Shown here in pieces: positions 1 through 59,313 of a DNA stretch of 59,313 nt. Within the stretch, counting starts at the first letter, position 1. Each line of letters begins with the position of its first letter. Both the position numbers and the translations under genes were made by a program. The stretch comes from Modestobacter excelsi (GTDB lineage: Bacteria; Actinomycetota; Actinomycetes; Mycobacteriales; Geodermatophilaceae), in NCBI RefSeq assembly GCF_005930495.1, contig NZ_SJEX01000020.1, positions 1 to 59,313 on the forward strand. The letters are read 5' to 3'. The notes beneath the pieces are model-generated. The model was given only the letters and a program-made list of their open reading frames with translations. It had not been told where the DNA came from and ran no database searches.

Positions 1-16
1 GCACCCACCCCGGCCG

Positions 17-1144
17 GTGGTTGACCCCGACCCGCGGGAGAGCCTGGAGCGGCTGCTGCTCGACGGGCCGCGCCGGTACACGCGCGCGCAGGTGGCCGCG
101 CTCGCCGGGATGCTCCCGGAGCGCACGCAGCGGTTGTGGCGGGCCCTCGGCTTCGCCGACGTGGCAGACGACGACGCGGCCTTCACCGATGCCGACGTCA
201 CCGCCCTCGCCCGGCTGTCGGCGCTGATCGACACCGGCTTCGTCGACCCCGGCGCGGAGGCCTCGATCGCCCGGGCGCTGGGGCAGTCGCTGGCCCGGCT
301 GGCCGACTGGCAGACCGACATGATCGCCGCCCTGCTGCTGGACCGCGCGCACGGTGGGCCGGACGCCCAGCAGGCGGTCGAGGAGGGGGTCGTGCGCTCG
401 GCGGAGCAGCTGCTGCCGCTGATGCGCGAGCTGCAGGACTACGTCTGGCGCCGGCACCTGGCGGCCAACGCCGGCCGGCTGTTCGTCGCCGACCCGGGGA
501 CGGTGGACCGCCGGGAGCTGGCCGTCGGCTTCGCCGACCTGGTCGGGTACACGTCGCGCAGCCGCGGCATGGGCGGCCGGGAGCTCGGCACGATGGTCGA
601 GGACTTCGAGGGCCTGGCGGCCGACCTGATCGCCCGGCACCACGGCCGGGTGGTCAAGACCGTCGGGGACGGCGTCCTCTTCACCGCCCCGGAACCGGCC
701 GACGCCGTCGACATCGGGCTGCGGCTCCCCGAGGAGTGGAACGCCTCGGACCGGCCGCCGCTGCGGGTCGGCGCCGCCTTCGGCCCGGTGCTCACCCGGC
801 TGGGCGACGTCTACTCCCCGGTGGTCAACCTGGCCAGCCGGCTCACCTCGCTGGCCCGGCCCTCCACCGTGCTGGTCGACCAGCAGCTGGCCCGGCGACT
901 GCGCGGGCTGCCGGACTACCGGGTGCGGCCGCTGCGCCGGGTGTCGGTGCGCGGCTACGACCAGCTTCAGCCCTGGCTGGTCCGCCGCGCGGGCGCCGAC
1001 GCCGACGTCCCCCCCGGGGTCGCCTCCCTCGAGCGGCTGCTCGACGAGATCGCCGACGACGTGCTGACCGGCGCGGCCGACGAACCGTCGAGCGGGAGCT
1101 GGGACGAGGAGTCGCCGGACGCCGGCGGTCCGTTCGCGGACTGA
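17..1144 (+). CDS. class III adenylate/guanylate cyclase (Rv1264-type)
   Basis: Probable cyclic-nucleotide synthase of 375 residues. Residues about 20-150 resemble the regulatory N-domain (Ad_Cy_reg) of mycobacterial Rv1264, known in that family as a pH-responsive autoinhibitory module. Residues about 165-330 form the class III catalytic domain. It has both metal aspartates, D174 in FADLVGYT and D218 in VGDG, and a purine-specifying Lys K214. A D264 and the N271/R275 transition-state pair lie in GDVYSPVVNLASR. A full catalytic set suggests an active homodimer, more likely making cAMP. No transmembrane segment is visible. The frame is open to the window edge, so the GTG at 17 is only the first visible start. 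Confidence 0.88.
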   Translation: MVDPDPRESLERLLLDGPRRYTRAQVAALAGMLPERTQRLWRALGFADVADDDAAFTDADVTALARLSALIDTGFVDPGAEASIARALGQSLARLADWQTDMIAALLLDRAHGGPDAQQAVEEGVVRSAEQLLPLMRELQDYVWRRHLAANAGRLFVADPGTVDRRELAVGFADLVGYTSRSRGMGGRELGTMVEDFEGLAADLIARHHGRVVKTVGDGVLFTAPEPADAVDIGLRLPEEWNASDRPPLRVGAAFGPVLTRLGDVYSPVVNLASRLTSLARPSTVLVDQQLARRLRGLPDYRVRPLRRVSVRGYDQLQPWLVRRAGADADVPPGVASLERLLDEIADDVLTGAADEPSSGSWDEESPDAGGPFAD

Positions 1145-1191
1145 GCGGGGCGGGCGTCGACACCGCGTGACCCGGTGTCCCGGGCGGTCGG

Positions 1192-1197
1192 CACGAT
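1192..1197 (+). promoter_or_regulatory. -10-like CACGAT, leaderless arrangement for the ABC-F gene
   Basis: CACGAT ends 6 nt before the GTG at 1204. This matches the NANNNT/6-8 nt spacing seen at many genes in this window and implies that the transcript starts at or next to the start codon. Confidence 0.45.
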
Positions 1198-1203
1198 GGA
1201 GGG

Positions 1204-2844
1204 GTGTCCGCAACCCTGCTCGCCCGTGGTCTGGCCGCCGGTCACGGCGCCCGCGTCCTGTTCACCGACCTCGACCTGGTCGTCGCCTCGGGTGACGTCG
1301 TCGGCCTGGTCGGGGTGAACGGCGCAGGGAAGTCCACCCTGCTGCAGACCCTCGCCGGGGTGCTCCCGGCCGAGGCGGGGGAGATCTCGCTGAGCCCGCC
1401 GTCGGCCACCGTCGGCTACCTGCCGCAGGAGCCCGAGCGGCGGCCGGGGGAGACGGTGCTGGACGCGCTCGCCCGGCGCACCGGCGTGGCCGAGGCCCAG
1501 AGGGCCATGGACGCCGCGCTGGAGGCGCTGACCGAGGGGGCGCCGGGGGCGGACGACGTCTACGGCGACGCGCTGGAGCGCTGGCTGGCCCTGGGCGGCG
1601 CCGACCTCGCCGAGCGGGCGGAGGAGGTCGTGGCCTCCGTCGCCCCGGGCGTCGCCCTGGACGCGCCGACGGTCGGGCTCTCCGGAGGGGAGGCGGCCCG
1701 GGTGGGCCTGGCCTCGCTGCTGCTCAGCCGTTACGACGTCCTGCTGCTCGACGAGCCGACCAACGACCTCGACCTCGCCGGGCTGGAGCAGCTGGAGACC
1801 TTCGTCACCAGCTTGCGCACCGGCGTCGTCGTGGTCAGCCACGACCGCGAGTTCCTGGCCCGGACCGTCACCCGGGTGGTCGAGCTCGACCTGGCCCAGC
1901 AGCTGGTGCGGGTCCACGACGGCGGGTACGAGGCCTACCTGGTCGAGCGGGAGGTGGCCCGCCGGCACGCCCGCGAGGAGTACGAGGAGTACTCCGACAC
2001 GCGGTCGGGCCTGGAGGACCGCGCCCGGGTGCAGCGCAGCTGGATGGCCAAGGGCGTCCGCAACGCGGTGCGCAAGCAGGGCAACGAGCCGGACAAGAAC
2101 ATCCGGGCGCACATGCGGGCCACGTCGGAGAAGCAGGCGGCGAAGGCCCGGCAGACCGACAAGCGGATCGAGCGGCTCGAGGTCGTCGAGGAGCCGCGCA
2201 AGGAGTGGGAGCTGCGGCTGGAGATCGCCGCGGCGCCGCGCGCCGGCGCGGTCGTGGCGACGCTGCGGGGCGCCGTCGTCCGCCGGGGCGGGTTCACCCT
2301 CGGCCCGGTCGACCTGCAGGTCGACTGGGGCGACCGGGTGGCGATCACCGGCGCCAACGGGTCGGGGAAGAGCACCCTGCTGGCCGCGCTGCTGGGCCGG
2401 GTGCCGCTGGACGAGGGGACGGCGTCGCTCGGCTCCGGCGTGCGGCTGGGCGAGGTCGACCAGGCGCGCGGCCGGTTCCTCGGCGACGAGCCGCTGGCCT
2501 CGGCCTTCGGCGCGGAGGTGCCCGACCTGCCCGACGCCGAGGTGCGCACCCTGCTGGCCAAGTTCGGGCTGCGCGCCGACCACGTGCTGCGACCCGCCGG
2601 CACGCTGTCGCCGGGGGAGCGGACCCGCGCGGCGCTGGCACTGCTGCAGGCCCGCGGGGTGAACGTGCTGGTGCTCGACGAGCCGACCAACCACCTGGAC
2701 CTGCCGGCGATCGAGCAGCTGGAGCAGGCGCTGGCCGACTACCCGGGCACGCTGCTGCTGGTGACGCACGACCGCCGGATGCTCGAGGCGGTGCACACCA
2801 CCCGCCGGTTCGAGGTGGTCGAGGGCCGGGTGCACGCGGGCTGA
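1204..2844 (+). CDS. ABC-F family ATPase
   Basis: Soluble protein of 546 residues with two ABC cassettes and no membrane segment, the hallmark of ABC-F factors that act on ribosomes. Cassette 1 has Walker A GVNGAGKS (37-44), signature LSGGE and Walker B LLLDEPTNDLD. Cassette 2 has Walker A GANGSGKS (about 383-390), signature LSPGE and LVLDEPTNHLD. The charged linker between them (about 245-330) is the tRNA-contacting arm in this family. The exact subtype (EttA-like, Uup-like or resistance factor) cannot be decided by eye. GTG 1204 is chosen because the Walker A spacing is normal and a -10-like hexamer precedes it. A strong hairpin follows the gene. Confidence 0.9.
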   Translation: MSATLLARGLAAGHGARVLFTDLDLVVASGDVVGLVGVNGAGKSTLLQTLAGVLPAEAGEISLSPPSATVGYLPQEPERRPGETVLDALARRTGVAEAQRAMDAALEALTEGAPGADDVYGDALERWLALGGADLAERAEEVVASVAPGVALDAPTVGLSGGEAARVGLASLLLSRYDVLLLDEPTNDLDLAGLEQLETFVTSLRTGVVVVSHDREFLARTVTRVVELDLAQQLVRVHDGGYEAYLVEREVARRHAREEYEEYSDTRSGLEDRARVQRSWMAKGVRNAVRKQGNEPDKNIRAHMRATSEKQAAKARQTDKRIERLEVVEEPRKEWELRLEIAAAPRAGAVVATLRGAVVRRGGFTLGPVDLQVDWGDRVAITGANGSGKSTLLAALLGRVPLDEGTASLGSGVRLGEVDQARGRFLGDEPLASAFGAEVPDLPDAEVRTLLAKFGLRADHVLRPAGTLSPGERTRAALALLQARGVNVLVLDEPTNHLDLPAIEQLEQALADYPGTLLLVTHDRRMLEAVHTTRRFEVVEGRVHAG

Positions 2845-2856
2845 CCGGGGGCGACG

Positions 2857-2889
2857 CCGCCCGCCGCGGCCGAGGGGCCGGGCGGGCGG
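2857..2889 (+). terminator. intrinsic-type hairpin after the ABC-F gene
   Basis: Arms CCGCCCGCC (2857-2865) and GGCGGGCGG (2881-2889) pair perfectly. An inner stem CGGCC/GGCCG (2867-2871 with 2876-2880) carries a GAGG loop. There is no U-tract, as is usual in high-GC actinobacteria. It lies 12 bp after the stop, in the convergent gap before tRNA-Arg. Confidence 0.65.
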
Positions 2890-2914
2890 TGTGTGCGGTG
2901 CGAGCCTGGGCTGG

Positions 2915-2989
2915 TGGTGCCCCCGGCAGGATTCGAACCTGCGCCCCTGCCTCCGGAGGGCAGTGCTCTATCCCCTGAGCTACGGGGGC
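2915..2989 (-). tRNA. tRNA-Arg(CCG)
   Basis: Read on the reverse strand, a full cloverleaf folds. The acceptor is GCCCCCG/CGGGGGC and the D-arm is GCTC/GAGC. The anticodon arm is CTGCC/GGCAG with loop CTCCGGA, and the T-arm is GCAGG/CCTGC with loop TTCGAAT. The anticodon CCG reads CGG arginine codons, which are abundant in this G+C-rich genome. The body is 72 nt (2918-2989) and CCA is encoded at 2915-2917. Confidence 0.95.
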
Positions 2990-3064
2990 TCGTCATCGCT
3001 GGCGCCTGTCGTGCTCGGCGCCCGGACGACGTTACCAGCAGCGCCCGCCCGGTCGGCGGGGGGC

Positions 3065-3805
3065 TCAGGGGGCCGGCAGCGGAGCGCCGCCGCGGGCCCG
3101 GAGCATCTGCTCCATCGTCGTGGTCTCCGCCGTCTGCGTCTGCGCGATCGACCGCGCCAGGCCCCGCACCACCGCCTCGCCGGCGTGCTGCTGGCCGTAC
3201 TGCGCCATCTCCAGCCCGCCCTGGTGGTGCCGGATCATCAGCTGCAGGAACATCACGTCGAACGGGGTGCCCGACAGCGAGCGGAGCTGGGCCAGCTCGG
3301 TCTCGGTGGCCATGCCCGGCATCACCGCACCGTCGGCGGACCCGGTGGCGGACATGTCGTGCCCGGACACATCGTGCCCGGACACGTCGTGCCCGCCTGC
3401 GGCCGCGTCGTCCATCCAGCCCATCGTGTCGCCGCTGGTCAGCGGCAGGCCCCACAGCGTCAGCCAGCCCTGCATGCGGCCGGCCTGGTTGGTCTGGGTG
3501 GAGGCGATGTCGAAGGCGAGCAGCAGCACCTCGGGGTCGGTGCTGCGGCCGGCCGCCAGGTCGGCCATCTCCACGGCCTGCAGGTGGTGCCGGGACATGT
3601 CCCGGGCGAAGCCGGCGTCGACCGAGTCCGCGGCCGGCTGCTCGGTCCGCCCGATGCCGAGCGCCACCGCCAGGCCGCCGCCCAGCGCCAGCAGCCCCAC
3701 GGCGATGACCGTGACCAGCACCGCGGTCAGCCACGACCGTGGCCGGCGCCCGGGAGGGGTCGGTGCGGTGGTCGGCTCGACGTCGTCCACGGCTGGGTCG
3801 TCCAT
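3065..3805 (-). CDS. DUF305 family membrane-anchored protein, His/Met-rich
   Basis: A 246-residue protein with one N-terminal membrane segment (about 25-50) and an extracytoplasmic DUF305 domain. Paired RHH motifs occur at 72-74 and 192-194 within the typical RHHxxxxxM helices. Some members of the family (for example CopM) bind copper, so periplasmic-side metal binding is a reasonable inference. A tandem GHDVS-type repeat around 138-151 adds His residues H139, H144 and H149. ATG 3805 is chosen because it follows the stop of the upstream DUF3105 gene by 14 bp. The two are probably one operon. An in-frame upstream CTG is disfavoured. Confidence 0.8.
   Translation of the reverse strand: MDDPAVDDVEPTTAPTPPGRRPRSWLTAVLVTVIAVGLLALGGGLAVALGIGRTEQPAADSVDAGFARDMSRHHLQAVEMADLAAGRSTDPEVLLLAFDIASTQTNQAGRMQGWLTLWGLPLTSGDTMGWMDDAAAGGHDVSGHDVSGHDMSATGSADGAVMPGMATETELAQLRSLSGTPFDVMFLQLMIRHHQGGLEMAQYGQQHAGEAVVRGLARSIAQTQTAETTTMEQMLRARGGAPLPAP
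3351..3395 (-). repeat. three 15-bp tandem units inside the DUF305 gene
   Basis: Units at 3351-3365, 3366-3380 and 3381-3395 differ at only a few bases and encode the repeated Gly-His-Asp-(Val/Met)-Ser pentapeptide. Confidence 0.8.
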
Positions 3806-3819
3806 GGTGGGGGTGTCCG

Positions 3820-4656
3820 TCAGGGCGCCGGGGTCTCGGTGGCGGCCGGGGTGGTCGACGTCGGCGCGTCCGTGGCCGGGGTCTCGGTGGTCGCTGCGTC
3901 GGTCGCCGCCGAGGCGGCCCCGCGGCTGCTGTCCCCGACGACGAGCGGGTCGCTGATGAACGTCGGGTTCTCGCAGCTGGCGCCGACCTCGGGGTAGAAG
4001 TCCGCGTTGAAGGTCATGAAGTCGACGAACTGCTGCACCCGCTCGTCGGCCGCGGAGTCCACGGACAGCTGGTGGTTCCAGGACTGCAGGCTGATCGTCG
4101 AGCCCAGCCCGGCGTAGGGGGAGAGCAGCAGGCCGGAGCGGCCGTCGACCAGGTCCTCGAGGGTGGAGAGGTCGTCGTCGCTGATGGCGTCCGGGTCGTA
4201 GGTGATCCAGGTGGCGCCGTGCTCCATGGAGTGGACGGCGTTCTCGTGCCGGATGTCGACGTCGTAGACGGTGCCCGTGCAGTCGGCCCACTCCGGGTCG
4301 TGCGGGCCGCCGACCGGCGGGGACTCGGTGTAGGTCACCGGGGTGGTGACGTGCTGCTGGCCGCTGGCGTAGTCGAAGGTCCGCAGGTCGGCGATCTGGT
4401 CGGCCGAGGTGACCTTGTCGGCGTTGGAGCGGTTCACCTGGACGACGGCGTAGGTGATGACCGCGGCGGCGAAGACGACGACGGCGACGGCCGCGGCGAT
4501 CAGCCCCCACGGCCGCTGCTGGGTGACGACGTTGGCCGGCGGCCGGGTGCGCCCGCCCTGGCCGGGGCGCTGCCCGGTCGCCCTGCTGGCGCCGGACCCC
4601 CCACGGGACGGGCCGCTCTTCGCGCGGCCGTTCTCGGGCTCGGGGTCCTTGGCCAC
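3820..4656 (-). CDS. DUF3105 domain membrane-anchored protein
   Basis: A 278-residue protein with a basic, Gly/Pro-rich cytoplasmic N-terminus and a single membrane helix at about 50-74. The extracytoplasmic domain contains the DUF3105 hallmarks: a HDPEWADC stretch, [13 protein letters not shown], and a C-terminal Cys in GASCENP. Function is unknown; these proteins often neighbour DUF305 proteins, as here. The Thr/Ala/Pro-rich last 35 residues look disordered. The GTG at 4656 is preceded by GAGGAG at suitable spacing. The gene is divergent from argS and is likely to lead a two-gene transcript. Confidence 0.78.
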
Positions 4657-4852
4657 TACCGCTCCTCGCTGCGCCGGCGTCCCGGCAGCGCGTGCGCGCT
4701 CCCCGGACCGCGCCGGTCCACGCGGACCGGCGGCAGCGAGTGTAGGTGGGGCGGCTGTGCGAGCCGGGCCCTCCGCACGGCCCGTCGACCCGGCTGGGGC
4801 CGCGGAGGCGGGAGGGGCTGCCGGGGCCGGGAAGGAGCGCGGCGGGGCTCAG

Positions 4853-4858
4853 TACGCT
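4853..4858 (+). promoter_or_regulatory. -10 TACGCT, leaderless argS
   Basis: TACGCT ends 6 nt before the GTG at 4865. The 208-bp divergent gap 4657-4864 contains no other obvious signal apart from the DUF3105 ribosome-binding site. Confidence 0.55.
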
Positions 4859-4864
4859 GGATCG

Positions 4865-6526
4865 GTGACACCCGAGCAGCTCAGCGACGTCGTCCGGTCC
4901 GCACTCGCGGCGGCCGTGGAACGAGGCGTGCTCGCGGTCGACGTCCCCGCCGAGGTCGTCATCGACCGGCCGAAGAACCCCGAGCACGGCGACTACGCGA
5001 CCAACGTGGCGCTGCGGCTGGCCAAGGCGGCCGGCCGGCCGCCGCGCGAGGTGGCCGAGGTGCTGGCCGCCGAGCTGCGCGCGGTCGACGGCATCGCCGG
5101 GGTCGACGTCGCCGGCCCGGGGTTCCTCAACATCACCCTGGCCAGGGACGCGCTGGGCGCGATCGCCGTCCGCGCGGTCACCGCGGGCGAGGCGTACGGG
5201 CGCACCGGCACCCTGGCCGGACAGCGGCTGAACCTGGAGTTCGTCTCGGCGAACCCGACCGGGCCGGTGCACATCGGCGGCACCCGCTGGGCCGCGGTCG
5301 GTGACGCGCTGGGCCGGCTGCTGACCGCGAGCGGCGCCGAGGTGTCCCGGGAGTACTACTTCAACGACGCCGGCGCCCAGATCGACCGGTTCGCCCGGAG
5401 CCTGGTGGCGGCGGCGCACGGGCAGCCCGTGCCCGAGGACGGCTACGCCGGGGACTACATCGGCGACATCGCGGCCCAGGTGGTCGCCGCCGAGCCGGGC
5501 GTGCTGGAGCTGCCCGCCGAGGAGCAGCAGGAGCGGTTCCGGGTGCGCGGCGTCGAGCTGATGTTCGACGAGATCAAGCGCAGCCTCGCCGGGTTCGGCG
5601 TCGTCTTCGACACCTACTTCTCCGAGAAGACGCTGCACGACAGCGGCGCGCTGGAGAAGGCGGTCGCCCGCCTCCGCGAGCAGGGCCACGTCTACGAGGC
5701 CGAGGGTGCGGTGTGGCTGCGGACGACGGACTTCGCCGACGACAAGGACCGGGTGCTCGTCAAGCGCGACGGTGAGCCGACCTACTTCGCCGCCGACTGC
5801 GCCTACTACCTGGACAAGCGGGAGCGCGGCTTCGACAAGGTCGTGATCATGCTCGGCGCCGACCACACCGGGTACGTGGGGCGGTACAAGGCGCTGGTCG
5901 CGGCGATGGGCGACGACCCGGGCGCGAACCTGGAGATCCTCATCGGCCAGCTGGTGAACCTGGTCCGCAACGGCGAGCCGGTGCGGATGAGCAAGCGGGC
6001 CGGCACGGTGGTCAACCTCGAGGACCTGGTCGAGGCGATCGGTGCCGACGCGGCCCGCTACGCCCTGGCGCGGGCCTCGGTCGACCAGCAGATCGACCTG
6101 GACCTGGACGCCTGGACGCGGCAGACCAACGACAACCCGGTCTTCTACGTCCAGTACGCGCACGCCCGGATCTCCTCGCTGCTGCGCGGCGCGGGGGACC
6201 TGGGGCTGGTGCTGGGCGAGGCCGGTGACGTGGACACCTCGCTGCTGGCCGAGCAGCGGGAGGGCGACCTGCTGCGGGCGGTCGGCGAGTTCCCGCGGGT
6301 GGTCGCCTCCGCCGCCGAGCTGCGGGCCCCGCACCGGGTGGCCCGGTACCTGGAGGAGCTGGCCGGCACCTACCACCGCTTCTACGACTCCTGCCGGGTG
6401 CTGCCGCGCGGTGACGAGGAGGCGACCCCGCTGACCACGGCCCGGCTCTGGCTGTGCGCGGCGACTGCCACCGTCCTGCGCAACGGCCTGGACGTGCTGG
6501 GCGTGCACGCCCCGGAGCGGATGTGA
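4865..6526 (+). CDS. argS: arginyl-tRNA synthetase
   Basis: Class I synthetase that charges tRNA-Arg in the cytoplasm; 553 residues, normal for the family. The N-terminal Add1-like domain occupies about 1-100. The HIGH signature appears as HIGG from H136 in [12 protein letters not shown]. The KMSKS-like loop is RMSKR (MSKR at 375-378). The C-terminal half is the DALR anticodon-binding domain (about 435-553). GTG 4865 is preferred over the longer upstream frame because the protein then begins at the conserved TPEQL-like N-terminus and a -10 hexamer sits 6 nt upstream. The stop overlaps the lysA start (GTGA). Confidence 0.96.
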
Positions 6527-8016
6527 GGGCGCACCCGGCCGGGCCGCTGCACGGCAACATCGCCCCGCCGCCCGCGGCCGGCCCCGCCCCGGCCGACCTC
6601 GGCGCGCTCGACCCGCAGGTGTGGCCGCGGTCGGCCCGCCGGGTCGACGGGGAGCTGCAGCTGGCCGGTCGCCCGGTCACCGAGCTGGCCCGGGAGCACG
6701 GCACGCCGCTGTTCGTGCTGGACGAGGCGGACTTCCGCAGCCGGGCCGCGGACTTCGCCGGTGCCTTCGCCGGTGCCGACGTGCACTACGCCTCCAAGGC
6801 GTTCCTCTGCGGCCAGGTGGCCCGCTGGATCGCCGACGACGGCCTGCACCTGGACGCCTGCAGCGGTAACGAGCTCGCCGTCGCGCTGGCCGCCGGGTTC
6901 CCCGCCGAGCGGATCGCGCTGCACGGCAACAACAAGTCGCTGGTGGAGCTGCAGCTGGCCGTCGACGCCGGCATCGGCCACGTGGTGCTGGACTCCTTCG
7001 ACGAGATCGACCGGCTGGTGCCCCTCGCCGCGGCCCGGGTCGCCGCGGGCGGTGCGCCGGTGCCGGTGCTGATCCGGTCGACGGTCGGCATCGAGGCGCA
7101 CACCCACGAGTTCATCGCCACCGCCCACGAGGACCAGAAGTTCGGCTTCTCGCTGGCCACCGGCGACGCGCTGACCGCGGCGGTGCGGGTGATCCGGGAG
7201 CCGGCGCTGCGGCTGGCCGGGCTGCACAGCCACATCGGCTCGCAGATCTTCGACACGGCCGGCTTCGAGGCCGCCGCGCACCGGGTGGTCGGGCTGCTCG
7301 GCCAGGTGCACCAGGCCACCGGTGAGCTGCTGGGCGAGCTGAACCTCGGCGGCGGCTTCGGCATCGCCTACCTCGCCGAGGACGACCCGGTCACGCCCGC
7401 CGACGTCGCCACGAAGCTGCGCTCGGTGGTCGCCGCCGAGTGCGCGGCGCTGGGCCTGCCGGTGCCCCGGCTGGCGGTCGAGCCCGGCCGGGCGATCGCC
7501 GGGCCCGGCACGGTGACCCTCTACGAGATCGGCACCATCAAGCCGGTCCGGCTCGGCGCCGGTGGCACCCCCGGCGCCCCGCTGGTGCGCAACTACGTGT
7601 CGGTCGACGGCGGGATGAGCGACAACATCCGCACCGCCCTCTACGACGCCAGCTACACCTGCGTGCTGGCCAACCGCAGCTCCGACGCCCCGCCGGCGCT
7701 GTGCCGGGTGGTGGGCAAGCACTGCGAGAGCGGCGACGTGCTGGTCCGCGACCTGTGGCTGCCCTCGGACGTCGTCCCCGGCGACCTGCTCGCCGTGGCC
7801 GCCACCGGCGCCTACTGCTGGTCGATGGCCAGCAACTACAACTACCTGCTCAAGCCGCCGGTGGTCGCCGTGCGCGACGGTGCCGCCACCGAGATCGTGC
7901 GGCGGCAGACACTGTCCGACGTGTTCGCCCTCGACGCCGTCCTCGCCGACGTCCCCGCCCCCTCGCCGGCGATCGACCAGCCGGCGCCCGAGCACGCAGC
8001 AGGAGCCACCTCGTGA
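6523..8016 (+). CDS. lysA: diaminopimelate decarboxylase
   Basis: Catalyses the last lysine step, meso-diaminopimelate to L-lysine plus CO2. This is a fold-III PLP enzyme of 497 residues. The PLP lysine is K92 in HYASKAFL, followed by the substrate/PLP motifs [16 protein letters not shown] and EPGRAI. The active-site Cys region CESGDV comes from the partner subunit. The GTG at 6523 overlaps the argS stop by 4 bp, so translation is probably coupled. The stop overlaps a 24-codon ORF that leads into hom. Confidence 0.96.
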
Positions 8017-8087
8017 GTGATGTGAAGACGACGGGCGAGCGAGCTCCGGCCGCCGAGGAGCAGGACGAGTCGGGAGTCGAACGATGA
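8013..8087 (+). CDS. possible 24-aa coupling peptide between lysA and hom
   Basis: A short ORF begins at GTG 8013, overlapping the lysA stop (GTGA), and ends at TGA 8085-8087, overlapping the hom ATG (ATGA). It would encode 24 hydrophilic residues beginning [10 protein letters not shown]. It contains few Thr/Lys/Met codons for an amino-acid attenuator, and I see no terminator hairpin. Third-position G+C is about 70%, lower than in its neighbours, so it may be only a translational bridge carrying ribosomes from lysA to hom. Not recognised as a family. Confidence 0.35.
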
Positions 8088-9382
8088 GTGACGCGCTGAA
8101 GGTCGCCCTGCTGGGCTGCGGGACCGTGGGGGGTGCGGTGCTGCGGCTGCTGACCGAGCAGTCCGACGACCTCGCCGCCCGGATCGGCCGGCGGGTCGAG
8201 GTGGCCGGGGTCGCCGTCCGCCGTCCCGACCACCACCCCGAGGTCCCCGCCGAGCTGCTCACCACCGACGCGCACGGGCTGGTCACCCGGCCCGACGTCG
8301 ACCTGGTGGTCGAGGTGATCGGCGGCATCGAGCCGGCCCGCGGCCTGCTGCTCGCCGCCATCGGCGCCGGCAAGTCGGTGGTCAGCGCCAACAAGGCCCT
8401 GCTGGCCGAGGACGGCGTCGCGCTGCACGCCGCGGCCGGGCAGGCCGGGGTCGACCTGTACTACGAGGCCGCGGTCGCCGGGGCGATCCCGCTGCTGCGG
8501 CCGCTGCGCGAGTCGCTCGCCGGTGACCAGCTGCGCCGCGTCGTCGGCATCGTCAACGGGACGACGAACTACATCCTGTCCCGGATGGCCGAGACCGGCG
8601 CCGGGTTCGGCGAGGCGCTGGCCGAGGCCACCGAGGCCGGCTTCGCCGAGGCCGACCCGACCGCGGACGTCGACGGCTTCGACGCCGCCGCCAAGGCCGC
8701 GATCCTCGCCTCGCTGGCCTTCCACACCCCGGTCACCGCGGCCGACGTGTACCGCGAGGGCATCTCGGCGGTGTCGGCCACCGACGTCGCGCGGGCCGCC
8801 GAGATCGGCTGCACGGTGAAGCTGCTGGCCATCTGCGAGCGGGTGGCGGGCCCGGACGGCGCGGACGACGGGGTCGCCGTGCGGGTGCACCCGGCGATGA
8901 TCCCGACCACCCACCCGCTGGCCGCGGTCGGCGGCGCCTTCAACGCCGTCTTCGTCGAGGCGGAGGCCGCCGGCGAGCTGATGTTCTACGGGCGCGGGGC
9001 CGGGGGAGAGCCCACCGCCAGCGCCGTCCTCGGTGACCTGGTCGCGGTGGCCCGCAACCGGCTGGCCGGTGCGGCCGGGCCGGGGACGACGGGCTACGCC
9101 GGGCTGACCGTCCGGCCGATGGCGGACACCCCGACCCGGTACCACGTGAGCCTCGACGTCGCCGACAAGCCGGGCGTGCTGGCGACGGTCGCGCACGAGT
9201 TCGCCGCCCACGGGGTCAGCATCGCCACCGTCCGCCAGGACGGGCACGGCGAGGCGGCGACGCTGGTGATCGTCACCCACCGGGCTCCGGACGCGGCGCT
9301 GTCCGCGACGGTGACCCGACTGCGGGAGATGGCCGCCGTCCGGGGCGTGACCAGCGTGCTGCGGGTCGAGGGGCTGGCCTGA
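8084..9382 (+). CDS. hom: homoserine dehydrogenase
   Basis: NAD(P)H-dependent reduction of aspartate semialdehyde to homoserine, the branch point to Thr and Met; 432 residues. The Rossmann motif is LGCGTVGG (10-17). SANKALLA and the DGFDAAAKA catalytic-Lys region follow. A C-terminal ACT domain (about 350-432) begins near RYHVSLDVADKPGVLA. The ACT domain in this family mediates threonine feedback inhibition. The ATG has a modest GGGAG upstream and may be coupled to the short ORF before it. Confidence 0.96.
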   Translation: MSDALKVALLGCGTVGGAVLRLLTEQSDDLAARIGRRVEVAGVAVRRPDHHPEVPAELLTTDAHGLVTRPDVDLVVEVIGGIEPARGLLLAAIGAGKSVVSANKALLAEDGVALHAAAGQAGVDLYYEAAVAGAIPLLRPLRESLAGDQLRRVVGIVNGTTNYILSRMAETGAGFGEALAEATEAGFAEADPTADVDGFDAAAKAAILASLAFHTPVTAADVYREGISAVSATDVARAAEIGCTVKLLAICERVAGPDGADDGVAVRVHPAMIPTTHPLAAVGGAFNAVFVEAEAAGELMFYGRGAGGEPTASAVLGDLVAVARNRLAGAAGPGTTGYAGLTVRPMADTPTRYHVSLDVADKPGVLATVAHEFAAHGVSIATVRQDGHGEAATLVIVTHRAPDAALSATVTRLREMAAVRGVTSVLRVEGLA

Positions 9383-9444
9383 CCGACGCCCCGGTCGTGC
9401 CGCGCGGTGGGCACGGAGGTGCGGGGGGCCGCGACGGCCGCCCG

Positions 9445-9450
9445 TAGGAT
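9445..9450 (+). promoter_or_regulatory. -10 TAGGAT upstream of thrC
   Basis: TAGGAT lies 63 nt before the thrC ATG in the 131-bp hom-thrC gap; no clear -35 is visible. A GTG at 9461 starts an 18-codon ORF whose TGA overlaps the thrC ATG. Confidence 0.45.
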
Positions 9451-9513
9451 TCCCGTCGCTGTGCCGGGCCGCCTGCCGACCCCGGCCCGACGACCGTGCC
9501 GGGAAGGGCTGTC

Positions 9514-10611
9514 ATGACCGGAGCACACACCCTGCGAGGTGCCGTCTCGCCGTACTGGCCGGGCCTGATCGAGGCCTACCGGGACCGGCTGCCGGTGAGC
9601 GACTCGACGCCGGTGGTGACGCTGCAGGAGGGCGCCACCCCGCTGGTGCCGGCGCCGGAGCTGTCCCGCCGCACCGGCTGCGAGGTGTGGCTGAAGGTCG
9701 AGGGCGCGAACCCGACCGGCTCGTTCAAGGACCGCGGCATGACCATGGCCATCACCAAGGCCGTGGAGGAGGGCGCCCAGGCGGTGATCTGCGCGTCCAC
9801 CGGCAACACCAGCGCCAGCGCCGCGGCCTACGCCGCCCGGGCCGGGCTGGTCTGCGCCGTGCTCGTGCCGCAGGGGAAGATCGCCACCGGCAAGCTCGCC
9901 CAGGCGCTGGTGCACGGCGCGAAGCTGCTGCAGGTCGAGGGCAACTTCGACGACTGCCTGGCGCTGGCCAGCAAGCTCGCCATCGACTACCCGGTGAGCC
10001 TGGTCAACAGCGTCAACCAGTACCGCATCGAGGGGCAGAAGACGGCGTCCTTCGAGGTCGTCGACGTCCTCGGCGACGCCCCCGACGTGCACTGCCTGCC
10101 GGTGGGCAACGCCGGCAACATCACCGCCTACTGGCAGGGCTACCGGGAGTACTGCAGCACGTCGGAGACCCCCGGCCCCGCGACCCGCACGCCGCGTATG
10201 TGGGGCTTCCAGGCCGCGGGGGCAGCGCCGATCGTCTCCGGCCAGGTGGTCCCGCACCCCGAGACGATCGCCACCGCGATCCGGATCGGGAACCCGGCGT
10301 CCTGGACCAAGGCGCTGGCCGCGCGGGACGACTCCGGCGGCCGGATCGACGCCGTCACCGACCGGGCGATCCTCGCCGCCTACCGGCTGCTCGCCCGCAC
10401 CGAGGCCGTCTTCGTCGAGCCGGCGTCGGCGGCGTCGGTCGCCGGGCTCCTGCAGGTCGCCGAGGCCGGCGGGCTCGAGCGCGGCCAGCGGGTGGTCTGC
10501 ACCGTCACCGGCAACGGCCTCAAGGACCCGGACTGGGCGATCTCCGGCGCCCCGGCGCCGGTCACCATCCCGGTGGACTCGGCCGCCGCCGCCGCGCAGC
10601 TGGGACTCTGA
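9514..10611 (+). CDS. thrC: threonine synthase
   Basis: PLP enzyme that converts O-phosphohomoserine to threonine; 365 residues. The PLP lysine is K72 in [10 protein letters not shown]. The phosphate-binding region is STGNTSAS and PVGNAGN. ATG 9514 is chosen over an in-frame upstream start because GGGAAGGG (9501-9508) is a good ribosome-binding site. The GTG of thrB follows the stop with no gap. Confidence 0.96.
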
Positions 10612-11565
10612 GTGGCGCAGGCCGTCCGCATCCGGGTGCCGGCGACCAGTGCCAACCTCGGCCCCGCGTTCGACTGCGCGGGGCTGGCGCTGTCCTGCTG
10701 GGACACCCTGGACGTCGCGGTCACCGACGGCGGGCTGGACGTCACGGTCACCGGGGCCGGAGCCGGTGAGCTGCCCACCGACGAGCGGCACCTGGTCGTG
10801 CAGGCCTTCCGCGCGGCCAGCGCCGAGCTGGGCTGGACGCCGCCCGGCCTGCGGCTCTCGGCGCGCAACGGGATCCCGCAGGGGCGGGGGATGGGCTCGT
10901 CGGCCGCCGCGGTGACCGCCGGCGTGCTGGCGGCCTGGTCGCTGTGCCCGGACGTCGCGGGTGTCGACGACGCGGCGGTGCTGCGGCTGTGCTCGGAGAT
11001 CGAGGGTCACCCGGACAACGTCGCGCCCTGCCTGCTGGGCGGAGCGACGCTGTCCTGGACGACGTCGTCGGGTGCGCGGGCCGAACGGCTCACCGTCGAC
11101 CCCCGCGTGGCCCCGGTGTTGTTCGTGCCGAGCGGGACGTTGTCCACCCACGTGGCCCGCGGGCTGCTGCCCGACGTGGTGCCGCACGCCGACGCGGCCC
11201 ACGCCGCCGGGCGCTCCGCGCTGCTGGTGCACGCGCTGACCCGCGAACCCGCGCTGCTGTTCGAGGGCACCGAGGACCGGCTGCACCAGGTGCAGCGGGC
11301 GTCGGCCATGCCCGAGAGCGCCGCGCTGCTGGTGGCCCTGCGCGCCGCCGGTCACGCCGCGGTGGTCTCCGGGGCCGGGCCGTGCCTGCTCGCGCTGGCC
11401 GTCCTGGGCCACGACGAGCACGCCGGCGACCCGGGCTCGGCCGCCGAGGTCAGGGCGCTGCGGCGCAGCACCCCGGAGGGCTGGGAGTGCCGGCCGCTGC
11501 GGGTCGACCACACCGGGGCGGTCGTCGTCCCGCTCGGTGCTGATCACGATCCTGTATCGTTCTGA
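10612..11565 (+). CDS. thrB: homoserine kinase
   Basis: GHMP-family kinase that phosphorylates homoserine to feed ThrC; 317 residues. The N-terminal substrate motif is PATSANLGPAFD. The ATP loop is GRGMGSSAAAV (about 90-100) and the C-terminal GHMP motif is VSGAGPCLLAL. It starts at GTG directly after the thrC stop, so thrC-thrB are co-transcribed and coupled. Confidence 0.95.
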   Translation: MAQAVRIRVPATSANLGPAFDCAGLALSCWDTLDVAVTDGGLDVTVTGAGAGELPTDERHLVVQAFRAASAELGWTPPGLRLSARNGIPQGRGMGSSAAAVTAGVLAAWSLCPDVAGVDDAAVLRLCSEIEGHPDNVAPCLLGGATLSWTTSSGARAERLTVDPRVAPVLFVPSGTLSTHVARGLLPDVVPHADAAHAAGRSALLVHALTREPALLFEGTEDRLHQVQRASAMPESAALLVALRAAGHAAVVSGAGPCLLALAVLGHDEHAGDPGSAAEVRALRRSTPEGWECRPLRVDHTGAVVVPLGADHDPVSF

Positions 11566-11595
11566 CCATCCGGAACACACCTACGAGGGACTGTG

Positions 11596-11625
11596 TTGTG
11601 GACGATGTCGGCCTGTGTCTAGGCT
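11596..11625 (+). promoter_or_regulatory. candidate rho promoter
   Basis: TTGTGG (11596-11601) and TAGGCT (11620-11625) with an 18-bp spacer resemble a housekeeping sigma promoter. It gives a leader of about 190 nt before rho. Within the 252-bp gap 11566-11817 I see no terminator hairpin and no recognisable riboswitch. A long leader would suit the autoregulation known for rho elsewhere. Confidence 0.5.
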
Positions 11626-11817
11626 GACTCCGTAGCCGCCTCCGGGCGAGCCTCACGCGGGGCGTCTGCCGCGATCCGTCGCCGCTGACCCGCCTCGCAT
11701 CCACAGACCCGCCTCTCCTGATCGCCGCGCCGAGTCCACGCCCGGGCTCGCGCCGTGTCGGGAGCGGGTCACCTCCTGCGCTGGTAGGCGCAGGTCACCG
11801 CAGGGAAGGACCTGTAC

Positions 11818-14019
11818 GTGAGCGAGACCACCGACCTCATCGACGGCGCGACCACCGCCCCGTCCGACGAGGCAGCTGCCACCGCCGGGACGGCCCCCCG
11901 TTCCCGCCGCCGTGGCAGCGGACTGTCCGGGATGCTGCTGCCCGAGCTGCAGCGCCTGGCCGGCGAACTCGGCATCCCGGGCACCGGGAAGATGCGCAAG
12001 AGCGACCTCGTCGCCGCCATCTCCGAGCGGCAGGTGGGCGGGTCCGACGGCGCTGCCGACGCCCCGGCCGCGCCGGCTGCCCGGACCAACGACGCCGCGT
12101 CGTCCGCGCCGCTGGAGGCCCCGGTCTCCGGTGGTGCCAACGGCACCCCGGTGACGCCGCCGACCGCCACCGGTCCGGCCACCGACACCCCGGCCGCCGA
12201 GCCGGCCGCGGCCGAGAGCCCGGCTGCCGAGGCCGCGCCGACCGGTCGTCGCCGCCGTGGCGCGAGCCGCCCCGCCGGCGCCCCCACCGCGGACGCCGCC
12301 GTCGAGGCCCCCAGCACCGACGCGTCCGCCGGTGCGGCCGAGCCGACCGCCGAGACCCCGTCCCAGGCTCCGGCCGAGGGCCGGGCCGAGGGCGAGCGTC
12401 CCAACCGCAACCGCAGCCGGGACCGCGCCGAGCGCGCGCCCCGTGACGGTGCCGAGCGTGCGCCGCGTGACGGTGCCGAGCGTGCGCCGCGTGACGGTGC
12501 CGAGCGCGAGGAGCGCGCCCCCCGGGACGGCGCCGGGCGCGAGGAGCGCACCCGCGAGGAGCGCCCCCGCGACGGGGACCGGTCCGAGCGGGACGGCGAG
12601 GAGCGCGGCGGCCGGAACCGGACCGACGGTGAGCCCACCGGGAACCGCAGCGGCCGCAACGACCGCAACCGCACCGACGGTGCCCGCGACGGCAACCGCA
12701 ACGACGCCGGCCGCACCGAGCCCCGTCCCGAGGCGCGCACCGACGAGGACGACGACGACTTCGAGGGTGGCGGCCGCGGTCGCCGGGGTCGTCGCTACCG
12801 CGACCGCAACCGCCGCGGCGGCAACGCCCCGGCCGGTCGCGAGCGCTTCGAGCAGGGCGAGCCGACCGTCAGCGAGGACGACGTCCTGCTGCCGGTGGCC
12901 GGGATCCTGGACGTCCTGGACAGCTACGCGTTCGTCCGCACGTCGGGTTACCTGACCGGCCCGAACGACGTCTACGTGTCGCTGTCCCAGGTGCGCCGGT
13001 ACGGCCTGCGCCGCGGCGATGCCATCACCGGCGCCGTCCGCCAGCCCCGCGAGGGCGAGCGCAAGGACAAGTACAACGCCCTGGTCCGGCTGGACTCGGT
13101 CAACGGCCTGGACCCCGAGCAGGCGCGGAACCGGCCCGAGTTCACCAAGCTGACGCCGCTCTACCCGCAGGAGCGGCTGCGGCTGGAGACCGAGTCGCAC
13201 CTGATGACGACCCGGATCATGGACCTGGTCATGCCCATCGGGAAGGGCCAGCGGGCGCTGATCGTCAGCCCGCCGAAGGCCGGCAAGACGATGGTGCTGC
13301 AGTCGATCGCCAACGCGATCTCCACGAACAACCCCGAGGTCCACCTCATGGTCGTGCTCGTCGACGAGCGGCCCGAGGAGGTCACCGACATGCAGCGCTC
13401 GGTGAAGGGCGAGGTCATCGCCTCGACCTTCGACCGGCCGCCGGCCGACCACACCACGGTCGCCGAGCTGTCCATCGAGCGGGCCAAGCGGCTGGTCGAG
13501 ATGGGCCACGACGTCGTCGTGCTGCTGGACTCGATCACCCGGCTCGGTCGCGCCTACAACCTGGCGGCCCCCGCCAGCGGGCGCATCCTCTCCGGTGGTG
13601 TGGACTCCACGGCGCTGTACCCGCCGAAGCGCTTCCTCGGTGCGGCCCGCAACATCGAGAACGGCGGCTCGCTGACGATCATCGCCTCGGCGCTGGTCGA
13701 GACCGGGTCGACGATGGACACGGTCATCTTCGAGGAGTTCAAGGGCACCGGTAACGCGGAGCTCAAGCTGGACCGGCGGCTCGCCGACAAGCGGGTCTTC
13801 CCCGCCGTCGACGTGAACGCCTCCAGCACCCGCAAGGAGGAGATCCTCCTCTCACCGGACGAGCTGGCCATCGTGATCAAGCTCCGCCGGGTGCTGTCGG
13901 CGCTGGAGCCCCAGCAGGCGCTGGAGCTGCTGCTCGACCGGATGCGGAAGACCCGCAACAACATCGAGTTCCTCATGCAGGTGCAGAAGACGACGCTGGG
14001 CGTGGGCGACAAGGAGTGA
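11818..14019 (+). CDS. rho: transcription termination factor Rho, with large RG/RD-rich insertion
   Basis: Hexameric RNA helicase that ends transcription; 733 residues against about 420 in E. coli. A Rho_N helical domain occupies about 35-75, followed by an Ala/Pro-rich then Arg/Asp/Asn-rich low-complexity insertion (about 80-350). The cold-shock RNA-binding domain begins near [13 protein letters not shown], followed by the ATPase with P-loop PPKAGKT (about 485-491) and the RILSGGVDS and EEFKGTGN regions. Insertions of this kind are known in high-GC Gram-positive Rho and widen RNA binding. The GTG start has GGGAAGGA upstream. Its position after thrB is typical of actinobacteria. Confidence 0.96.
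12433..12504 (+). repeat. three 24-bp tandem repeats in rho
   Basis: Units 12433-12456, 12457-12480 and 12481-12504 each encode RAPRDGAE; the last two are identical at DNA level and decayed copies continue downstream. This is a candidate length-variable tract in the disordered insertion. Confidence 0.85.
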
Positions 14020-14036
14020 CCCGGCCGGTCGCGCTG

Positions 14037-14054
14037 GTCTCCCGTCTGGGAGAC
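14037..14054 (+). terminator. short hairpin between rho and rpmE
   Basis: GTCTCCC (14037-14043) pairs with GGGAGAC (14048-14054) around a 4-nt loop, 17 bp after the rho stop, followed by TTG. It is a weak terminator or processing hairpin; the remaining 92 bp lead into rpmE. Confidence 0.4.
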
Positions 14055-14146
14055 TTGCCGACCGAGCCTCCGCTGCCGGGTCACGCCCCAGCTCCCGGCG
14101 GCCTCCGTTCCACCAGATCCCGAGACCAGAGAGAGGGTGTACGGGC

Positions 14147-14389
14147 ATGAAGGCCGACATCCACCCGGACTACCACGTCACCACCGTGACGTGCGGTTGC
14201 GGCAACACGTTCACCACCAAGAGCACGGCGCCCGGCGGCACGATGACCGTCGAGACCTGCTCCGCCTGCCACCCGTTCTACACGGGCAAGCAGCGCATCC
14301 TGGACACCGGTGGCCGCGTCGCCCGCTTCGAGAAGCGGTTCGGCAAGCGCAACGCCGGCGCCGCTGCGGACGCCTCCGCCGACAAGTAG
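14147..14389 (+). CDS. rpmE: 50S ribosomal protein L31 (zinc-binding type)
   Basis: An 80-residue ribosomal protein. Cysteines C16, C18, C38 and C41 (TCGCG and ETCSAC) make it the zinc-containing C+ paralogue rather than the zinc-independent L31B made under zinc limitation. It begins with the standard MKADIHPDY. The ATG is preceded by AGAGGG. It follows rho and precedes prfA, the usual actinobacterial order. Confidence 0.97.
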
Positions 14390-14396
14390 CACCTCC

Positions 14397-14441
14397 GACG
14401 GCGCCCGCGCCGCCCTGCACCGGGGCGGCGCGGGCGCCGTC
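14397..14441 (+). terminator. perfect 18-bp hairpin after rpmE
   Basis: Positions 14397-14414 pair without mismatch with 14424-14441 around a 9-nt loop, 7 bp after the rpmE stop. It lacks a U-run and is probably an actinobacterial I-shaped terminator or transcript-end stabiliser. Confidence 0.75.
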
Positions 14442-14530
14442 GTCATGTCCGGCCCGACCCTCTCGCTCCCCGCGCCGGGAGCGAGTTCGTCGTCCCGGCC
14501 TTCCGCACTGAGAGTGAAGAGGTGGATCTC

Positions 14531-15607
14531 GTGAGCGGCACCGAGACCGGCAGCGACCGGCTCGCCGGCCTGCTCGCCGAGCACCGCGAGCTGGAGGCCG
14601 AGCTGGCCGACCCGGCGGTGCACGCCGACGCCGGCCGCGCCCGCCGGCTGGGACGGCGCTATGCCGCGCTCGCCCCGGTGGTGGAGACCGTCCGCGCCCT
14701 GGACGCCGCCCGGGACGACCTGGGCGCCGCCCGCGAGTTCGCCGCCGAGGACGCCTCCTTCGCCCGCGAGGCCGAGCAGCTGGAGGCCACGGTCACCGAC
14801 CTGACCGCCCGGTTGACCGAGCTGCTGCTCCCGAAGGACCCCGACGACGACAAGGACGTCATCCTCGAGATCAAGGCGGGTGAGGGCGGCGCGGAGTCCG
14901 CGCTGTTCGCCGGGGACCTGCTGCGGATGTACCTGCGCTACGCCGAGCGGCGCGGCTGGTCGACCGAGGTGCTGGAGGCCGTCGACGCCGAGCTGGGCGG
15001 GTACAAGGACGTCGCGGTGGCGATCAAGTCGCGCACCGACGAGGGCATCTTCGCCCGGCTGAAGTTCGAGGCCGGCGTGCACCGGGTCCAGCGCGTGCCG
15101 GTCACCGAGTCGCAGGGCCGGATCCACACCTCCGCGGCCGGGGTGCTGGTGCTGCCCGAGGCCGAGGAGGTCGACGTCAGCGTCGACCCCAACGACCTGC
15201 GGATCGACGTCTTCCGCTCGTCGGGGCCGGGCGGGCAGAGCGTGAACACCACCGACTCCGCCGTCCGGATCACCCACCTGCCCACCGGCATCGTCGTCAG
15301 CTCGCAGAACGAGAAGAGCCAGCTGCAGAACCGCGAGTCCGCGCTGCGGGTGCTCCGGTCGCGGCTGCTGGCCGCCGCCCGCGAGGAGGCCGCGGCCACC
15401 GCCTCGGACCAGCGTCGCAGCCAGGTGCGGACGGTCGACCGCAGCGAGCGGGTGCGCACCTACAACTACCCGGAGAACCGGATCTCCGACCACCGGGTCG
15501 GCTTCAAGGCGCACAACCTGGACGCCGTGCTGGACGGCGAGCTGGACCCGGTGCTCGACGCGCTGACCGCCGCGCACACCGCCGAGCTGCTGGCGGCCGG
15601 CTCCTGA
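14531..15607 (+). CDS. prfA: peptide chain release factor 1
   Basis: Class I release factor for UAA/UAG; 358 residues. The GGQ peptidyl-hydrolase motif is at 234-236 in SGPGGQSVN, with the usual GRIHTS and [10 protein letters not shown] blocks. GTG 14531 is preferred over the in-frame GTG at 14522 because AAGAGGTGG just upstream is a suitable ribosome-binding site that the earlier start would overlap. The stop TGA overlaps the CTG proposed as the start of prmC, whose product methylates the GGQ glutamine. Confidence 0.95.
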
Positions 15608-16458
15608 ACGCCCGCGGCCTGCTGACCGACGCCGCCCGCCGGCTCGCGGACGCGGGTGTCGAGTCCCCGCGGGTGGACGCCGAACTGCTGCTGGCCGCGG
15701 TGCTCGCGGTGCCCCGCGCCCGGCTGCTCACGCTGGACGAGGTGCCCGCGGACCTGGCCGGCCGGTTCGCCGGGCTGCTGGACCAGCGGCTCTCGCGGGT
15801 GCCGCTGCAGCACCTGACCGGCACCGCGCCCTTCCGGCACCTCGAGCTCGCCGTCGGCCCCGGCGTCTTCGTGCCCCGCCCGGAGACCGAGCAGATCGCC
15901 GGTTGGGTGCTCGGGCGGATCGCCGGCCTGACCGCGCCGACCGTCGTCGACCTGGGCGCCGGTTCCGGCGCCATCGCCCTGTCGGTCGCGAACGAGCACC
16001 CCGGTGCCCGGGTGGTCGCCGTCGAGCGGGACCCGGCGGCGATCGAGTGGACCCGGCTCAACGCCGGCACCCGGGCCGCGGCCGGCGACACCCCGGTGGA
16101 GGTGCTCGCCGGGGACATGACCGATCCCGGGCTGCTGCGCGAGCTGGACGGGTCGGTCGACGTCGTCGTCTCCAACCCGCCGTACGTCCCCGACGACGCC
16201 CGGCTGCCCCGCGAGGTGGCCGACCACGACCCGCCGCTGGCGCTGTGGGGCGGGCCGGACGGCCTGGACGTCGTCCGCGGGCTGCTGGTCACCGCTGCCC
16301 GGCTGGTGCGGCCCGGCGGCTGGCTGGGCATCGAGCACGCCGACCAGCAGGGGGGTGCGCTGCCGGCCCTGGTCCGCAGCGCAGGCGGCTGGACCGGGGT
16401 CGCCGACCACGCCGACCTCGCCGGCCGGCCGCGGTACACGACGGCCCGGCGGGCCTGA
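15604..16458 (+). CDS. prmC: release factor glutamine methyltransferase (probable CTG start)
   Basis: SAM-dependent methylation of the release-factor GGQ glutamine. The substrate-binding NPPY motif is N191-Y194 in VVSNPPYVP; the SAM loop is [11 protein letters not shown] and the FVPRPETE block is present. From GTG 15673 the protein would lack its first 23 residues. Those upstream codons encode a convincing PrmC N-domain ([13 protein letters not shown]... followed by [10 protein letters not shown]). No ATG or GTG is available upstream in this frame, so CTG 15604, overlapping the prfA stop as CTGA, is the likely start. The conservative alternative is 15673. Confidence 0.88.
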
Positions 16459-16502
16459 GCCGGTCCGCCGACCGCTGAGCCGGGGCGGGGGAGGGCAGGT
16501 GA

Positions 16503-16508
16503 CAGACT
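16503..16508 (+). promoter_or_regulatory. -10-like CAGACT, leaderless tsaC
   Basis: CAGACT ends 8 nt before GTG 16517 and supports that start over the in-frame GTG at 16499. Confidence 0.4.
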
Positions 16509-16516
16509 GCGGACCC

Positions 16517-17158
16517 GTGGCCGACCTCTTCGACTGCAGCGACCCCGACCAGCGCGAGACCGGCCTCACCGCCGCGGCCACCGCGCTGTCCCGTGGCGAG
16601 CTGGTCCTCCTGCCCACCGACACCGTCTACGGGGTGGCCGCCGACGCGTTCACCCCGGCGGCGGTCACCAAGCTGCTGGCGGCGAAGAACCGCGGCCGCA
16701 GCATGCCGGTGCCGGTGCTCATCGGTGAGGCCACGACGCTGGCCGGCTTGGTGACCGTGGTCCCGCCGGTCGCCCACGACCTCGCCGAGGAGTTCTGGCC
16801 CGGCGGGCTGACCCTGGTCGTGGAGCACGCGCCGTCGCTGGCCTGGGACCTGGGGGAGGCGGAGGGCACGGTCGCCGTCCGGCTGCCCGACGACGACGTC
16901 GCCCGCGACCTGCTGCGCCGCACCGGACCGCTCGCCGTCTCCAGCGCCAACCGCTCCGGCCGGCCGGCCGCCGCCTCGGCCGCCGAGGCGCAGTACCAGC
17001 TGGGCGAGCACGCCGCCGTGGTCCTCGACGGCGGCTCCCGCACCGGCTCGGCGGCCAGCACCATCGTCGACTGCACGGCGCCCACCCCGCGCGTGCTCCG
17101 CCTCGGCGCGATCGACCTCGACCGCCTCCGCGTGGTCGTCCCCGACATCCAGGACTGA
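16517..17158 (+). CDS. threonylcarbamoyl-AMP synthase (Sua5/YciO/YrdC family)
   Basis: Forms threonylcarbamoyl-AMP from threonine, bicarbonate and ATP for the t6A37 tRNA modification; 213 residues, the short TsaC-like form without the Sua5 C-terminal domain. The motif LPTDTVYGVAADAF and the KNRGRSMP (KxR) nucleotide-binding loop are present, followed by AVSSANRSG. Two starts compete: GTG 16499 has GGGAGGG only 3 nt away, while GTG 16517 has a -10-like hexamer and places FDCSDP at the usual distance from the N-terminus. Followed by a dispersed hairpin element. Confidence 0.9.
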   Translation: MADLFDCSDPDQRETGLTAAATALSRGELVLLPTDTVYGVAADAFTPAAVTKLLAAKNRGRSMPVPVLIGEATTLAGLVTVVPPVAHDLAEEFWPGGLTLVVEHAPSLAWDLGEAEGTVAVRLPDDDVARDLLRRTGPLAVSSANRSGRPAAASAAEAQYQLGEHAAVVLDGGSRTGSAASTIVDCTAPTPRVLRLGAIDLDRLRVVVPDIQD

Positions 17159-17162
17159 GGAA

Positions 17163-17218
17163 GGACCCCGCTGCCCCCCATCGCTCGCAGGCTCGCGGCG
17201 GGCCCCCGCAGCGGGGCC
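17163..17218 (+). repeat. stop-proximal hairpin element, copy A
   Basis: Starts 4 nt after the tsaC stop. Outer arms CCCCGCTGC (17166-17174) and GCAGCGGGG (17208-17216) pair perfectly. The inside carries the family core CCCC-A-TCGCTCGC-AG-GCTCGCGGCGGG. See copies at 29171, 29885, 36404, 51143, 54494 and 59250. Confidence 0.8.
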
Positions 17219-17236
17219 GGGGACGAGTACGGACCC

Positions 17237-17357
17237 GCGGTGCGAAGCACCGCTGTGCGAGGGTGGCGCGGGCCCGGAGGGTCCCGCCGTCATCGCACGA
17301 AGCGGCTCAGCGTGAGCCGGGAACGGCAATTGGCCGCGGTGCGGTCCGGAGGACCGC
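17237..17357 (+). other. three short hairpins upstream of glyA
   Basis: Three perfect 7-bp stems with 3-nt loops occur in the tsaC-glyA gap: GCGGTGC/GCACCGC (17237-17253), CGGCTCA/TGAGCCG (17303-17319) and GCGGTCC/GGACCGC (17341-17357). TACCGT at 17371-17376 could be a -10. No match to a riboswitch class that I can recognise. Confidence 0.4.
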
Positions 17358-17450
17358 CGTGTCAGAGCGATACCGTGGTGCGACAGCCGCGCACCCGTCC
17401 AGTCCCGGCGCGCGCGGGTACCCGCACCGAGCCGCAGGAGTGCACCTCTG

Positions 17451-18758
17451 ATGAGCACCCCCGCCACCACCCCGTACTGGGGGCCCGACTTCGAGGCCCT
17501 CACGGCGTTCGACCCGGAGATCTCCGGCGTCGTCGTGGACGAGCTCGACCGGCTCCGCAACGGCCTGCAGCTCATCGCGAGCGAGAACTTCACCAGCCCG
17601 GCGGTGCTCGCCGCGCTGGGCAGCACGCTGTCGAACAAGTACGCCGAGGGCTACCCCGGTCGCCGGTACTACGGCGGGTGCGAGGTCGTCGACCGCGCGG
17701 AGGAGCTGGGGATCGCCCGGGCCAAGGAGCTCTTCGGCGCCGAGCACGCCAACCTGCAGCCGCACTCCGGGGCGAGCGCGAACCTGGCCGCTTACGGCGC
17801 CTTCCTGCAGCCCGGCGACACCCTGCTGGGCATGGCGCTGCCGCACGGCGGGCACCTGACCCACGGCACCAAGGTCTCCTTCTCCGGCAAGTGGTTCAAC
17901 GCCGTGCAGTACGGGGTCGACCCGGAGACCGAGCACATCGACTACGGCCAGGTCCGCGACCTGGCCCGCGAGCACCGCCCCAAGCTGATCATCGCCGGTG
18001 GTTCGGCGATCCCGCGGCTGATCGACTTCGCCGCGTTCCGGGAGATCGCCGACGAGGTCGGCGCCGTCTTCATGGTCGACGCGGCGCACTTCATCGGCCT
18101 GGTCGCCGGGAAGGCGATCCCCTCGCCGGTGCCCTACGCCGACGTCGTCACCTTCACCACGCACAAGGTGCTGCGCGGCCCCCGCGGCGGCGCGATCGTC
18201 TGCAAGGCCGAGCACGCCAAGGCCATCGACAAGTCCGCGTTCCCGATGATGCAGGGCGGACCGCTCATGCACGCCATCGCGGCCAAGGCGGTGAACCTCA
18301 AGGAGTGCCTGCAGCCGGAGTACCAGGTCTACGCCCGGCAGGTCGTCACCAACGCCCAGGCGCTCACCGAGGGCCTCGCCGCCGAGGGGCTGCGCCCGGT
18401 CGCCGGCGGCACGGACACCCACCTGGCGCTGCTCGACCTGCGCGAGGTCACCGACACCGCCGGTGAGCCGGTCACCGGCAAGGTGGCCGAGGCCCGCTGC
18501 GACGCCGCCGGCATCGTGCTGAACAAGAACGCGATCCCGTTCGACCCGCAGCCGGCGTCGGTCGCCTCCGGCATCCGGGTCGGCAGCCCGTCGGTCACGA
18601 CGCAGGGGATGGTCGAGAGCGACATGAAGACGATCGCCTCGCTGATCGGCACCGCGATCCGGGACGCCGAAGGCGCCCGCACCGCCGAGGTCGCCGCGGG
18701 TGTCCGCGAGCTGGTCGCCGCCCATCCCGCGTACCCCGAGCCCACCCGGACCGTCTGA
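17451..18758 (+). CDS. glyA: serine hydroxymethyltransferase
   Basis: PLP enzyme that interconverts serine plus tetrahydrofolate with glycine plus 5,10-methylene-THF; 435 residues. The PLP lysine is K239 in [12 protein letters not shown], and [22 protein letters not shown] and NLQPHSGA are conserved. The usual VDMAH(F/I)AGL reads VDAAHFIGL here, a variant I take to be a subtype difference and not inactivation. It lies between tsaC and the sugar-phosphate transferase, a common actinobacterial order. The ATG is preceded by GCAGGAG. Confidence 0.95.
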
Positions 18759-18762
18759 CCCC

Positions 18763-20034
18763 ATGCGCGAGTACGCCGTCGTCCTCCTCGTTGCGGCGCT
18801 GGTCACCTTCCTGGCCACGCCGGTCGTCCGGGTGGCGGCGGTCCGGTTCCGGGTGATGGCCGAGGTCCGCGACCGGGACGTGCACGTCATCCCCACCCCC
18901 CGCGGCGGGGGAGTGGCGATGTACCTCGGGGTCGCGGCCGGGGTGCTGGTGGCCTCGCAGCTGCCCTCGCTGCAGCGCAGCTTCGAGTTCAGCACCCAGA
19001 CCATCGCCGTCCTGGCCGCGGGCGGGCTGATCTGCCTGCTCGGTGTGCTCGACGACCGGTTCGGCCTGGACGCGCTGACCAAGCTGACCGGTCAGATCGC
19101 CGCAGCCGGGGTGATGGTGCTGCTCGGCGTCCAGCTGGCGTTCCTGTTCCTGCCGGTCGCCGACATCGGCACCCTGTCGCTGGGGCCGGACGTCGGCGTG
19201 CCGGCCACCATCCTGCTCACCGTGTTCACGGTGAACGCGCTGAACTTCATCGACGGCCTGGACGGCCTGGCCGCGGGGGTCTCCGCGATCGCCGCGCTGG
19301 CCTTCTTCGCCTACAGCTACCACCTGGGGCTGGTCGGCTACGACGACGTCGCGAGCGCCCCTGCGCTGATCACCGCCGTGCTCGCCGGCGCCTGCCTGGG
19401 CTTCCTGCCGCACAACTTCAGCCCGGCCCGGATCTTCATGGGCGACTCCGGGTCGATGCTGGTGGGGCTCATGCTGTCGGCGGCTGCAGTCTCGGCGACC
19501 GGCCAGACCGACTCCCAGACGCTCGGGTCGGCGGCGAACCTGCTGCCGTTGACCCTGCCGCTGCTGGTGCCGTTCGCCGTCCTCTTCATCCCGTTCATCG
19601 ACCTGGTCATGGCCGTCGTCCGGCGGACCCGGCGGGGCCAGTCGCCGTTCAGCCCGGACAAGCTGCACCTGCACCACCGGCTGCTGTCGATCGGGCACTC
19701 GCACCGCCGGGCGGTGCTGATCATGTACTTCTGGGCCGCGCTGCTCAGCTTCGGCGCCGTCGCCCTGTCCATCACCGGGGGGACCGTCGAGGTGCTCGTC
19801 ATCGTCGGCGCCCTGCTCGTGGTCGGGGTCGTGGTCGTGCTCAGCCCGCGGGCCCGTCGCGCCGCGATCGCGGCGCGGGAGGCCGAGCTGGCTGCCCTCA
19901 AGGAGCGCAGCCGGGCTGCGCACCCGGCCAGCCGGACCCCCCGCGGCGGACCTGCGGCCCCCACCGTCCCGGTCCCCGCGCCCTCGGGCCCGGGGCCGCT
20001 GCCGACCAGCAGGACGGCGGGGGTGCGGCGATGA
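18763..20034 (+). CDS. wecA: undecaprenyl-phosphate GlcNAc-1-phosphate transferase (WecA/MraY superfamily)
   Basis: Polytopic membrane enzyme of 423 residues that transfers a sugar-1-phosphate to a polyprenyl phosphate lipid carrier. Conserved motifs: LDDRFGLD, NFIDGLDG (161-168), MGDSGSMLVG and the HLHHRLL His loop. In actinobacteria the gene at this locus (rfe/wecA) starts arabinogalactan or wall-polymer linkage-unit synthesis; the precise sugar is inferred. About 10-11 hydrophobic helices precede a basic, Pro-rich cytoplasmic tail (about 365-423). ATG 18763 lies 4 bp after the glyA stop. The stop overlaps the next ATG (ATGA). Confidence 0.9.
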   Translation: MREYAVVLLVAALVTFLATPVVRVAAVRFRVMAEVRDRDVHVIPTPRGGGVAMYLGVAAGVLVASQLPSLQRSFEFSTQTIAVLAAGGLICLLGVLDDRFGLDALTKLTGQIAAAGVMVLLGVQLAFLFLPVADIGTLSLGPDVGVPATILLTVFTVNALNFIDGLDGLAAGVSAIAALAFFAYSYHLGLVGYDDVASAPALITAVLAGACLGFLPHNFSPARIFMGDSGSMLVGLMLSAAAVSATGQTDSQTLGSAANLLPLTLPLLVPFAVLFIPFIDLVMAVVRRTRRGQSPFSPDKLHLHHRLLSIGHSHRRAVLIMYFWAALLSFGAVALSITGGTVEVLVIVGALLVVGVVVVLSPRARRAAIAAREAELAALKERSRAAHPASRTPRGGPAAPTVPVPAPSGPGPLPTSRTAGVRR

Positions 20035-20492
20035 GCGCGTCGGACGCCCAGCGCGCGCAGCCGCGGAGCCAGGCGCCGTGGGACCTGTCCTTCCTGCGCG
20101 TGGGGGCACTGGTCGCCCTCGCCGTGACCGTCGTCGCCGTGCCGGTCACGGGTCTGCTGGCCGGGTGGCCCGAGGCCGTGGGCGTGCTGTCCGGCGCCGC
20201 GGTCGTGACGGCCTTCTTCTGCGTCTCCGGCCTGGTCATCGCCTGGGCCGGGAAGATCGACGACACGTACACCCTGCCGGCCGCCCTCGGCACGTTCGGG
20301 GTCAAGGCCCTGCTGCTGTTCGCGTTGCTCAACGCGCTCCCGGAGGACGGGTGGCTCGACCGACGCGCGCTGGCCTGGGCGGTCATCGTCGGGGCGCTGC
20401 TGTGGAGCGTGGTCCAACTCCGCTGGGTCTGGACCCGGCAGCTGTACTACGTCACCCCGCCGCCCCCTCCCGGCCACGGCACAGCGAACTGA
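20031..20492 (+). CDS. AtpI-like membrane protein
   Basis: A 153-residue protein with four predicted membrane helices (about 22-43, 49-71, 84-101 and 114-130) and polar, Pro-rich ends. Sequence alone gives little, but its position just before the ATP synthase genes and its topology fit the subunit-I/AtpI-like proteins that assist c-ring assembly or Mg2+ supply in other bacteria. Its ATG overlaps the preceding stop (ATGA), so it is translationally coupled to wecA. Confidence 0.65.
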   Translation: MSASDAQRAQPRSQAPWDLSFLRVGALVALAVTVVAVPVTGLLAGWPEAVGVLSGAAVVTAFFCVSGLVIAWAGKIDDTYTLPAALGTFGVKALLLFALLNALPEDGWLDRRALAWAVIVGALLWSVVQLRWVWTRQLYYVTPPPPPGHGTAN

Positions 20493-20539
20493 CAGGGCGG
20501 AAGGCGGAAGTGCCGGAAATCCGCCGGACACGCGGCTGA

Positions 20540-20545
20540 TAGGGT
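20540..20545 (+). promoter_or_regulatory. -10 TAGGGT, probable ATP synthase operon promoter
   Basis: TAGGGT ends 8 nt before ATG 20554, a leaderless geometry. It may drive the atp genes independently of wecA. No convincing -35. Confidence 0.5.
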
Positions 20546-20553
20546 CCGATCCG

Positions 20554-20898
20554 ATGGCCGAGGACACTCCCACCCCTGGGGGCGCCCGACCACGACCTGC
20601 GAGTCCAGCCCGTCAGCCCAGCGGTAGCGGGGCCGACACCGGCTGGGCGGTCACCGGGACGATGATCTCCGGCATGGCCGTGTGGGGCGGGGCCGGGTGG
20701 TTGCTCGACCGCTGGCTGGACATCACGGTGTTCTTCCCGGTCGGCATCATCTTCGGCATGGCAGTGGCCATCTACCTGGTGGTCAAGAGGTACGGCGCCG
20801 CCGACCCGCTCCCGGGTCAGCGGACGACGAAGACCTCGGGCGGACGACGGAGCCGACCCGGGACAGGAACGACAAGGACGCAGAAGGGACAACGGTGA
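20554..20898 (+). CDS. AtpZ/AtpI family protein
   Basis: A 114-residue protein. A Pro/Gly-rich N-terminus precedes two membrane helices (about 33-51 and 58-78) with the family pattern GGAGWLLDRWLDITVFFPVG and AVAIYLVVKRYG. A basic tail follows. AtpZ-type proteins are small accessory factors of F-type ATP synthase operons, implicated in c-ring assembly or cation supply. The TGA overlaps the atpB GTG (GTGA), so it is coupled to the a subunit. Confidence 0.75.
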   Translation: MAEDTPTPGGARPRPASPARQPSGSGADTGWAVTGTMISGMAVWGGAGWLLDRWLDITVFFPVGIIFGMAVAIYLVVKRYGAADPLPGQRTTKTSGGRRSRPGTGTTRTQKGQR

Positions 20899-21713
20899 CC
20901 TCCAGCGCCCTCGCGCTCGGCGACGTGCTCGCCGCTAACGGCGAAGGCTTCGAAGCCCCGGGCCTCGGCGAGTTCTACCCCGAGGTGATCGCCAACTTCT
21001 CGGTGCTCGGGGTGGACTTCGAGATCACCCGGATCACGCTGATCCTCTGGATCGCGACCCTGGCCCTCGTCGCCTTCCTCTACCTCGCCTCGCGGAACGC
21101 CAAGATCGTCCCGGGCAAGCTCCAGTTCGTCGGCGAGACCGGCTACTCGCTGGTCCGGGACGGCATCGCCCGCGACGTGGTCGGTCCGCGCGGGCTGCCC
21201 TTCGCGCCGTTCCTCGCCTCGCTGTTCTTCTTCATCCTGGCGAACAACCTGATGGCGATCATCCCGTTGGCGCAGATCTCGCCGATGAGCAAGTTCGCCT
21301 TCCCGCTGGTGCTCGCCGCCATCTGCTGGGTGCTCTACATCTACATCGGCATCCGGGAGCAGGGCGCCGGCCGCTACTTCAAGGACATCCTGTTCCTGCC
21401 GGGCGTGCCCAAGCCGATGTACATCCTGGTCACGCCGATCGAGATCCTGCAGAACTTCGTCGTCCGGCCGTTCACCCTGGCCGTCCGGCTCTTCGCGAAC
21501 ATGTTCGCCGGCCACATGCTGCTGGTGGTGTTCTCCCTGGGCGCGGTCTACCTCTTCCAGGTCGGCAACTACTCGGTCGTCTTCGGGCCGGTCTCGGCGC
21601 TGATGGCGATCGTGATGACCTTCTTCGAGCTGCTGGTCATCTTCCTGCAGGCCTACGTCTTCACCGTGCTGATGGGCACCTACCTCAACGGGTCCATCGA
21701 GGCCGAGCACTGA
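20895..21713 (+). CDS. atpB: ATP synthase Fo subunit a
   Basis: Membrane stator subunit carrying the proton half-channels; 272 residues. The essential Arg is R198 in TLAVRLFANMFAGH. Helical segments include LFFFILANNLMAIIP and the C-terminal FELLVIFLQAYVFTVLMGTYL. The GTG at 20895 overlaps the preceding stop. It is followed by atpE, as in other actinobacterial operons. Confidence 0.96.
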   Translation: MTSSALALGDVLAANGEGFEAPGLGEFYPEVIANFSVLGVDFEITRITLILWIATLALVAFLYLASRNAKIVPGKLQFVGETGYSLVRDGIARDVVGPRGLPFAPFLASLFFFILANNLMAIIPLAQISPMSKFAFPLVLAAICWVLYIYIGIREQGAGRYFKDILFLPGVPKPMYILVTPIEILQNFVVRPFTLAVRLFANMFAGHMLLVVFSLGAVYLFQVGNYSVVFGPVSALMAIVMTFFELLVIFLQAYVFTVLMGTYLNGSIEAEH

Positions 21714-21804
21714 TCCGCACGACCACCTGAACCGCACCACCCCGCACGATCCCGCCAGCCGCCCGGAACGATCCGGGCGACCGACACAGGAGGAACACCC
21801 CGCA

Positions 21805-22032
21805 ATGGACGTTCTGGCAGAACTGACCGGCAGCATCGGCTCGGTCGGTTACGGCCTCGCCGCGATCGGCCCCGGCATCGGTGTCGGCATCGTGTGGGCG
21901 GCCTACATCCAGGCCACCGCCCGGCAGCCCGAGTCGGCCGGCCTGACCCGGACCTACGCGTTCCTCGGGTTCGCGCTCTCCGAGGCGCTGGCGCTGATCG
22001 GCTTCGTCGTCCCCTTCGTCTTCGGCACCTGA
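21805..22032 (+). CDS. atpE: ATP synthase Fo subunit c
   Basis: A 75-residue hairpin proteolipid of the rotor ring. Helix 1 has the glycine stripe GPGIGVGIV, the polar loop is ARQPE and helix 2 carries the proton-binding E60 in ALSEALALIGF. The absence of a sodium-binding signature suggests H+ coupling. An AGGAGGA site lies about 10 nt upstream of the ATG, the strongest Shine-Dalgarno sequence in the cluster, consistent with the need for many copies. Confidence 0.97.
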   Translation: MDVLAELTGSIGSVGYGLAAIGPGIGVGIVWAAYIQATARQPESAGLTRTYAFLGFALSEALALIGFVVPFVFGT

Positions 22033-22066
22033 TCCCGCTCCCCCGAGCGCGGATCCCGACACCTGG

Positions 22067-22660
22067 ATGGTGGACACCATGCTGATCTGGGCAGCTGAGG
22101 AAGAGCACAACCCGCTCCTCCCGCCCCTGGGCGAGATCATCATCGGCCTGATCGCCTTCGCGATCGTGCTGTTCGTGATGTTCAAGTTCGTCGCCCCGCA
22201 GTTCGAGAAGGCCTTCGTCGCACGTCGCGACGCGATCGAGGGCGGCATCGAGCGGGCCGAGGCCATGCAGGCCGAGGCGAAGGCGGCGCTGGAGCAGTAC
22301 CGCGCCCAGCTCGCCGAGGCGCGCACCGAGGCGGCGCAGATCCGCGACGCAGCGCGTGCCGAGGGGCAGCAGATCATCGAGGAGCTCCGCGCCCAGGCGC
22401 AGGAGGAGTCGGCCCGCATCCTCGCCCGTGGCGAAGAGCAGCTGGCCTCGTCCCGGCAGCAGGTGGTCAACGAGCTGCGCGGCCAGATCGGGACCCTCGC
22501 GGTCGACCTGGCCGGCCGGGTGGTCGGCGAGTCCCTGGCCGACGACGCCCGCCGCAGCGGGACCGTCGACCGGTTCCTCGACGACCTCGACGGCATGACC
22601 GCGGCCAGCAGCGACGGCCGTGGGGGCAGCTCGGTCTACGTCCCGCAGGACGCCCGCTGA
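22067..22660 (+). CDS. atpF: ATP synthase Fo subunit b
   Basis: Peripheral stalk subunit of 197 residues. One N-terminal membrane helix (about 21-45) is followed by a long Ala/Glu/Arg-rich amphipathic helix that dimerises and reaches F1. Unlike mycobacteria, b and delta are separate here. ATG 22067 is given; an in-frame ATG at 22079 (MLIWAAEEE) is an equally plausible start. The stop overlaps the atpH ATG (TGATG). Confidence 0.94.
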   Translation: MVDTMLIWAAEEEHNPLLPPLGEIIIGLIAFAIVLFVMFKFVAPQFEKAFVARRDAIEGGIERAEAMQAEAKAALEQYRAQLAEARTEAAQIRDAARAEGQQIIEELRAQAQEESARILARGEEQLASSRQQVVNELRGQIGTLAVDLAGRVVGESLADDARRSGTVDRFLDDLDGMTAASSDGRGGSSVYVPQDAR

Positions 22661-23490
22661 TGCACGCGTCGAGCCGGGCGGCCCTCGAGGCGTCGCGGGA
22701 GGCGCTGCAGGCGCAGACCGGTGGCGCCCGCAGCCGCACCCGCGGGGAGGCACTGCTGGCGCTGGCCGACGAGCTGTTCGCCGTGGCGCACCTGCTCGAC
22801 GGTCAGCTCTCCCTGCGCCGGGCCCTGTCCGACGCGTCGGTCCGGCCCGACGACCGGGCCGGGCTGGCCCGGCGCCTGTTCTCCGGCAAGGTGGGTGAGG
22901 CGACGCTGGACGTCGTCGCGACCGTGGCCCGGCAGCGCTGGTCGCGCCCGCTGGACCTCGTCGAGGCGACCGAGACCCTGGCGACGGAGGCGGCGCTGGA
23001 CGCCGCCGACGCGCGGGGCGAGCTGGCCGACGTCGAGGACGAGCTCTTCCGGTTCAGCCGGATCGTGGCAGGCGACGACGACCTGGCCCGGATCCTCGGG
23101 AACCGGTCGGCGCCCCGTGAGGGCAAGACCGCGCTGCTGGACCGGCTGCTGTCCGGGAAGGTCAGCCCGGTCACCGAGCGGCTCGTGCGGAACGCATTGA
23201 CGAGTTCGCACGTGCACAGTGCGGAGAACGAGATCGAGCGGTTGTCCACCGCGGCGGCCCGCCGGCGGGGTCAGTCCGTCGCGCACGTGATCAGCGCGGT
23301 CCCCCTGTCGGGTGCGCAGGAGCAGCGTCTGGTCGACGTGCTCGAGCGCATCTACGGGAGGACCATGGGCCTGCAGGTCCAGGTCGACCCCGAGGTGCTC
23401 GGAGGTCTCGTCATCCGGGTCGACGACGAGGTCATCGACGGCTCGATCGCCCACCGACTCGAGGCCGCCGGCCGGCGGCTGGCCGGCTGA
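22660..23490 (+). CDS. atpH: ATP synthase F1 subunit delta
   Basis: The OSCP-like subunit that joins F1 to the b stalk; 276 residues. It is longer than the ~180-residue E. coli delta because of an N-terminal extension typical of actinobacteria. The C-terminal part contains the family block [20 protein letters not shown]. Its ATG overlaps the atpF stop. Confidence 0.93.
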
Positions 23491-23555
23491 CCCCGGCCGC
23501 ACCGACCGACCGACCGCTCACCACAGACACACCAGCAGAAGAGGACGCGAGAGCC

Positions 23556-25193
<1,638 letters not shown>

Positions 25194-25195
25194 GC

Positions 25196-26155
25196 ATGGC
25201 CGGTTCCCTCCGCGCGCTGCGGCGCCGCATCCGCTCCACCCAGTCGACGAAGAAGATCTTCTCGGCCCAGGAGCTGATCGCCGGTGCCCGCATCGTGCGC
25301 GCCCAGAACCGGGTGGCGGCCTCGAAGCCCTACGCCCGGGAGATCACCCGGGTGCTGTCCGCGCTCGCCGGCTCGGCGAGCCTGGACCACCCGCTGCTCA
25401 CCGAGCGCCCCGACGCCCGGCGGGTGGCGGTCCTGGTGATCACCTCCGACCGGGGCTTCGCGGGCTCCTACAACGTCAACGTCCTGCGCCGCACCGAGGA
25501 GCTGCTCGGCCTGCTGCGCCAGGAGGGCAAGGAGCCGGTGCTCTACGTCGTCGGCCGGAAGGGGGAGACCTACTACCGGTTCCGCGACCGTGAGTTCGCG
25601 GAGTCCTGGACCGGTTTCTCCGAGCAGCCCAACTACACCGACGCCCAGGAGGTCGGCCGCACGCTCATCGACGCCTTCACCGCTGGTGAGGACGACGACG
25701 AGGGCGGCGCGGGCGCCGACGGCATCCTCGGCGTGGACGAGCTGCACATCGTGTTCACCGAGTTCCGCTCGCTGCTCTCGCAGGTCCCCGTGGCCAACCG
25801 GATGGCTCCGCTGGTCGTCGAGGAGGTCGAGGAGTTCCGCGACGAGCAGGACGGCTCGGGGCGCACCAGCGAGATCCCGACCTCCTACGAGTTCGAGCCG
25901 TCGGCCGAGGCGCTGCTGGACGCGCTGCTGCCGAAGTACGTCACCACCCGCATCTACGCGGCGATGCTCGAGGCGGCTGCCTCGGAGTCGGCCTCGCGGC
26001 GGCGGGCGATGAAGTCGGCGTCGGACAACGCCGAGGAACTGGCGAAGAACCTCGCCCGGCAGGCCAACCAGGCCCGGCAGGCGGAGATCACCCAGGAGAT
26101 CAGCGAGATCGTCGGCGGTGCCGACGCGCTGGTGTCCGCAGGCAGCGACGACTGA
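25196..26155 (+). CDS. atpG: ATP synthase F1 subunit gamma
   Basis: Central rotor shaft; 319 residues. The N-terminal helix begins [19 protein letters not shown] and the C-terminal helix ends [12 protein letters not shown]. It is about 30 residues longer than the E. coli protein, with an acidic Gly-rich insertion ([12 protein letters not shown], about 164-175) where mycobacterial gamma also has an extra loop, and a second acidic stretch near 215-235. It follows atpA by 2 bp. Confidence 0.95.
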
Positions 26156-26181
26156 GCCGCAGCACGCACCACCGAGCACGG

Positions 26182-26214
26182 CCCCGGTCGCGGCGGCAAC
26201 CGCCGCGGCCGGGG
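26182..26214 (+). terminator. 15-bp hairpin between atpG and atpD
   Basis: Positions 26182-26196 pair with 26200-26214 (one U-G pair) around a CAA loop, 26 bp after atpG. As it lies inside the operon, it is more likely a partial terminator or a stabiliser/processing site that adjusts subunit ratios. Confidence 0.5.
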
Positions 26215-26221
26215 ACACTGA

Positions 26222-27709
<1,488 letters not shown>

Positions 27710-27726
27710 CGAAGCACCTCCTCGTC

Positions 27727-27758
27727 CGGCCGGGCACCCCTCATGGGGTGCCCGGCCG
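27727..27758 (+). terminator. strong terminator after atpD
   Basis: Perfect 14-bp stem (27727-27740 with 27745-27758), 4-nt TCAT loop, then TTCTCGTCT. The best intrinsic-terminator candidate in the window, and it separates atpD from atpC. Confidence 0.85.
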
Positions 27759-27946
27759 TTCTCGTCTCCGGACCCCGGGCGGGCCGGTCGACGGCTCTTG
27801 AGCGTGCGGGTCCGGGCACAGGCCGTCCCGAACCGCCATCCCTTCGGGTGGTGGCGGGCTGCCGGGAGCCCACTCCGGCCGCGGAGCGGCCGATCATGCT
27901 CCCAGTGCGTCCGAGCAGCGGACGCCCCGTCCGGGAGCAAGGGCGC

Positions 27947-28183
27947 GTGCACAAGTGGGGCCTCGCAGCGGCGCTGCGACCGAACGGGACGCCGCCGGCG
28001 GTGCCGTCCCCTCGGGAGGCCACCCTGCCGCAGGACGCACTCGAGTGGAGCTGGCCGCCCTACGCGCCGGTCGAAACCGATGACGAGTCGTTCGACACCG
28101 AGGAGTGGGCCCCGTCGTCGGTGGTCTCGCACCCGCGGCTCCGGGTGGGTCGCTGGACGCTGCTGTACCGCCGGTCCGCCTGA
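27947..28183 (+). CDS. hypothetical small protein between atpD and atpC
   Basis: An unrecognised 78-residue ORF with the codon signature of a real gene: third-position G+C is about 90%. It starts at GTG 27947 behind GGGAGCAAGG; an in-frame GTG at 27905 with GATCAT 7 nt upstream is an alternative. The product is Trp-rich (WGL, EWSW, EEWAPS, GRWTLLY) with an acidic middle (ETDDESFDTEEW) and a basic end (YRRSA). It has no membrane helix or signal peptide. It lies in the 629-bp gap between the beta and epsilon subunits; 27759-27946 and 28184-28245 hold nothing else I can identify. Confidence 0.55.
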   Translation: MHKWGLAAALRPNGTPPAVPSPREATLPQDALEWSWPPYAPVETDDESFDTEEWAPSSVVSHPRLRVGRWTLLYRRSA

Positions 28184-28245
28184 TCGAGGACCCCACGGCC
28201 GCACGGGACCGCCGGGCTGCGGGGCGGCCTGCTCCGACCCGCCGC

Positions 28246-28251
28246 TAGAGT
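28246..28251 (+). promoter_or_regulatory. -10 TAGAGT upstream of atpC
   Basis: TAGAGT lies 87 nt before the atpC GTG, downstream of the atpD terminator, so atpC may be transcribed from its own promoter. No clear -35. Confidence 0.4.
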
Positions 28252-28338
28252 GGGTGCAGATCCGTCGCCGCGTCCGTCCGGACCGGCGGCCCCGCACTGC
28301 CGGCCTGACCGCCGGCCGGTGGAACCCCGAGGAGTGTC

Positions 28339-28728
28339 GTGGCGACCCTGCAGGTCGAGCTCGTGGCCGTGGAGAAGATGATCTGGTCCGGAGAGGCCAC
28401 CATGGTCATCGCCCGCACGACCGAGGGTGAGCTCGGTGTCCTGCCAGGTCACGCTCCGCTGCTCGGGGAGCTCGCGCCCGGCGGCGTCGTGCGGATCCGT
28501 CCCGAGTCGGGGGACGACCTCGTCGTCGCGGCGCACGGCGGCTTCCTCTCCGTCACCGAGCGGGGCGTCTCGATCCTCGCCGAGACCGCGGAGATCTCCA
28601 CCGACATCGACGTGGAGCGCGCTCGGGAGGCACTCCGCCGGGCCGAGCAGGACGGCGACGACCCCGACGCCCTGGCCGCCGCCCGCCGCGCGCAGTCCCG
28701 GCTCCGCGCTGCCGGTCAGGACGCCTGA
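28339..28728 (+). CDS. atpC: ATP synthase F1 subunit epsilon
   Basis: Rotor and regulatory subunit; 129 residues. The N-terminal beta-sandwich contains GELGVLPGHAPLLGEL and GGFLSV; the C-terminal helical hairpin is DVERAREALRRAE. GTG 28339 follows GAGGAG. It is cut off from atpD by a terminator and a small ORF. Confidence 0.95.
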   Translation: MATLQVELVAVEKMIWSGEATMVIARTTEGELGVLPGHAPLLGELAPGGVVRIRPESGDDLVVAAHGGFLSVTERGVSILAETAEISTDIDVERAREALRRAEQDGDDPDALAAARRAQSRLRAAGQDA

Positions 28729-28764
28729 GCCCAGCACCTCGCTCCCGCCGACAGCACCCTCCCG

Positions 28765-29169
28765 GTGACCATCGCCCTCCTGGTCCTCGTCGGGTTGTTG
28801 CTCGTCGGCCTGGTGGCCGCCTTCCTGCTGCGCCGGCGGTTCCTGCTCTCCGGGCTGGGCGCGGTGACCATGTGGTTGCGGCCGCCCGGTGCGTCGCGGT
28901 GGGCCGTGGGCGTCGCCTGGTACTCGGGCGAGACCCTGCTCTGGTACCGGGCGCTGTCGCTCTCCGTCCGCCCCAACCGGCGGCTGTGCCGCTCTCAGTT
29001 CCAGATCGATGCCCGCCGCAGACCCACGGGCGAGGACCTGTCCCTGCCCGCCGACAGCGTGATCCTGACCTGCCGCACCGGAGCCGGCCCGCAGGAGCTG
29101 GCGATGGACTCCTCGACCGTGACCGGGTTCCTCTCCTGGATCGAGTCGGCCCCGCCCGTCGACCGATGA
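28765..29169 (+). CDS. DUF2550 domain membrane protein
   Basis: A 134-residue protein with one N-terminal membrane helix (about 2-24) and a compact soluble domain containing [19 protein letters not shown]. Proteins of this family follow atpC in mycobacteria and relatives; the function is unknown. It lies 36 bp after atpC and is probably co-transcribed with it. A hairpin element starts 1 nt after its stop. Confidence 0.8.
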
Positions 29170-29170
29170 A

Positions 29171-29226
29171 GGACCCTCGTGCCCCCCACCGCTCGCACGC
29201 TCGCGTCGGGGCCCTGCACGAGGGCC
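29171..29226 (+). repeat. stop-proximal hairpin element, copy B
   Basis: Starts 1 nt after the DUF2550 stop. Arms CCCTCGTGC (29174-29182) and GCACGAGGG (29216-29224) pair perfectly, and both arms differ from copy A in a compensating way. It lies in the convergent gap before the adenosyltransferase and may act as a terminator. Confidence 0.8.
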
Positions 29227-29251
29227 GTTCCAGACTGACGGTGCGTCGTCG

Positions 29252-29866
29252 TCAGTCTGCTGCGGGCGGGTTCGCGGCGCGCTGGGCGTGGGCGCCGCTG
29301 TGGGCGCCGGGCTCCCACAGGACGTCGCCGTCGGGGTTGGCGGCCCTGGCCAGGATGAACAGCAGGTCCGACAAGCGGTTCAGGTAGCGCGCTGTCTCCG
29401 GGTTGGTGCGCTCGCCGTCGGCCTCGAGCAGGCTCCACACGCTGCGCTCGGCCCGCCGGGTCACGGTGCGGGCGGTGTGCAGCAGCGCCGCCAGCGGGGT
29501 CCCGCCGGGCAGCACGAACGAGGTGAGCGCGGGCAGCTCGGCGTTGCCGGCGTCGCAGGCGGCCTCGAGGCGCTCGGTGTAGGCGGCGGTCACCCGCAGC
29601 GGCGGGTGCTCCGGCGCCTCCTGCACCGGCGTGGAGAGGTCGGCGCCGACGTCGAAGAGGTCGTTCTGCACGCCCCGCAGCAGCTCGGCGACGGCCGCGG
29701 ACGGGCCGCCCAGCGCGATCGCCACGCCGAGGGCGCTGTTGGCCTCGTCCACGTCGGCGTAGGCCACCAGCCGGGGATCGGTCTTGGCCACCCGCGACAT
29801 GTCGCCGAGGTGGGTCTGCCCGGCGTCACCGGTGCGGGTGTAGATGCGGGTGAGCCGGACTGTCAT
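29252..29866 (-). CDS. PduO-type cob(I)yrinic acid a,c-diamide adenosyltransferase
   Basis: Transfers adenosyl from ATP to cob(I)alamin to make coenzyme B12; 204 residues. The ATP-binding N-terminal motif [13 protein letters not shown] and helical-bundle residues such as [23 protein letters not shown] and the C-terminal RRAERSVW and [10 protein letters not shown] fit the PduO family. ATG 29866 is chosen because TACGCT lies 6 nt upstream on the reverse strand. Divergent from murA. B12 would serve mutases such as methylmalonyl-CoA mutase; the epimerase partner is at 41.8 kb. Confidence 0.92.
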
Positions 29867-29872
29867 GGCCCG

Positions 29873-29878
29873 AGCGTA
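29873..29878 (-). promoter_or_regulatory. -10 TACGCT, leaderless adenosyltransferase
   Basis: Reverse-strand TACGCT ends 6 nt before ATG 29866. Confidence 0.55.
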
Positions 29879-29884
29879 GGAGAC

Positions 29885-29939
29885 GGACCCTGCTGCCCCC
29901 AACCTCTCCGCGCTCGCGGTCGGGCCCTGCCGGCGGGCC
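29885..29939 (+). repeat. hairpin element, degenerate copy C
   Basis: Shares the family core (GGACCCTGCTGCCCCC... GCTCGCGGTCGGGCCCTG) but its 3' arm no longer pairs well. It is the only copy not next to a stop codon, lying between the divergent adenosyltransferase and murA promoters. Confidence 0.6.
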
Positions 29940-29943
29940 ACCG

Positions 29944-29949
29944 TAGGGT
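29944..29949 (+). promoter_or_regulatory. -10 TAGGGT, leaderless murA
   Basis: TAGGGT ends 7 nt before GTG 29957. No ribosome-binding site is visible. Confidence 0.6.
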
Positions 29950-29956
29950 GGGTGCC

Positions 29957-31252
29957 GTGGATTGCTTCGAGGTGACCGGTGGAACGCCGCTGCGCGGCCG
30001 GGTCCGCGTCACCGGTGCGAAGAACAGCGCGTTGAAGCTCATGGCGGCAGCACTGCTGGCCCCCGGGCGGACGACGCTCGAGGAGGTCCCCGACATCCTC
30101 GACGTCTCGATCATGAGCGAGGTGCTGCGCCGGCTGGGCTGCAGCGTCAGCTTTGAGCGCTACGCGACGGCTGCCGGCAGCAGCCCGAGCGGTGGCGGCC
30201 GGGTGCTCATCGACGTGCCCGACGAGCCGTCGTCGGAGACCGACTACGACCTGGTCCGCCGGATGCGCGCCTCGGTCAGCGTCCTCGGTCCGCTGGTCGC
30301 CCGGCTGGGGACGGCGAAGGTGGCGCTCCCCGGCGGTGACGCGATCGGTTCCCGCGGTCTGGACATGCACATCGCCGGCCTCGAGCGGCTGGGCGCGACC
30401 GTCGTCAACGAGCACGGCTTCCTGATCGCCACCGCGCCCAAGCTCGTGGGCACCTCCATCTGGCTGGACTTCCCCTCGGTCGGGGCGACCGAGAACCTGG
30501 TGATGGCCGCCGCGCTGGCCCAGGGCACGACGATCGTGGACAACGCCGCCCGCGAGCCCGAGATCGTCGACCTCTGCCGGATGCTGGTCGCGATGGGCGC
30601 CCTGATCGAGGACGCCGGCACCTCGACGATCACGGTCGAGGGGGTGGAGGACCTGCGCCCGGTCGAGTACACGACCGTGCCGGACCGCATCGTGGCCGGC
30701 ACCTGGGCGATCGGCGCGGTGATGACCCGCGGCGACCTGGTGATCGAGCGCGCCGTCGCCGAGCACCTCAACGTGCCGCTGGAGAAGCTGGTCAGTGCCG
30801 GCGCGACGGTGGAGCCGCAGGCCGACGGCGTGCGGGTGACCATGGCCGACCGACCCCGGGGCGTCGACGTGGTCACCCTGCCGTTCCCTGGCTTCCCGAC
30901 CGACCTGCAGCCGATGGCCGTCGCGCTGGCCGCGGTCTCCACCGGCACCGCGCTCATCACCGAGAACGTCTTCGAGGGCCGGTTCATGTTCGTCAACGAG
31001 CTGGTCCGGCTCGGTGCCGACGTGCGCATCGACGGTCACCACGCGGTGGTCCGGGGGCGGGAGCGGCTCTCCAGCGCACCGGTCCTGGCCACCGACATCC
31101 GGGCCGGTGCCGGGCTGGTGCTGGCCGGGCTGCTCACCGACGGCGTCACCGAGGTGCAGGACGTGCGGCACGTGGACCGCGGCTACCCCGACTTCATCGA
31201 GCAGCTGCGCGGCGTCGGCGTGCAGATCGAGCGGACCGAACGACCGGACTGA
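29957..31252 (+). CDS. murA: UDP-N-acetylglucosamine 1-carboxyvinyltransferase
   Basis: First committed step of peptidoglycan synthesis: enolpyruvyl transfer from PEP to UDP-GlcNAc; 431 residues. K22-N23 in TGAKNSALK binds substrate. The loop residue that is Cys115 in E. coli is Asp here, D128 in [11 protein letters not shown]. The Asp form is known in mycobacteria and predicts intrinsic fosfomycin insensitivity. GTG 29957 gives the standard N-terminus (VDCFEVTGG); the longer upstream frame is spurious. Confidence 0.95.
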
Positions 31253-31273
31253 GCGAGGCCGCCGGCCCGGCCG

Positions 31274-31588
31274 TCACGTGCCGCCGAAGGAGAGCGCGAG
31301 CGCCCGGGCCCGCTCCAGGTCCTCGGGGAAGACCAGCACGTCGGCGCGGTGCGCAGCCGGCTCGCGGATGGTCGACCGGATGCCGGCGTCGGAGAGCACG
31401 GCGCGCAGCGCCAGGGCCGACTCCTTGCGGGTCAGCGTGGCCACCGGGGTGAGCAGCTCCTCGCGCTGGCGCGGCGCCGACGACTCGGAGGCGAACGCCC
31501 AGCGCAGGAACACCGCGAGCAGGGCGATGGCGAGCAGGGCGATGGCCGGTCCCACGAGGAAGTGCAGGCTCCCGGCGTCGATCGGCAC
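31274..31588 (-). CDS. DUF2007-like small membrane protein
   Basis: A 104-residue protein: one N-terminal membrane helix (about 8-31) and a soluble ferredoxin-like segment, LTRKESALALRAVLSDAGIRSTI... VLVFPEDLERARAL, that resembles DUF2007 'signal transducing' proteins. The role is unknown. The GTG at 31588 is chosen because GGAGGTG precedes it at good spacing. Convergent with murA, 21 bp apart. Confidence 0.65.
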   Translation of the reverse strand: MPIDAGSLHFLVGPAIALLAIALLAVFLRWAFASESSAPRQREELLTPVATLTRKESALALRAVLSDAGIRSTIREPAAHRADVLVFPEDLERARALALSFGGT

Positions 31589-31706
31589 GGCACACCTCCG
31601 GGGCTCTGCGGGTCGTGCGGCCGAGTGTGCCACCACCGGCGGGGCCCGTGCCCGTGCCGGCCCGAGCGGAGTGGGAGGGCGCGGGACCCGCGCCCTCCCG
31701 CTCCGG

Positions 31707-32732
31707 TCACAGCTCGACGACGACGCCCTCGGTGGCGCTGCGGCGGGCGGCGTCCAGGACGGTCAGCGAGGCGACGGCGTCCCGGCCCTCGACCGGGAGC
31801 GGGCCCTCGCCGCGCACCGCGGTGGCGAACGCCGGGTAGAACGCCGACCACGCGCCGGGCACGGTCGGCTCGGTCCGGCTCTCGTCGCCGCGCTGCACCC
31901 GGCCCCAGCGCTCGGGCGGCTCGGCACCCCAGCCGGCGCCCAGCGTGGCCGGCGTCTGGCCGGCGATCAGTGCGGCCTCCTGCCCGTCCATCGGCCCGCC
32001 GACGACGTAGCTGCCGGTCGTGCCGGTGACCCGGAACCGGTCGCCCGGCGCGCCCTCGCTCCAGCTGCCGTAGAGGTGCGAGGTCGCGCCGGAGGCATGG
32101 GTCAGCGCCACGAAGACGTCGTCGTCCAGGCCGCTCTCCCGGACCCGCCACTCGGCGTAGACCCGCACGACCGGGCCGAGCAGCACCAGCGCCTGGTCGA
32201 CCAGGTGCGCGCCGAAGTCCAGCAGGGTGCCGCCACCCGAGGCGCCGGGACCGGGGTCGGGGGTGAACCGCTCGAACCGTGACTCGAAGCGGGTGACCGT
32301 CCCGAGCTCACCGCGGTCCACCAGCGATCGGACGGTCAGGAAGTCGGAGTCCCAGCGGCGGTTCTGGTACGGCGAGAGGGCCAGGCCGAGGCGCTCGGCC
32401 CGCTCGACGCTCGACCGGGCCGACGCGGCGTCCAGCGCGAACGGCTTGTCGCAGACGACGGCCAGCCCGAGGTCGAGTGCCTGGTCGGTGAGCGGCGTGT
32501 GGGTGCCGGCGGGGGTGGAGATGGACACCGCCTCGGCACCGGCCGCGGCCAGCTCGGCCAGCGAGTCGAAGGCGCGGGCGCCGGGGTGCTCCCGGGCCAG
32601 CAGCTCGCGACGCTCCGCCGACGTGGTCACCCCGCCGAGGAAGGTGCACTCGGGCGCCGCTGCGAGCAGGGGGGCGTGGAACCACCGGCCACCGAAGCCG
32701 TAGCCCACGAGTCCGAACCGAACGGGTTCCAT
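31707..32732 (-). CDS. Gfo/Idh/MocA family oxidoreductase
   Basis: NAD(P)-dependent sugar or polyol dehydrogenase-like protein of 341 residues. The N-terminal Rossmann fold has GLVGYGFGGRWFHAPLL, and the family EKP motif appears as CDKPFALD. The C-terminal alpha/beta domain follows, with GGTLLDFGAHLVDQAL containing the usual catalytic His. The substrate cannot be deduced. ATG with GGGAG upstream. Monocistronic by context. Confidence 0.88.
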   Translation of the reverse strand: MEPVRFGLVGYGFGGRWFHAPLLAAAPECTFLGGVTTSAERRELLAREHPGARAFDSLAELAAAGAEAVSISTPAGTHTPLTDQALDLGLAVVCDKPFALDAASARSSVERAERLGLALSPYQNRRWDSDFLTVRSLVDRGELGTVTRFESRFERFTPDPGPGASGGGTLLDFGAHLVDQALVLLGPVVRVYAEWRVRESGLDDDVFVALTHASGATSHLYGSWSEGAPGDRFRVTGTTGSYVVGGPMDGQEAALIAGQTPATLGAGWGAEPPERWGRVQRGDESRTEPTVPGAWSAFYPAFATAVRGEGPLPVEGRDAVASLTVLDAARRSATEGVVVEL

Positions 32733-32792
32733 GCCGGTGCTCCCTGCCTCGACGACGCTGTGCCGCCGATCATGTCGGTCCGGCCGGGTGGT

Positions 32793-33974
32793 TCACAGCA
32801 GCGGGGCAGGGCGCCCGTACAGGTGCCCCTGCGCGTACGCCACGCCCAGCCGGCGCAGCGTGGCCGCCTCGGCGGCCTCCTCGACCCCCTCAGCCACCAG
32901 CCGGGCGCCGGTGGCCGCGGCGAAGCCGACCATGGCCGCGACCAGCGCCTGCCGGGCCAGGTCGGTGTGCACGTCGGTGACGAGGGCGATGTCCAGCTTG
33001 ATGACGTCGGGATGGAGCCGCAGGACGTGCCGGAGGCTCGCGTACCCGGCGCCGGCGTCGTCGACGGCCAGCTGGACTCCCGCTGCCCGGAGGACCGCCA
33101 GGACGGCGACCAGCGCGTCGTAGTCCTCGACCGGACTGTGCTCGGTCACCTCGACGCCCAGATCGAGGTGCTGGTGGGCGAGCAGCAGCTCGGTCACCGA
33201 GGGGCGGAGCAGGGCCTGCGGTGACAGGTTGACCCCCAGCGGGCGCCCGGCCGGGAGGCGGGGTGCCACCGCCAGGGCGGCCCGCGCGGCCAGCTCCTCC
33301 AGCTCGCCCCCGAGCCCGGCCGTCGCCGCGTCGCTGAACAGCTCGGCCGGCCCGCCCGCCACGTCGGGAAAGCGGGCGAGCGCCTCGTAGGCGACGGTCG
33401 CGCCGGTGGCGAGGTCGACGACCGGCTGGACGTGGGTGACCACCGCGCCCTCGGCGAGCACCGCGCGCACCCGCTCGCCGGGGTCGGCGGGGGCCGGGGG
33501 CGCCGGCTCCGCCAGCCGGTCGCCGATCAGGTCGGCGAGCAGCTCCAGCGTCCTGGAGGCCGCGCCGTCCAGCTGGGCGCCGTCGTCCCGGCTCAGGCAG
33601 CAGAGCATCCCGACCGGCCGGCCGTCCGGCGCCCGGACCGGTGCGCCCACGTAGGACCCGATGCCGAGCTCCGCGGTGACCGGCAGGTCGCGCGTGCGGG
33701 GGTTGCGGCGGGCGCCGGTCACCACGGGCGGGAGCTGGCCGCTGAGCACCCGGACGCAGTAGGAGCCCTCCAGCGAGGGCTCCATCCCCTCGTGCACGTG
33801 CATGGCCTCGAGCTCGCCGCTCGCCGCCCGGATCTGCTGGGCGCCCTCGGTGAACGTCGACATCCAGGCGACCTCCATGCCCAGCCTCGTGCGGGCCGAG
33901 TCGAGGACGCGGTGCAGCCAGCTCGGCGAGAGGATGACGGGCGGTGGTGCGGAGGACGGCGGGATCCCGTTCAC
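32793..33974 (-). CDS. GAF-EAL domain protein, probable c-di-GMP phosphodiesterase
   Basis: A soluble 393-residue protein with a GAF sensor domain (about 25-155; contains SYCVRVLSGQLPP and IGSYVGAPVR) and an EAL domain (about 170-390). The EAL catalytic set looks complete: YEALARF, GVNLSP, VEVTEHS, VDDAGAGYASL (usually DDFGxGYSSL), VIKLD, EGVE and AQGHLYGRP. It probably hydrolyses c-di-GMP in response to an unknown ligand or redox signal. No GGDEF domain. GTG start with GACAAT 6 nt upstream. Confidence 0.9.
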   Translation of the reverse strand: MNGIPPSSAPPPVILSPSWLHRVLDSARTRLGMEVAWMSTFTEGAQQIRAASGELEAMHVHEGMEPSLEGSYCVRVLSGQLPPVVTGARRNPRTRDLPVTAELGIGSYVGAPVRAPDGRPVGMLCCLSRDDGAQLDGAASRTLELLADLIGDRLAEPAPPAPADPGERVRAVLAEGAVVTHVQPVVDLATGATVAYEALARFPDVAGGPAELFSDAATAGLGGELEELAARAALAVAPRLPAGRPLGVNLSPQALLRPSVTELLLAHQHLDLGVEVTEHSPVEDYDALVAVLAVLRAAGVQLAVDDAGAGYASLRHVLRLHPDVIKLDIALVTDVHTDLARQALVAAMVGFAAATGARLVAEGVEEAAEAATLRRLGVAYAQGHLYGRPAPLL

Positions 33975-33980
33975 GCCGGG

Positions 33981-33986
33981 ATTGTC
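33981..33986 (-). promoter_or_regulatory. -10-like GACAAT, leaderless GAF-EAL gene
   Basis: Reverse-strand GACAAT ends 6 nt before GTG 33974. Confidence 0.45.
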
Positions 33987-34040
33987 GCCCAGCCCGGCCC
34001 GGAGCGGAACGTCCGCGGCCAGATGTCGCCGCGGCGGCGC

Positions 34041-34787
34041 TCAGCTCCCGGTGGGCCACCGCCGCGGCGGGCCGAAGCGGACCGCCACGCCGGCCGAGAA
34101 GAGCACGCTGTCCGGTGCTCCGGTGACCGACGGCAGGCCGGCTGCGGCGAGCAGCGACTCGTCGAGGCCGAGCAGCTCGGCGCGGTGCAGCGGCCACTCG
34201 GCGTGCTCGTTCGGCCAGTAGACCGGGCCCCGCCGACCGGGACGGTGCAGCCCCCAGCGCGCGGTCAGGAACGTCCCGAGCGGGTCCCCCGGGGGGAGCT
34301 GCTCCCCGACCCGCACGTCGATCCGGCTGTGCGCGCCGCGGGGGCCGGGCCAGCGCCGGGTGGAGGTGTAGCCGAGCCGGTCGCCGTCCCGGGTGACCCG
34401 CATGCCGGCCCACGTGTAGGGCAGCCGCGCGACCCAGCGTGCGGCGAGGACCGGCAGCAGCCGGGAGGCCTCCAGCGACCGGAAGACCACGCCGCGCCGG
34501 CCCTGCGCGTCGACGGAGTACAGCCGCACGTTCGTCTCCGGGAACGACCCGAGGTACGGCAGGCCGGGGGCACCGAGGAAGCCGATCCGCCGCATCCGGA
34601 AGGGGATCAGGCCGACGTAGGTGACGCCGTCGAGGAGGTCGGGCGCGGTGCCCGGCGGGAGCAGCGGGGCCACCACCGCGGGGTCCACGGCCCAGTGCAG
34701 GAAGGTCAGGTCCCGCCACTGCTGGGTGAAGACGGTGCGCCCCGCCGGCCGCGGCGAGGTCGCGGTGAGGGGCTCGGGTGCGGTCAC
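34041..34787 (-). CDS. DUF2071 (YqjF-like) protein
   Basis: A 248-residue protein. The N-terminal WRDLTFLHWAVDP and LPPGTAPDLLDGVTYVGLIPF, followed by FPETNVRLY, are hallmarks of the YqjF/DUF2071 family, a beta-rich acetoacetate-decarboxylase-like fold of unknown function. GTG 34787 is chosen because CACACT sits 6 nt upstream and the family N-terminus begins soon after. Divergent from the enoyl-CoA hydratase gene. Confidence 0.82.
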   Translation of the reverse strand: MTAPEPLTATSPRPAGRTVFTQQWRDLTFLHWAVDPAVVAPLLPPGTAPDLLDGVTYVGLIPFRMRRIGFLGAPGLPYLGSFPETNVRLYSVDAQGRRGVVFRSLEASRLLPVLAARWVARLPYTWAGMRVTRDGDRLGYTSTRRWPGPRGAHSRIDVRVGEQLPPGDPLGTFLTARWGLHRPGRRGPVYWPNEHAEWPLHRAELLGLDESLLAAAGLPSVTGAPDSVLFSAGVAVRFGPPRRWPTGS

Positions 34788-34793
34788 CCGCCC

Positions 34794-34799
34794 AGTGTG
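34794..34799 (-). promoter_or_regulatory. -10-like CACACT, leaderless DUF2071 gene
   Basis: Reverse-strand CACACT ends 6 nt before GTG 34787. Confidence 0.4.
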
Positions 34800-34877
34800 G
34801 CTGCCGCTCGGGCGTTGCCGACCGGGCGGCGGCGTGGTGGGGTCGGGTGGACCGGGAACGCAGCGGAGGGTGGGGCC

Positions 34878-35651
34878 ATGACCAGCGACGGCGCACCGCG
34901 TACGGAGCGGGACGGCGACACCGTCCGCATCACCATGACGAGGGGGCCCAAGCGCAACGCGCTCTCCCGCGAGCACCTGACCCAGTTGCTCGCCGCCGTC
35001 ACCGCGGTCGGGGAGAGCGACGCGACCGGGATCGTGCTGGCGGGGGAGGGGCCGGTGTTCAGCGCGGGGCACGACTTCGCCGACGTGGCCGGCCGGCCGG
35101 TCACCGAGGTGCGCAGCCTGCTGGCGCTGTGCACCGAGCTGATGGGGACGCTCCAGTCGGTGCCGCAGGTGGTGATCGCCCGGGTGCACGCGCTGGCGAC
35201 GGCGGCGGGCTGCCAGCTGGTGGCCTCCTGCGACCTCGCCGTCGCCGCCGAGTCGGCCGGCTTCGCGGCCCCCGGCGGCAAGGGCGGCTGGTTCTGCCAC
35301 ACCCCGATGGTCGCCATCGCCCGCAACGTGGGCCGCAAGCGCGCGATGGAGCTGGCGCTCACCGGCGACGTCATCGACGCCCGGACGGCGCTGGACTGGG
35401 GCCTGGTGAACCGGGTGGTGCCCGACGACGAGCTCGACGCCGCCGTCGCGGACCTGATGGCGCGGGCGACCCGGGGCTCGCGGGCGAGCAAGGCGTGGGG
35501 CAAGACCACCATGTACGCGCAGCTCGACCGGCCCGAGCGGGACGCCTACGGGGTGGCGGTGGAGGTGATGGCCTCGGCCAGCCAGCTGCCGGGCGCGGTC
35601 GAGGGCATGTCGTCGTTCCTGGAGAAGCGCCGGCCGGTCTGGACCGACTGA
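34878..35651 (+). CDS. enoyl-CoA hydratase/isomerase family protein
   Basis: Crotonase-fold protein of 257 residues. The oxyanion-hole segments are [10 protein letters not shown] and [14 protein letters not shown]. It probably hydrates enoyl-CoA thioesters; the substrate is unknown, and short members of this fold also include isomerases and hydrolases. The ATG is preceded by GGAGGG. Just after the stop, GGAGGACCCCGCCGCC resembles the 5' part of the dispersed hairpin element. Confidence 0.85.
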
Positions 35652-35716
35652 CGGAGGACCCCGCCGCCGAGGTGGATGCAGCACGACGCGCCGGTGGCCA
35701 CCCCGGTCCCACCCGG

Positions 35717-35722
35717 TAGCGT
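35717..35722 (+). promoter_or_regulatory. -10 TAGCGT, leaderless nucS
   Basis: TAGCGT ends 8 nt before GTG 35731; no ribosome-binding site. Confidence 0.55.
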
Positions 35723-35730
35723 CGCCGTCC

Positions 35731-36402
35731 GTGCGTCTGGTCATCGCCCGCTGCTCCGTGGACTACATCGGACGGCTCACCGCTCATCTCCCGCTCGCCA
35801 CCCGGCTGCTGCTGGTCAAGGCCGACGGCTCGGTGTCCGTCCACGCCGACGACCGGGCCTACAAGCCGCTGAACTGGATGAGCCCGCCGTGCTCCCTCAC
35901 CGACGAGCTGGTGGACGGGGCGGGCACCTGGACGGTGACCAACAAGGCCGGTGAGCAGCTGGTCATCACCATCGAGTCGGTGGAGCACGACCACCGGCAC
36001 GAGCTGGGCGTGGACCCCGGCCTGCAGAAGGACGGCGTGGAGGCCGAGCTGCAGCGGCTGCTGGCCCTGCACGTGGAGACCTTCGGCGAGGGCTGGTCGC
36101 TGGTGCGCCGGGAGTTCCCGACCGCGATCGGCCCGGTCGACCTGCTCTGCCGGGACGCCGCGGGCACCACGGTGGCCGTGGAGATCAAGCGCCGCGGCGA
36201 GATCGACGGCGTCGAGCAGCTGACGAGGTACCTCGAGCTGCTCAACCGCGACCCGCTGCTCGCCCCGGTCAAGGGCGTGTTCGCCGCGCAGGAGATCAAG
36301 CCGCAGGCCCGGGTGCTCGCCCAGGACCGCGGCATCGACTGCGTCACCGTCGACTACGCCGTCCTCAAGGGCACCGACGACCCCTCGGCCCGCCTCTTCT
36401 GA
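35731..36402 (+). CDS. nucS: mismatch-specific endonuclease NucS/EndoMS
   Basis: A 223-residue RecB-like nuclease that makes double-strand cuts at mismatches. In actinobacteria it replaces MutS/MutL mismatch repair. The nuclease triad D137 (GPVDLL), E151 and K153 (VAVEIKR) is intact. The C-terminus ends SARLF, matching the short clamp-binding tail known for NucS proteins. The DNA-binding N-domain starts [16 protein letters not shown]. Confidence 0.95.
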
Positions 36403-36403
36403 C

Positions 36404-36438
36404 GGAGGGCGCTCCTGCCCCCACCCTGCAGCAGGGCC
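36404..36438 (+). repeat. hairpin element, short copy D
   Basis: Starts 1 nt after the nucS stop. It keeps the outer parts (GGAGGGCGCTCCTGCCCCCACC and GCAGCAGGGCC) but lacks the central GCTCGC segment; a deletion derivative. Confidence 0.55.
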
Positions 36439-36456
36439 GGGGTCAGCGGGGGATGG

Positions 36457-36462
36457 GAGACT
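36457..36462 (+). promoter_or_regulatory. -10-like GAGACT, leaderless 3-hydroxyacyl-CoA dehydrogenase
   Basis: GAGACT ends 6 nt before GTG 36469. Confidence 0.4.
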
Positions 36463-36468
36463 GCCCGG

Positions 36469-38172
36469 GTGGCCAGAGAACTGAGCGAGGTCGGCGTCGT
36501 GGGGCTGGGCACCATGGGTGCCGGCATCGCCGAGGTGCTCGCCCGGGCCGGGCTGTCGGTGACCGCCGTGGACGTCAGCGACGGTGCGGTGCAGACCGGC
36601 CGGGGCCACGTCGAGAAGTCCACCGGCAGGGCGGTGGCCCGCGGCAGGCTGGAGGCCGCCGAGCGCGACGAGGTCCTGTCCCGCATCCGCTTCTCCACCA
36701 GCATGGAGGACCTCGCCGGCGCCGAGCTCGTGGTCGAGGCCATCCCGGAGCGGATGGAGCTCAAGACCGAGGTCTTCGCGACGCTGGACGCGGTCTGCCC
36801 GCCGGACACCATCCTGGCCACCAACACCTCGAGCCTGTCGGTCACCGAGCTGTCAGTCACCACCGGCCGCCCCGGCAGGGTCATCGGGATGCACTTCTTC
36901 AACCCGGCGCCGGTGATGAAGCTGGTCGAGATCGTCCGCACCGTGGTCACCGAGCCCTCGGTGGTGGAGGACGTCGAGGCGCTCGCCGCCCGGCTGGGCA
37001 AGGTCGACGTCACCATCGGCGACAGGGCCGGCTTCATCGCCAACGCGCTGCTGTTCGGCTACCTCAACCACGCCGTGTCGATGGTCGAGGACCGCTACGC
37101 CAGCCGCGAGGACGTCGACGCAGCCATGCGGCTGGGCTGCGGCCTGCCGATGGGCCCGCTCGCGCTGCTGGACCTGATCGGGATCGACACCGCCCACGAG
37201 ATCCTCGGGACGATGTACCGGCAGTCGCGCAACCGGCTGCACGCCCCCAGCCCGGTCATCGAGCAGATGGTGACGGCGGGGCTGCTCGGCCGGAAGTCCG
37301 GCCGCGGCTTCTACACCTACGCCGGCCGGAACTCCGCCGAGGTCGTGCCCGACGCGCAGACCCCCGCCCCCGGCGACGCCACCGGGGGCGCCCCCCCGGT
37401 CCAGCGGGTCGTCGTCGTCGGCGCGACGGCCGAGGCGGCCGGCGCACTGCTCGCGGCGCTCCCGGACGGCGGACTCGACGTCCCGGTGCTGCTGGCCCAG
37501 CGGGTGCCGGAGGGCGGGCGCGGGGTGCGCTGGACCGGGACGGTCGACGAGCTGGCCGGCGCCGACCTGGTGCTGGTGGCCGGGGCCGACGAGGCGGAGG
37601 TGGCGCGCGACGTCTTCGCCGCGGTGGGGGAGGCGACCGGTGCCGGCGCGGTGCTGGCGACGACGTCGGCCACGCCTCCGGTGGTCGTCTGCGCGGCGGC
37701 CAGCGGGCGGCCCGCCGACGTGATCGGCCTGCACCTGGCCGGCCGGACCAGGGCGGCCACCCTGGTCGAGGTCGTCTCGACGATCGCCACGGCCCCCGAC
37801 GCCGCAGCCACCGGCCACGCGTTCTGCGCAGCCCTCGGGCTGCCGACCGTGAGCAGTCCCGACCGGGCCGGCCACGTCGTCGACGCGCTGCTGTTCCCCT
37901 ACCTCAACGACGCGGTGCGGATGCTCGAGGCGCGCTACGCGACAGCGGACGACATCGACGCGGCGATGAAGCTCGGCTGCGGCTACCCGATGGGCCCCTT
38001 CGAGCTGCTCGACGCGGTCGGCCTGGACGTCGCGCTGACCGTCGAACGCGAGCTCTACACCGAGTCCCGTGAGCCCGGGCTGGCCCCGGCGCCGCTGCTC
38101 GGCCAGCTGGTCACCGCCGGCCACCTCGGTCGCAAGGCAGGTCGCGGGTTCCGCGACCACTCGAGCCGGTAG
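36469..38172 (+). CDS. 3-hydroxyacyl-CoA dehydrogenase, internally duplicated
   Basis: A 567-residue protein built from two similar halves. Half 1 has an intact NAD Rossmann domain (VVGLGTMGAGIA, about 9-20) and a 3HCDH C-terminal domain (about 188-285, DRAGFIANALLFGYLN... GCGLPMGPLALLD). Half 2 (about 305-560) has a C-terminal domain of the same type (DRAGHVVDALLFPYLND... GCGYPMGPFELLD). Its Rossmann-like part has lost the GxGxxG motif (VVVVGATAEAAGALL). Only the first half should bind NAD. Similar two-unit enzymes include PaaH. Likely role: beta-oxidation or hydroxybutyryl-CoA oxidation. Confidence 0.88.
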   Translation: MARELSEVGVVGLGTMGAGIAEVLARAGLSVTAVDVSDGAVQTGRGHVEKSTGRAVARGRLEAAERDEVLSRIRFSTSMEDLAGAELVVEAIPERMELKTEVFATLDAVCPPDTILATNTSSLSVTELSVTTGRPGRVIGMHFFNPAPVMKLVEIVRTVVTEPSVVEDVEALAARLGKVDVTIGDRAGFIANALLFGYLNHAVSMVEDRYASREDVDAAMRLGCGLPMGPLALLDLIGIDTAHEILGTMYRQSRNRLHAPSPVIEQMVTAGLLGRKSGRGFYTYAGRNSAEVVPDAQTPAPGDATGGAPPVQRVVVVGATAEAAGALLAALPDGGLDVPVLLAQRVPEGGRGVRWTGTVDELAGADLVLVAGADEAEVARDVFAAVGEATGAGAVLATTSATPPVVVCAAASGRPADVIGLHLAGRTRAATLVEVVSTIATAPDAAATGHAFCAALGLPTVSSPDRAGHVVDALLFPYLNDAVRMLEARYATADDIDAAMKLGCGYPMGPFELLDAVGLDVALTVERELYTESREPGLAPAPLLGQLVTAGHLGRKAGRGFRDHSSR

Positions 38173-38175
38173 GTC

Positions 38176-38481
38176 GTGGGGCGCCGAGGCGGTTCCCGCC
38201 GGGGCCGGACGGGGCCGCCGCCGGCCCGGCGGGCGGCCCAGCCGGTCGAGGAGGCCGCGGACGGCGACTGGGTGGTGCGGCCGCTCACCGGGGCGGCCAC
38301 CGACAAGACCTACCGGTGCCCGGGTTGTGACCAGGAGATCCGGCCGGGGACGCCGCACGTGGTGACCTGGCCGGCCTACGCCCGGGACTCCGACCTCGAC
38401 CCCTGGGACACCGAGTCGGCGACCGACTGGCGACGGCACTGGCACACCGCCTGCTGGCGGGCCCGCGGCACGCGTCACTGA
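38176..38481 (+). CDS. conserved hypothetical protein with Cys/His motif
   Basis: A 101-residue protein. A basic N-terminus precedes a compact domain YRCPGCDQEIRPGTPHVV and a C-terminal RRHWHTACW. The CxxC plus His/Cys arrangement looks like a zinc-binding site. Such proteins are widespread in actinobacteria and often carry a generic 'ATP/GTP-binding' label that I cannot support. It starts 3 bp after the previous stop. Its last 7 bp overlap the end of the convergent sortase gene. Confidence 0.7.
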   Translation: MGRRGGSRRGRTGPPPARRAAQPVEEAADGDWVVRPLTGAATDKTYRCPGCDQEIRPGTPHVVTWPAYARDSDLDPWDTESATDWRRHWHTACWRARGTRH

Positions 38482-39125
38482 AGGCGGGCGTACACCACGA
38501 CGTTGTCGGTGTAGCTGCGGCGGGCGCGGTCGAACGTGCCGCCGCAGGTGATCAGCCGCAGCTCCGGGTCGGCCGTGGGGCCGTACACCTCGGCGGTGGG
38601 GAAGTCGGTCTTGGGACGGGCGGCCACCCCCGTCACGGCGAAGGTGTGCGCCTGGCCGGCGGCGTCGGTGACCACGACCCGGTCCCCGGCTCCGAGCTCC
38701 TCGAGCCGGGAGAACACCGCCGGGCCGCTGCGGTCGTCGACGTGCCCGGCCAGCACCGCCGGGCCGACCTCGCCGGGGACCGGGCCGGCGGCGAACCAGC
38801 CCGCCTGCGAGAAGTCAGCCGGCGGGACCAGTGCCCCGGTCGCGTCGACGCCGATGTCGGTCAGCGGGCTGTCGACCCCGATCGCCGGGATCGTCACCCG
38901 GACCGGTGCGGGCACCGTGCGCGCCGCCGGTGAGGCGACCACGACCGGTGCCGGCGGATCCGGGGCGACCGGTGCCCGGGCGGCCGGCGACCGTGCCCCG
39001 GGGCCGGACAGCGCCAGGGCCACCGCCGTCACCGCCACCAGGGCGAGGGCCCACCGCAGCCCGGTGAGCAGCCGACGGGGCCGCCGCTCGTGCCGGCCGG
39101 TGGCGCGGCGGGGCAGCAGGCGCAC
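38475..39125 (-). CDS. class F-type sortase
   Basis: A membrane-anchored cysteine transpeptidase of 216 residues. One N-terminal membrane helix (about 22-41) and a Pro/Ala-rich spacer precede the catalytic domain. The triad is H128 (LAGHVDD), C194 (LRLITCGG) and R203 (RRSYTDN). In actinobacteria these short sortases lie beside surface proteins, here the DUF4397 protein whose stop is 11 bp upstream. GTG 39125 is the most economical start; the frame upstream remains open but has shadow character. Confidence 0.85.
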   Translation of the reverse strand: MRLLPRRATGRHERRPRRLLTGLRWALALVAVTAVALALSGPGARSPAARAPVAPDPPAPVVVASPAARTVPAPVRVTIPAIGVDSPLTDIGVDATGALVPPADFSQAGWFAAGPVPGEVGPAVLAGHVDDRSGPAVFSRLEELGAGDRVVVTDAAGQAHTFAVTGVAARPKTDFPTAEVYGPTADPELRLITCGGTFDRARRSYTDNVVVYARLQ

Positions 39126-39136
39126 CCGGGAGCCGC

Positions 39137-40006
39137 TCAGGAGGCGGCGTTCCGCGCGGGGCGGCTGCGGCGGGGCAGCCGGACGCGGAACGTCAGCAGC
39201 AGCGCCAGCGTGGCCAGCGCGGCGACGGCGAGCGGGCCCACGGGCGGTCCGGCACCGGTCGCCGTCCCGCCGGCGCCGGCCTCCACCCCACCGACCGGGA
39301 CGACGCCGGGGCTGGCCGCGTCCAGCGCGGCGGTGACGGTCAGCCCGCCCCCGCTGCGGTCGAGGACGACGACGGTGTAGACCGAGCCGGCCTCCAGCGT
39401 GACCGGCAGGTCGGTCGGCGCGGCGGAGGTGGGGGTGACGGTCAGGGTGCCCGCGCCGCCGGGCACGTCGACGTAGTCGGTGTCCTGGGCGAACGCGAGC
39501 CCCTGGGCCAGCGTGCTGGTGCCGTCCAGGGCCAGTTCCAGCGGGGAGCCCGTCGCCGCGGCGTTGATCACCCGGGCACGGGACCGGCCCGACGGCGGGA
39601 GCGTCAGGTCGTCGGTGAGCACCGCGAAGCCCAGGTCGGCGAAGTACCCGACACCGGCGATCGTGACCGCCTGGCCGGCGGCGACCGTCACGGTCGTGGC
39701 CAGCGCCGGCGGGGTGTCCGCGGCGGCGCCGGCCTTCCGGGCGCTCACGGTGTACGTGCCGGCCGGGACGGCCTGGTACGGCGAGACGTCGCCGTAGCTC
39801 ACCGCCGGCAGGACCACGCCGACGTCGGGGTCGGACACCGAGTCGATGGAGGCGTCGACCGACGGGGTGTCCGGCGACAGGTGCATCATCCGGAGCAGCC
39901 CGCTGCCGCTCGGGGCGGCAGGGGCGGCCGCCGCAGCCGGCAACCCGAGCGCGCAGAGCCCGGCCACGAGCAGGGCCAGCAACGGCCCTCGGGTCAGCCG
40001 GGACAT
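39137..40006 (-). CDS. DUF4397 surface protein with C-terminal membrane anchor
   Basis: A 289-residue secreted protein with a signal peptide (about 1-28, Ala-rich cleavage region). Two DUF4397-like beta modules follow, beginning RMMHLSPDTPSVDASID and near RARVINAAATGSPLELALDG. A Gly/Ala-rich linker leads to a C-terminal membrane helix (about 258-275) and a basic tail RRSRPARNAAS. The helix-plus-basic-tail end looks like a sorting signal but no LPxTG is present. Operon with the downstream sortase. ATG 40006 has GAGGAG upstream; a GTG at 40021 is possible. Confidence 0.82.
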   Translation of the reverse strand: MSRLTRGPLLALLVAGLCALGLPAAAAAPAAPSGSGLLRMMHLSPDTPSVDASIDSVSDPDVGVVLPAVSYGDVSPYQAVPAGTYTVSARKAGAAADTPPALATTVTVAAGQAVTIAGVGYFADLGFAVLTDDLTLPPSGRSRARVINAAATGSPLELALDGTSTLAQGLAFAQDTDYVDVPGGAGTLTVTPTSAAPTDLPVTLEAGSVYTVVVLDRSGGGLTVTAALDAASPGVVPVGGVEAGAGGTATGAGPPVGPLAVAALATLALLLTFRVRLPRRSRPARNAAS

Positions 40007-40237
40007 CGGGCTCCTCTTCACAGTGCGGGTGTACCTGCCGCGACGCGGCCCTGGGCCCCGGCGGGGGTCCCGCCAACCGGGGTCGGGGCCCGCCCGCGCA
40101 CCGGTGGACACCTCCCCGGGGCGACACGGTCACCGTCCGCAACCGACCCTGGCACGCTCGTCCGGCCACGGCCACCGGGGACGACGACGTCCCTGCCCGG
40201 GAGCCGGGAGGGCCGTCGGCGGGAGACCAGGAGCGGG

Positions 40238-41701
40238 TCAGTCCTGGTTCGGGGGCACCTGCCCGCCCTGACCGGCCGGGACCGGCGGGGTGGTGGGCGG
40301 CTGGGCCCGGGTCGCCGGCGCGCGGGTCGGCAGCGGCGGGGCCTGCCGCGGCCCCGGCTGGGGACGCTGCTGGGCCGGACCGGCCTGGACCGCCGCGTGC
40401 TGGGCCGTCGTGGGGTGCGCCGGGGTCGGCGTCCGCACCTGGCGCGGCGGCTGCACGGCGCCCTGCTCACCGGTCGGCGCAACCGCCTCGGCGGCCGGGC
40501 GGGAGGCGTTCTGCGCGGCCTGCTGGGGCGCCGGCTGAGCCGCGTTGCCGTTCCCCGGGAGCCGGACCGCCTGGGTCTGGGTGACCGAGGGCTGGGTGGC
40601 CGCCGGGTCCGCGGTCCGTGCCGGTGCCTGCGGAGCTGCCTGCACCTGGGCCGGGTCGACCGCGGTGCTCCCGCCGGCAGGCGCCTCCTCGCGCTGTGCC
40701 GCTGCGGGCTCGGCGGACGGGGCCTGCTGCGCGACCTGGGTCCGCGGTGCCTCGGTCGGACGCGCCTCGGTCCGGGGTGCCTCGGTCCGGGGTGCCTCGG
40801 CCTGCGCTGCCGGCTCCGGGGCGGGCGACGGGTCCGGGCGCTGCTGCCGGGCGCCCTCCTGGGGGCGCTGATCGGAGAGGTCGGGCAGCTGGCCGAGCAG
40901 GCTGCGCACCTCGGTGAGCCGACGGGTCAGGTCGTCGCGCACCGCGCGGATCGCCGCGGCCGACGCCTCGGCCTCGCCGACGGTCCGGCGGGCCTGCTCG
41001 TCGGCTGCCGCGACGCGCTGCTGGGCGGCCTGCACCGAGGCGCGCTCCCGCTCCTCCTCGGAGCGGGCGGCCTCCGTCCGCCGGGCCCGCTGGGCGATCT
41101 CGAAGTCCTCCTCGACCTTGGCCCGGCGCGCCTGCGAGTCGGCGTCCAGCCGGGCCACCCGCTCCTGGGCCTTGGTCACCAGGTCGTCGGCGCGCGCCTG
41201 CGCCACCGCGGAGATCTGTTCGGCGTGCTGCCGGGCCTCGGCGACCAGCCGCTCGGCCTCGGCCTGGCTGGCGGCCGACCGCTCACCCAGCGCGCGCTCC
41301 TCGCCGGCGATGCGCTCCCGGATCGCCTCCACCTCGGCGGCCACCTGCGCCTGCATCGCGGCCGCCTGCTCCTGGGCCGACCGGCGGATCTCCGCCGCCT
41401 CGTCCTCGGCGAGCTGGAGCATGTTGGAGATGCGCTCGCCCATGTTCTCGAACGTGGGCGCGCTCGCGCTGGCCGCCCGGCGGCGCAGCGACTCCACCTC
41501 ACCGTGCAGGGCCTGCAGCTGGCGGGCGAGATCGGCCGACCGGGAGACGGCGGCGTCCCGGTCGGCCAGCGCCACCCGCAGGTCGGCGTCCAGACCGGCC
41601 AGGGTCTCGGCGACCTGTTCCCGGTCGTACCCCTTGCGCACCACGTCGAAGGTCGGGCCGCCGTCGCGGTAGGCGAGCAGATCGTCGCGGGGGTCGGTCA
41701 T
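40238..41701 (-). CDS. DivIVA-like coiled-coil protein with disordered Pro/Ala/Gln tail
   Basis: A 487-residue protein. The N-terminus FDVVRKGYDREQV resembles the DivIVA/Wag31 membrane-targeting motif. A long Ala/Glu/Arg coiled coil follows (about 25-275), then a low-complexity Pro/Ala/Gln/Thr tail (about 280-487) with TEAPRTEA-type repeats. It is probably a cytoskeletal or polar scaffold protein of the DivIVA/FilP/Scy kind; the exact role is unknown. The GTG/ATG region has ATG 41701 with GAGGAT 7 nt upstream; an in-frame ATG at 41710 is less likely. The gap 40007-40237 downstream holds no identified gene or hairpin. Confidence 0.75.
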   Translation of the reverse strand: MTDPRDDLLAYRDGGPTFDVVRKGYDREQVAETLAGLDADLRVALADRDAAVSRSADLARQLQALHGEVESLRRRAASASAPTFENMGERISNMLQLAEDEAAEIRRSAQEQAAAMQAQVAAEVEAIRERIAGEERALGERSAASQAEAERLVAEARQHAEQISAVAQARADDLVTKAQERVARLDADSQARRAKVEEDFEIAQRARRTEAARSEEERERASVQAAQQRVAAADEQARRTVGEAEASAAAIRAVRDDLTRRLTEVRSLLGQLPDLSDQRPQEGARQQRPDPSPAPEPAAQAEAPRTEAPRTEARPTEAPRTQVAQQAPSAEPAAAQREEAPAGGSTAVDPAQVQAAPQAPARTADPAATQPSVTQTQAVRLPGNGNAAQPAPQQAAQNASRPAAEAVAPTGEQGAVQPPRQVRTPTPAHPTTAQHAAVQAGPAQQRPQPGPRQAPPLPTRAPATRAQPPTTPPVPAGQGGQVPPNQD

Positions 41702-41708
41702 GGCCCTC

Positions 41709-41714
41709 ATCCTC
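41709..41714 (-). promoter_or_regulatory. -10-like GAGGAT, leaderless coiled-coil gene
   Basis: Reverse-strand GAGGAT ends 7 nt before ATG 41701. Confidence 0.4.
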
Positions 41715-41832
41715 GCAGAGAACCCGGGCAGAGGTCAGCGTGACCAGGACCGCTCCCAGCGGACTCCCAGGCACCGTCCGCGACGCCGGCCGCGGGCCGC
41801 TGTGCCCCGGCCGCCGGCACGGGCGCTGCAGC

Positions 41833-42291
41833 TCAGTGCACGGCAGGTTCGACGAGCTCGACGAGCACCCCGCCGGCGTCCTTGGGGTGGACGAAGTTCA
41901 CCCGGCTGCCGGCCGTGCCGCGGCGGGGCTCGTCGTAGAGCAGGCGCAGCCCGCGCTCGCGGAGCGTGGCGCTGACCGCCTCGACGTCGGTGACCCGGAA
42001 CGCGAGCTGCTGCAGCCCCGGGCCGGAGCGGCCGATGAACTTCGCGATGGTCGAGTCCGGCGTCAGCGGGGCGAGCAGCTGGATGCGGGTCGTGCCGTTC
42101 CCCACCGCCAGCATGGCCTCCCGGACGCCCTGGTCGGTGTTGGTCTCCTCGTGCACCGAGGAGACGCCGAAGGTCCTGGCGTAGAAGGCGAGGGCCTCGT
42201 CCAGGTCGGGCACGGCGATGCCGACGTGGTCGATCGTGCTGAACAGCTCGGCGGGCAGACCGGTGTGCGCGTCGGGCACGGAGTTCGTCAT
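41833..42291 (-). CDS. mce: methylmalonyl-CoA epimerase
   Basis: Interconverts (S)- and (R)-methylmalonyl-CoA in propionyl-CoA metabolism, feeding the B12-dependent mutase. Vicinal-oxygen-chelate fold, 152 residues, with metal-ligand motifs [22 protein letters not shown] and [11 protein letters not shown] 42291 is preferred over 42300 because CAGGAT lies 7 nt upstream. Divergent from the thiolase gene. Confidence 0.92.
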
Positions 42292-42298
42292 GCCGGGC

Positions 42299-42304
42299 AT
42301 CCTG
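42299..42304 (-). promoter_or_regulatory. -10-like CAGGAT, leaderless mce
   Basis: Reverse-strand CAGGAT ends 7 nt before ATG 42291. Confidence 0.45.
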
Positions 42305-42338
42305 CCGCCGACGGCGGCCGCCGGTCCCGGCCGGTCGG

Positions 42339-42352
42339 GTGAGCTGGCTCAC
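42339..42352. promoter_or_regulatory. inverted repeat GTGAGC-TG-GCTCAC, candidate operator
   Basis: A perfect 6-bp inverted repeat with 2-bp spacer in the mce-thiolase divergent region, about 30 bp upstream of the TATCCT -10 and about 48 bp upstream of mce. It could bind a dimeric regulator of acyl-CoA genes; no specific regulator can be named. Confidence 0.35.
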
Positions 42353-42381
42353 GCTGCGGCGTCACCGACCCCGTCGCGATC

Positions 42382-42387
42382 TATCCT
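42382..42387 (+). promoter_or_regulatory. -10 TATCCT for the thiolase transcript
   Basis: TATCCT is followed 5 nt later by a GTG (42393) that opens a 28-codon ORF whose TGA overlaps the thiolase ATG. No strong -35. Confidence 0.5.
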
Positions 42388-42392
42388 GGACG

Positions 42393-42479
42393 GTGCCCGT
42401 TGCGCCGTCCCGGCCTGCGCGGTGTCCTGTCGAGACGGTCGCCAGAGTCGGCGGCCGGAGCCCCGTGGAGCCCCGATGA
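42393..42479 (+). CDS. possible 28-aa leader peptide upstream of thiolase
   Basis: GTG 42393, 5 nt after the -10, to TGA 42477-42479, overlapping the thiolase ATG as ATGA. The peptide is Pro/Arg/Val-rich and begins [12 protein letters not shown]. Third-position G+C is about 80%. It may couple translation from a leaderless start to the main gene, or may be fortuitous. Confidence 0.25.
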
Positions 42480-43696
42480 GCCAGCCCGCACAGACCCGTT
42501 CCGTCATCGTCGGCGGTGCTCGCACCCCGATGGGCCGCCTGCTCGGCTCGCTGAAGGACTTCTCCGCCGCCGACCTCGGCGGCGTGGCGATCAAGGCCGC
42601 GCTCGAGCGTGCCGGGATCACCGGCGAGCAGGTCGACTACGTGATCATGGGGCAGGTCATCCAGGCCGGCGCGGGGCAGAACCCGGCCCGCCCGGCGGCC
42701 GTCGCCGGTGGCATCCCGATGTCGGTGCCCTCCCTCACGCTCAACAAGGTCTGCCTGTCCGGGCTCGACGCGATCGCCCTGGCCGACCAGCTCATCCGGG
42801 CCGGGGAGTTCGAGGTCGTGGTCGCCGGCGGGATGGAGTCGATGACCCAGGCGCCGCACCTGCTGCAGGCCTCGCGCACCGGCACCAAGTTCGGCGACGC
42901 CACGCTGGTCGACTCGATGGCCCACGACGGCCTCACCGACACCTTCGACCAGGTCGCGATGGGCAAGCTGACCGATGACTCCAACAGCCGGTACGGGCTG
43001 ACCCGCGAGGAGCAGGACGCCTTCGCCGCGGAGAGCCACCAGAAGGCGGCACGCGCGGCCAAGGACGGCGTCTTCGACGCCGAGATCACCCCGGTGCTCA
43101 TCCCGCAGCGCAAGGGCGACCCGATCGAGTTCCGCGAGGACGAGGGCATCCGCCCCGACACCACGGTCGAGAGCCTGGCCCGGCTCAAGCCCGCGTTCGC
43201 CGAGGACGGCACCATCACCGCGGCGTCGGCGTCGCAGATCTCCGACGGCGCCTGCGCGGTCGTCGTCATGTCCGCGGCCAAGGCCGAGGAGCTCGGGCTC
43301 ACCGTGCTGGCCGAGATCGGTGCCCACGGCGTCGTCGCCGGCCCGGACGCGACCCTGCAGACCCAGCCCTCGCGCGCCGTCCAGAAGGCCTGCGAGCGGG
43401 AGGGCATCGACCCGGCAGACCTCGACCTGGTCGAGTTCAACGAGGCCTTCGCCGCCGTCGCCATCGTCTCCACCCGCGAGCTCGGCATCGACCCGGCGAA
43501 GGTCAACCCCAACGGCGGCGCCATCGCGCTGGGGCACCCGATCGGCATGAGCGGCGCGCGGATCGTGCTGGACCTCGCCCTCGAGCTCGGCCGCCGCGGC
43601 GGCGGCGTCGGCGCGGCGGCCCTCTGCGGCGGCGGCGGCCAGGGCGACGCGCTCATCCTGCACGTCCCCGCCCGGCCCCTCTCCGCCCAGGCGTGA
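42476..43696 (+). CDS. acetyl-CoA C-acetyltransferase (thiolase)
   Basis: Condenses or cleaves acetyl-CoA/acetoacetyl-CoA; 406 residues. The acyl-accepting Cys is C93 in [11 protein letters not shown] (Leu where most have Gly), the His is in [14 protein letters not shown], and the second Cys is in [11 protein letters not shown]. Biosynthetic versus degradative use cannot be decided. A GTGGAG site lies 6 nt upstream. Neighbours suggest short-chain acyl-CoA metabolism. Confidence 0.93.
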
Positions 43697-43706
43697 CCCC
43701 GCCGGC

Positions 43707-43735
43707 CCCGTCGCCGCTCGGGCGGCGGGGCCGAC
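43707..43735 (+). terminator. hairpin after thiolase
   Basis: GGCCCCGTCGCC and GGCGGCGGGGCC pair with one U-G around a GCTCG loop, roughly 10 bp after the thiolase stop. Confidence 0.6.
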
Positions 43736-43745
43736 CGGGCGCAGG

Positions 43746-43751
43746 CAGGAT
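43746..43751 (+). promoter_or_regulatory. -10-like CAGGAT, leaderless oxidoreductase
   Basis: CAGGAT ends 6 nt before GTG 43758. Confidence 0.45.
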
Positions 43752-43757
43752 GGCGAC

Positions 43758-45230
43758 GTGAACGGGACCCCGGACGCCGTCGTCGTCGGAGCTGGACCGA
43801 ACGGCCTGGCCGCGGCGCTGCGACTGGCCGCGGCCGGCCTGTCCGTGCGGGTGGTCGAGCGGGGTGACCGGCCCGGCGGCGGCATGCGCACCGAGGAGCA
43901 CATCCGCCCGGGCTACTGGCACGACATCTGCTCCACGGTGCACCCGATGGCGGCCGCCGCGCCGTTCTTCCGGGAGTTCGACCTCGCCTCGCGCGGGGTC
44001 CGGCTCGTGCACCCGGAGATCAACTTCGCCCACCCGCTGGACGGCGGCCGGGCCGCGCTCTCGTTCTCCTCGCTGGAGCGCACCGCGGCCGGTCTGGGCG
44101 ACGACGCCGACGGGTACCGCCGGCTGTTCGGCCCGCTGCTGCGGCACGCGGACGAGATCACCGACTTCTTCCTCACCTCGGCGTTCCGCCGGCTGCCGGT
44201 GCGCGGCGCCCCGGCCATCGCCAGCTTCGGGCTGCAGGGGCTGCCGAACATCGGCTACCTGGCCGGCCGCTACTTCGGGACCGAGGCGGGCAAGGCGCTC
44301 ATCGCCGGCGCCGCGGCGCACGGGATGCTCGACCTGACCCGCCCGCTGACCGCGGCGCTCGGGATGTTCCTGGGCATGATGAGCCACCACCAGGGCTGGC
44401 CGTTGATCGAGGGCGGCTCGCAGAAGCTGGCCGACGCGATGGTCACCGCGCTGGAGCAGCAGGGCGGCGAGGTGGTCACCGGGCACGAGGTGACCGACCT
44501 CCGCGAGTTCGCCGGGGTCCCGGCGGTGCTGCTGGACACCTCGCCCGGGGCGTTCGTGGCGATGGCCGGCAACCAGCTGCCGGTCGGCTACCAGCGCTGG
44601 GTCCGGCGCTACAAGCACGGCCCCGGCGTGTTCAAGATCGACTGGGTGCTCTCCGAGCCGGTGCCGTGGGCCAACGCCGACGTCCGTCGGGCCGGCACCA
44701 TCCACGTCGCCGGGACCATGGAGGAGACCATCGCCGGCGAGTCGGCACCGGCGCACGGCCGGCTGGCCGACAAGCCCTACGTGCTGGCCGTCCAGCCGAC
44801 CGTCGTCGACCCCACCCGGGCACCGGAGGGCGGGCACATCTTCTGGGCGTACGTGCACGTGCCGCACGGCTCGACGGTGGACATGACCGAGGCGATCGAG
44901 GCGCAGGTCGAGCGCTTCGCCCCGGGCTTCCGCGACGCGATCGTCGGCCGGCGCACGATGCACGCGGGGGAGATGGAGCACTGGAACCCCAGCGACGTCG
45001 GCGGTGACATCTCCAACGGCGAGGCCTCCCTGCGGCAGATGCTGGCCCGTCCGGTGCCGCGGTGGAACACCTACTCGACGCCGATCACCGGCACCTACCT
45101 GGCGTCGTCGGCCACCCCGCCCGGGCCGGCGGTGCACGGCCACTGCGGTGACAACGCCGCCCGGGTGGCGCTGCGGCAGGTCTTCGGCATCCGCAAGGCG
45201 CCGCGGCTGCGCCCGGCGCCGCCCGCCTGA
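43758..45230 (+). CDS. FAD-dependent NAD(P)/FAD oxidoreductase (phytoene desaturase-like)
   Basis: A 490-residue flavoprotein of the amine-oxidase/CrtI superfamily. The N-terminal dinucleotide motif is VVVGAGPNGLAAAL with the acidic VERGDRPGG; the C-terminal FAD block is ASSATPPGPAVHGHCGDNAA. Related actinobacterial proteins are annotated only generically; no carotenoid genes are nearby, so a phytoene substrate is not supported. The GTG has a -10-like hexamer 6 nt upstream and no ribosome-binding site. Confidence 0.85.
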   Translation: MNGTPDAVVVGAGPNGLAAALRLAAAGLSVRVVERGDRPGGGMRTEEHIRPGYWHDICSTVHPMAAAAPFFREFDLASRGVRLVHPEINFAHPLDGGRAALSFSSLERTAAGLGDDADGYRRLFGPLLRHADEITDFFLTSAFRRLPVRGAPAIASFGLQGLPNIGYLAGRYFGTEAGKALIAGAAAHGMLDLTRPLTAALGMFLGMMSHHQGWPLIEGGSQKLADAMVTALEQQGGEVVTGHEVTDLREFAGVPAVLLDTSPGAFVAMAGNQLPVGYQRWVRRYKHGPGVFKIDWVLSEPVPWANADVRRAGTIHVAGTMEETIAGESAPAHGRLADKPYVLAVQPTVVDPTRAPEGGHIFWAYVHVPHGSTVDMTEAIEAQVERFAPGFRDAIVGRRTMHAGEMEHWNPSDVGGDISNGEASLRQMLARPVPRWNTYSTPITGTYLASSATPPGPAVHGHCGDNAARVALRQVFGIRKAPRLRPAPPA

Positions 45231-45297
45231 CCGCCGGTGCGGGGCCGGTCGCACCGCCGGCGCGACGGGCCCCGGCGGCGACCCGCCCGGCCGGTGG

Positions 45298-45303
45298 GAT
45301 GAT
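45298..45303 (+). promoter_or_regulatory. -10-like GATGAT, leaderless thioredoxin-TPR gene
   Basis: GATGAT ends 7 nt before ATG 45311 and favours that start over ATG 45299. Confidence 0.35.
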
Positions 45304-45310
45304 CGAGGTC

Positions 45311-46282
45311 ATGCAGCCCAACCGTCCCGCTCGTACCGACCCGCGCGCCGCGGCCCAGCAGGCCCAGATGGCGGCCTCGCTGGCCGGGGCGGTCGACCTC
45401 GCCGCGGTCAAGGCACGCGGTGAGGCAGCCGCCCGCGCCCAGGCCGCCCCACCGCCGAGTGCCGCTGCGCCGGCCGGTGCGCCGGGCAGCGCCGTCGTCG
45501 ACGTCACCGAGGCCACCTTCCAGTCCGAGGTCCTCGACCGGTCCTTCCAGGTGCCCGTCGTGCTCGACCTGTGGGCCGAGTGGTGCCAGCCGTGCAAGCA
45601 GCTGTCCCCGGTCCTCGAGCGGCTGGCCACCGAGGGCGCCGGCTCCTGGGTGCTGGCGAAGATCGACGTGGACGCCAACCCGGCGCTGGCCCAGGGGCTG
45701 CGGGTGCAGGGCATCCCGGCGGTGAAGGCCGTCTGGCAGGGCCAGCTGGTCGCCGAGTTCACCGGTGCCATCCCCGAGGAGCAGGCGCGGCAGTTCGTCA
45801 CCGAGCTGGTCGCCGCCACCACGGGCGGGGGACTGCCGGGCGCGGTCGAGGGCGGCGAGGACGAGCTGCCCGAGGACCCGCGGCTGGACGAGGCGGAGGC
45901 GGCGCTGGACCGCGGTGACCTGGCCGCCGCCGAGGCTGCCTACCGGTCGATCCTGGACGCCGAGCCCGACCACCCGGTCGCCGGCCTGGCGCTGCGCCAG
46001 GTGCAGCTGTTCCGGCGCGCCGAGGAGGCCGGCCCCGACGCGCTGTCCGCCGCCGAGGCCGCGCCGGACGACGTCGCCGCCCAGACCCGGGCCGCGGACT
46101 TCCTGCTGGGCACCGGCGACGTCGACGCGGCGTTCGCACTCATGCTCGACGTCGTCCGCCGGACCGCCGGGGAGGACCGCGACGCCGCGCGCAAGCACCT
46201 GGTGGAGCTGTTCGGCATCGTCGGCGACGAGGACCCCCGCGTCGGCCCCGCCCGCCGCGCCCTCATGACCGCCCTGTTCTGA
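45311..46282 (+). CDS. co-chaperone YbbN-like thioredoxin-TPR protein
   Basis: A 323-residue cytoplasmic protein. An Ala/Gln-rich N-terminal segment (LAGAVDLAAVKAR) precedes a thioredoxin domain (about 65-175) with redox motif C92-Q-P-C95 in WAEWCQPCKQ. The C-terminal part (about 190-323) has TPR-like helices (EAALDRGDLAAAEAAYRSIL). YbbN/CnoX-type proteins hold unfolded proteins and protect cysteines under stress; here the CxxC is intact, so oxidoreductase activity is possible. Convergent with the metallopeptidase gene. Confidence 0.88.
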   Translation: MQPNRPARTDPRAAAQQAQMAASLAGAVDLAAVKARGEAAARAQAAPPPSAAAPAGAPGSAVVDVTEATFQSEVLDRSFQVPVVLDLWAEWCQPCKQLSPVLERLATEGAGSWVLAKIDVDANPALAQGLRVQGIPAVKAVWQGQLVAEFTGAIPEEQARQFVTELVAATTGGGLPGAVEGGEDELPEDPRLDEAEAALDRGDLAAAEAAYRSILDAEPDHPVAGLALRQVQLFRRAEEAGPDALSAAEAAPDDVAAQTRAADFLLGTGDVDAAFALMLDVVRRTAGEDRDAARKHLVELFGIVGDEDPRVGPARRALMTALF

Positions 46283-46294
46283 CGCCGCCGCCAG

Positions 46295-46375
46295 TGATCA
46301 GGTGACCTGATCAGAGGCCGTCCTCCCTCACCAGCGTTGGTGCGGGACGACGCCCTTCGATCAGGTCACCTGATC
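46295..46375. repeat. paired GATCAGGT-N-ACCTGATC palindromes in a convergent gap
   Basis: TGATCAGGTGACCTGATCA (46295-46313) and GATCAGGTCACCTGATC (46359-46375) are near-perfect palindromes with opposite central base, so they are also inverted copies of each other. Between them CACCA-GCGT-TGGTG forms another hairpin within flanking GTCC...GGAC pairing. The whole structure sits between two convergent genes and is a likely bidirectional terminator. Confidence 0.65.
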
Positions 46376-46400
46376 CACGGTGGAGGGCCGGGGCAGTTCG

Positions 46401-47834
46401 TCAGGCGCTGATGTCGCAGGCGGGGAGGCCCTGGAAGACGCCGCTGCGGAAGACGTCGACCAGCTGGAAGCCGGTCAGGCCGCTGTCGGCCAGCACCTCC
46501 GGGTCGTCGCTGTACTCGAGCAGGAACGACACGCTCTCGTCGGCGTCACCGGGGGAGATCTGCAGCACCGTGCTCTGGCCGTTGAGCACCCCGGCGGTGA
46601 ACGCACCGGCCAGGCACACCGCTGACCGGACGGCGTCCTGACCGTCGGTGGACAGGCCCAGCTGGTCGCGCACGGCGAGCCCGTACGGGATCGCGATGGC
46701 GGTCAGCACCGCGTAGTCCCCGCCCTGCTCGTCGGCGTACAGCGGCTCGGTCAGGTCGGTCTCGTCGTAGCCCACCGTGTCGGTGGCGGCGCAGTAGACC
46801 AGGTCGGTGTCCGGCTGCTCGCCGTCGCACTCGGGGGCCTGCCCGTCGAAGCCGGCGAGGGTGGGGGCGGTGAAGGTCTTGCCCTGCTGGTCCACCGCGG
46901 TGGTGAAGAACTCGGCCAGGCCCTCGGTGGCGAACTGGCCCACGGTCTGGTCGTAGGGGGCGTCGCCGCCGGTGGCGAGGTCCTGGTCGCTGAACTCGCC
47001 CTGGGTGTAGGGGCGGTCCTGGCCGAAGGCGTCCCGGCACGCGGGAGGGCCGTCGTCGAACCCCTGCTGGAACGCCGACACCCGGTCGAAGTAGGAGCCG
47101 TGCGCCTCGCCGGAGTTCCGGCCGGTGCCCACCGGGTCCCGCAGCAGCAGGTAGCCGCGCAGCACGTCGTCGAGCTCGCCCGGGCGGATGGTGTTGTGCG
47201 GGGCGTCGCCGTCGGCGACCCACTTGGTCCAGGCCCCGGCGAAGCAGTCGGCCTGGGTCTCGATCGCGATCGACGCCTGGATCGGGTAGCCGACCCTGCC
47301 CTGCACCGCGTGGCCGAACTCGTGCGCCATCACCAGCGCCGGGATGAACCGGCCGTAGCCCCCGCTGCCGCCGCTGCCGAAGGCGAGCTCGCCGAGGAAC
47401 GCACGGTCGTACTGGATCGCGTCGCCGTTGGGGTAGGTGTTGCTGGCGTCGCAGTAGAAGGCGTTGTCCTGCACCGCCTCCGGCGGCTCGCCGCAGCCGA
47501 TCTGCCCGTTGGGGTACTGCGCCGGGTCGACGTCGGCCGGGTCGACCGAGAAGTAGCCGCCGGCGAGCGGGGTGAACTCCTGGTCGAAGGTGCCCGGGAA
47601 CTGCTCGGCCCAGTAGGTGTTCAGGTCCAGCAGGGCGTTGCGGGCGATCTGGTCGATGTCGTCGTCGGTCGCGCCGATGATCTGGAACTGCTGGGGGTCG
47701 ACGTCGTCGCGGACCCCGGAGGCGGGGGTCGCGTGGCCGTCGACGAGGGTGACGGCGCAGCTGGTCAGCACGGTCGAGCCCAGCAGGGCGCCCACGACGG
47801 CACGGAGGAGCACCCGGCGGGGCGAGGAGGACAT
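46401..47834 (-). CDS. neutral zinc metallopeptidase, lipoprotein
   Basis: A 477-residue exported lipoprotein. The signal sequence ends in lipobox LTSC with C26 as the lipidated residue. The zinc site is HEFGH (171-175) in VMAHEFGHAVQGRVGYP, with a third ligand probably in ETQADCFAGAW. This resembles the YpfJ/neutral-metallopeptidase family in actinobacteria. Multiple Cys pairs in the mature part may form disulfides. The ATG is preceded by GGGAGC. Confidence 0.88.
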   Translation of the reverse strand: MSSSPRRVLLRAVVGALLGSTVLTSCAVTLVDGHATPASGVRDDVDPQQFQIIGATDDDIDQIARNALLDLNTYWAEQFPGTFDQEFTPLAGGYFSVDPADVDPAQYPNGQIGCGEPPEAVQDNAFYCDASNTYPNGDAIQYDRAFLGELAFGSGGSGGYGRFIPALVMAHEFGHAVQGRVGYPIQASIAIETQADCFAGAWTKWVADGDAPHNTIRPGELDDVLRGYLLLRDPVGTGRNSGEAHGSYFDRVSAFQQGFDDGPPACRDAFGQDRPYTQGEFSDQDLATGGDAPYDQTVGQFATEGLAEFFTTAVDQQGKTFTAPTLAGFDGQAPECDGEQPDTDLVYCAATDTVGYDETDLTEPLYADEQGGDYAVLTAIAIPYGLAVRDQLGLSTDGQDAVRSAVCLAGAFTAGVLNGQSTVLQISPGDADESVSFLLEYSDDPEVLADSGLTGFQLVDVFRSGVFQGLPACDISA

Positions 47835-47934
47835 GGGCTCCCGATCGGTCAGGCCGCCGGACCGGCAGCTGCGTCCCCATCCTGCCGGACCCGGTCGGGA
47901 CCGGCGACGCGTCGGTCGTGCGGGGTGGGGCGAG

Positions 47935-47979
47935 CGACGACGGCGGGGCGGGGGACCTGCCCCCGCCCCGCCGTCGTCG
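47935..47979 (-). terminator. perfect 20-bp hairpin after glgB
   Basis: Positions 47935-47954 pair without mismatch with 47960-47979 around a 5-nt loop, 16 bp downstream of the glgB stop. It ends the glgE-treS-mak-glgB transcript. Confidence 0.8.
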
Positions 47980-47995
47980 TGACCCGGGTGCTGCC

Positions 47996-51112
<3,117 letters not shown>

Positions 51113-51142
51113 GGGTTCCCTCCAGGTGCGTCGGTCTTGTCC

Positions 51143-51199
51143 GGCCTCTCTGCAGGGGCCCTCGCCGAGCGGAGCGAGGCGTGGGAGGCAGAGAGGTCC
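51143..51199 (-). repeat. stop-proximal hairpin element, copy E
   Basis: Reverse-strand copy starting 4 nt after the mak stop. Arms 51145-51153 and 51188-51196 (CCTCTCTGC/GCAGAGAGG) pair perfectly, and an inner CCTCGC/GCGAGG stem is also present. It lies inside the operon before glgB. Confidence 0.8.
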
Positions 51200-51203
51200 T
51201 TCT

Positions 51204-52576
51204 TCAGTCGCCGGAGGTCAACCGGGACAGCGAGCTGAGCGGGATCATGAGCCAGTGCGGCCGGTTGCGCGCCTCGTACACACACTCGTACACCGCCTTG
51301 TCGGCCTCGAACGCGCGCAGCAGCGCGGATTCGCTCGACAGTGTGAGGTCCGGGGCGGCGGCGGAGTAGCCCGCACAGAACGCGGTGCGGTTCCGCTCGG
51401 CCCACTCCTGCGCGCGGTAGGCGCGCTGCGGGTCACCCGGCTGCTCGACGAGCATGTGCCGGGCGGCGTAGTCGAAGGACCGCAGCATCCCGGCGACGTC
51501 GCGCAGCGGGGTGTCGTTCTCCCGGCGGGCCGCCAGCGGTCGGGCCGGCTCGCCCTCGAAGTCCAGCACGATCCAGCCGGTCGTCGTCCGCAGCACCTGG
51601 CCCAGGTGCAGGTCGCCGTGCACCCGCTGGCGGAGCACCGGCTCGTCGGTCCCGGCGACCGCGGCGTACAGCGTCCGCAGCGCGTCGGCGTGCTCGGCGA
51701 GGTCGGGGACGACGGCGAGCGCCGCATCCAGCCGCTCGGTCATCTGGGCGGCGACCGCGGCGTACCAGTCCCGGTCGGCCGGCTCGGTGGGCAGCACCCG
51801 GGCGAGGTCGGCGTGGACCGAGGCGGTGGCCTCGCCCAGTCGCTCGCTCTCCCCGGCGAAGTCGCCGCCCACCTCGTCGGCGTGCAGGTCGCCCTCGGCG
51901 TAGAGGTCGCGGACGCTGGAGGTGGCCAGCCGCCAGCCGTCGCTGGCGTTGGGCACGAAGGCCTGCAGCATCGCGACGGTGGCCGGCTGCTGGGCGGGGT
52001 CGGGGTCGTCGATCTCGATGTGCCCGAGCAGCGGGGCGATGTGCTTGTTCTCGGTGCGGCGCAGGGCGTCGAGGATCTCCACGTCGGGGTTGAGCCCCGG
52101 CTCGAGCCGGCGGAACAGCTTCAGGATCGCCGTCTCGCCGTAGACCAGCGAGGTGTTGCTCTGCTCGGTCGAGATCACGTCGCCGGGCAGGCCCTCGGGG
52201 ATGTAGGCGACCCCGGCGGGGTGGAAGTGCATCGGGCCGACGGTCGAGGCGGCCACCAGGTGGGTGAGCCACGGGACGGTCGCGTCGCGGTCGCGCATCG
52301 CGTCGTAGGCGTAGTTCTCACCGTGCGACCCCGGTACCGCGCCGACGAACGCCGCGGCGAGGTCCTCGGCCGGGGCGCTGCGCCAGGACAGCGGCACCAG
52401 GTAGGTCTCGGTGTGCCCGTCGGTGTACCCGACCCGGACCCGGTGCACGGACAGCGCGGGGTCGGACTGGTCGAGGAAGAAGCCGTCCTCGCTCACCGAC
52501 GCCCACTCGCGGCCCTTCCCGCCGAACCACCGCTGCCCGGGCATCCAGTCGGCCAGCATGTCGGTCAACGCACTCA

Positions 52577-52577
<1 letters not shown>
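51204..52577 (-). CDS. mak: maltokinase
   Basis: Phosphorylates maltose to maltose-1-phosphate with ATP (Pep2/Mak); 457 residues. The kinase-like core has [10 protein letters not shown] (catalytic loop) and VLDFEGEP (metal DFE). The N-terminal cap contains [13 protein letters not shown], typical of actinobacterial maltokinases. In some species it is fused to treS; here it is separate but its ATG overlaps the treS stop (ATGA), so the two are translationally coupled. Confidence 0.94.
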
Positions 52578-54439
<1,862 letters not shown>

Positions 54440-54493
54440 GGAGAGGGTTCCTCGTTCATAGGGCTGGGCACGTGCGCTGGGGCTTGGCGTCGT

Positions 54494-54548
54494 GGCCTGC
54501 TTGCAGGGGCCCGCCGCTGGCCTGCGAGCGGTGGGGGCGGGCAGGTCC
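54494..54548 (-). repeat. stop-proximal hairpin element, copy F
   Basis: Reverse-strand copy starting 4 nt after the glgE stop. Outer arms 54496-54504 and 54537-54545 pair at 7 of 9 positions. The inner stem CCGCT/AGCGG is perfect, and the loop keeps CGCAGG. It lies between glgE and treS inside the operon. Confidence 0.75.
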
Positions 54549-54552
54549 TCGT

Positions 54553-56559
<2,007 letters not shown>

Positions 56560-56566
56560 CGCGGCA

Positions 56567-56572
56567 ACGCTA
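56567..56572 (-). promoter_or_regulatory. -10 TAGCGT, leaderless glgE
   Basis: Reverse-strand TAGCGT ends 7 nt before ATG 56559. Together with the glgP promoter it forms a 135-bp divergent regulatory region. Confidence 0.6.
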
Positions 56573-56682
56573 TCCAGAAGGCCCCCAGCTCACACGTCGG
56601 CGGCGGTCCTGGTCGGCCGGGGGACCAGGACGGCCGCTGCGACCGCTGCCCGGAGGACCCTGTGCGTGAGCGCGGTCACGAT

Positions 56683-56688
56683 TATGGT
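56683..56688 (+). promoter_or_regulatory. -10 TATGGT, leaderless glgP
   Basis: TATGGT ends 6 nt before ATG 56695; no ribosome-binding site. Confidence 0.6.
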
Positions 56689-56694
56689 CAGCCG

Positions 56695-59244
56695 ATGCGA
56701 GCTCTCCGACGACTCACCGTCCGCGCCTCCCTGCCCGAGGCGCTGAGGCCGCTGTCGCAGCTGGTCATCAACCTGCGCTGGTCCTGGCACTGGGCGACCC
56801 GCGACCTCTTCGAGGCGCTCGACCCCGAGCTGTGGGCCAGCTGCGGAGGCGACCCGGTGAAGGTGCTCGGGGAGGTCTCCGCCGAGCGGCTGGCCACGCT
56901 GGCCGAGGACCAGGAGTTCCTGCGGCGCATGCACGCCGTCGCCGAGGACCTGCGCACCTACCTGGACGCCCCGCACTGGTACCAGTCGCTGGGTGCGGAG
57001 GCGCCGGCCTCGATCGCCTACTTCTCCGCGGAGTTCGGCATCACCGAGGTGCTCCCGCAGTACTCCGGCGGCCTGGGCATCCTGGCCGGCGACCACCTCA
57101 AGGCCGCCTCCGACCTCGGCGTCCCGCTGATCGGTGTCGGGCTGCTCTACCGGTCCGGCTACTTCTCGCAGAGCCTCTCGCCCGACGGGTGGCAGCTCGA
57201 GCACTACCCGGCGCTGGACCCGCACGGCCTGCCCCTGAAGCTGCTCCGGGAGCCCGACCGCACCGCGGTGGTCATCTCGGTGCCGCTGCCGGAGGGGCGC
57301 ACGCTGTACGCCCACGTGTACCGGGCCCAGGTCGGCCGGGTGTCGCTGCTGCTGCTCGACAGCGACATCGAGGAGAACGCCCCGGCCGAGCGCGGGGTCA
57401 CCGACCGGCTGTACGGCGGGGGAGAGGACCACCGGCTGCGGCAGGAGATGCTGCTGGGCATCGGTGGCGTCCGCGCCGTCCGGGCGTTCTGCTCGCTGAC
57501 CGGGACCCCGCAGCCCGAGGTGTTCCACGCCAACGAGGGCCACGCCGGCTTCCAGGGCGTCGAGCGGATCCGCGAGCTGACCGAGTCCCACGGGCTGTCC
57601 TTCGGTGAGGCGCTGCAGGCGGTGCGCGGCGGCACGGTGTTCACCACACACACCCCGGTGCCCGCCGGGATCGACCGGTTCCCCCGGGCGCTGATCGAGC
57701 GGTACTTCGCCGGCTTCGGGGTGCCGGTGGAGCAACTGCTCCCGCTGGGCGCCGAGGAGGACCCGAGCAAGTTCAACATGGCGCACATGGGCCTGCGGCT
57801 GGGCCAGCGCGCCAACGGGGTGAGCCAGCTGCACGGCCACGTCAGCCGGGACATGTTCGGCGCGCTGTGGCCGGGCTTCGACGCCGACGACGTGCCGATC
57901 AGCGCCATCACCAACGGCGTGCACGCCCCGACCTGGACCGCCCGCGAGCTGCTCGAGCTGGGCACCCAGACCACCAGCCAGGGCGACCCGGCGGCGGTCC
58001 AGGGCGAGGTGCACTTCGACGGCGTCGACCGGATCGACGCCGGCGAGCTGTGGAGCACCCGGCGGCTGCTGCGCGGGCGGCTGGTCGAGGAGGTCCGCCG
58101 CCGGGTCCGCGCCACCGCGCTGTCCCGCGGGGCGGCCGAGGCCGAGCTCGGCTGGACCGAGACCGCCTTCGACCCCGACGTGCTGACGATCGGCTTCGCC
58201 CGGCGGGTCCCCTCCTACAAGCGGTTGACGCTGATGCTCAAGGACCCGGCGCGGCTCAAGGCGCTGCTGCTGGACGACCAGCGGCCTATCCAGCTCGTCA
58301 TCGCCGGCAAGAGCCACCCCGCCGACGACGGCGGCAAGCAGCTCATCCAGCAGATGGTGAAGTTCGCCGACGACCCGGAGATCCGGCACCGGATCGCGTT
58401 CCTGCCCAACTACGACATCGGCATGGCGCGCTACCTGTACTGGGGCTGCGACGTCTGGCTGAACAACCCGCTGCGGCCGCTGGAGGCCTGCGGCACCTCG
58501 GGCATGAAGTCCGCCCTCAACGGCGGGCTGAACCTCTCCATCCGGGACGGCTGGTGGGACGAGTGGTTCGACGGCCAGAACGGCTGGGCCATCCCGACCG
58601 CCGACGGCGTGTCCGACCACGACCGGCGGGACGAGGTGGAGGCGCAGGCCATCTACGAGCTGCTCGACCGGCAGGTGCTCCCGCGCTTCTACGAGGTCGA
58701 CAGCGACGGCGTCCCGACCCGGTGGGTGGAGATGATCCGGGACACCCTGCGCGAGACCGGGCCGAAGGTGCAGGCCACCCGGATGGTGCGGGACTACGTG
58801 GAGCAGCTGTACGTGCCGGCCGCCGGTGCGGCGCGGGCCATGGCGGACGGCGGCTACGAGGCTGCGCGCAGCGAGGCGAGCTGGCGGTCGCACGTGCTGG
58901 AGAACTGGCACGGCGTGCGGGTGGCGCACGTGGAGGCGACCGGTGTGGGGGAGACCCCGGAGATCGGCGGTGGGATCGACCTGCGCGCCGAGGTGGAGCT
59001 GCCGGGGCTGACGCCGCACGACGTCCTCGTCGAGGCCGCGTTCGGGCGGGTCGACGACGCCGACGGGCTGCACCAGGTGACCACCGTCCCGATGGGGCAC
59101 GAGATCACCGAGGGGTCCCGGCACTGGTTCACCGCGACCGTGCCGCTGACCCGGACGGGCGCCTTCGGCTACACCGTGCGGGTGCTGCCGCACTCCCAGC
59201 ACGCGGCGGTACCGGCAGAGCTCGGTGTCGTGGTCAACGCGTGA
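56695..59244 (+). CDS. glgP: alpha-glucan (glycogen) phosphorylase
   Basis: Releases glucose-1-phosphate from alpha-glucan; 849 residues. The N-terminal DUF3417 segment (RWSWHWATRDLFEALDPELW) marks the actinobacterial/archaeal GT35 subtype. The PLP lysine is K605 in GTSGMKSALNGG; YFSAEFGI, YSGGLGILAGDHLKAASDLG and THTPVPAG are conserved. A C-terminal extra domain (about 745-849) is typical of this subtype. Divergent from the glgE operon, placing degradation opposite synthesis. Confidence 0.95.
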   Translation: MRALRRLTVRASLPEALRPLSQLVINLRWSWHWATRDLFEALDPELWASCGGDPVKVLGEVSAERLATLAEDQEFLRRMHAVAEDLRTYLDAPHWYQSLGAEAPASIAYFSAEFGITEVLPQYSGGLGILAGDHLKAASDLGVPLIGVGLLYRSGYFSQSLSPDGWQLEHYPALDPHGLPLKLLREPDRTAVVISVPLPEGRTLYAHVYRAQVGRVSLLLLDSDIEENAPAERGVTDRLYGGGEDHRLRQEMLLGIGGVRAVRAFCSLTGTPQPEVFHANEGHAGFQGVERIRELTESHGLSFGEALQAVRGGTVFTTHTPVPAGIDRFPRALIERYFAGFGVPVEQLLPLGAEEDPSKFNMAHMGLRLGQRANGVSQLHGHVSRDMFGALWPGFDADDVPISAITNGVHAPTWTARELLELGTQTTSQGDPAAVQGEVHFDGVDRIDAGELWSTRRLLRGRLVEEVRRRVRATALSRGAAEAELGWTETAFDPDVLTIGFARRVPSYKRLTLMLKDPARLKALLLDDQRPIQLVIAGKSHPADDGGKQLIQQMVKFADDPEIRHRIAFLPNYDIGMARYLYWGCDVWLNNPLRPLEACGTSGMKSALNGGLNLSIRDGWWDEWFDGQNGWAIPTADGVSDHDRRDEVEAQAIYELLDRQVLPRFYEVDSDGVPTRWVEMIRDTLRETGPKVQATRMVRDYVEQLYVPAAGAARAMADGGYEAARSEASWRSHVLENWHGVRVAHVEATGVGETPEIGGGIDLRAEVELPGLTPHDVLVEAAFGRVDDADGLHQVTTVPMGHEITEGSRHWFTATVPLTRTGAFGYTVRVLPHSQHAAVPAELGVVVNA

Positions 59245-59249
59245 TGGAG

Positions 59250-59303
59250 GGCCCCGCTGCCTCCACGCCTCGCGAGCTCGGCGCGGGCCCCTGCAGCGGG
59301 GCC
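59250..59303 (+). repeat. stop-proximal hairpin element, copy G
   Basis: Follows the glgP stop by 5 nt. Arms GGCCCCGCTGC (59250-59260) and GCAGCGGGGCC (59293-59303) pair over 11 bp. The inside contains CGCCTCGCGAGCTCGGCGCG. Runs almost to the window end. Confidence 0.8.
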
Positions 59304-59313
59304 GGGCGGGAGG

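Follow-up and report, generated by a model that had tools for sequence, protein, structure and literature searches.

The hairpin that recurs behind stop codons in the soil actinobacterium Modestobacter excelsi is, with a probability of about 0.6, a palindromic DNA repeat dispersed in the genomes of a single family of bacteria, the Geodermatophilaceae. It is similar to the repetitive extragenic palindromic (REP) sequences of E. coli type, which are short extragenic imperfect palindromes with many similar copies, often right behind stop codons. This reading is supported by the placement of the copies, their near-restriction to the family, the swings in copy number, and the filled, empty or decayed state of orthologous gene ends, as well as by locus-specific paired changes in the arms, two whole-stem self-complementations, an excess of A·C mismatches, the lack of TTTT and the enrichment at convergent gene ends. 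The copies would spread and recombine as DNA by machinery other than RAYT, correction of the quasi-palindrome through template switching may be one cause of the continued pairing of the arms, and copies would persist at sites that tolerate or profit from a 3' hairpin in the transcript. On the other hand, the strict stop-codon placement in one orientation would also be expected from selection at the RNA level, and the locus-specific arms at glgE and nucS show long vertical inheritance, both of which count against the DNA-repeat reading; it is also limited by the finding of only two self-complemented copies.

The window, i.e., the whole analysed stretch of 59,313 nt from contig NZ_SJEX01000020.1, contains six full copies and one remnant of the hairpin in total, and all of them were found where the sequence-only reading had placed its seven copies. 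A covariance model built from six window copies, referred to as R1, scored the full copies at 60-78 bits. On the forward strand, one full copy (17163..17218, 72.7 bits) starts 4 nt past the stop of a Sua5/YrdC gene (Pfam; stop ending at 17158), and another (29171..29226, 77.5 bits) starts 1 nt past the stop of a DUF2550 gene (Pfam), with a 3' tail beginning GTTCCAG and the end of a convergent gene 25 nt farther on. The forward copy at 59249..59303 (68.3 bits) is located 4 nt past the stop of a glycogen-phosphorylase-like gene (56695-59244). On the reverse strand, the copy at 51143..51199 (75.5 bits) lies 4 nt past the stop of the maltokinase gene (51204-52568) and precedes the next co-directional gene (47996-51112), and the copy at 54494..54548 (67.5 bits) lies 4 nt past the stop of glgE (54553-56478) and precedes a treS-like gene (52577-54439). 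Judged by homologous genes, a sense stop is found 1-4 nt ahead of five of the six full copies; the one exception is the degenerate copy at 29885..29939 (+; 60.3 bits), with divergent genes on either side and no called gene's sense stop ahead of it. The seventh copy, at 36404..36438 (+), reached only 19.4 bits (E 0.17). It lies behind nucS (stop ending at 36402), 1-4 nt past the sense stop depending on the chosen start, and was accepted as a remnant because the nucS gene end carries a full element in 6 of 17 relatives.

The element is 56 nt long, or about 76 nt with its tail. Its 5' boundary, GAAGGACC, lies at the stop codon that ends the upstream gene, and the element is oriented in the sense of that gene, with TGA-N-GAA-GGACC as the commonest junction. 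The 3' end is GGCC-G alone or is extended by a 16-nt tail, GTTCCAGCACGTCACC; one base of the hairpin is bulged, and the loop is conserved. A few TGA triplets after GGCC were noticed by eye, a possible target duplication. The Rfam search of the window at the gathering threshold returned tRNA only, in agreement with the sequence-only reading, which could name no matching family. The covariance-model search that had been proposed as a check revealed at least 150 strong R1 matches in the 5.26 Mb genome, with about 160 estimated. The expected preference for stop codons and the sense strand was confirmed genome-wide: 120 of the 150 listed copies (80%) start 0-10 nt past a sense stop, as compared to 4.0% for random intergenic positions, and 113 of the 150 do so at 0-5 nt, while four of the 150 were flagged within a called coding region. 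A co-directional gene comes next after 63 of the 120 stop-anchored copies, with a called start within about 60 nt in 22 of those 63. A convergent gene is faced by 46% of the 120, and convergent ends are enriched (55:63 vs 200:402, p=0.006).

Among the relatives, the element was detected in 90 of 96 Geodermatophilaceae genomes, ranging from none to about 160 copies, and some members of element-rich genera have zero to few. The other families of the order gave 0 of 16 with the element, and a class-wide check of 393 genomes gave one weak match outside the family; the same loop core was found again in another actinomycete family. The copies from relatives are a biased sample, many of which entered as best-scoring or exact-pattern hits, and one analysis of copies left out 39 of 290 hits because their ends were unclear. 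After the 83 syntenic hits had been pruned of their 14 weakest, orthologous gene ends were seen with the element present, absent or reduced to a remnant, and the glgE and nucS copies carry locus-specific arms. The glgE-treS spacer contains the element or another hairpin in all 15 genomes examined. In a fold comparison that left out stops more than 60 nt past homology and ends with less than 80 nt of sequence, element-less orthologous ends were more structured than control gene ends (mean z -1.75 vs -0.86), which makes the suggested role as an mRNA 3' hairpin plausible; the argument from a selected fold is weak (see below). Such a hairpin might serve as an RNase barrier, a partial or two-way roadblock or an intercistronic hairpin, not as a canonical U-tract terminator. 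Element-bearing ends folded no better against shuffles than did ends without it at those sites (mean z -1.42 vs -1.75), and at the mak end z fell below -2 in none of 10 element-less genomes, so the hairpin is dispensable there.

It is possible, but rather doubtful, that the hairpin is an element of the sense-strand mRNA 3' end, such as an unusual terminator, a barrier to RNase, a translation-termination hairpin or a protein tag. As in the sequence-only reading, it would owe its spread and maintenance to selection for the folded mRNA. The sense orientation and short distance of 113 of the 150 listed copies (0-5 nt past the stop), the enrichment at convergent ends and the other hairpins at the same gene ends, chiefly glgE-treS, favor such an element, and so does the fact that arm changes come in pairs. 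As had been noted, the arms differ between copies yet largely stay paired: in the six aligned window copies standard pairs make up 92.5% of the paired cells, both sides are altered at six pairs, and the covariation score was reached by none of 500 shuffles, but the 9-bp arms have two mismatches in the 54494 copy and three in the 29885 copy. Perfect 9-bp arms are present in 246 of 391 copies. The conclusion that paired covariation means a selected RNA fold is weak and could not be upheld in that form. Among 129 distinct arm pairs there were 41 A·C against 15 G·T mismatches (p=7e-4; omitted were 33 of 391 copies, for having over two arm mismatches, and 5 of 396, for a length outside 50-60 nt), in the same direction in the genome of the window (15 A·C:5 G·T) and at other loci (27:10). 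This argues against selection on the mRNA strand, which should tolerate G·U over A·C. Two of 377 distinct elements have perfect stems, of 19 and 22 bp, in which one arm has become the exact complement of its partner. DNA template switching is described as giving 'compensatory' changes in one step (PMC8794818), so these self-complemented arms need no RNA selection. The sense mRNA element is further opposed by relatives with no copies, e.g., G039, by the 63 of 120 copies with a co-directional gene behind them, 22 of these with its start close by, and by the missing U-tract. A canonical intrinsic terminator is unlikely, since TTTT occurs within 15 nt downstream in none of the 150 listed copies. 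The hairpin does resemble Rho-independent terminators in being GC-rich, right behind stops and enriched at convergent ends, but it differs from them in the missing T-run, in its fixed consensus of 56 nt, the loop of which is conserved, and in being found between co-directional genes within a gene row as well.

A function as antisense-strand RNA, by which the hairpin would stop or block transcripts entering the 3' end of the gene, for example from a convergent gene, appears unlikely. A·C on the sense strand corresponds to a G·U wobble on the antisense strand, so the A·C excess would suit this function, as would the convergent gene that faces nearly half of the stop-anchored copies. However, the excess is also present outside convergent contexts (A·C:G·T of 4:0 in convergent and 10:4 in co-directional ones, small numbers), and the 3' flank on the antisense side, TTCNTCA, has only a weak T bias. 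The greater stability of the antisense strand, seen in the folds of 354 of 362 distinct elements, was discarded as evidence, being a composition effect: 99% of 146 keep it with nearly the same gap after shuffling of the inner region. A·C at positions 18-37 was likewise dropped as antisense wobble, as the counts fit independence (by hand), and an inner-stem A·C excess of 90 vs 7 was kept out of the tests because one subfamily (CCAC/GCGG) may supply most of it. Less probable still is a recombination site similar to integron attC, which folds from single-stranded DNA; in attC the bottom strand is the folded one, and here it would be the substrate. The A·C excess would fit a folded bottom strand, and the gene-sense position directly behind stop codons and the imperfect hairpin with bulged base and conserved loop speak for such a site, but the known attC core sites are not visible, and the copies stand singly beside core genes with no cassette array seen. 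Chance likeness of GC-rich hairpins in a genome of 74% GC, to which the good folding of shuffled copies and the z-scores of single window copies (+0.7 to -3.1, above -1 in three of seven) might point, is refuted by 113 exact core-pattern matches against none for the reversed pattern, E-values down to 4e-11 and the near-restriction to one family.

The REP-like repeat looks like a variant of the REP-type DNA repeat in which the usual enzyme is missing. It is extragenic, forms a palindrome or stem-loop and has a common consensus in many copies, as in the broad definition of REPs given in PMC12306157, which also describes them as usually transcribed. In E. coli, 260 of 496 REPs lie within 15 nt of a stop and were proposed to act in translation (study cited in PMC12306157), whereas the present repeat, which has one orientation and another consensus, has a stop no more than 10 nt away in 80% of its 150 listed copies, and it exceeds, with or without its tail, the 14-40 nt given there as an example of E. 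coli REP length. MIRUs are also dispersed short actinobacterial repeats, apparently mobile and found at translation signals with the orientation of the gene, but they integrate at start codons and contain an ORF that is coupled to the following gene (PMC12548453), whereas this repeat is palindromic and anchored at the stop codon. Unlike RAYT-associated REPs, it is not accompanied by the Y1 transposase (PF01797), which was detected in none of the 96 family genomes (control positive in 5 of 14), and RAYT was rejected as the mobiliser. Reverse transcriptase (PF00078) was present in 46 of the 96 and no association with the element was seen, as it was not found in the element-rich G091 and G098 and was present in the element-free G100 and G102. 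IS91-type Y2 transposase gave 0 of 96, with a control that also had no match anywhere. When 1497 proteins from 237 loci were clustered, the 25 largest clusters looked by eye like ordinary gene families, and two core patterns had no exact match in viral contigs. Mobility is inferred from the distribution, as neither a new insertion with a clean empty site nor a mobiliser was seen. We tentatively consider a more specific form, an actinobacterial mobile DNA hairpin whose antisense strand is folded and recognised, and which a non-RAYT enzyme would put at stop codons in gene-sense orientation, with the loop TCGCNNGCTC and the internal motif GGGNCCCT common to two bacterial families with differing outer arms.

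A REP-like element without RAYT calls for another mobiliser, which the searches here did not find. The paired arm changes also call for caution, because DNA template switching and exchange between copies can yield them, and in a repeated hairpin they are no proof of a selected RNA. Copy numbers from zero to about 160 make the 96 genomes a natural experiment on how palindromic repeats reach stop codons.

By inspection, the described hairpin content was found at all seven places of the window named in the sequence-only reading, six of which hold full copies of the GGACC hairpin repeat. A covariance model of 56 positions and 18 pairs was made from the alignment of the six full copies, in which standard pairs made up 92.5% of the paired cells, both sides had changed in 6 pairs and the covariation score was equalled by 0 of 500 shuffles. 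These copies scored 60-78 bits with the model, and the remnant at 36404 lay well below them (19.4 bits, E 0.17); in an Rfam scan of the window, tRNA was the sole match. Two window copies lie within a gene row of glgE, a treS-like gene and maltokinase (mak). The one full window copy not located 3' of a called sense stop, 29885-29939, sits between divergent genes and ends about 8 nt 5' of the point where the 29948 gene is called to begin.

The search of the whole genome proposed in that reading was carried out on the M. excelsi assembly (5.26 Mb, 178 contigs), where 150 of 10582 candidates were scored and all 150 matched (weakest E 0.017). The exact core pattern occurs 113 times and the reversed pattern, used as a control, 0 times; because 105 of the 150 scored copies carry the core, the genome total would be about 160 copies if those beyond the 150 resemble them. 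Every one of the 150 had its flanks read, and the tabulation of stop-codon distance and strand, also proposed there and made with a simple codon-based gene caller, placed the beginning of 120 copies 0-10 nt past a sense stop, for which the chance of a random intergenic position and strand is 4.0%; nine were farther than 10 nt and 21 had no such stop. A stricter caller, used first, gave 114 copies at sense stops. The most frequent distance was 4 nt (66 copies), followed by 1 nt (18), 2 nt (13), 5 nt (8), 0 nt (6) and 3 nt (2). A stop triplet, whether or not it ends a coding sequence, lies at 0-5 nt in 206 of a further 249 copies, most of which come from relatives, and an antisense stop lies 0-5 nt beyond the 3' end in 15 of the 150. 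Of the 120 stop-anchored copies, 55 are followed by a convergent gene and 63 by a co-directional one, with 2 left unassigned, a convergent excess over the gene ends of the syntenic regions (55:63 versus 200:402, p=0.006).

GAA is conserved directly 5' of the element, and at a spacing of 0-2 nt it may often supply the end of the stop codon (TA+GAA, T+GAA, T+AA), judging from the sequences. The stops adjoining the 120 copies were TGA in 99, TAG in 17 and TAA in 4, and those of the window genes TGA in 47 and TAG in 2; TAG/TAA were thus commoner at copies (21/120) than in window genes (2/49), partly because the element's GAA would complete the stop. At the other end, a 16-nt tail GTTCCAGCACGTCACC is present in 69 of 396 distinct copies, 300 lack it or have its first bases alone, and 27 are intermediate. 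Composite copies, with one element beside or within the 3' half of another, were seen at loci L212, L130, L149, L313, L276 and G000:C151:9629, and this set includes tandem 3' halves linked by the GTTCCAGCACGTCACC tail.

The element was present in 23/23 genomes of the genus and in 90 of 96 Geodermatophilaceae genomes, covering 9 of 11 genera (about 59 candidates scored per genome), and in 0 of 16 genomes from other families of the order. Within the family, G039 had no copy at E 1, G067 had one at E 0.05, and G045, G055 and G104 had 7, 3 and 5 at E 1. The taxa among the matches listed (at least 80) were Geodermatophilus, Blastococcus, Modestobacter, Trujillonella, Goekera, further Geodermatophilaceae and one 'Frankiales' MAG. 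A class-wide search of 393 genomes with the same model matched three, namely M. excelsi itself, its family member G061 and, from a different family, G371 (E 5e-4). The core pattern occurs in one genus of another actinomycete family (8 times in G118, 8 in G371, once in G485; reversed control 0), where the outer arms differ, TCGCNNGCTC and GGGNCCCT are retained, and at least three loci lie directly 3' of a TAG/TAA triplet, again counted whether coding or not. Elsewhere it gave one match each in six more genomes, and the reversed control also matches in ten genomes. Loci L423, L428 and L436 (G118, G371) represent a related hairpin family in the genus of G118 and G371, which keeps the loop core, has other arms and directly follows TAG or TAA triplets. 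Five loci from different genomes (L071, L263, L294, L328 and L349) share one neighbour-gene row, and the element thus occupies a single conserved site in different genera.

Orthologous gene ends were compared in about 40 kb from each of 17 relatives (less for G006), with 69 syntenic matches kept, window included, and 14 weaker ones left out; 51 of the 69 start within 10 nt of the homologous gene's stop. The glgE end is filled in nine genomes, six with the arm CCTGCCTGC, two with a near variant and one with a different arm; the nucS end carries one version common to six genomes, and the g31274 end a similar loop region with differing arms in four of five filled genomes. The remaining genomes are empty at these ends or hold remnants and internal deletions. 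Since orthologous ends are filled, variant, empty or decayed, copies are inherited, altered, degraded, and gained or lost; a clean insertion event was not caught among the syntenic gene ends of the 17 relatives. A different palindromic unit occupies a convergent gene spacer at 46285-46386 of the window, with GATCAGGT(G/C)ACCTGATC at 46295 and 46359 on either side of a second inverted repeat. It is also found in that spacer of G008, G012, G013 and G021, and the GGACC element stands in its place in G004, G007, G009 and G010. As to mobilisers, the Y1 transposase of REP systems was found in 0 of 96 family genomes (control matched in 5/14), the presence of reverse transcriptase was unlinked to copies, a search for Y2 transposase matched neither the 96 genomes nor its control, and visual inspection of the neighbouring genes showed no conspicuous transposase. 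No description of a hairpin, palindromic or other repeat for these genera was found in the open-access literature searched, and a wider search on REP sequences yielded one paper, on Bradyrhizobium; the REP definition and stop-codon figures used come from PMC12306157, and the MIRU comparison from PMC12548453.

The sequence-only reading held that paired covariation means the RNA fold is selected, and the support for this proved weak, as A·C arm mismatches exceed G·T and in two copies one arm is the other's complement. The 358 copies that had no more than two arm mismatches gave 18 G·T and 48 A·C, and the 129 distinct arm pairs gave 15 and 41 (p=7e-4); the sign was the same in M. excelsi (5:15, p=0.04) and at the other loci (10:27, p=0.008), these p values being a guide as copies are related. 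Unpaired positions had no G-to-A excess (2/504 versus 65/2772 for C-to-T), with the loop G's themselves conserved. In 2 of 377 distinct elements the stem is perfect over 19 and 22 bp, the others having at most 12 bp; the 5' side of a G006 copy, and the 3' side of the L341 copy (Modestobacter sp. VKM Ac-2985), read as the complement of the other side. Template switching rewrites one hairpin arm as the other's complement, and CUUG loops are enriched in such hairpins, according to PMC8794818. On the antisense strand the element's loop reads C(NN)G, and 55 of 252 have CTTG, a likeness that offers a lead, not a test. Arm covariation would therefore be weak proof of selection on the mRNA.

TTTT within 15 nt downstream was found in no copy. 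Folding was compared at 13 gene ends that bear the element in some genome, by a z score against shuffled sequence. The 125 element-less ends at these sites had a mean z of -1.75 (41% below -2), versus -0.86 (20%) in 272 control ends (p=5e-6, with orthologs not independent), and the 50 element-bearing ends had -1.42 (36%). The glgE-treS spacer carries the element in 9 of 15 genomes and a different hairpin in the other six (z -2.87 to -6.35); at the mak end, z fell below -2 in 0 of 10 element-less genomes. A 3' hairpin seems to be wanted at some gene ends and optional at others.
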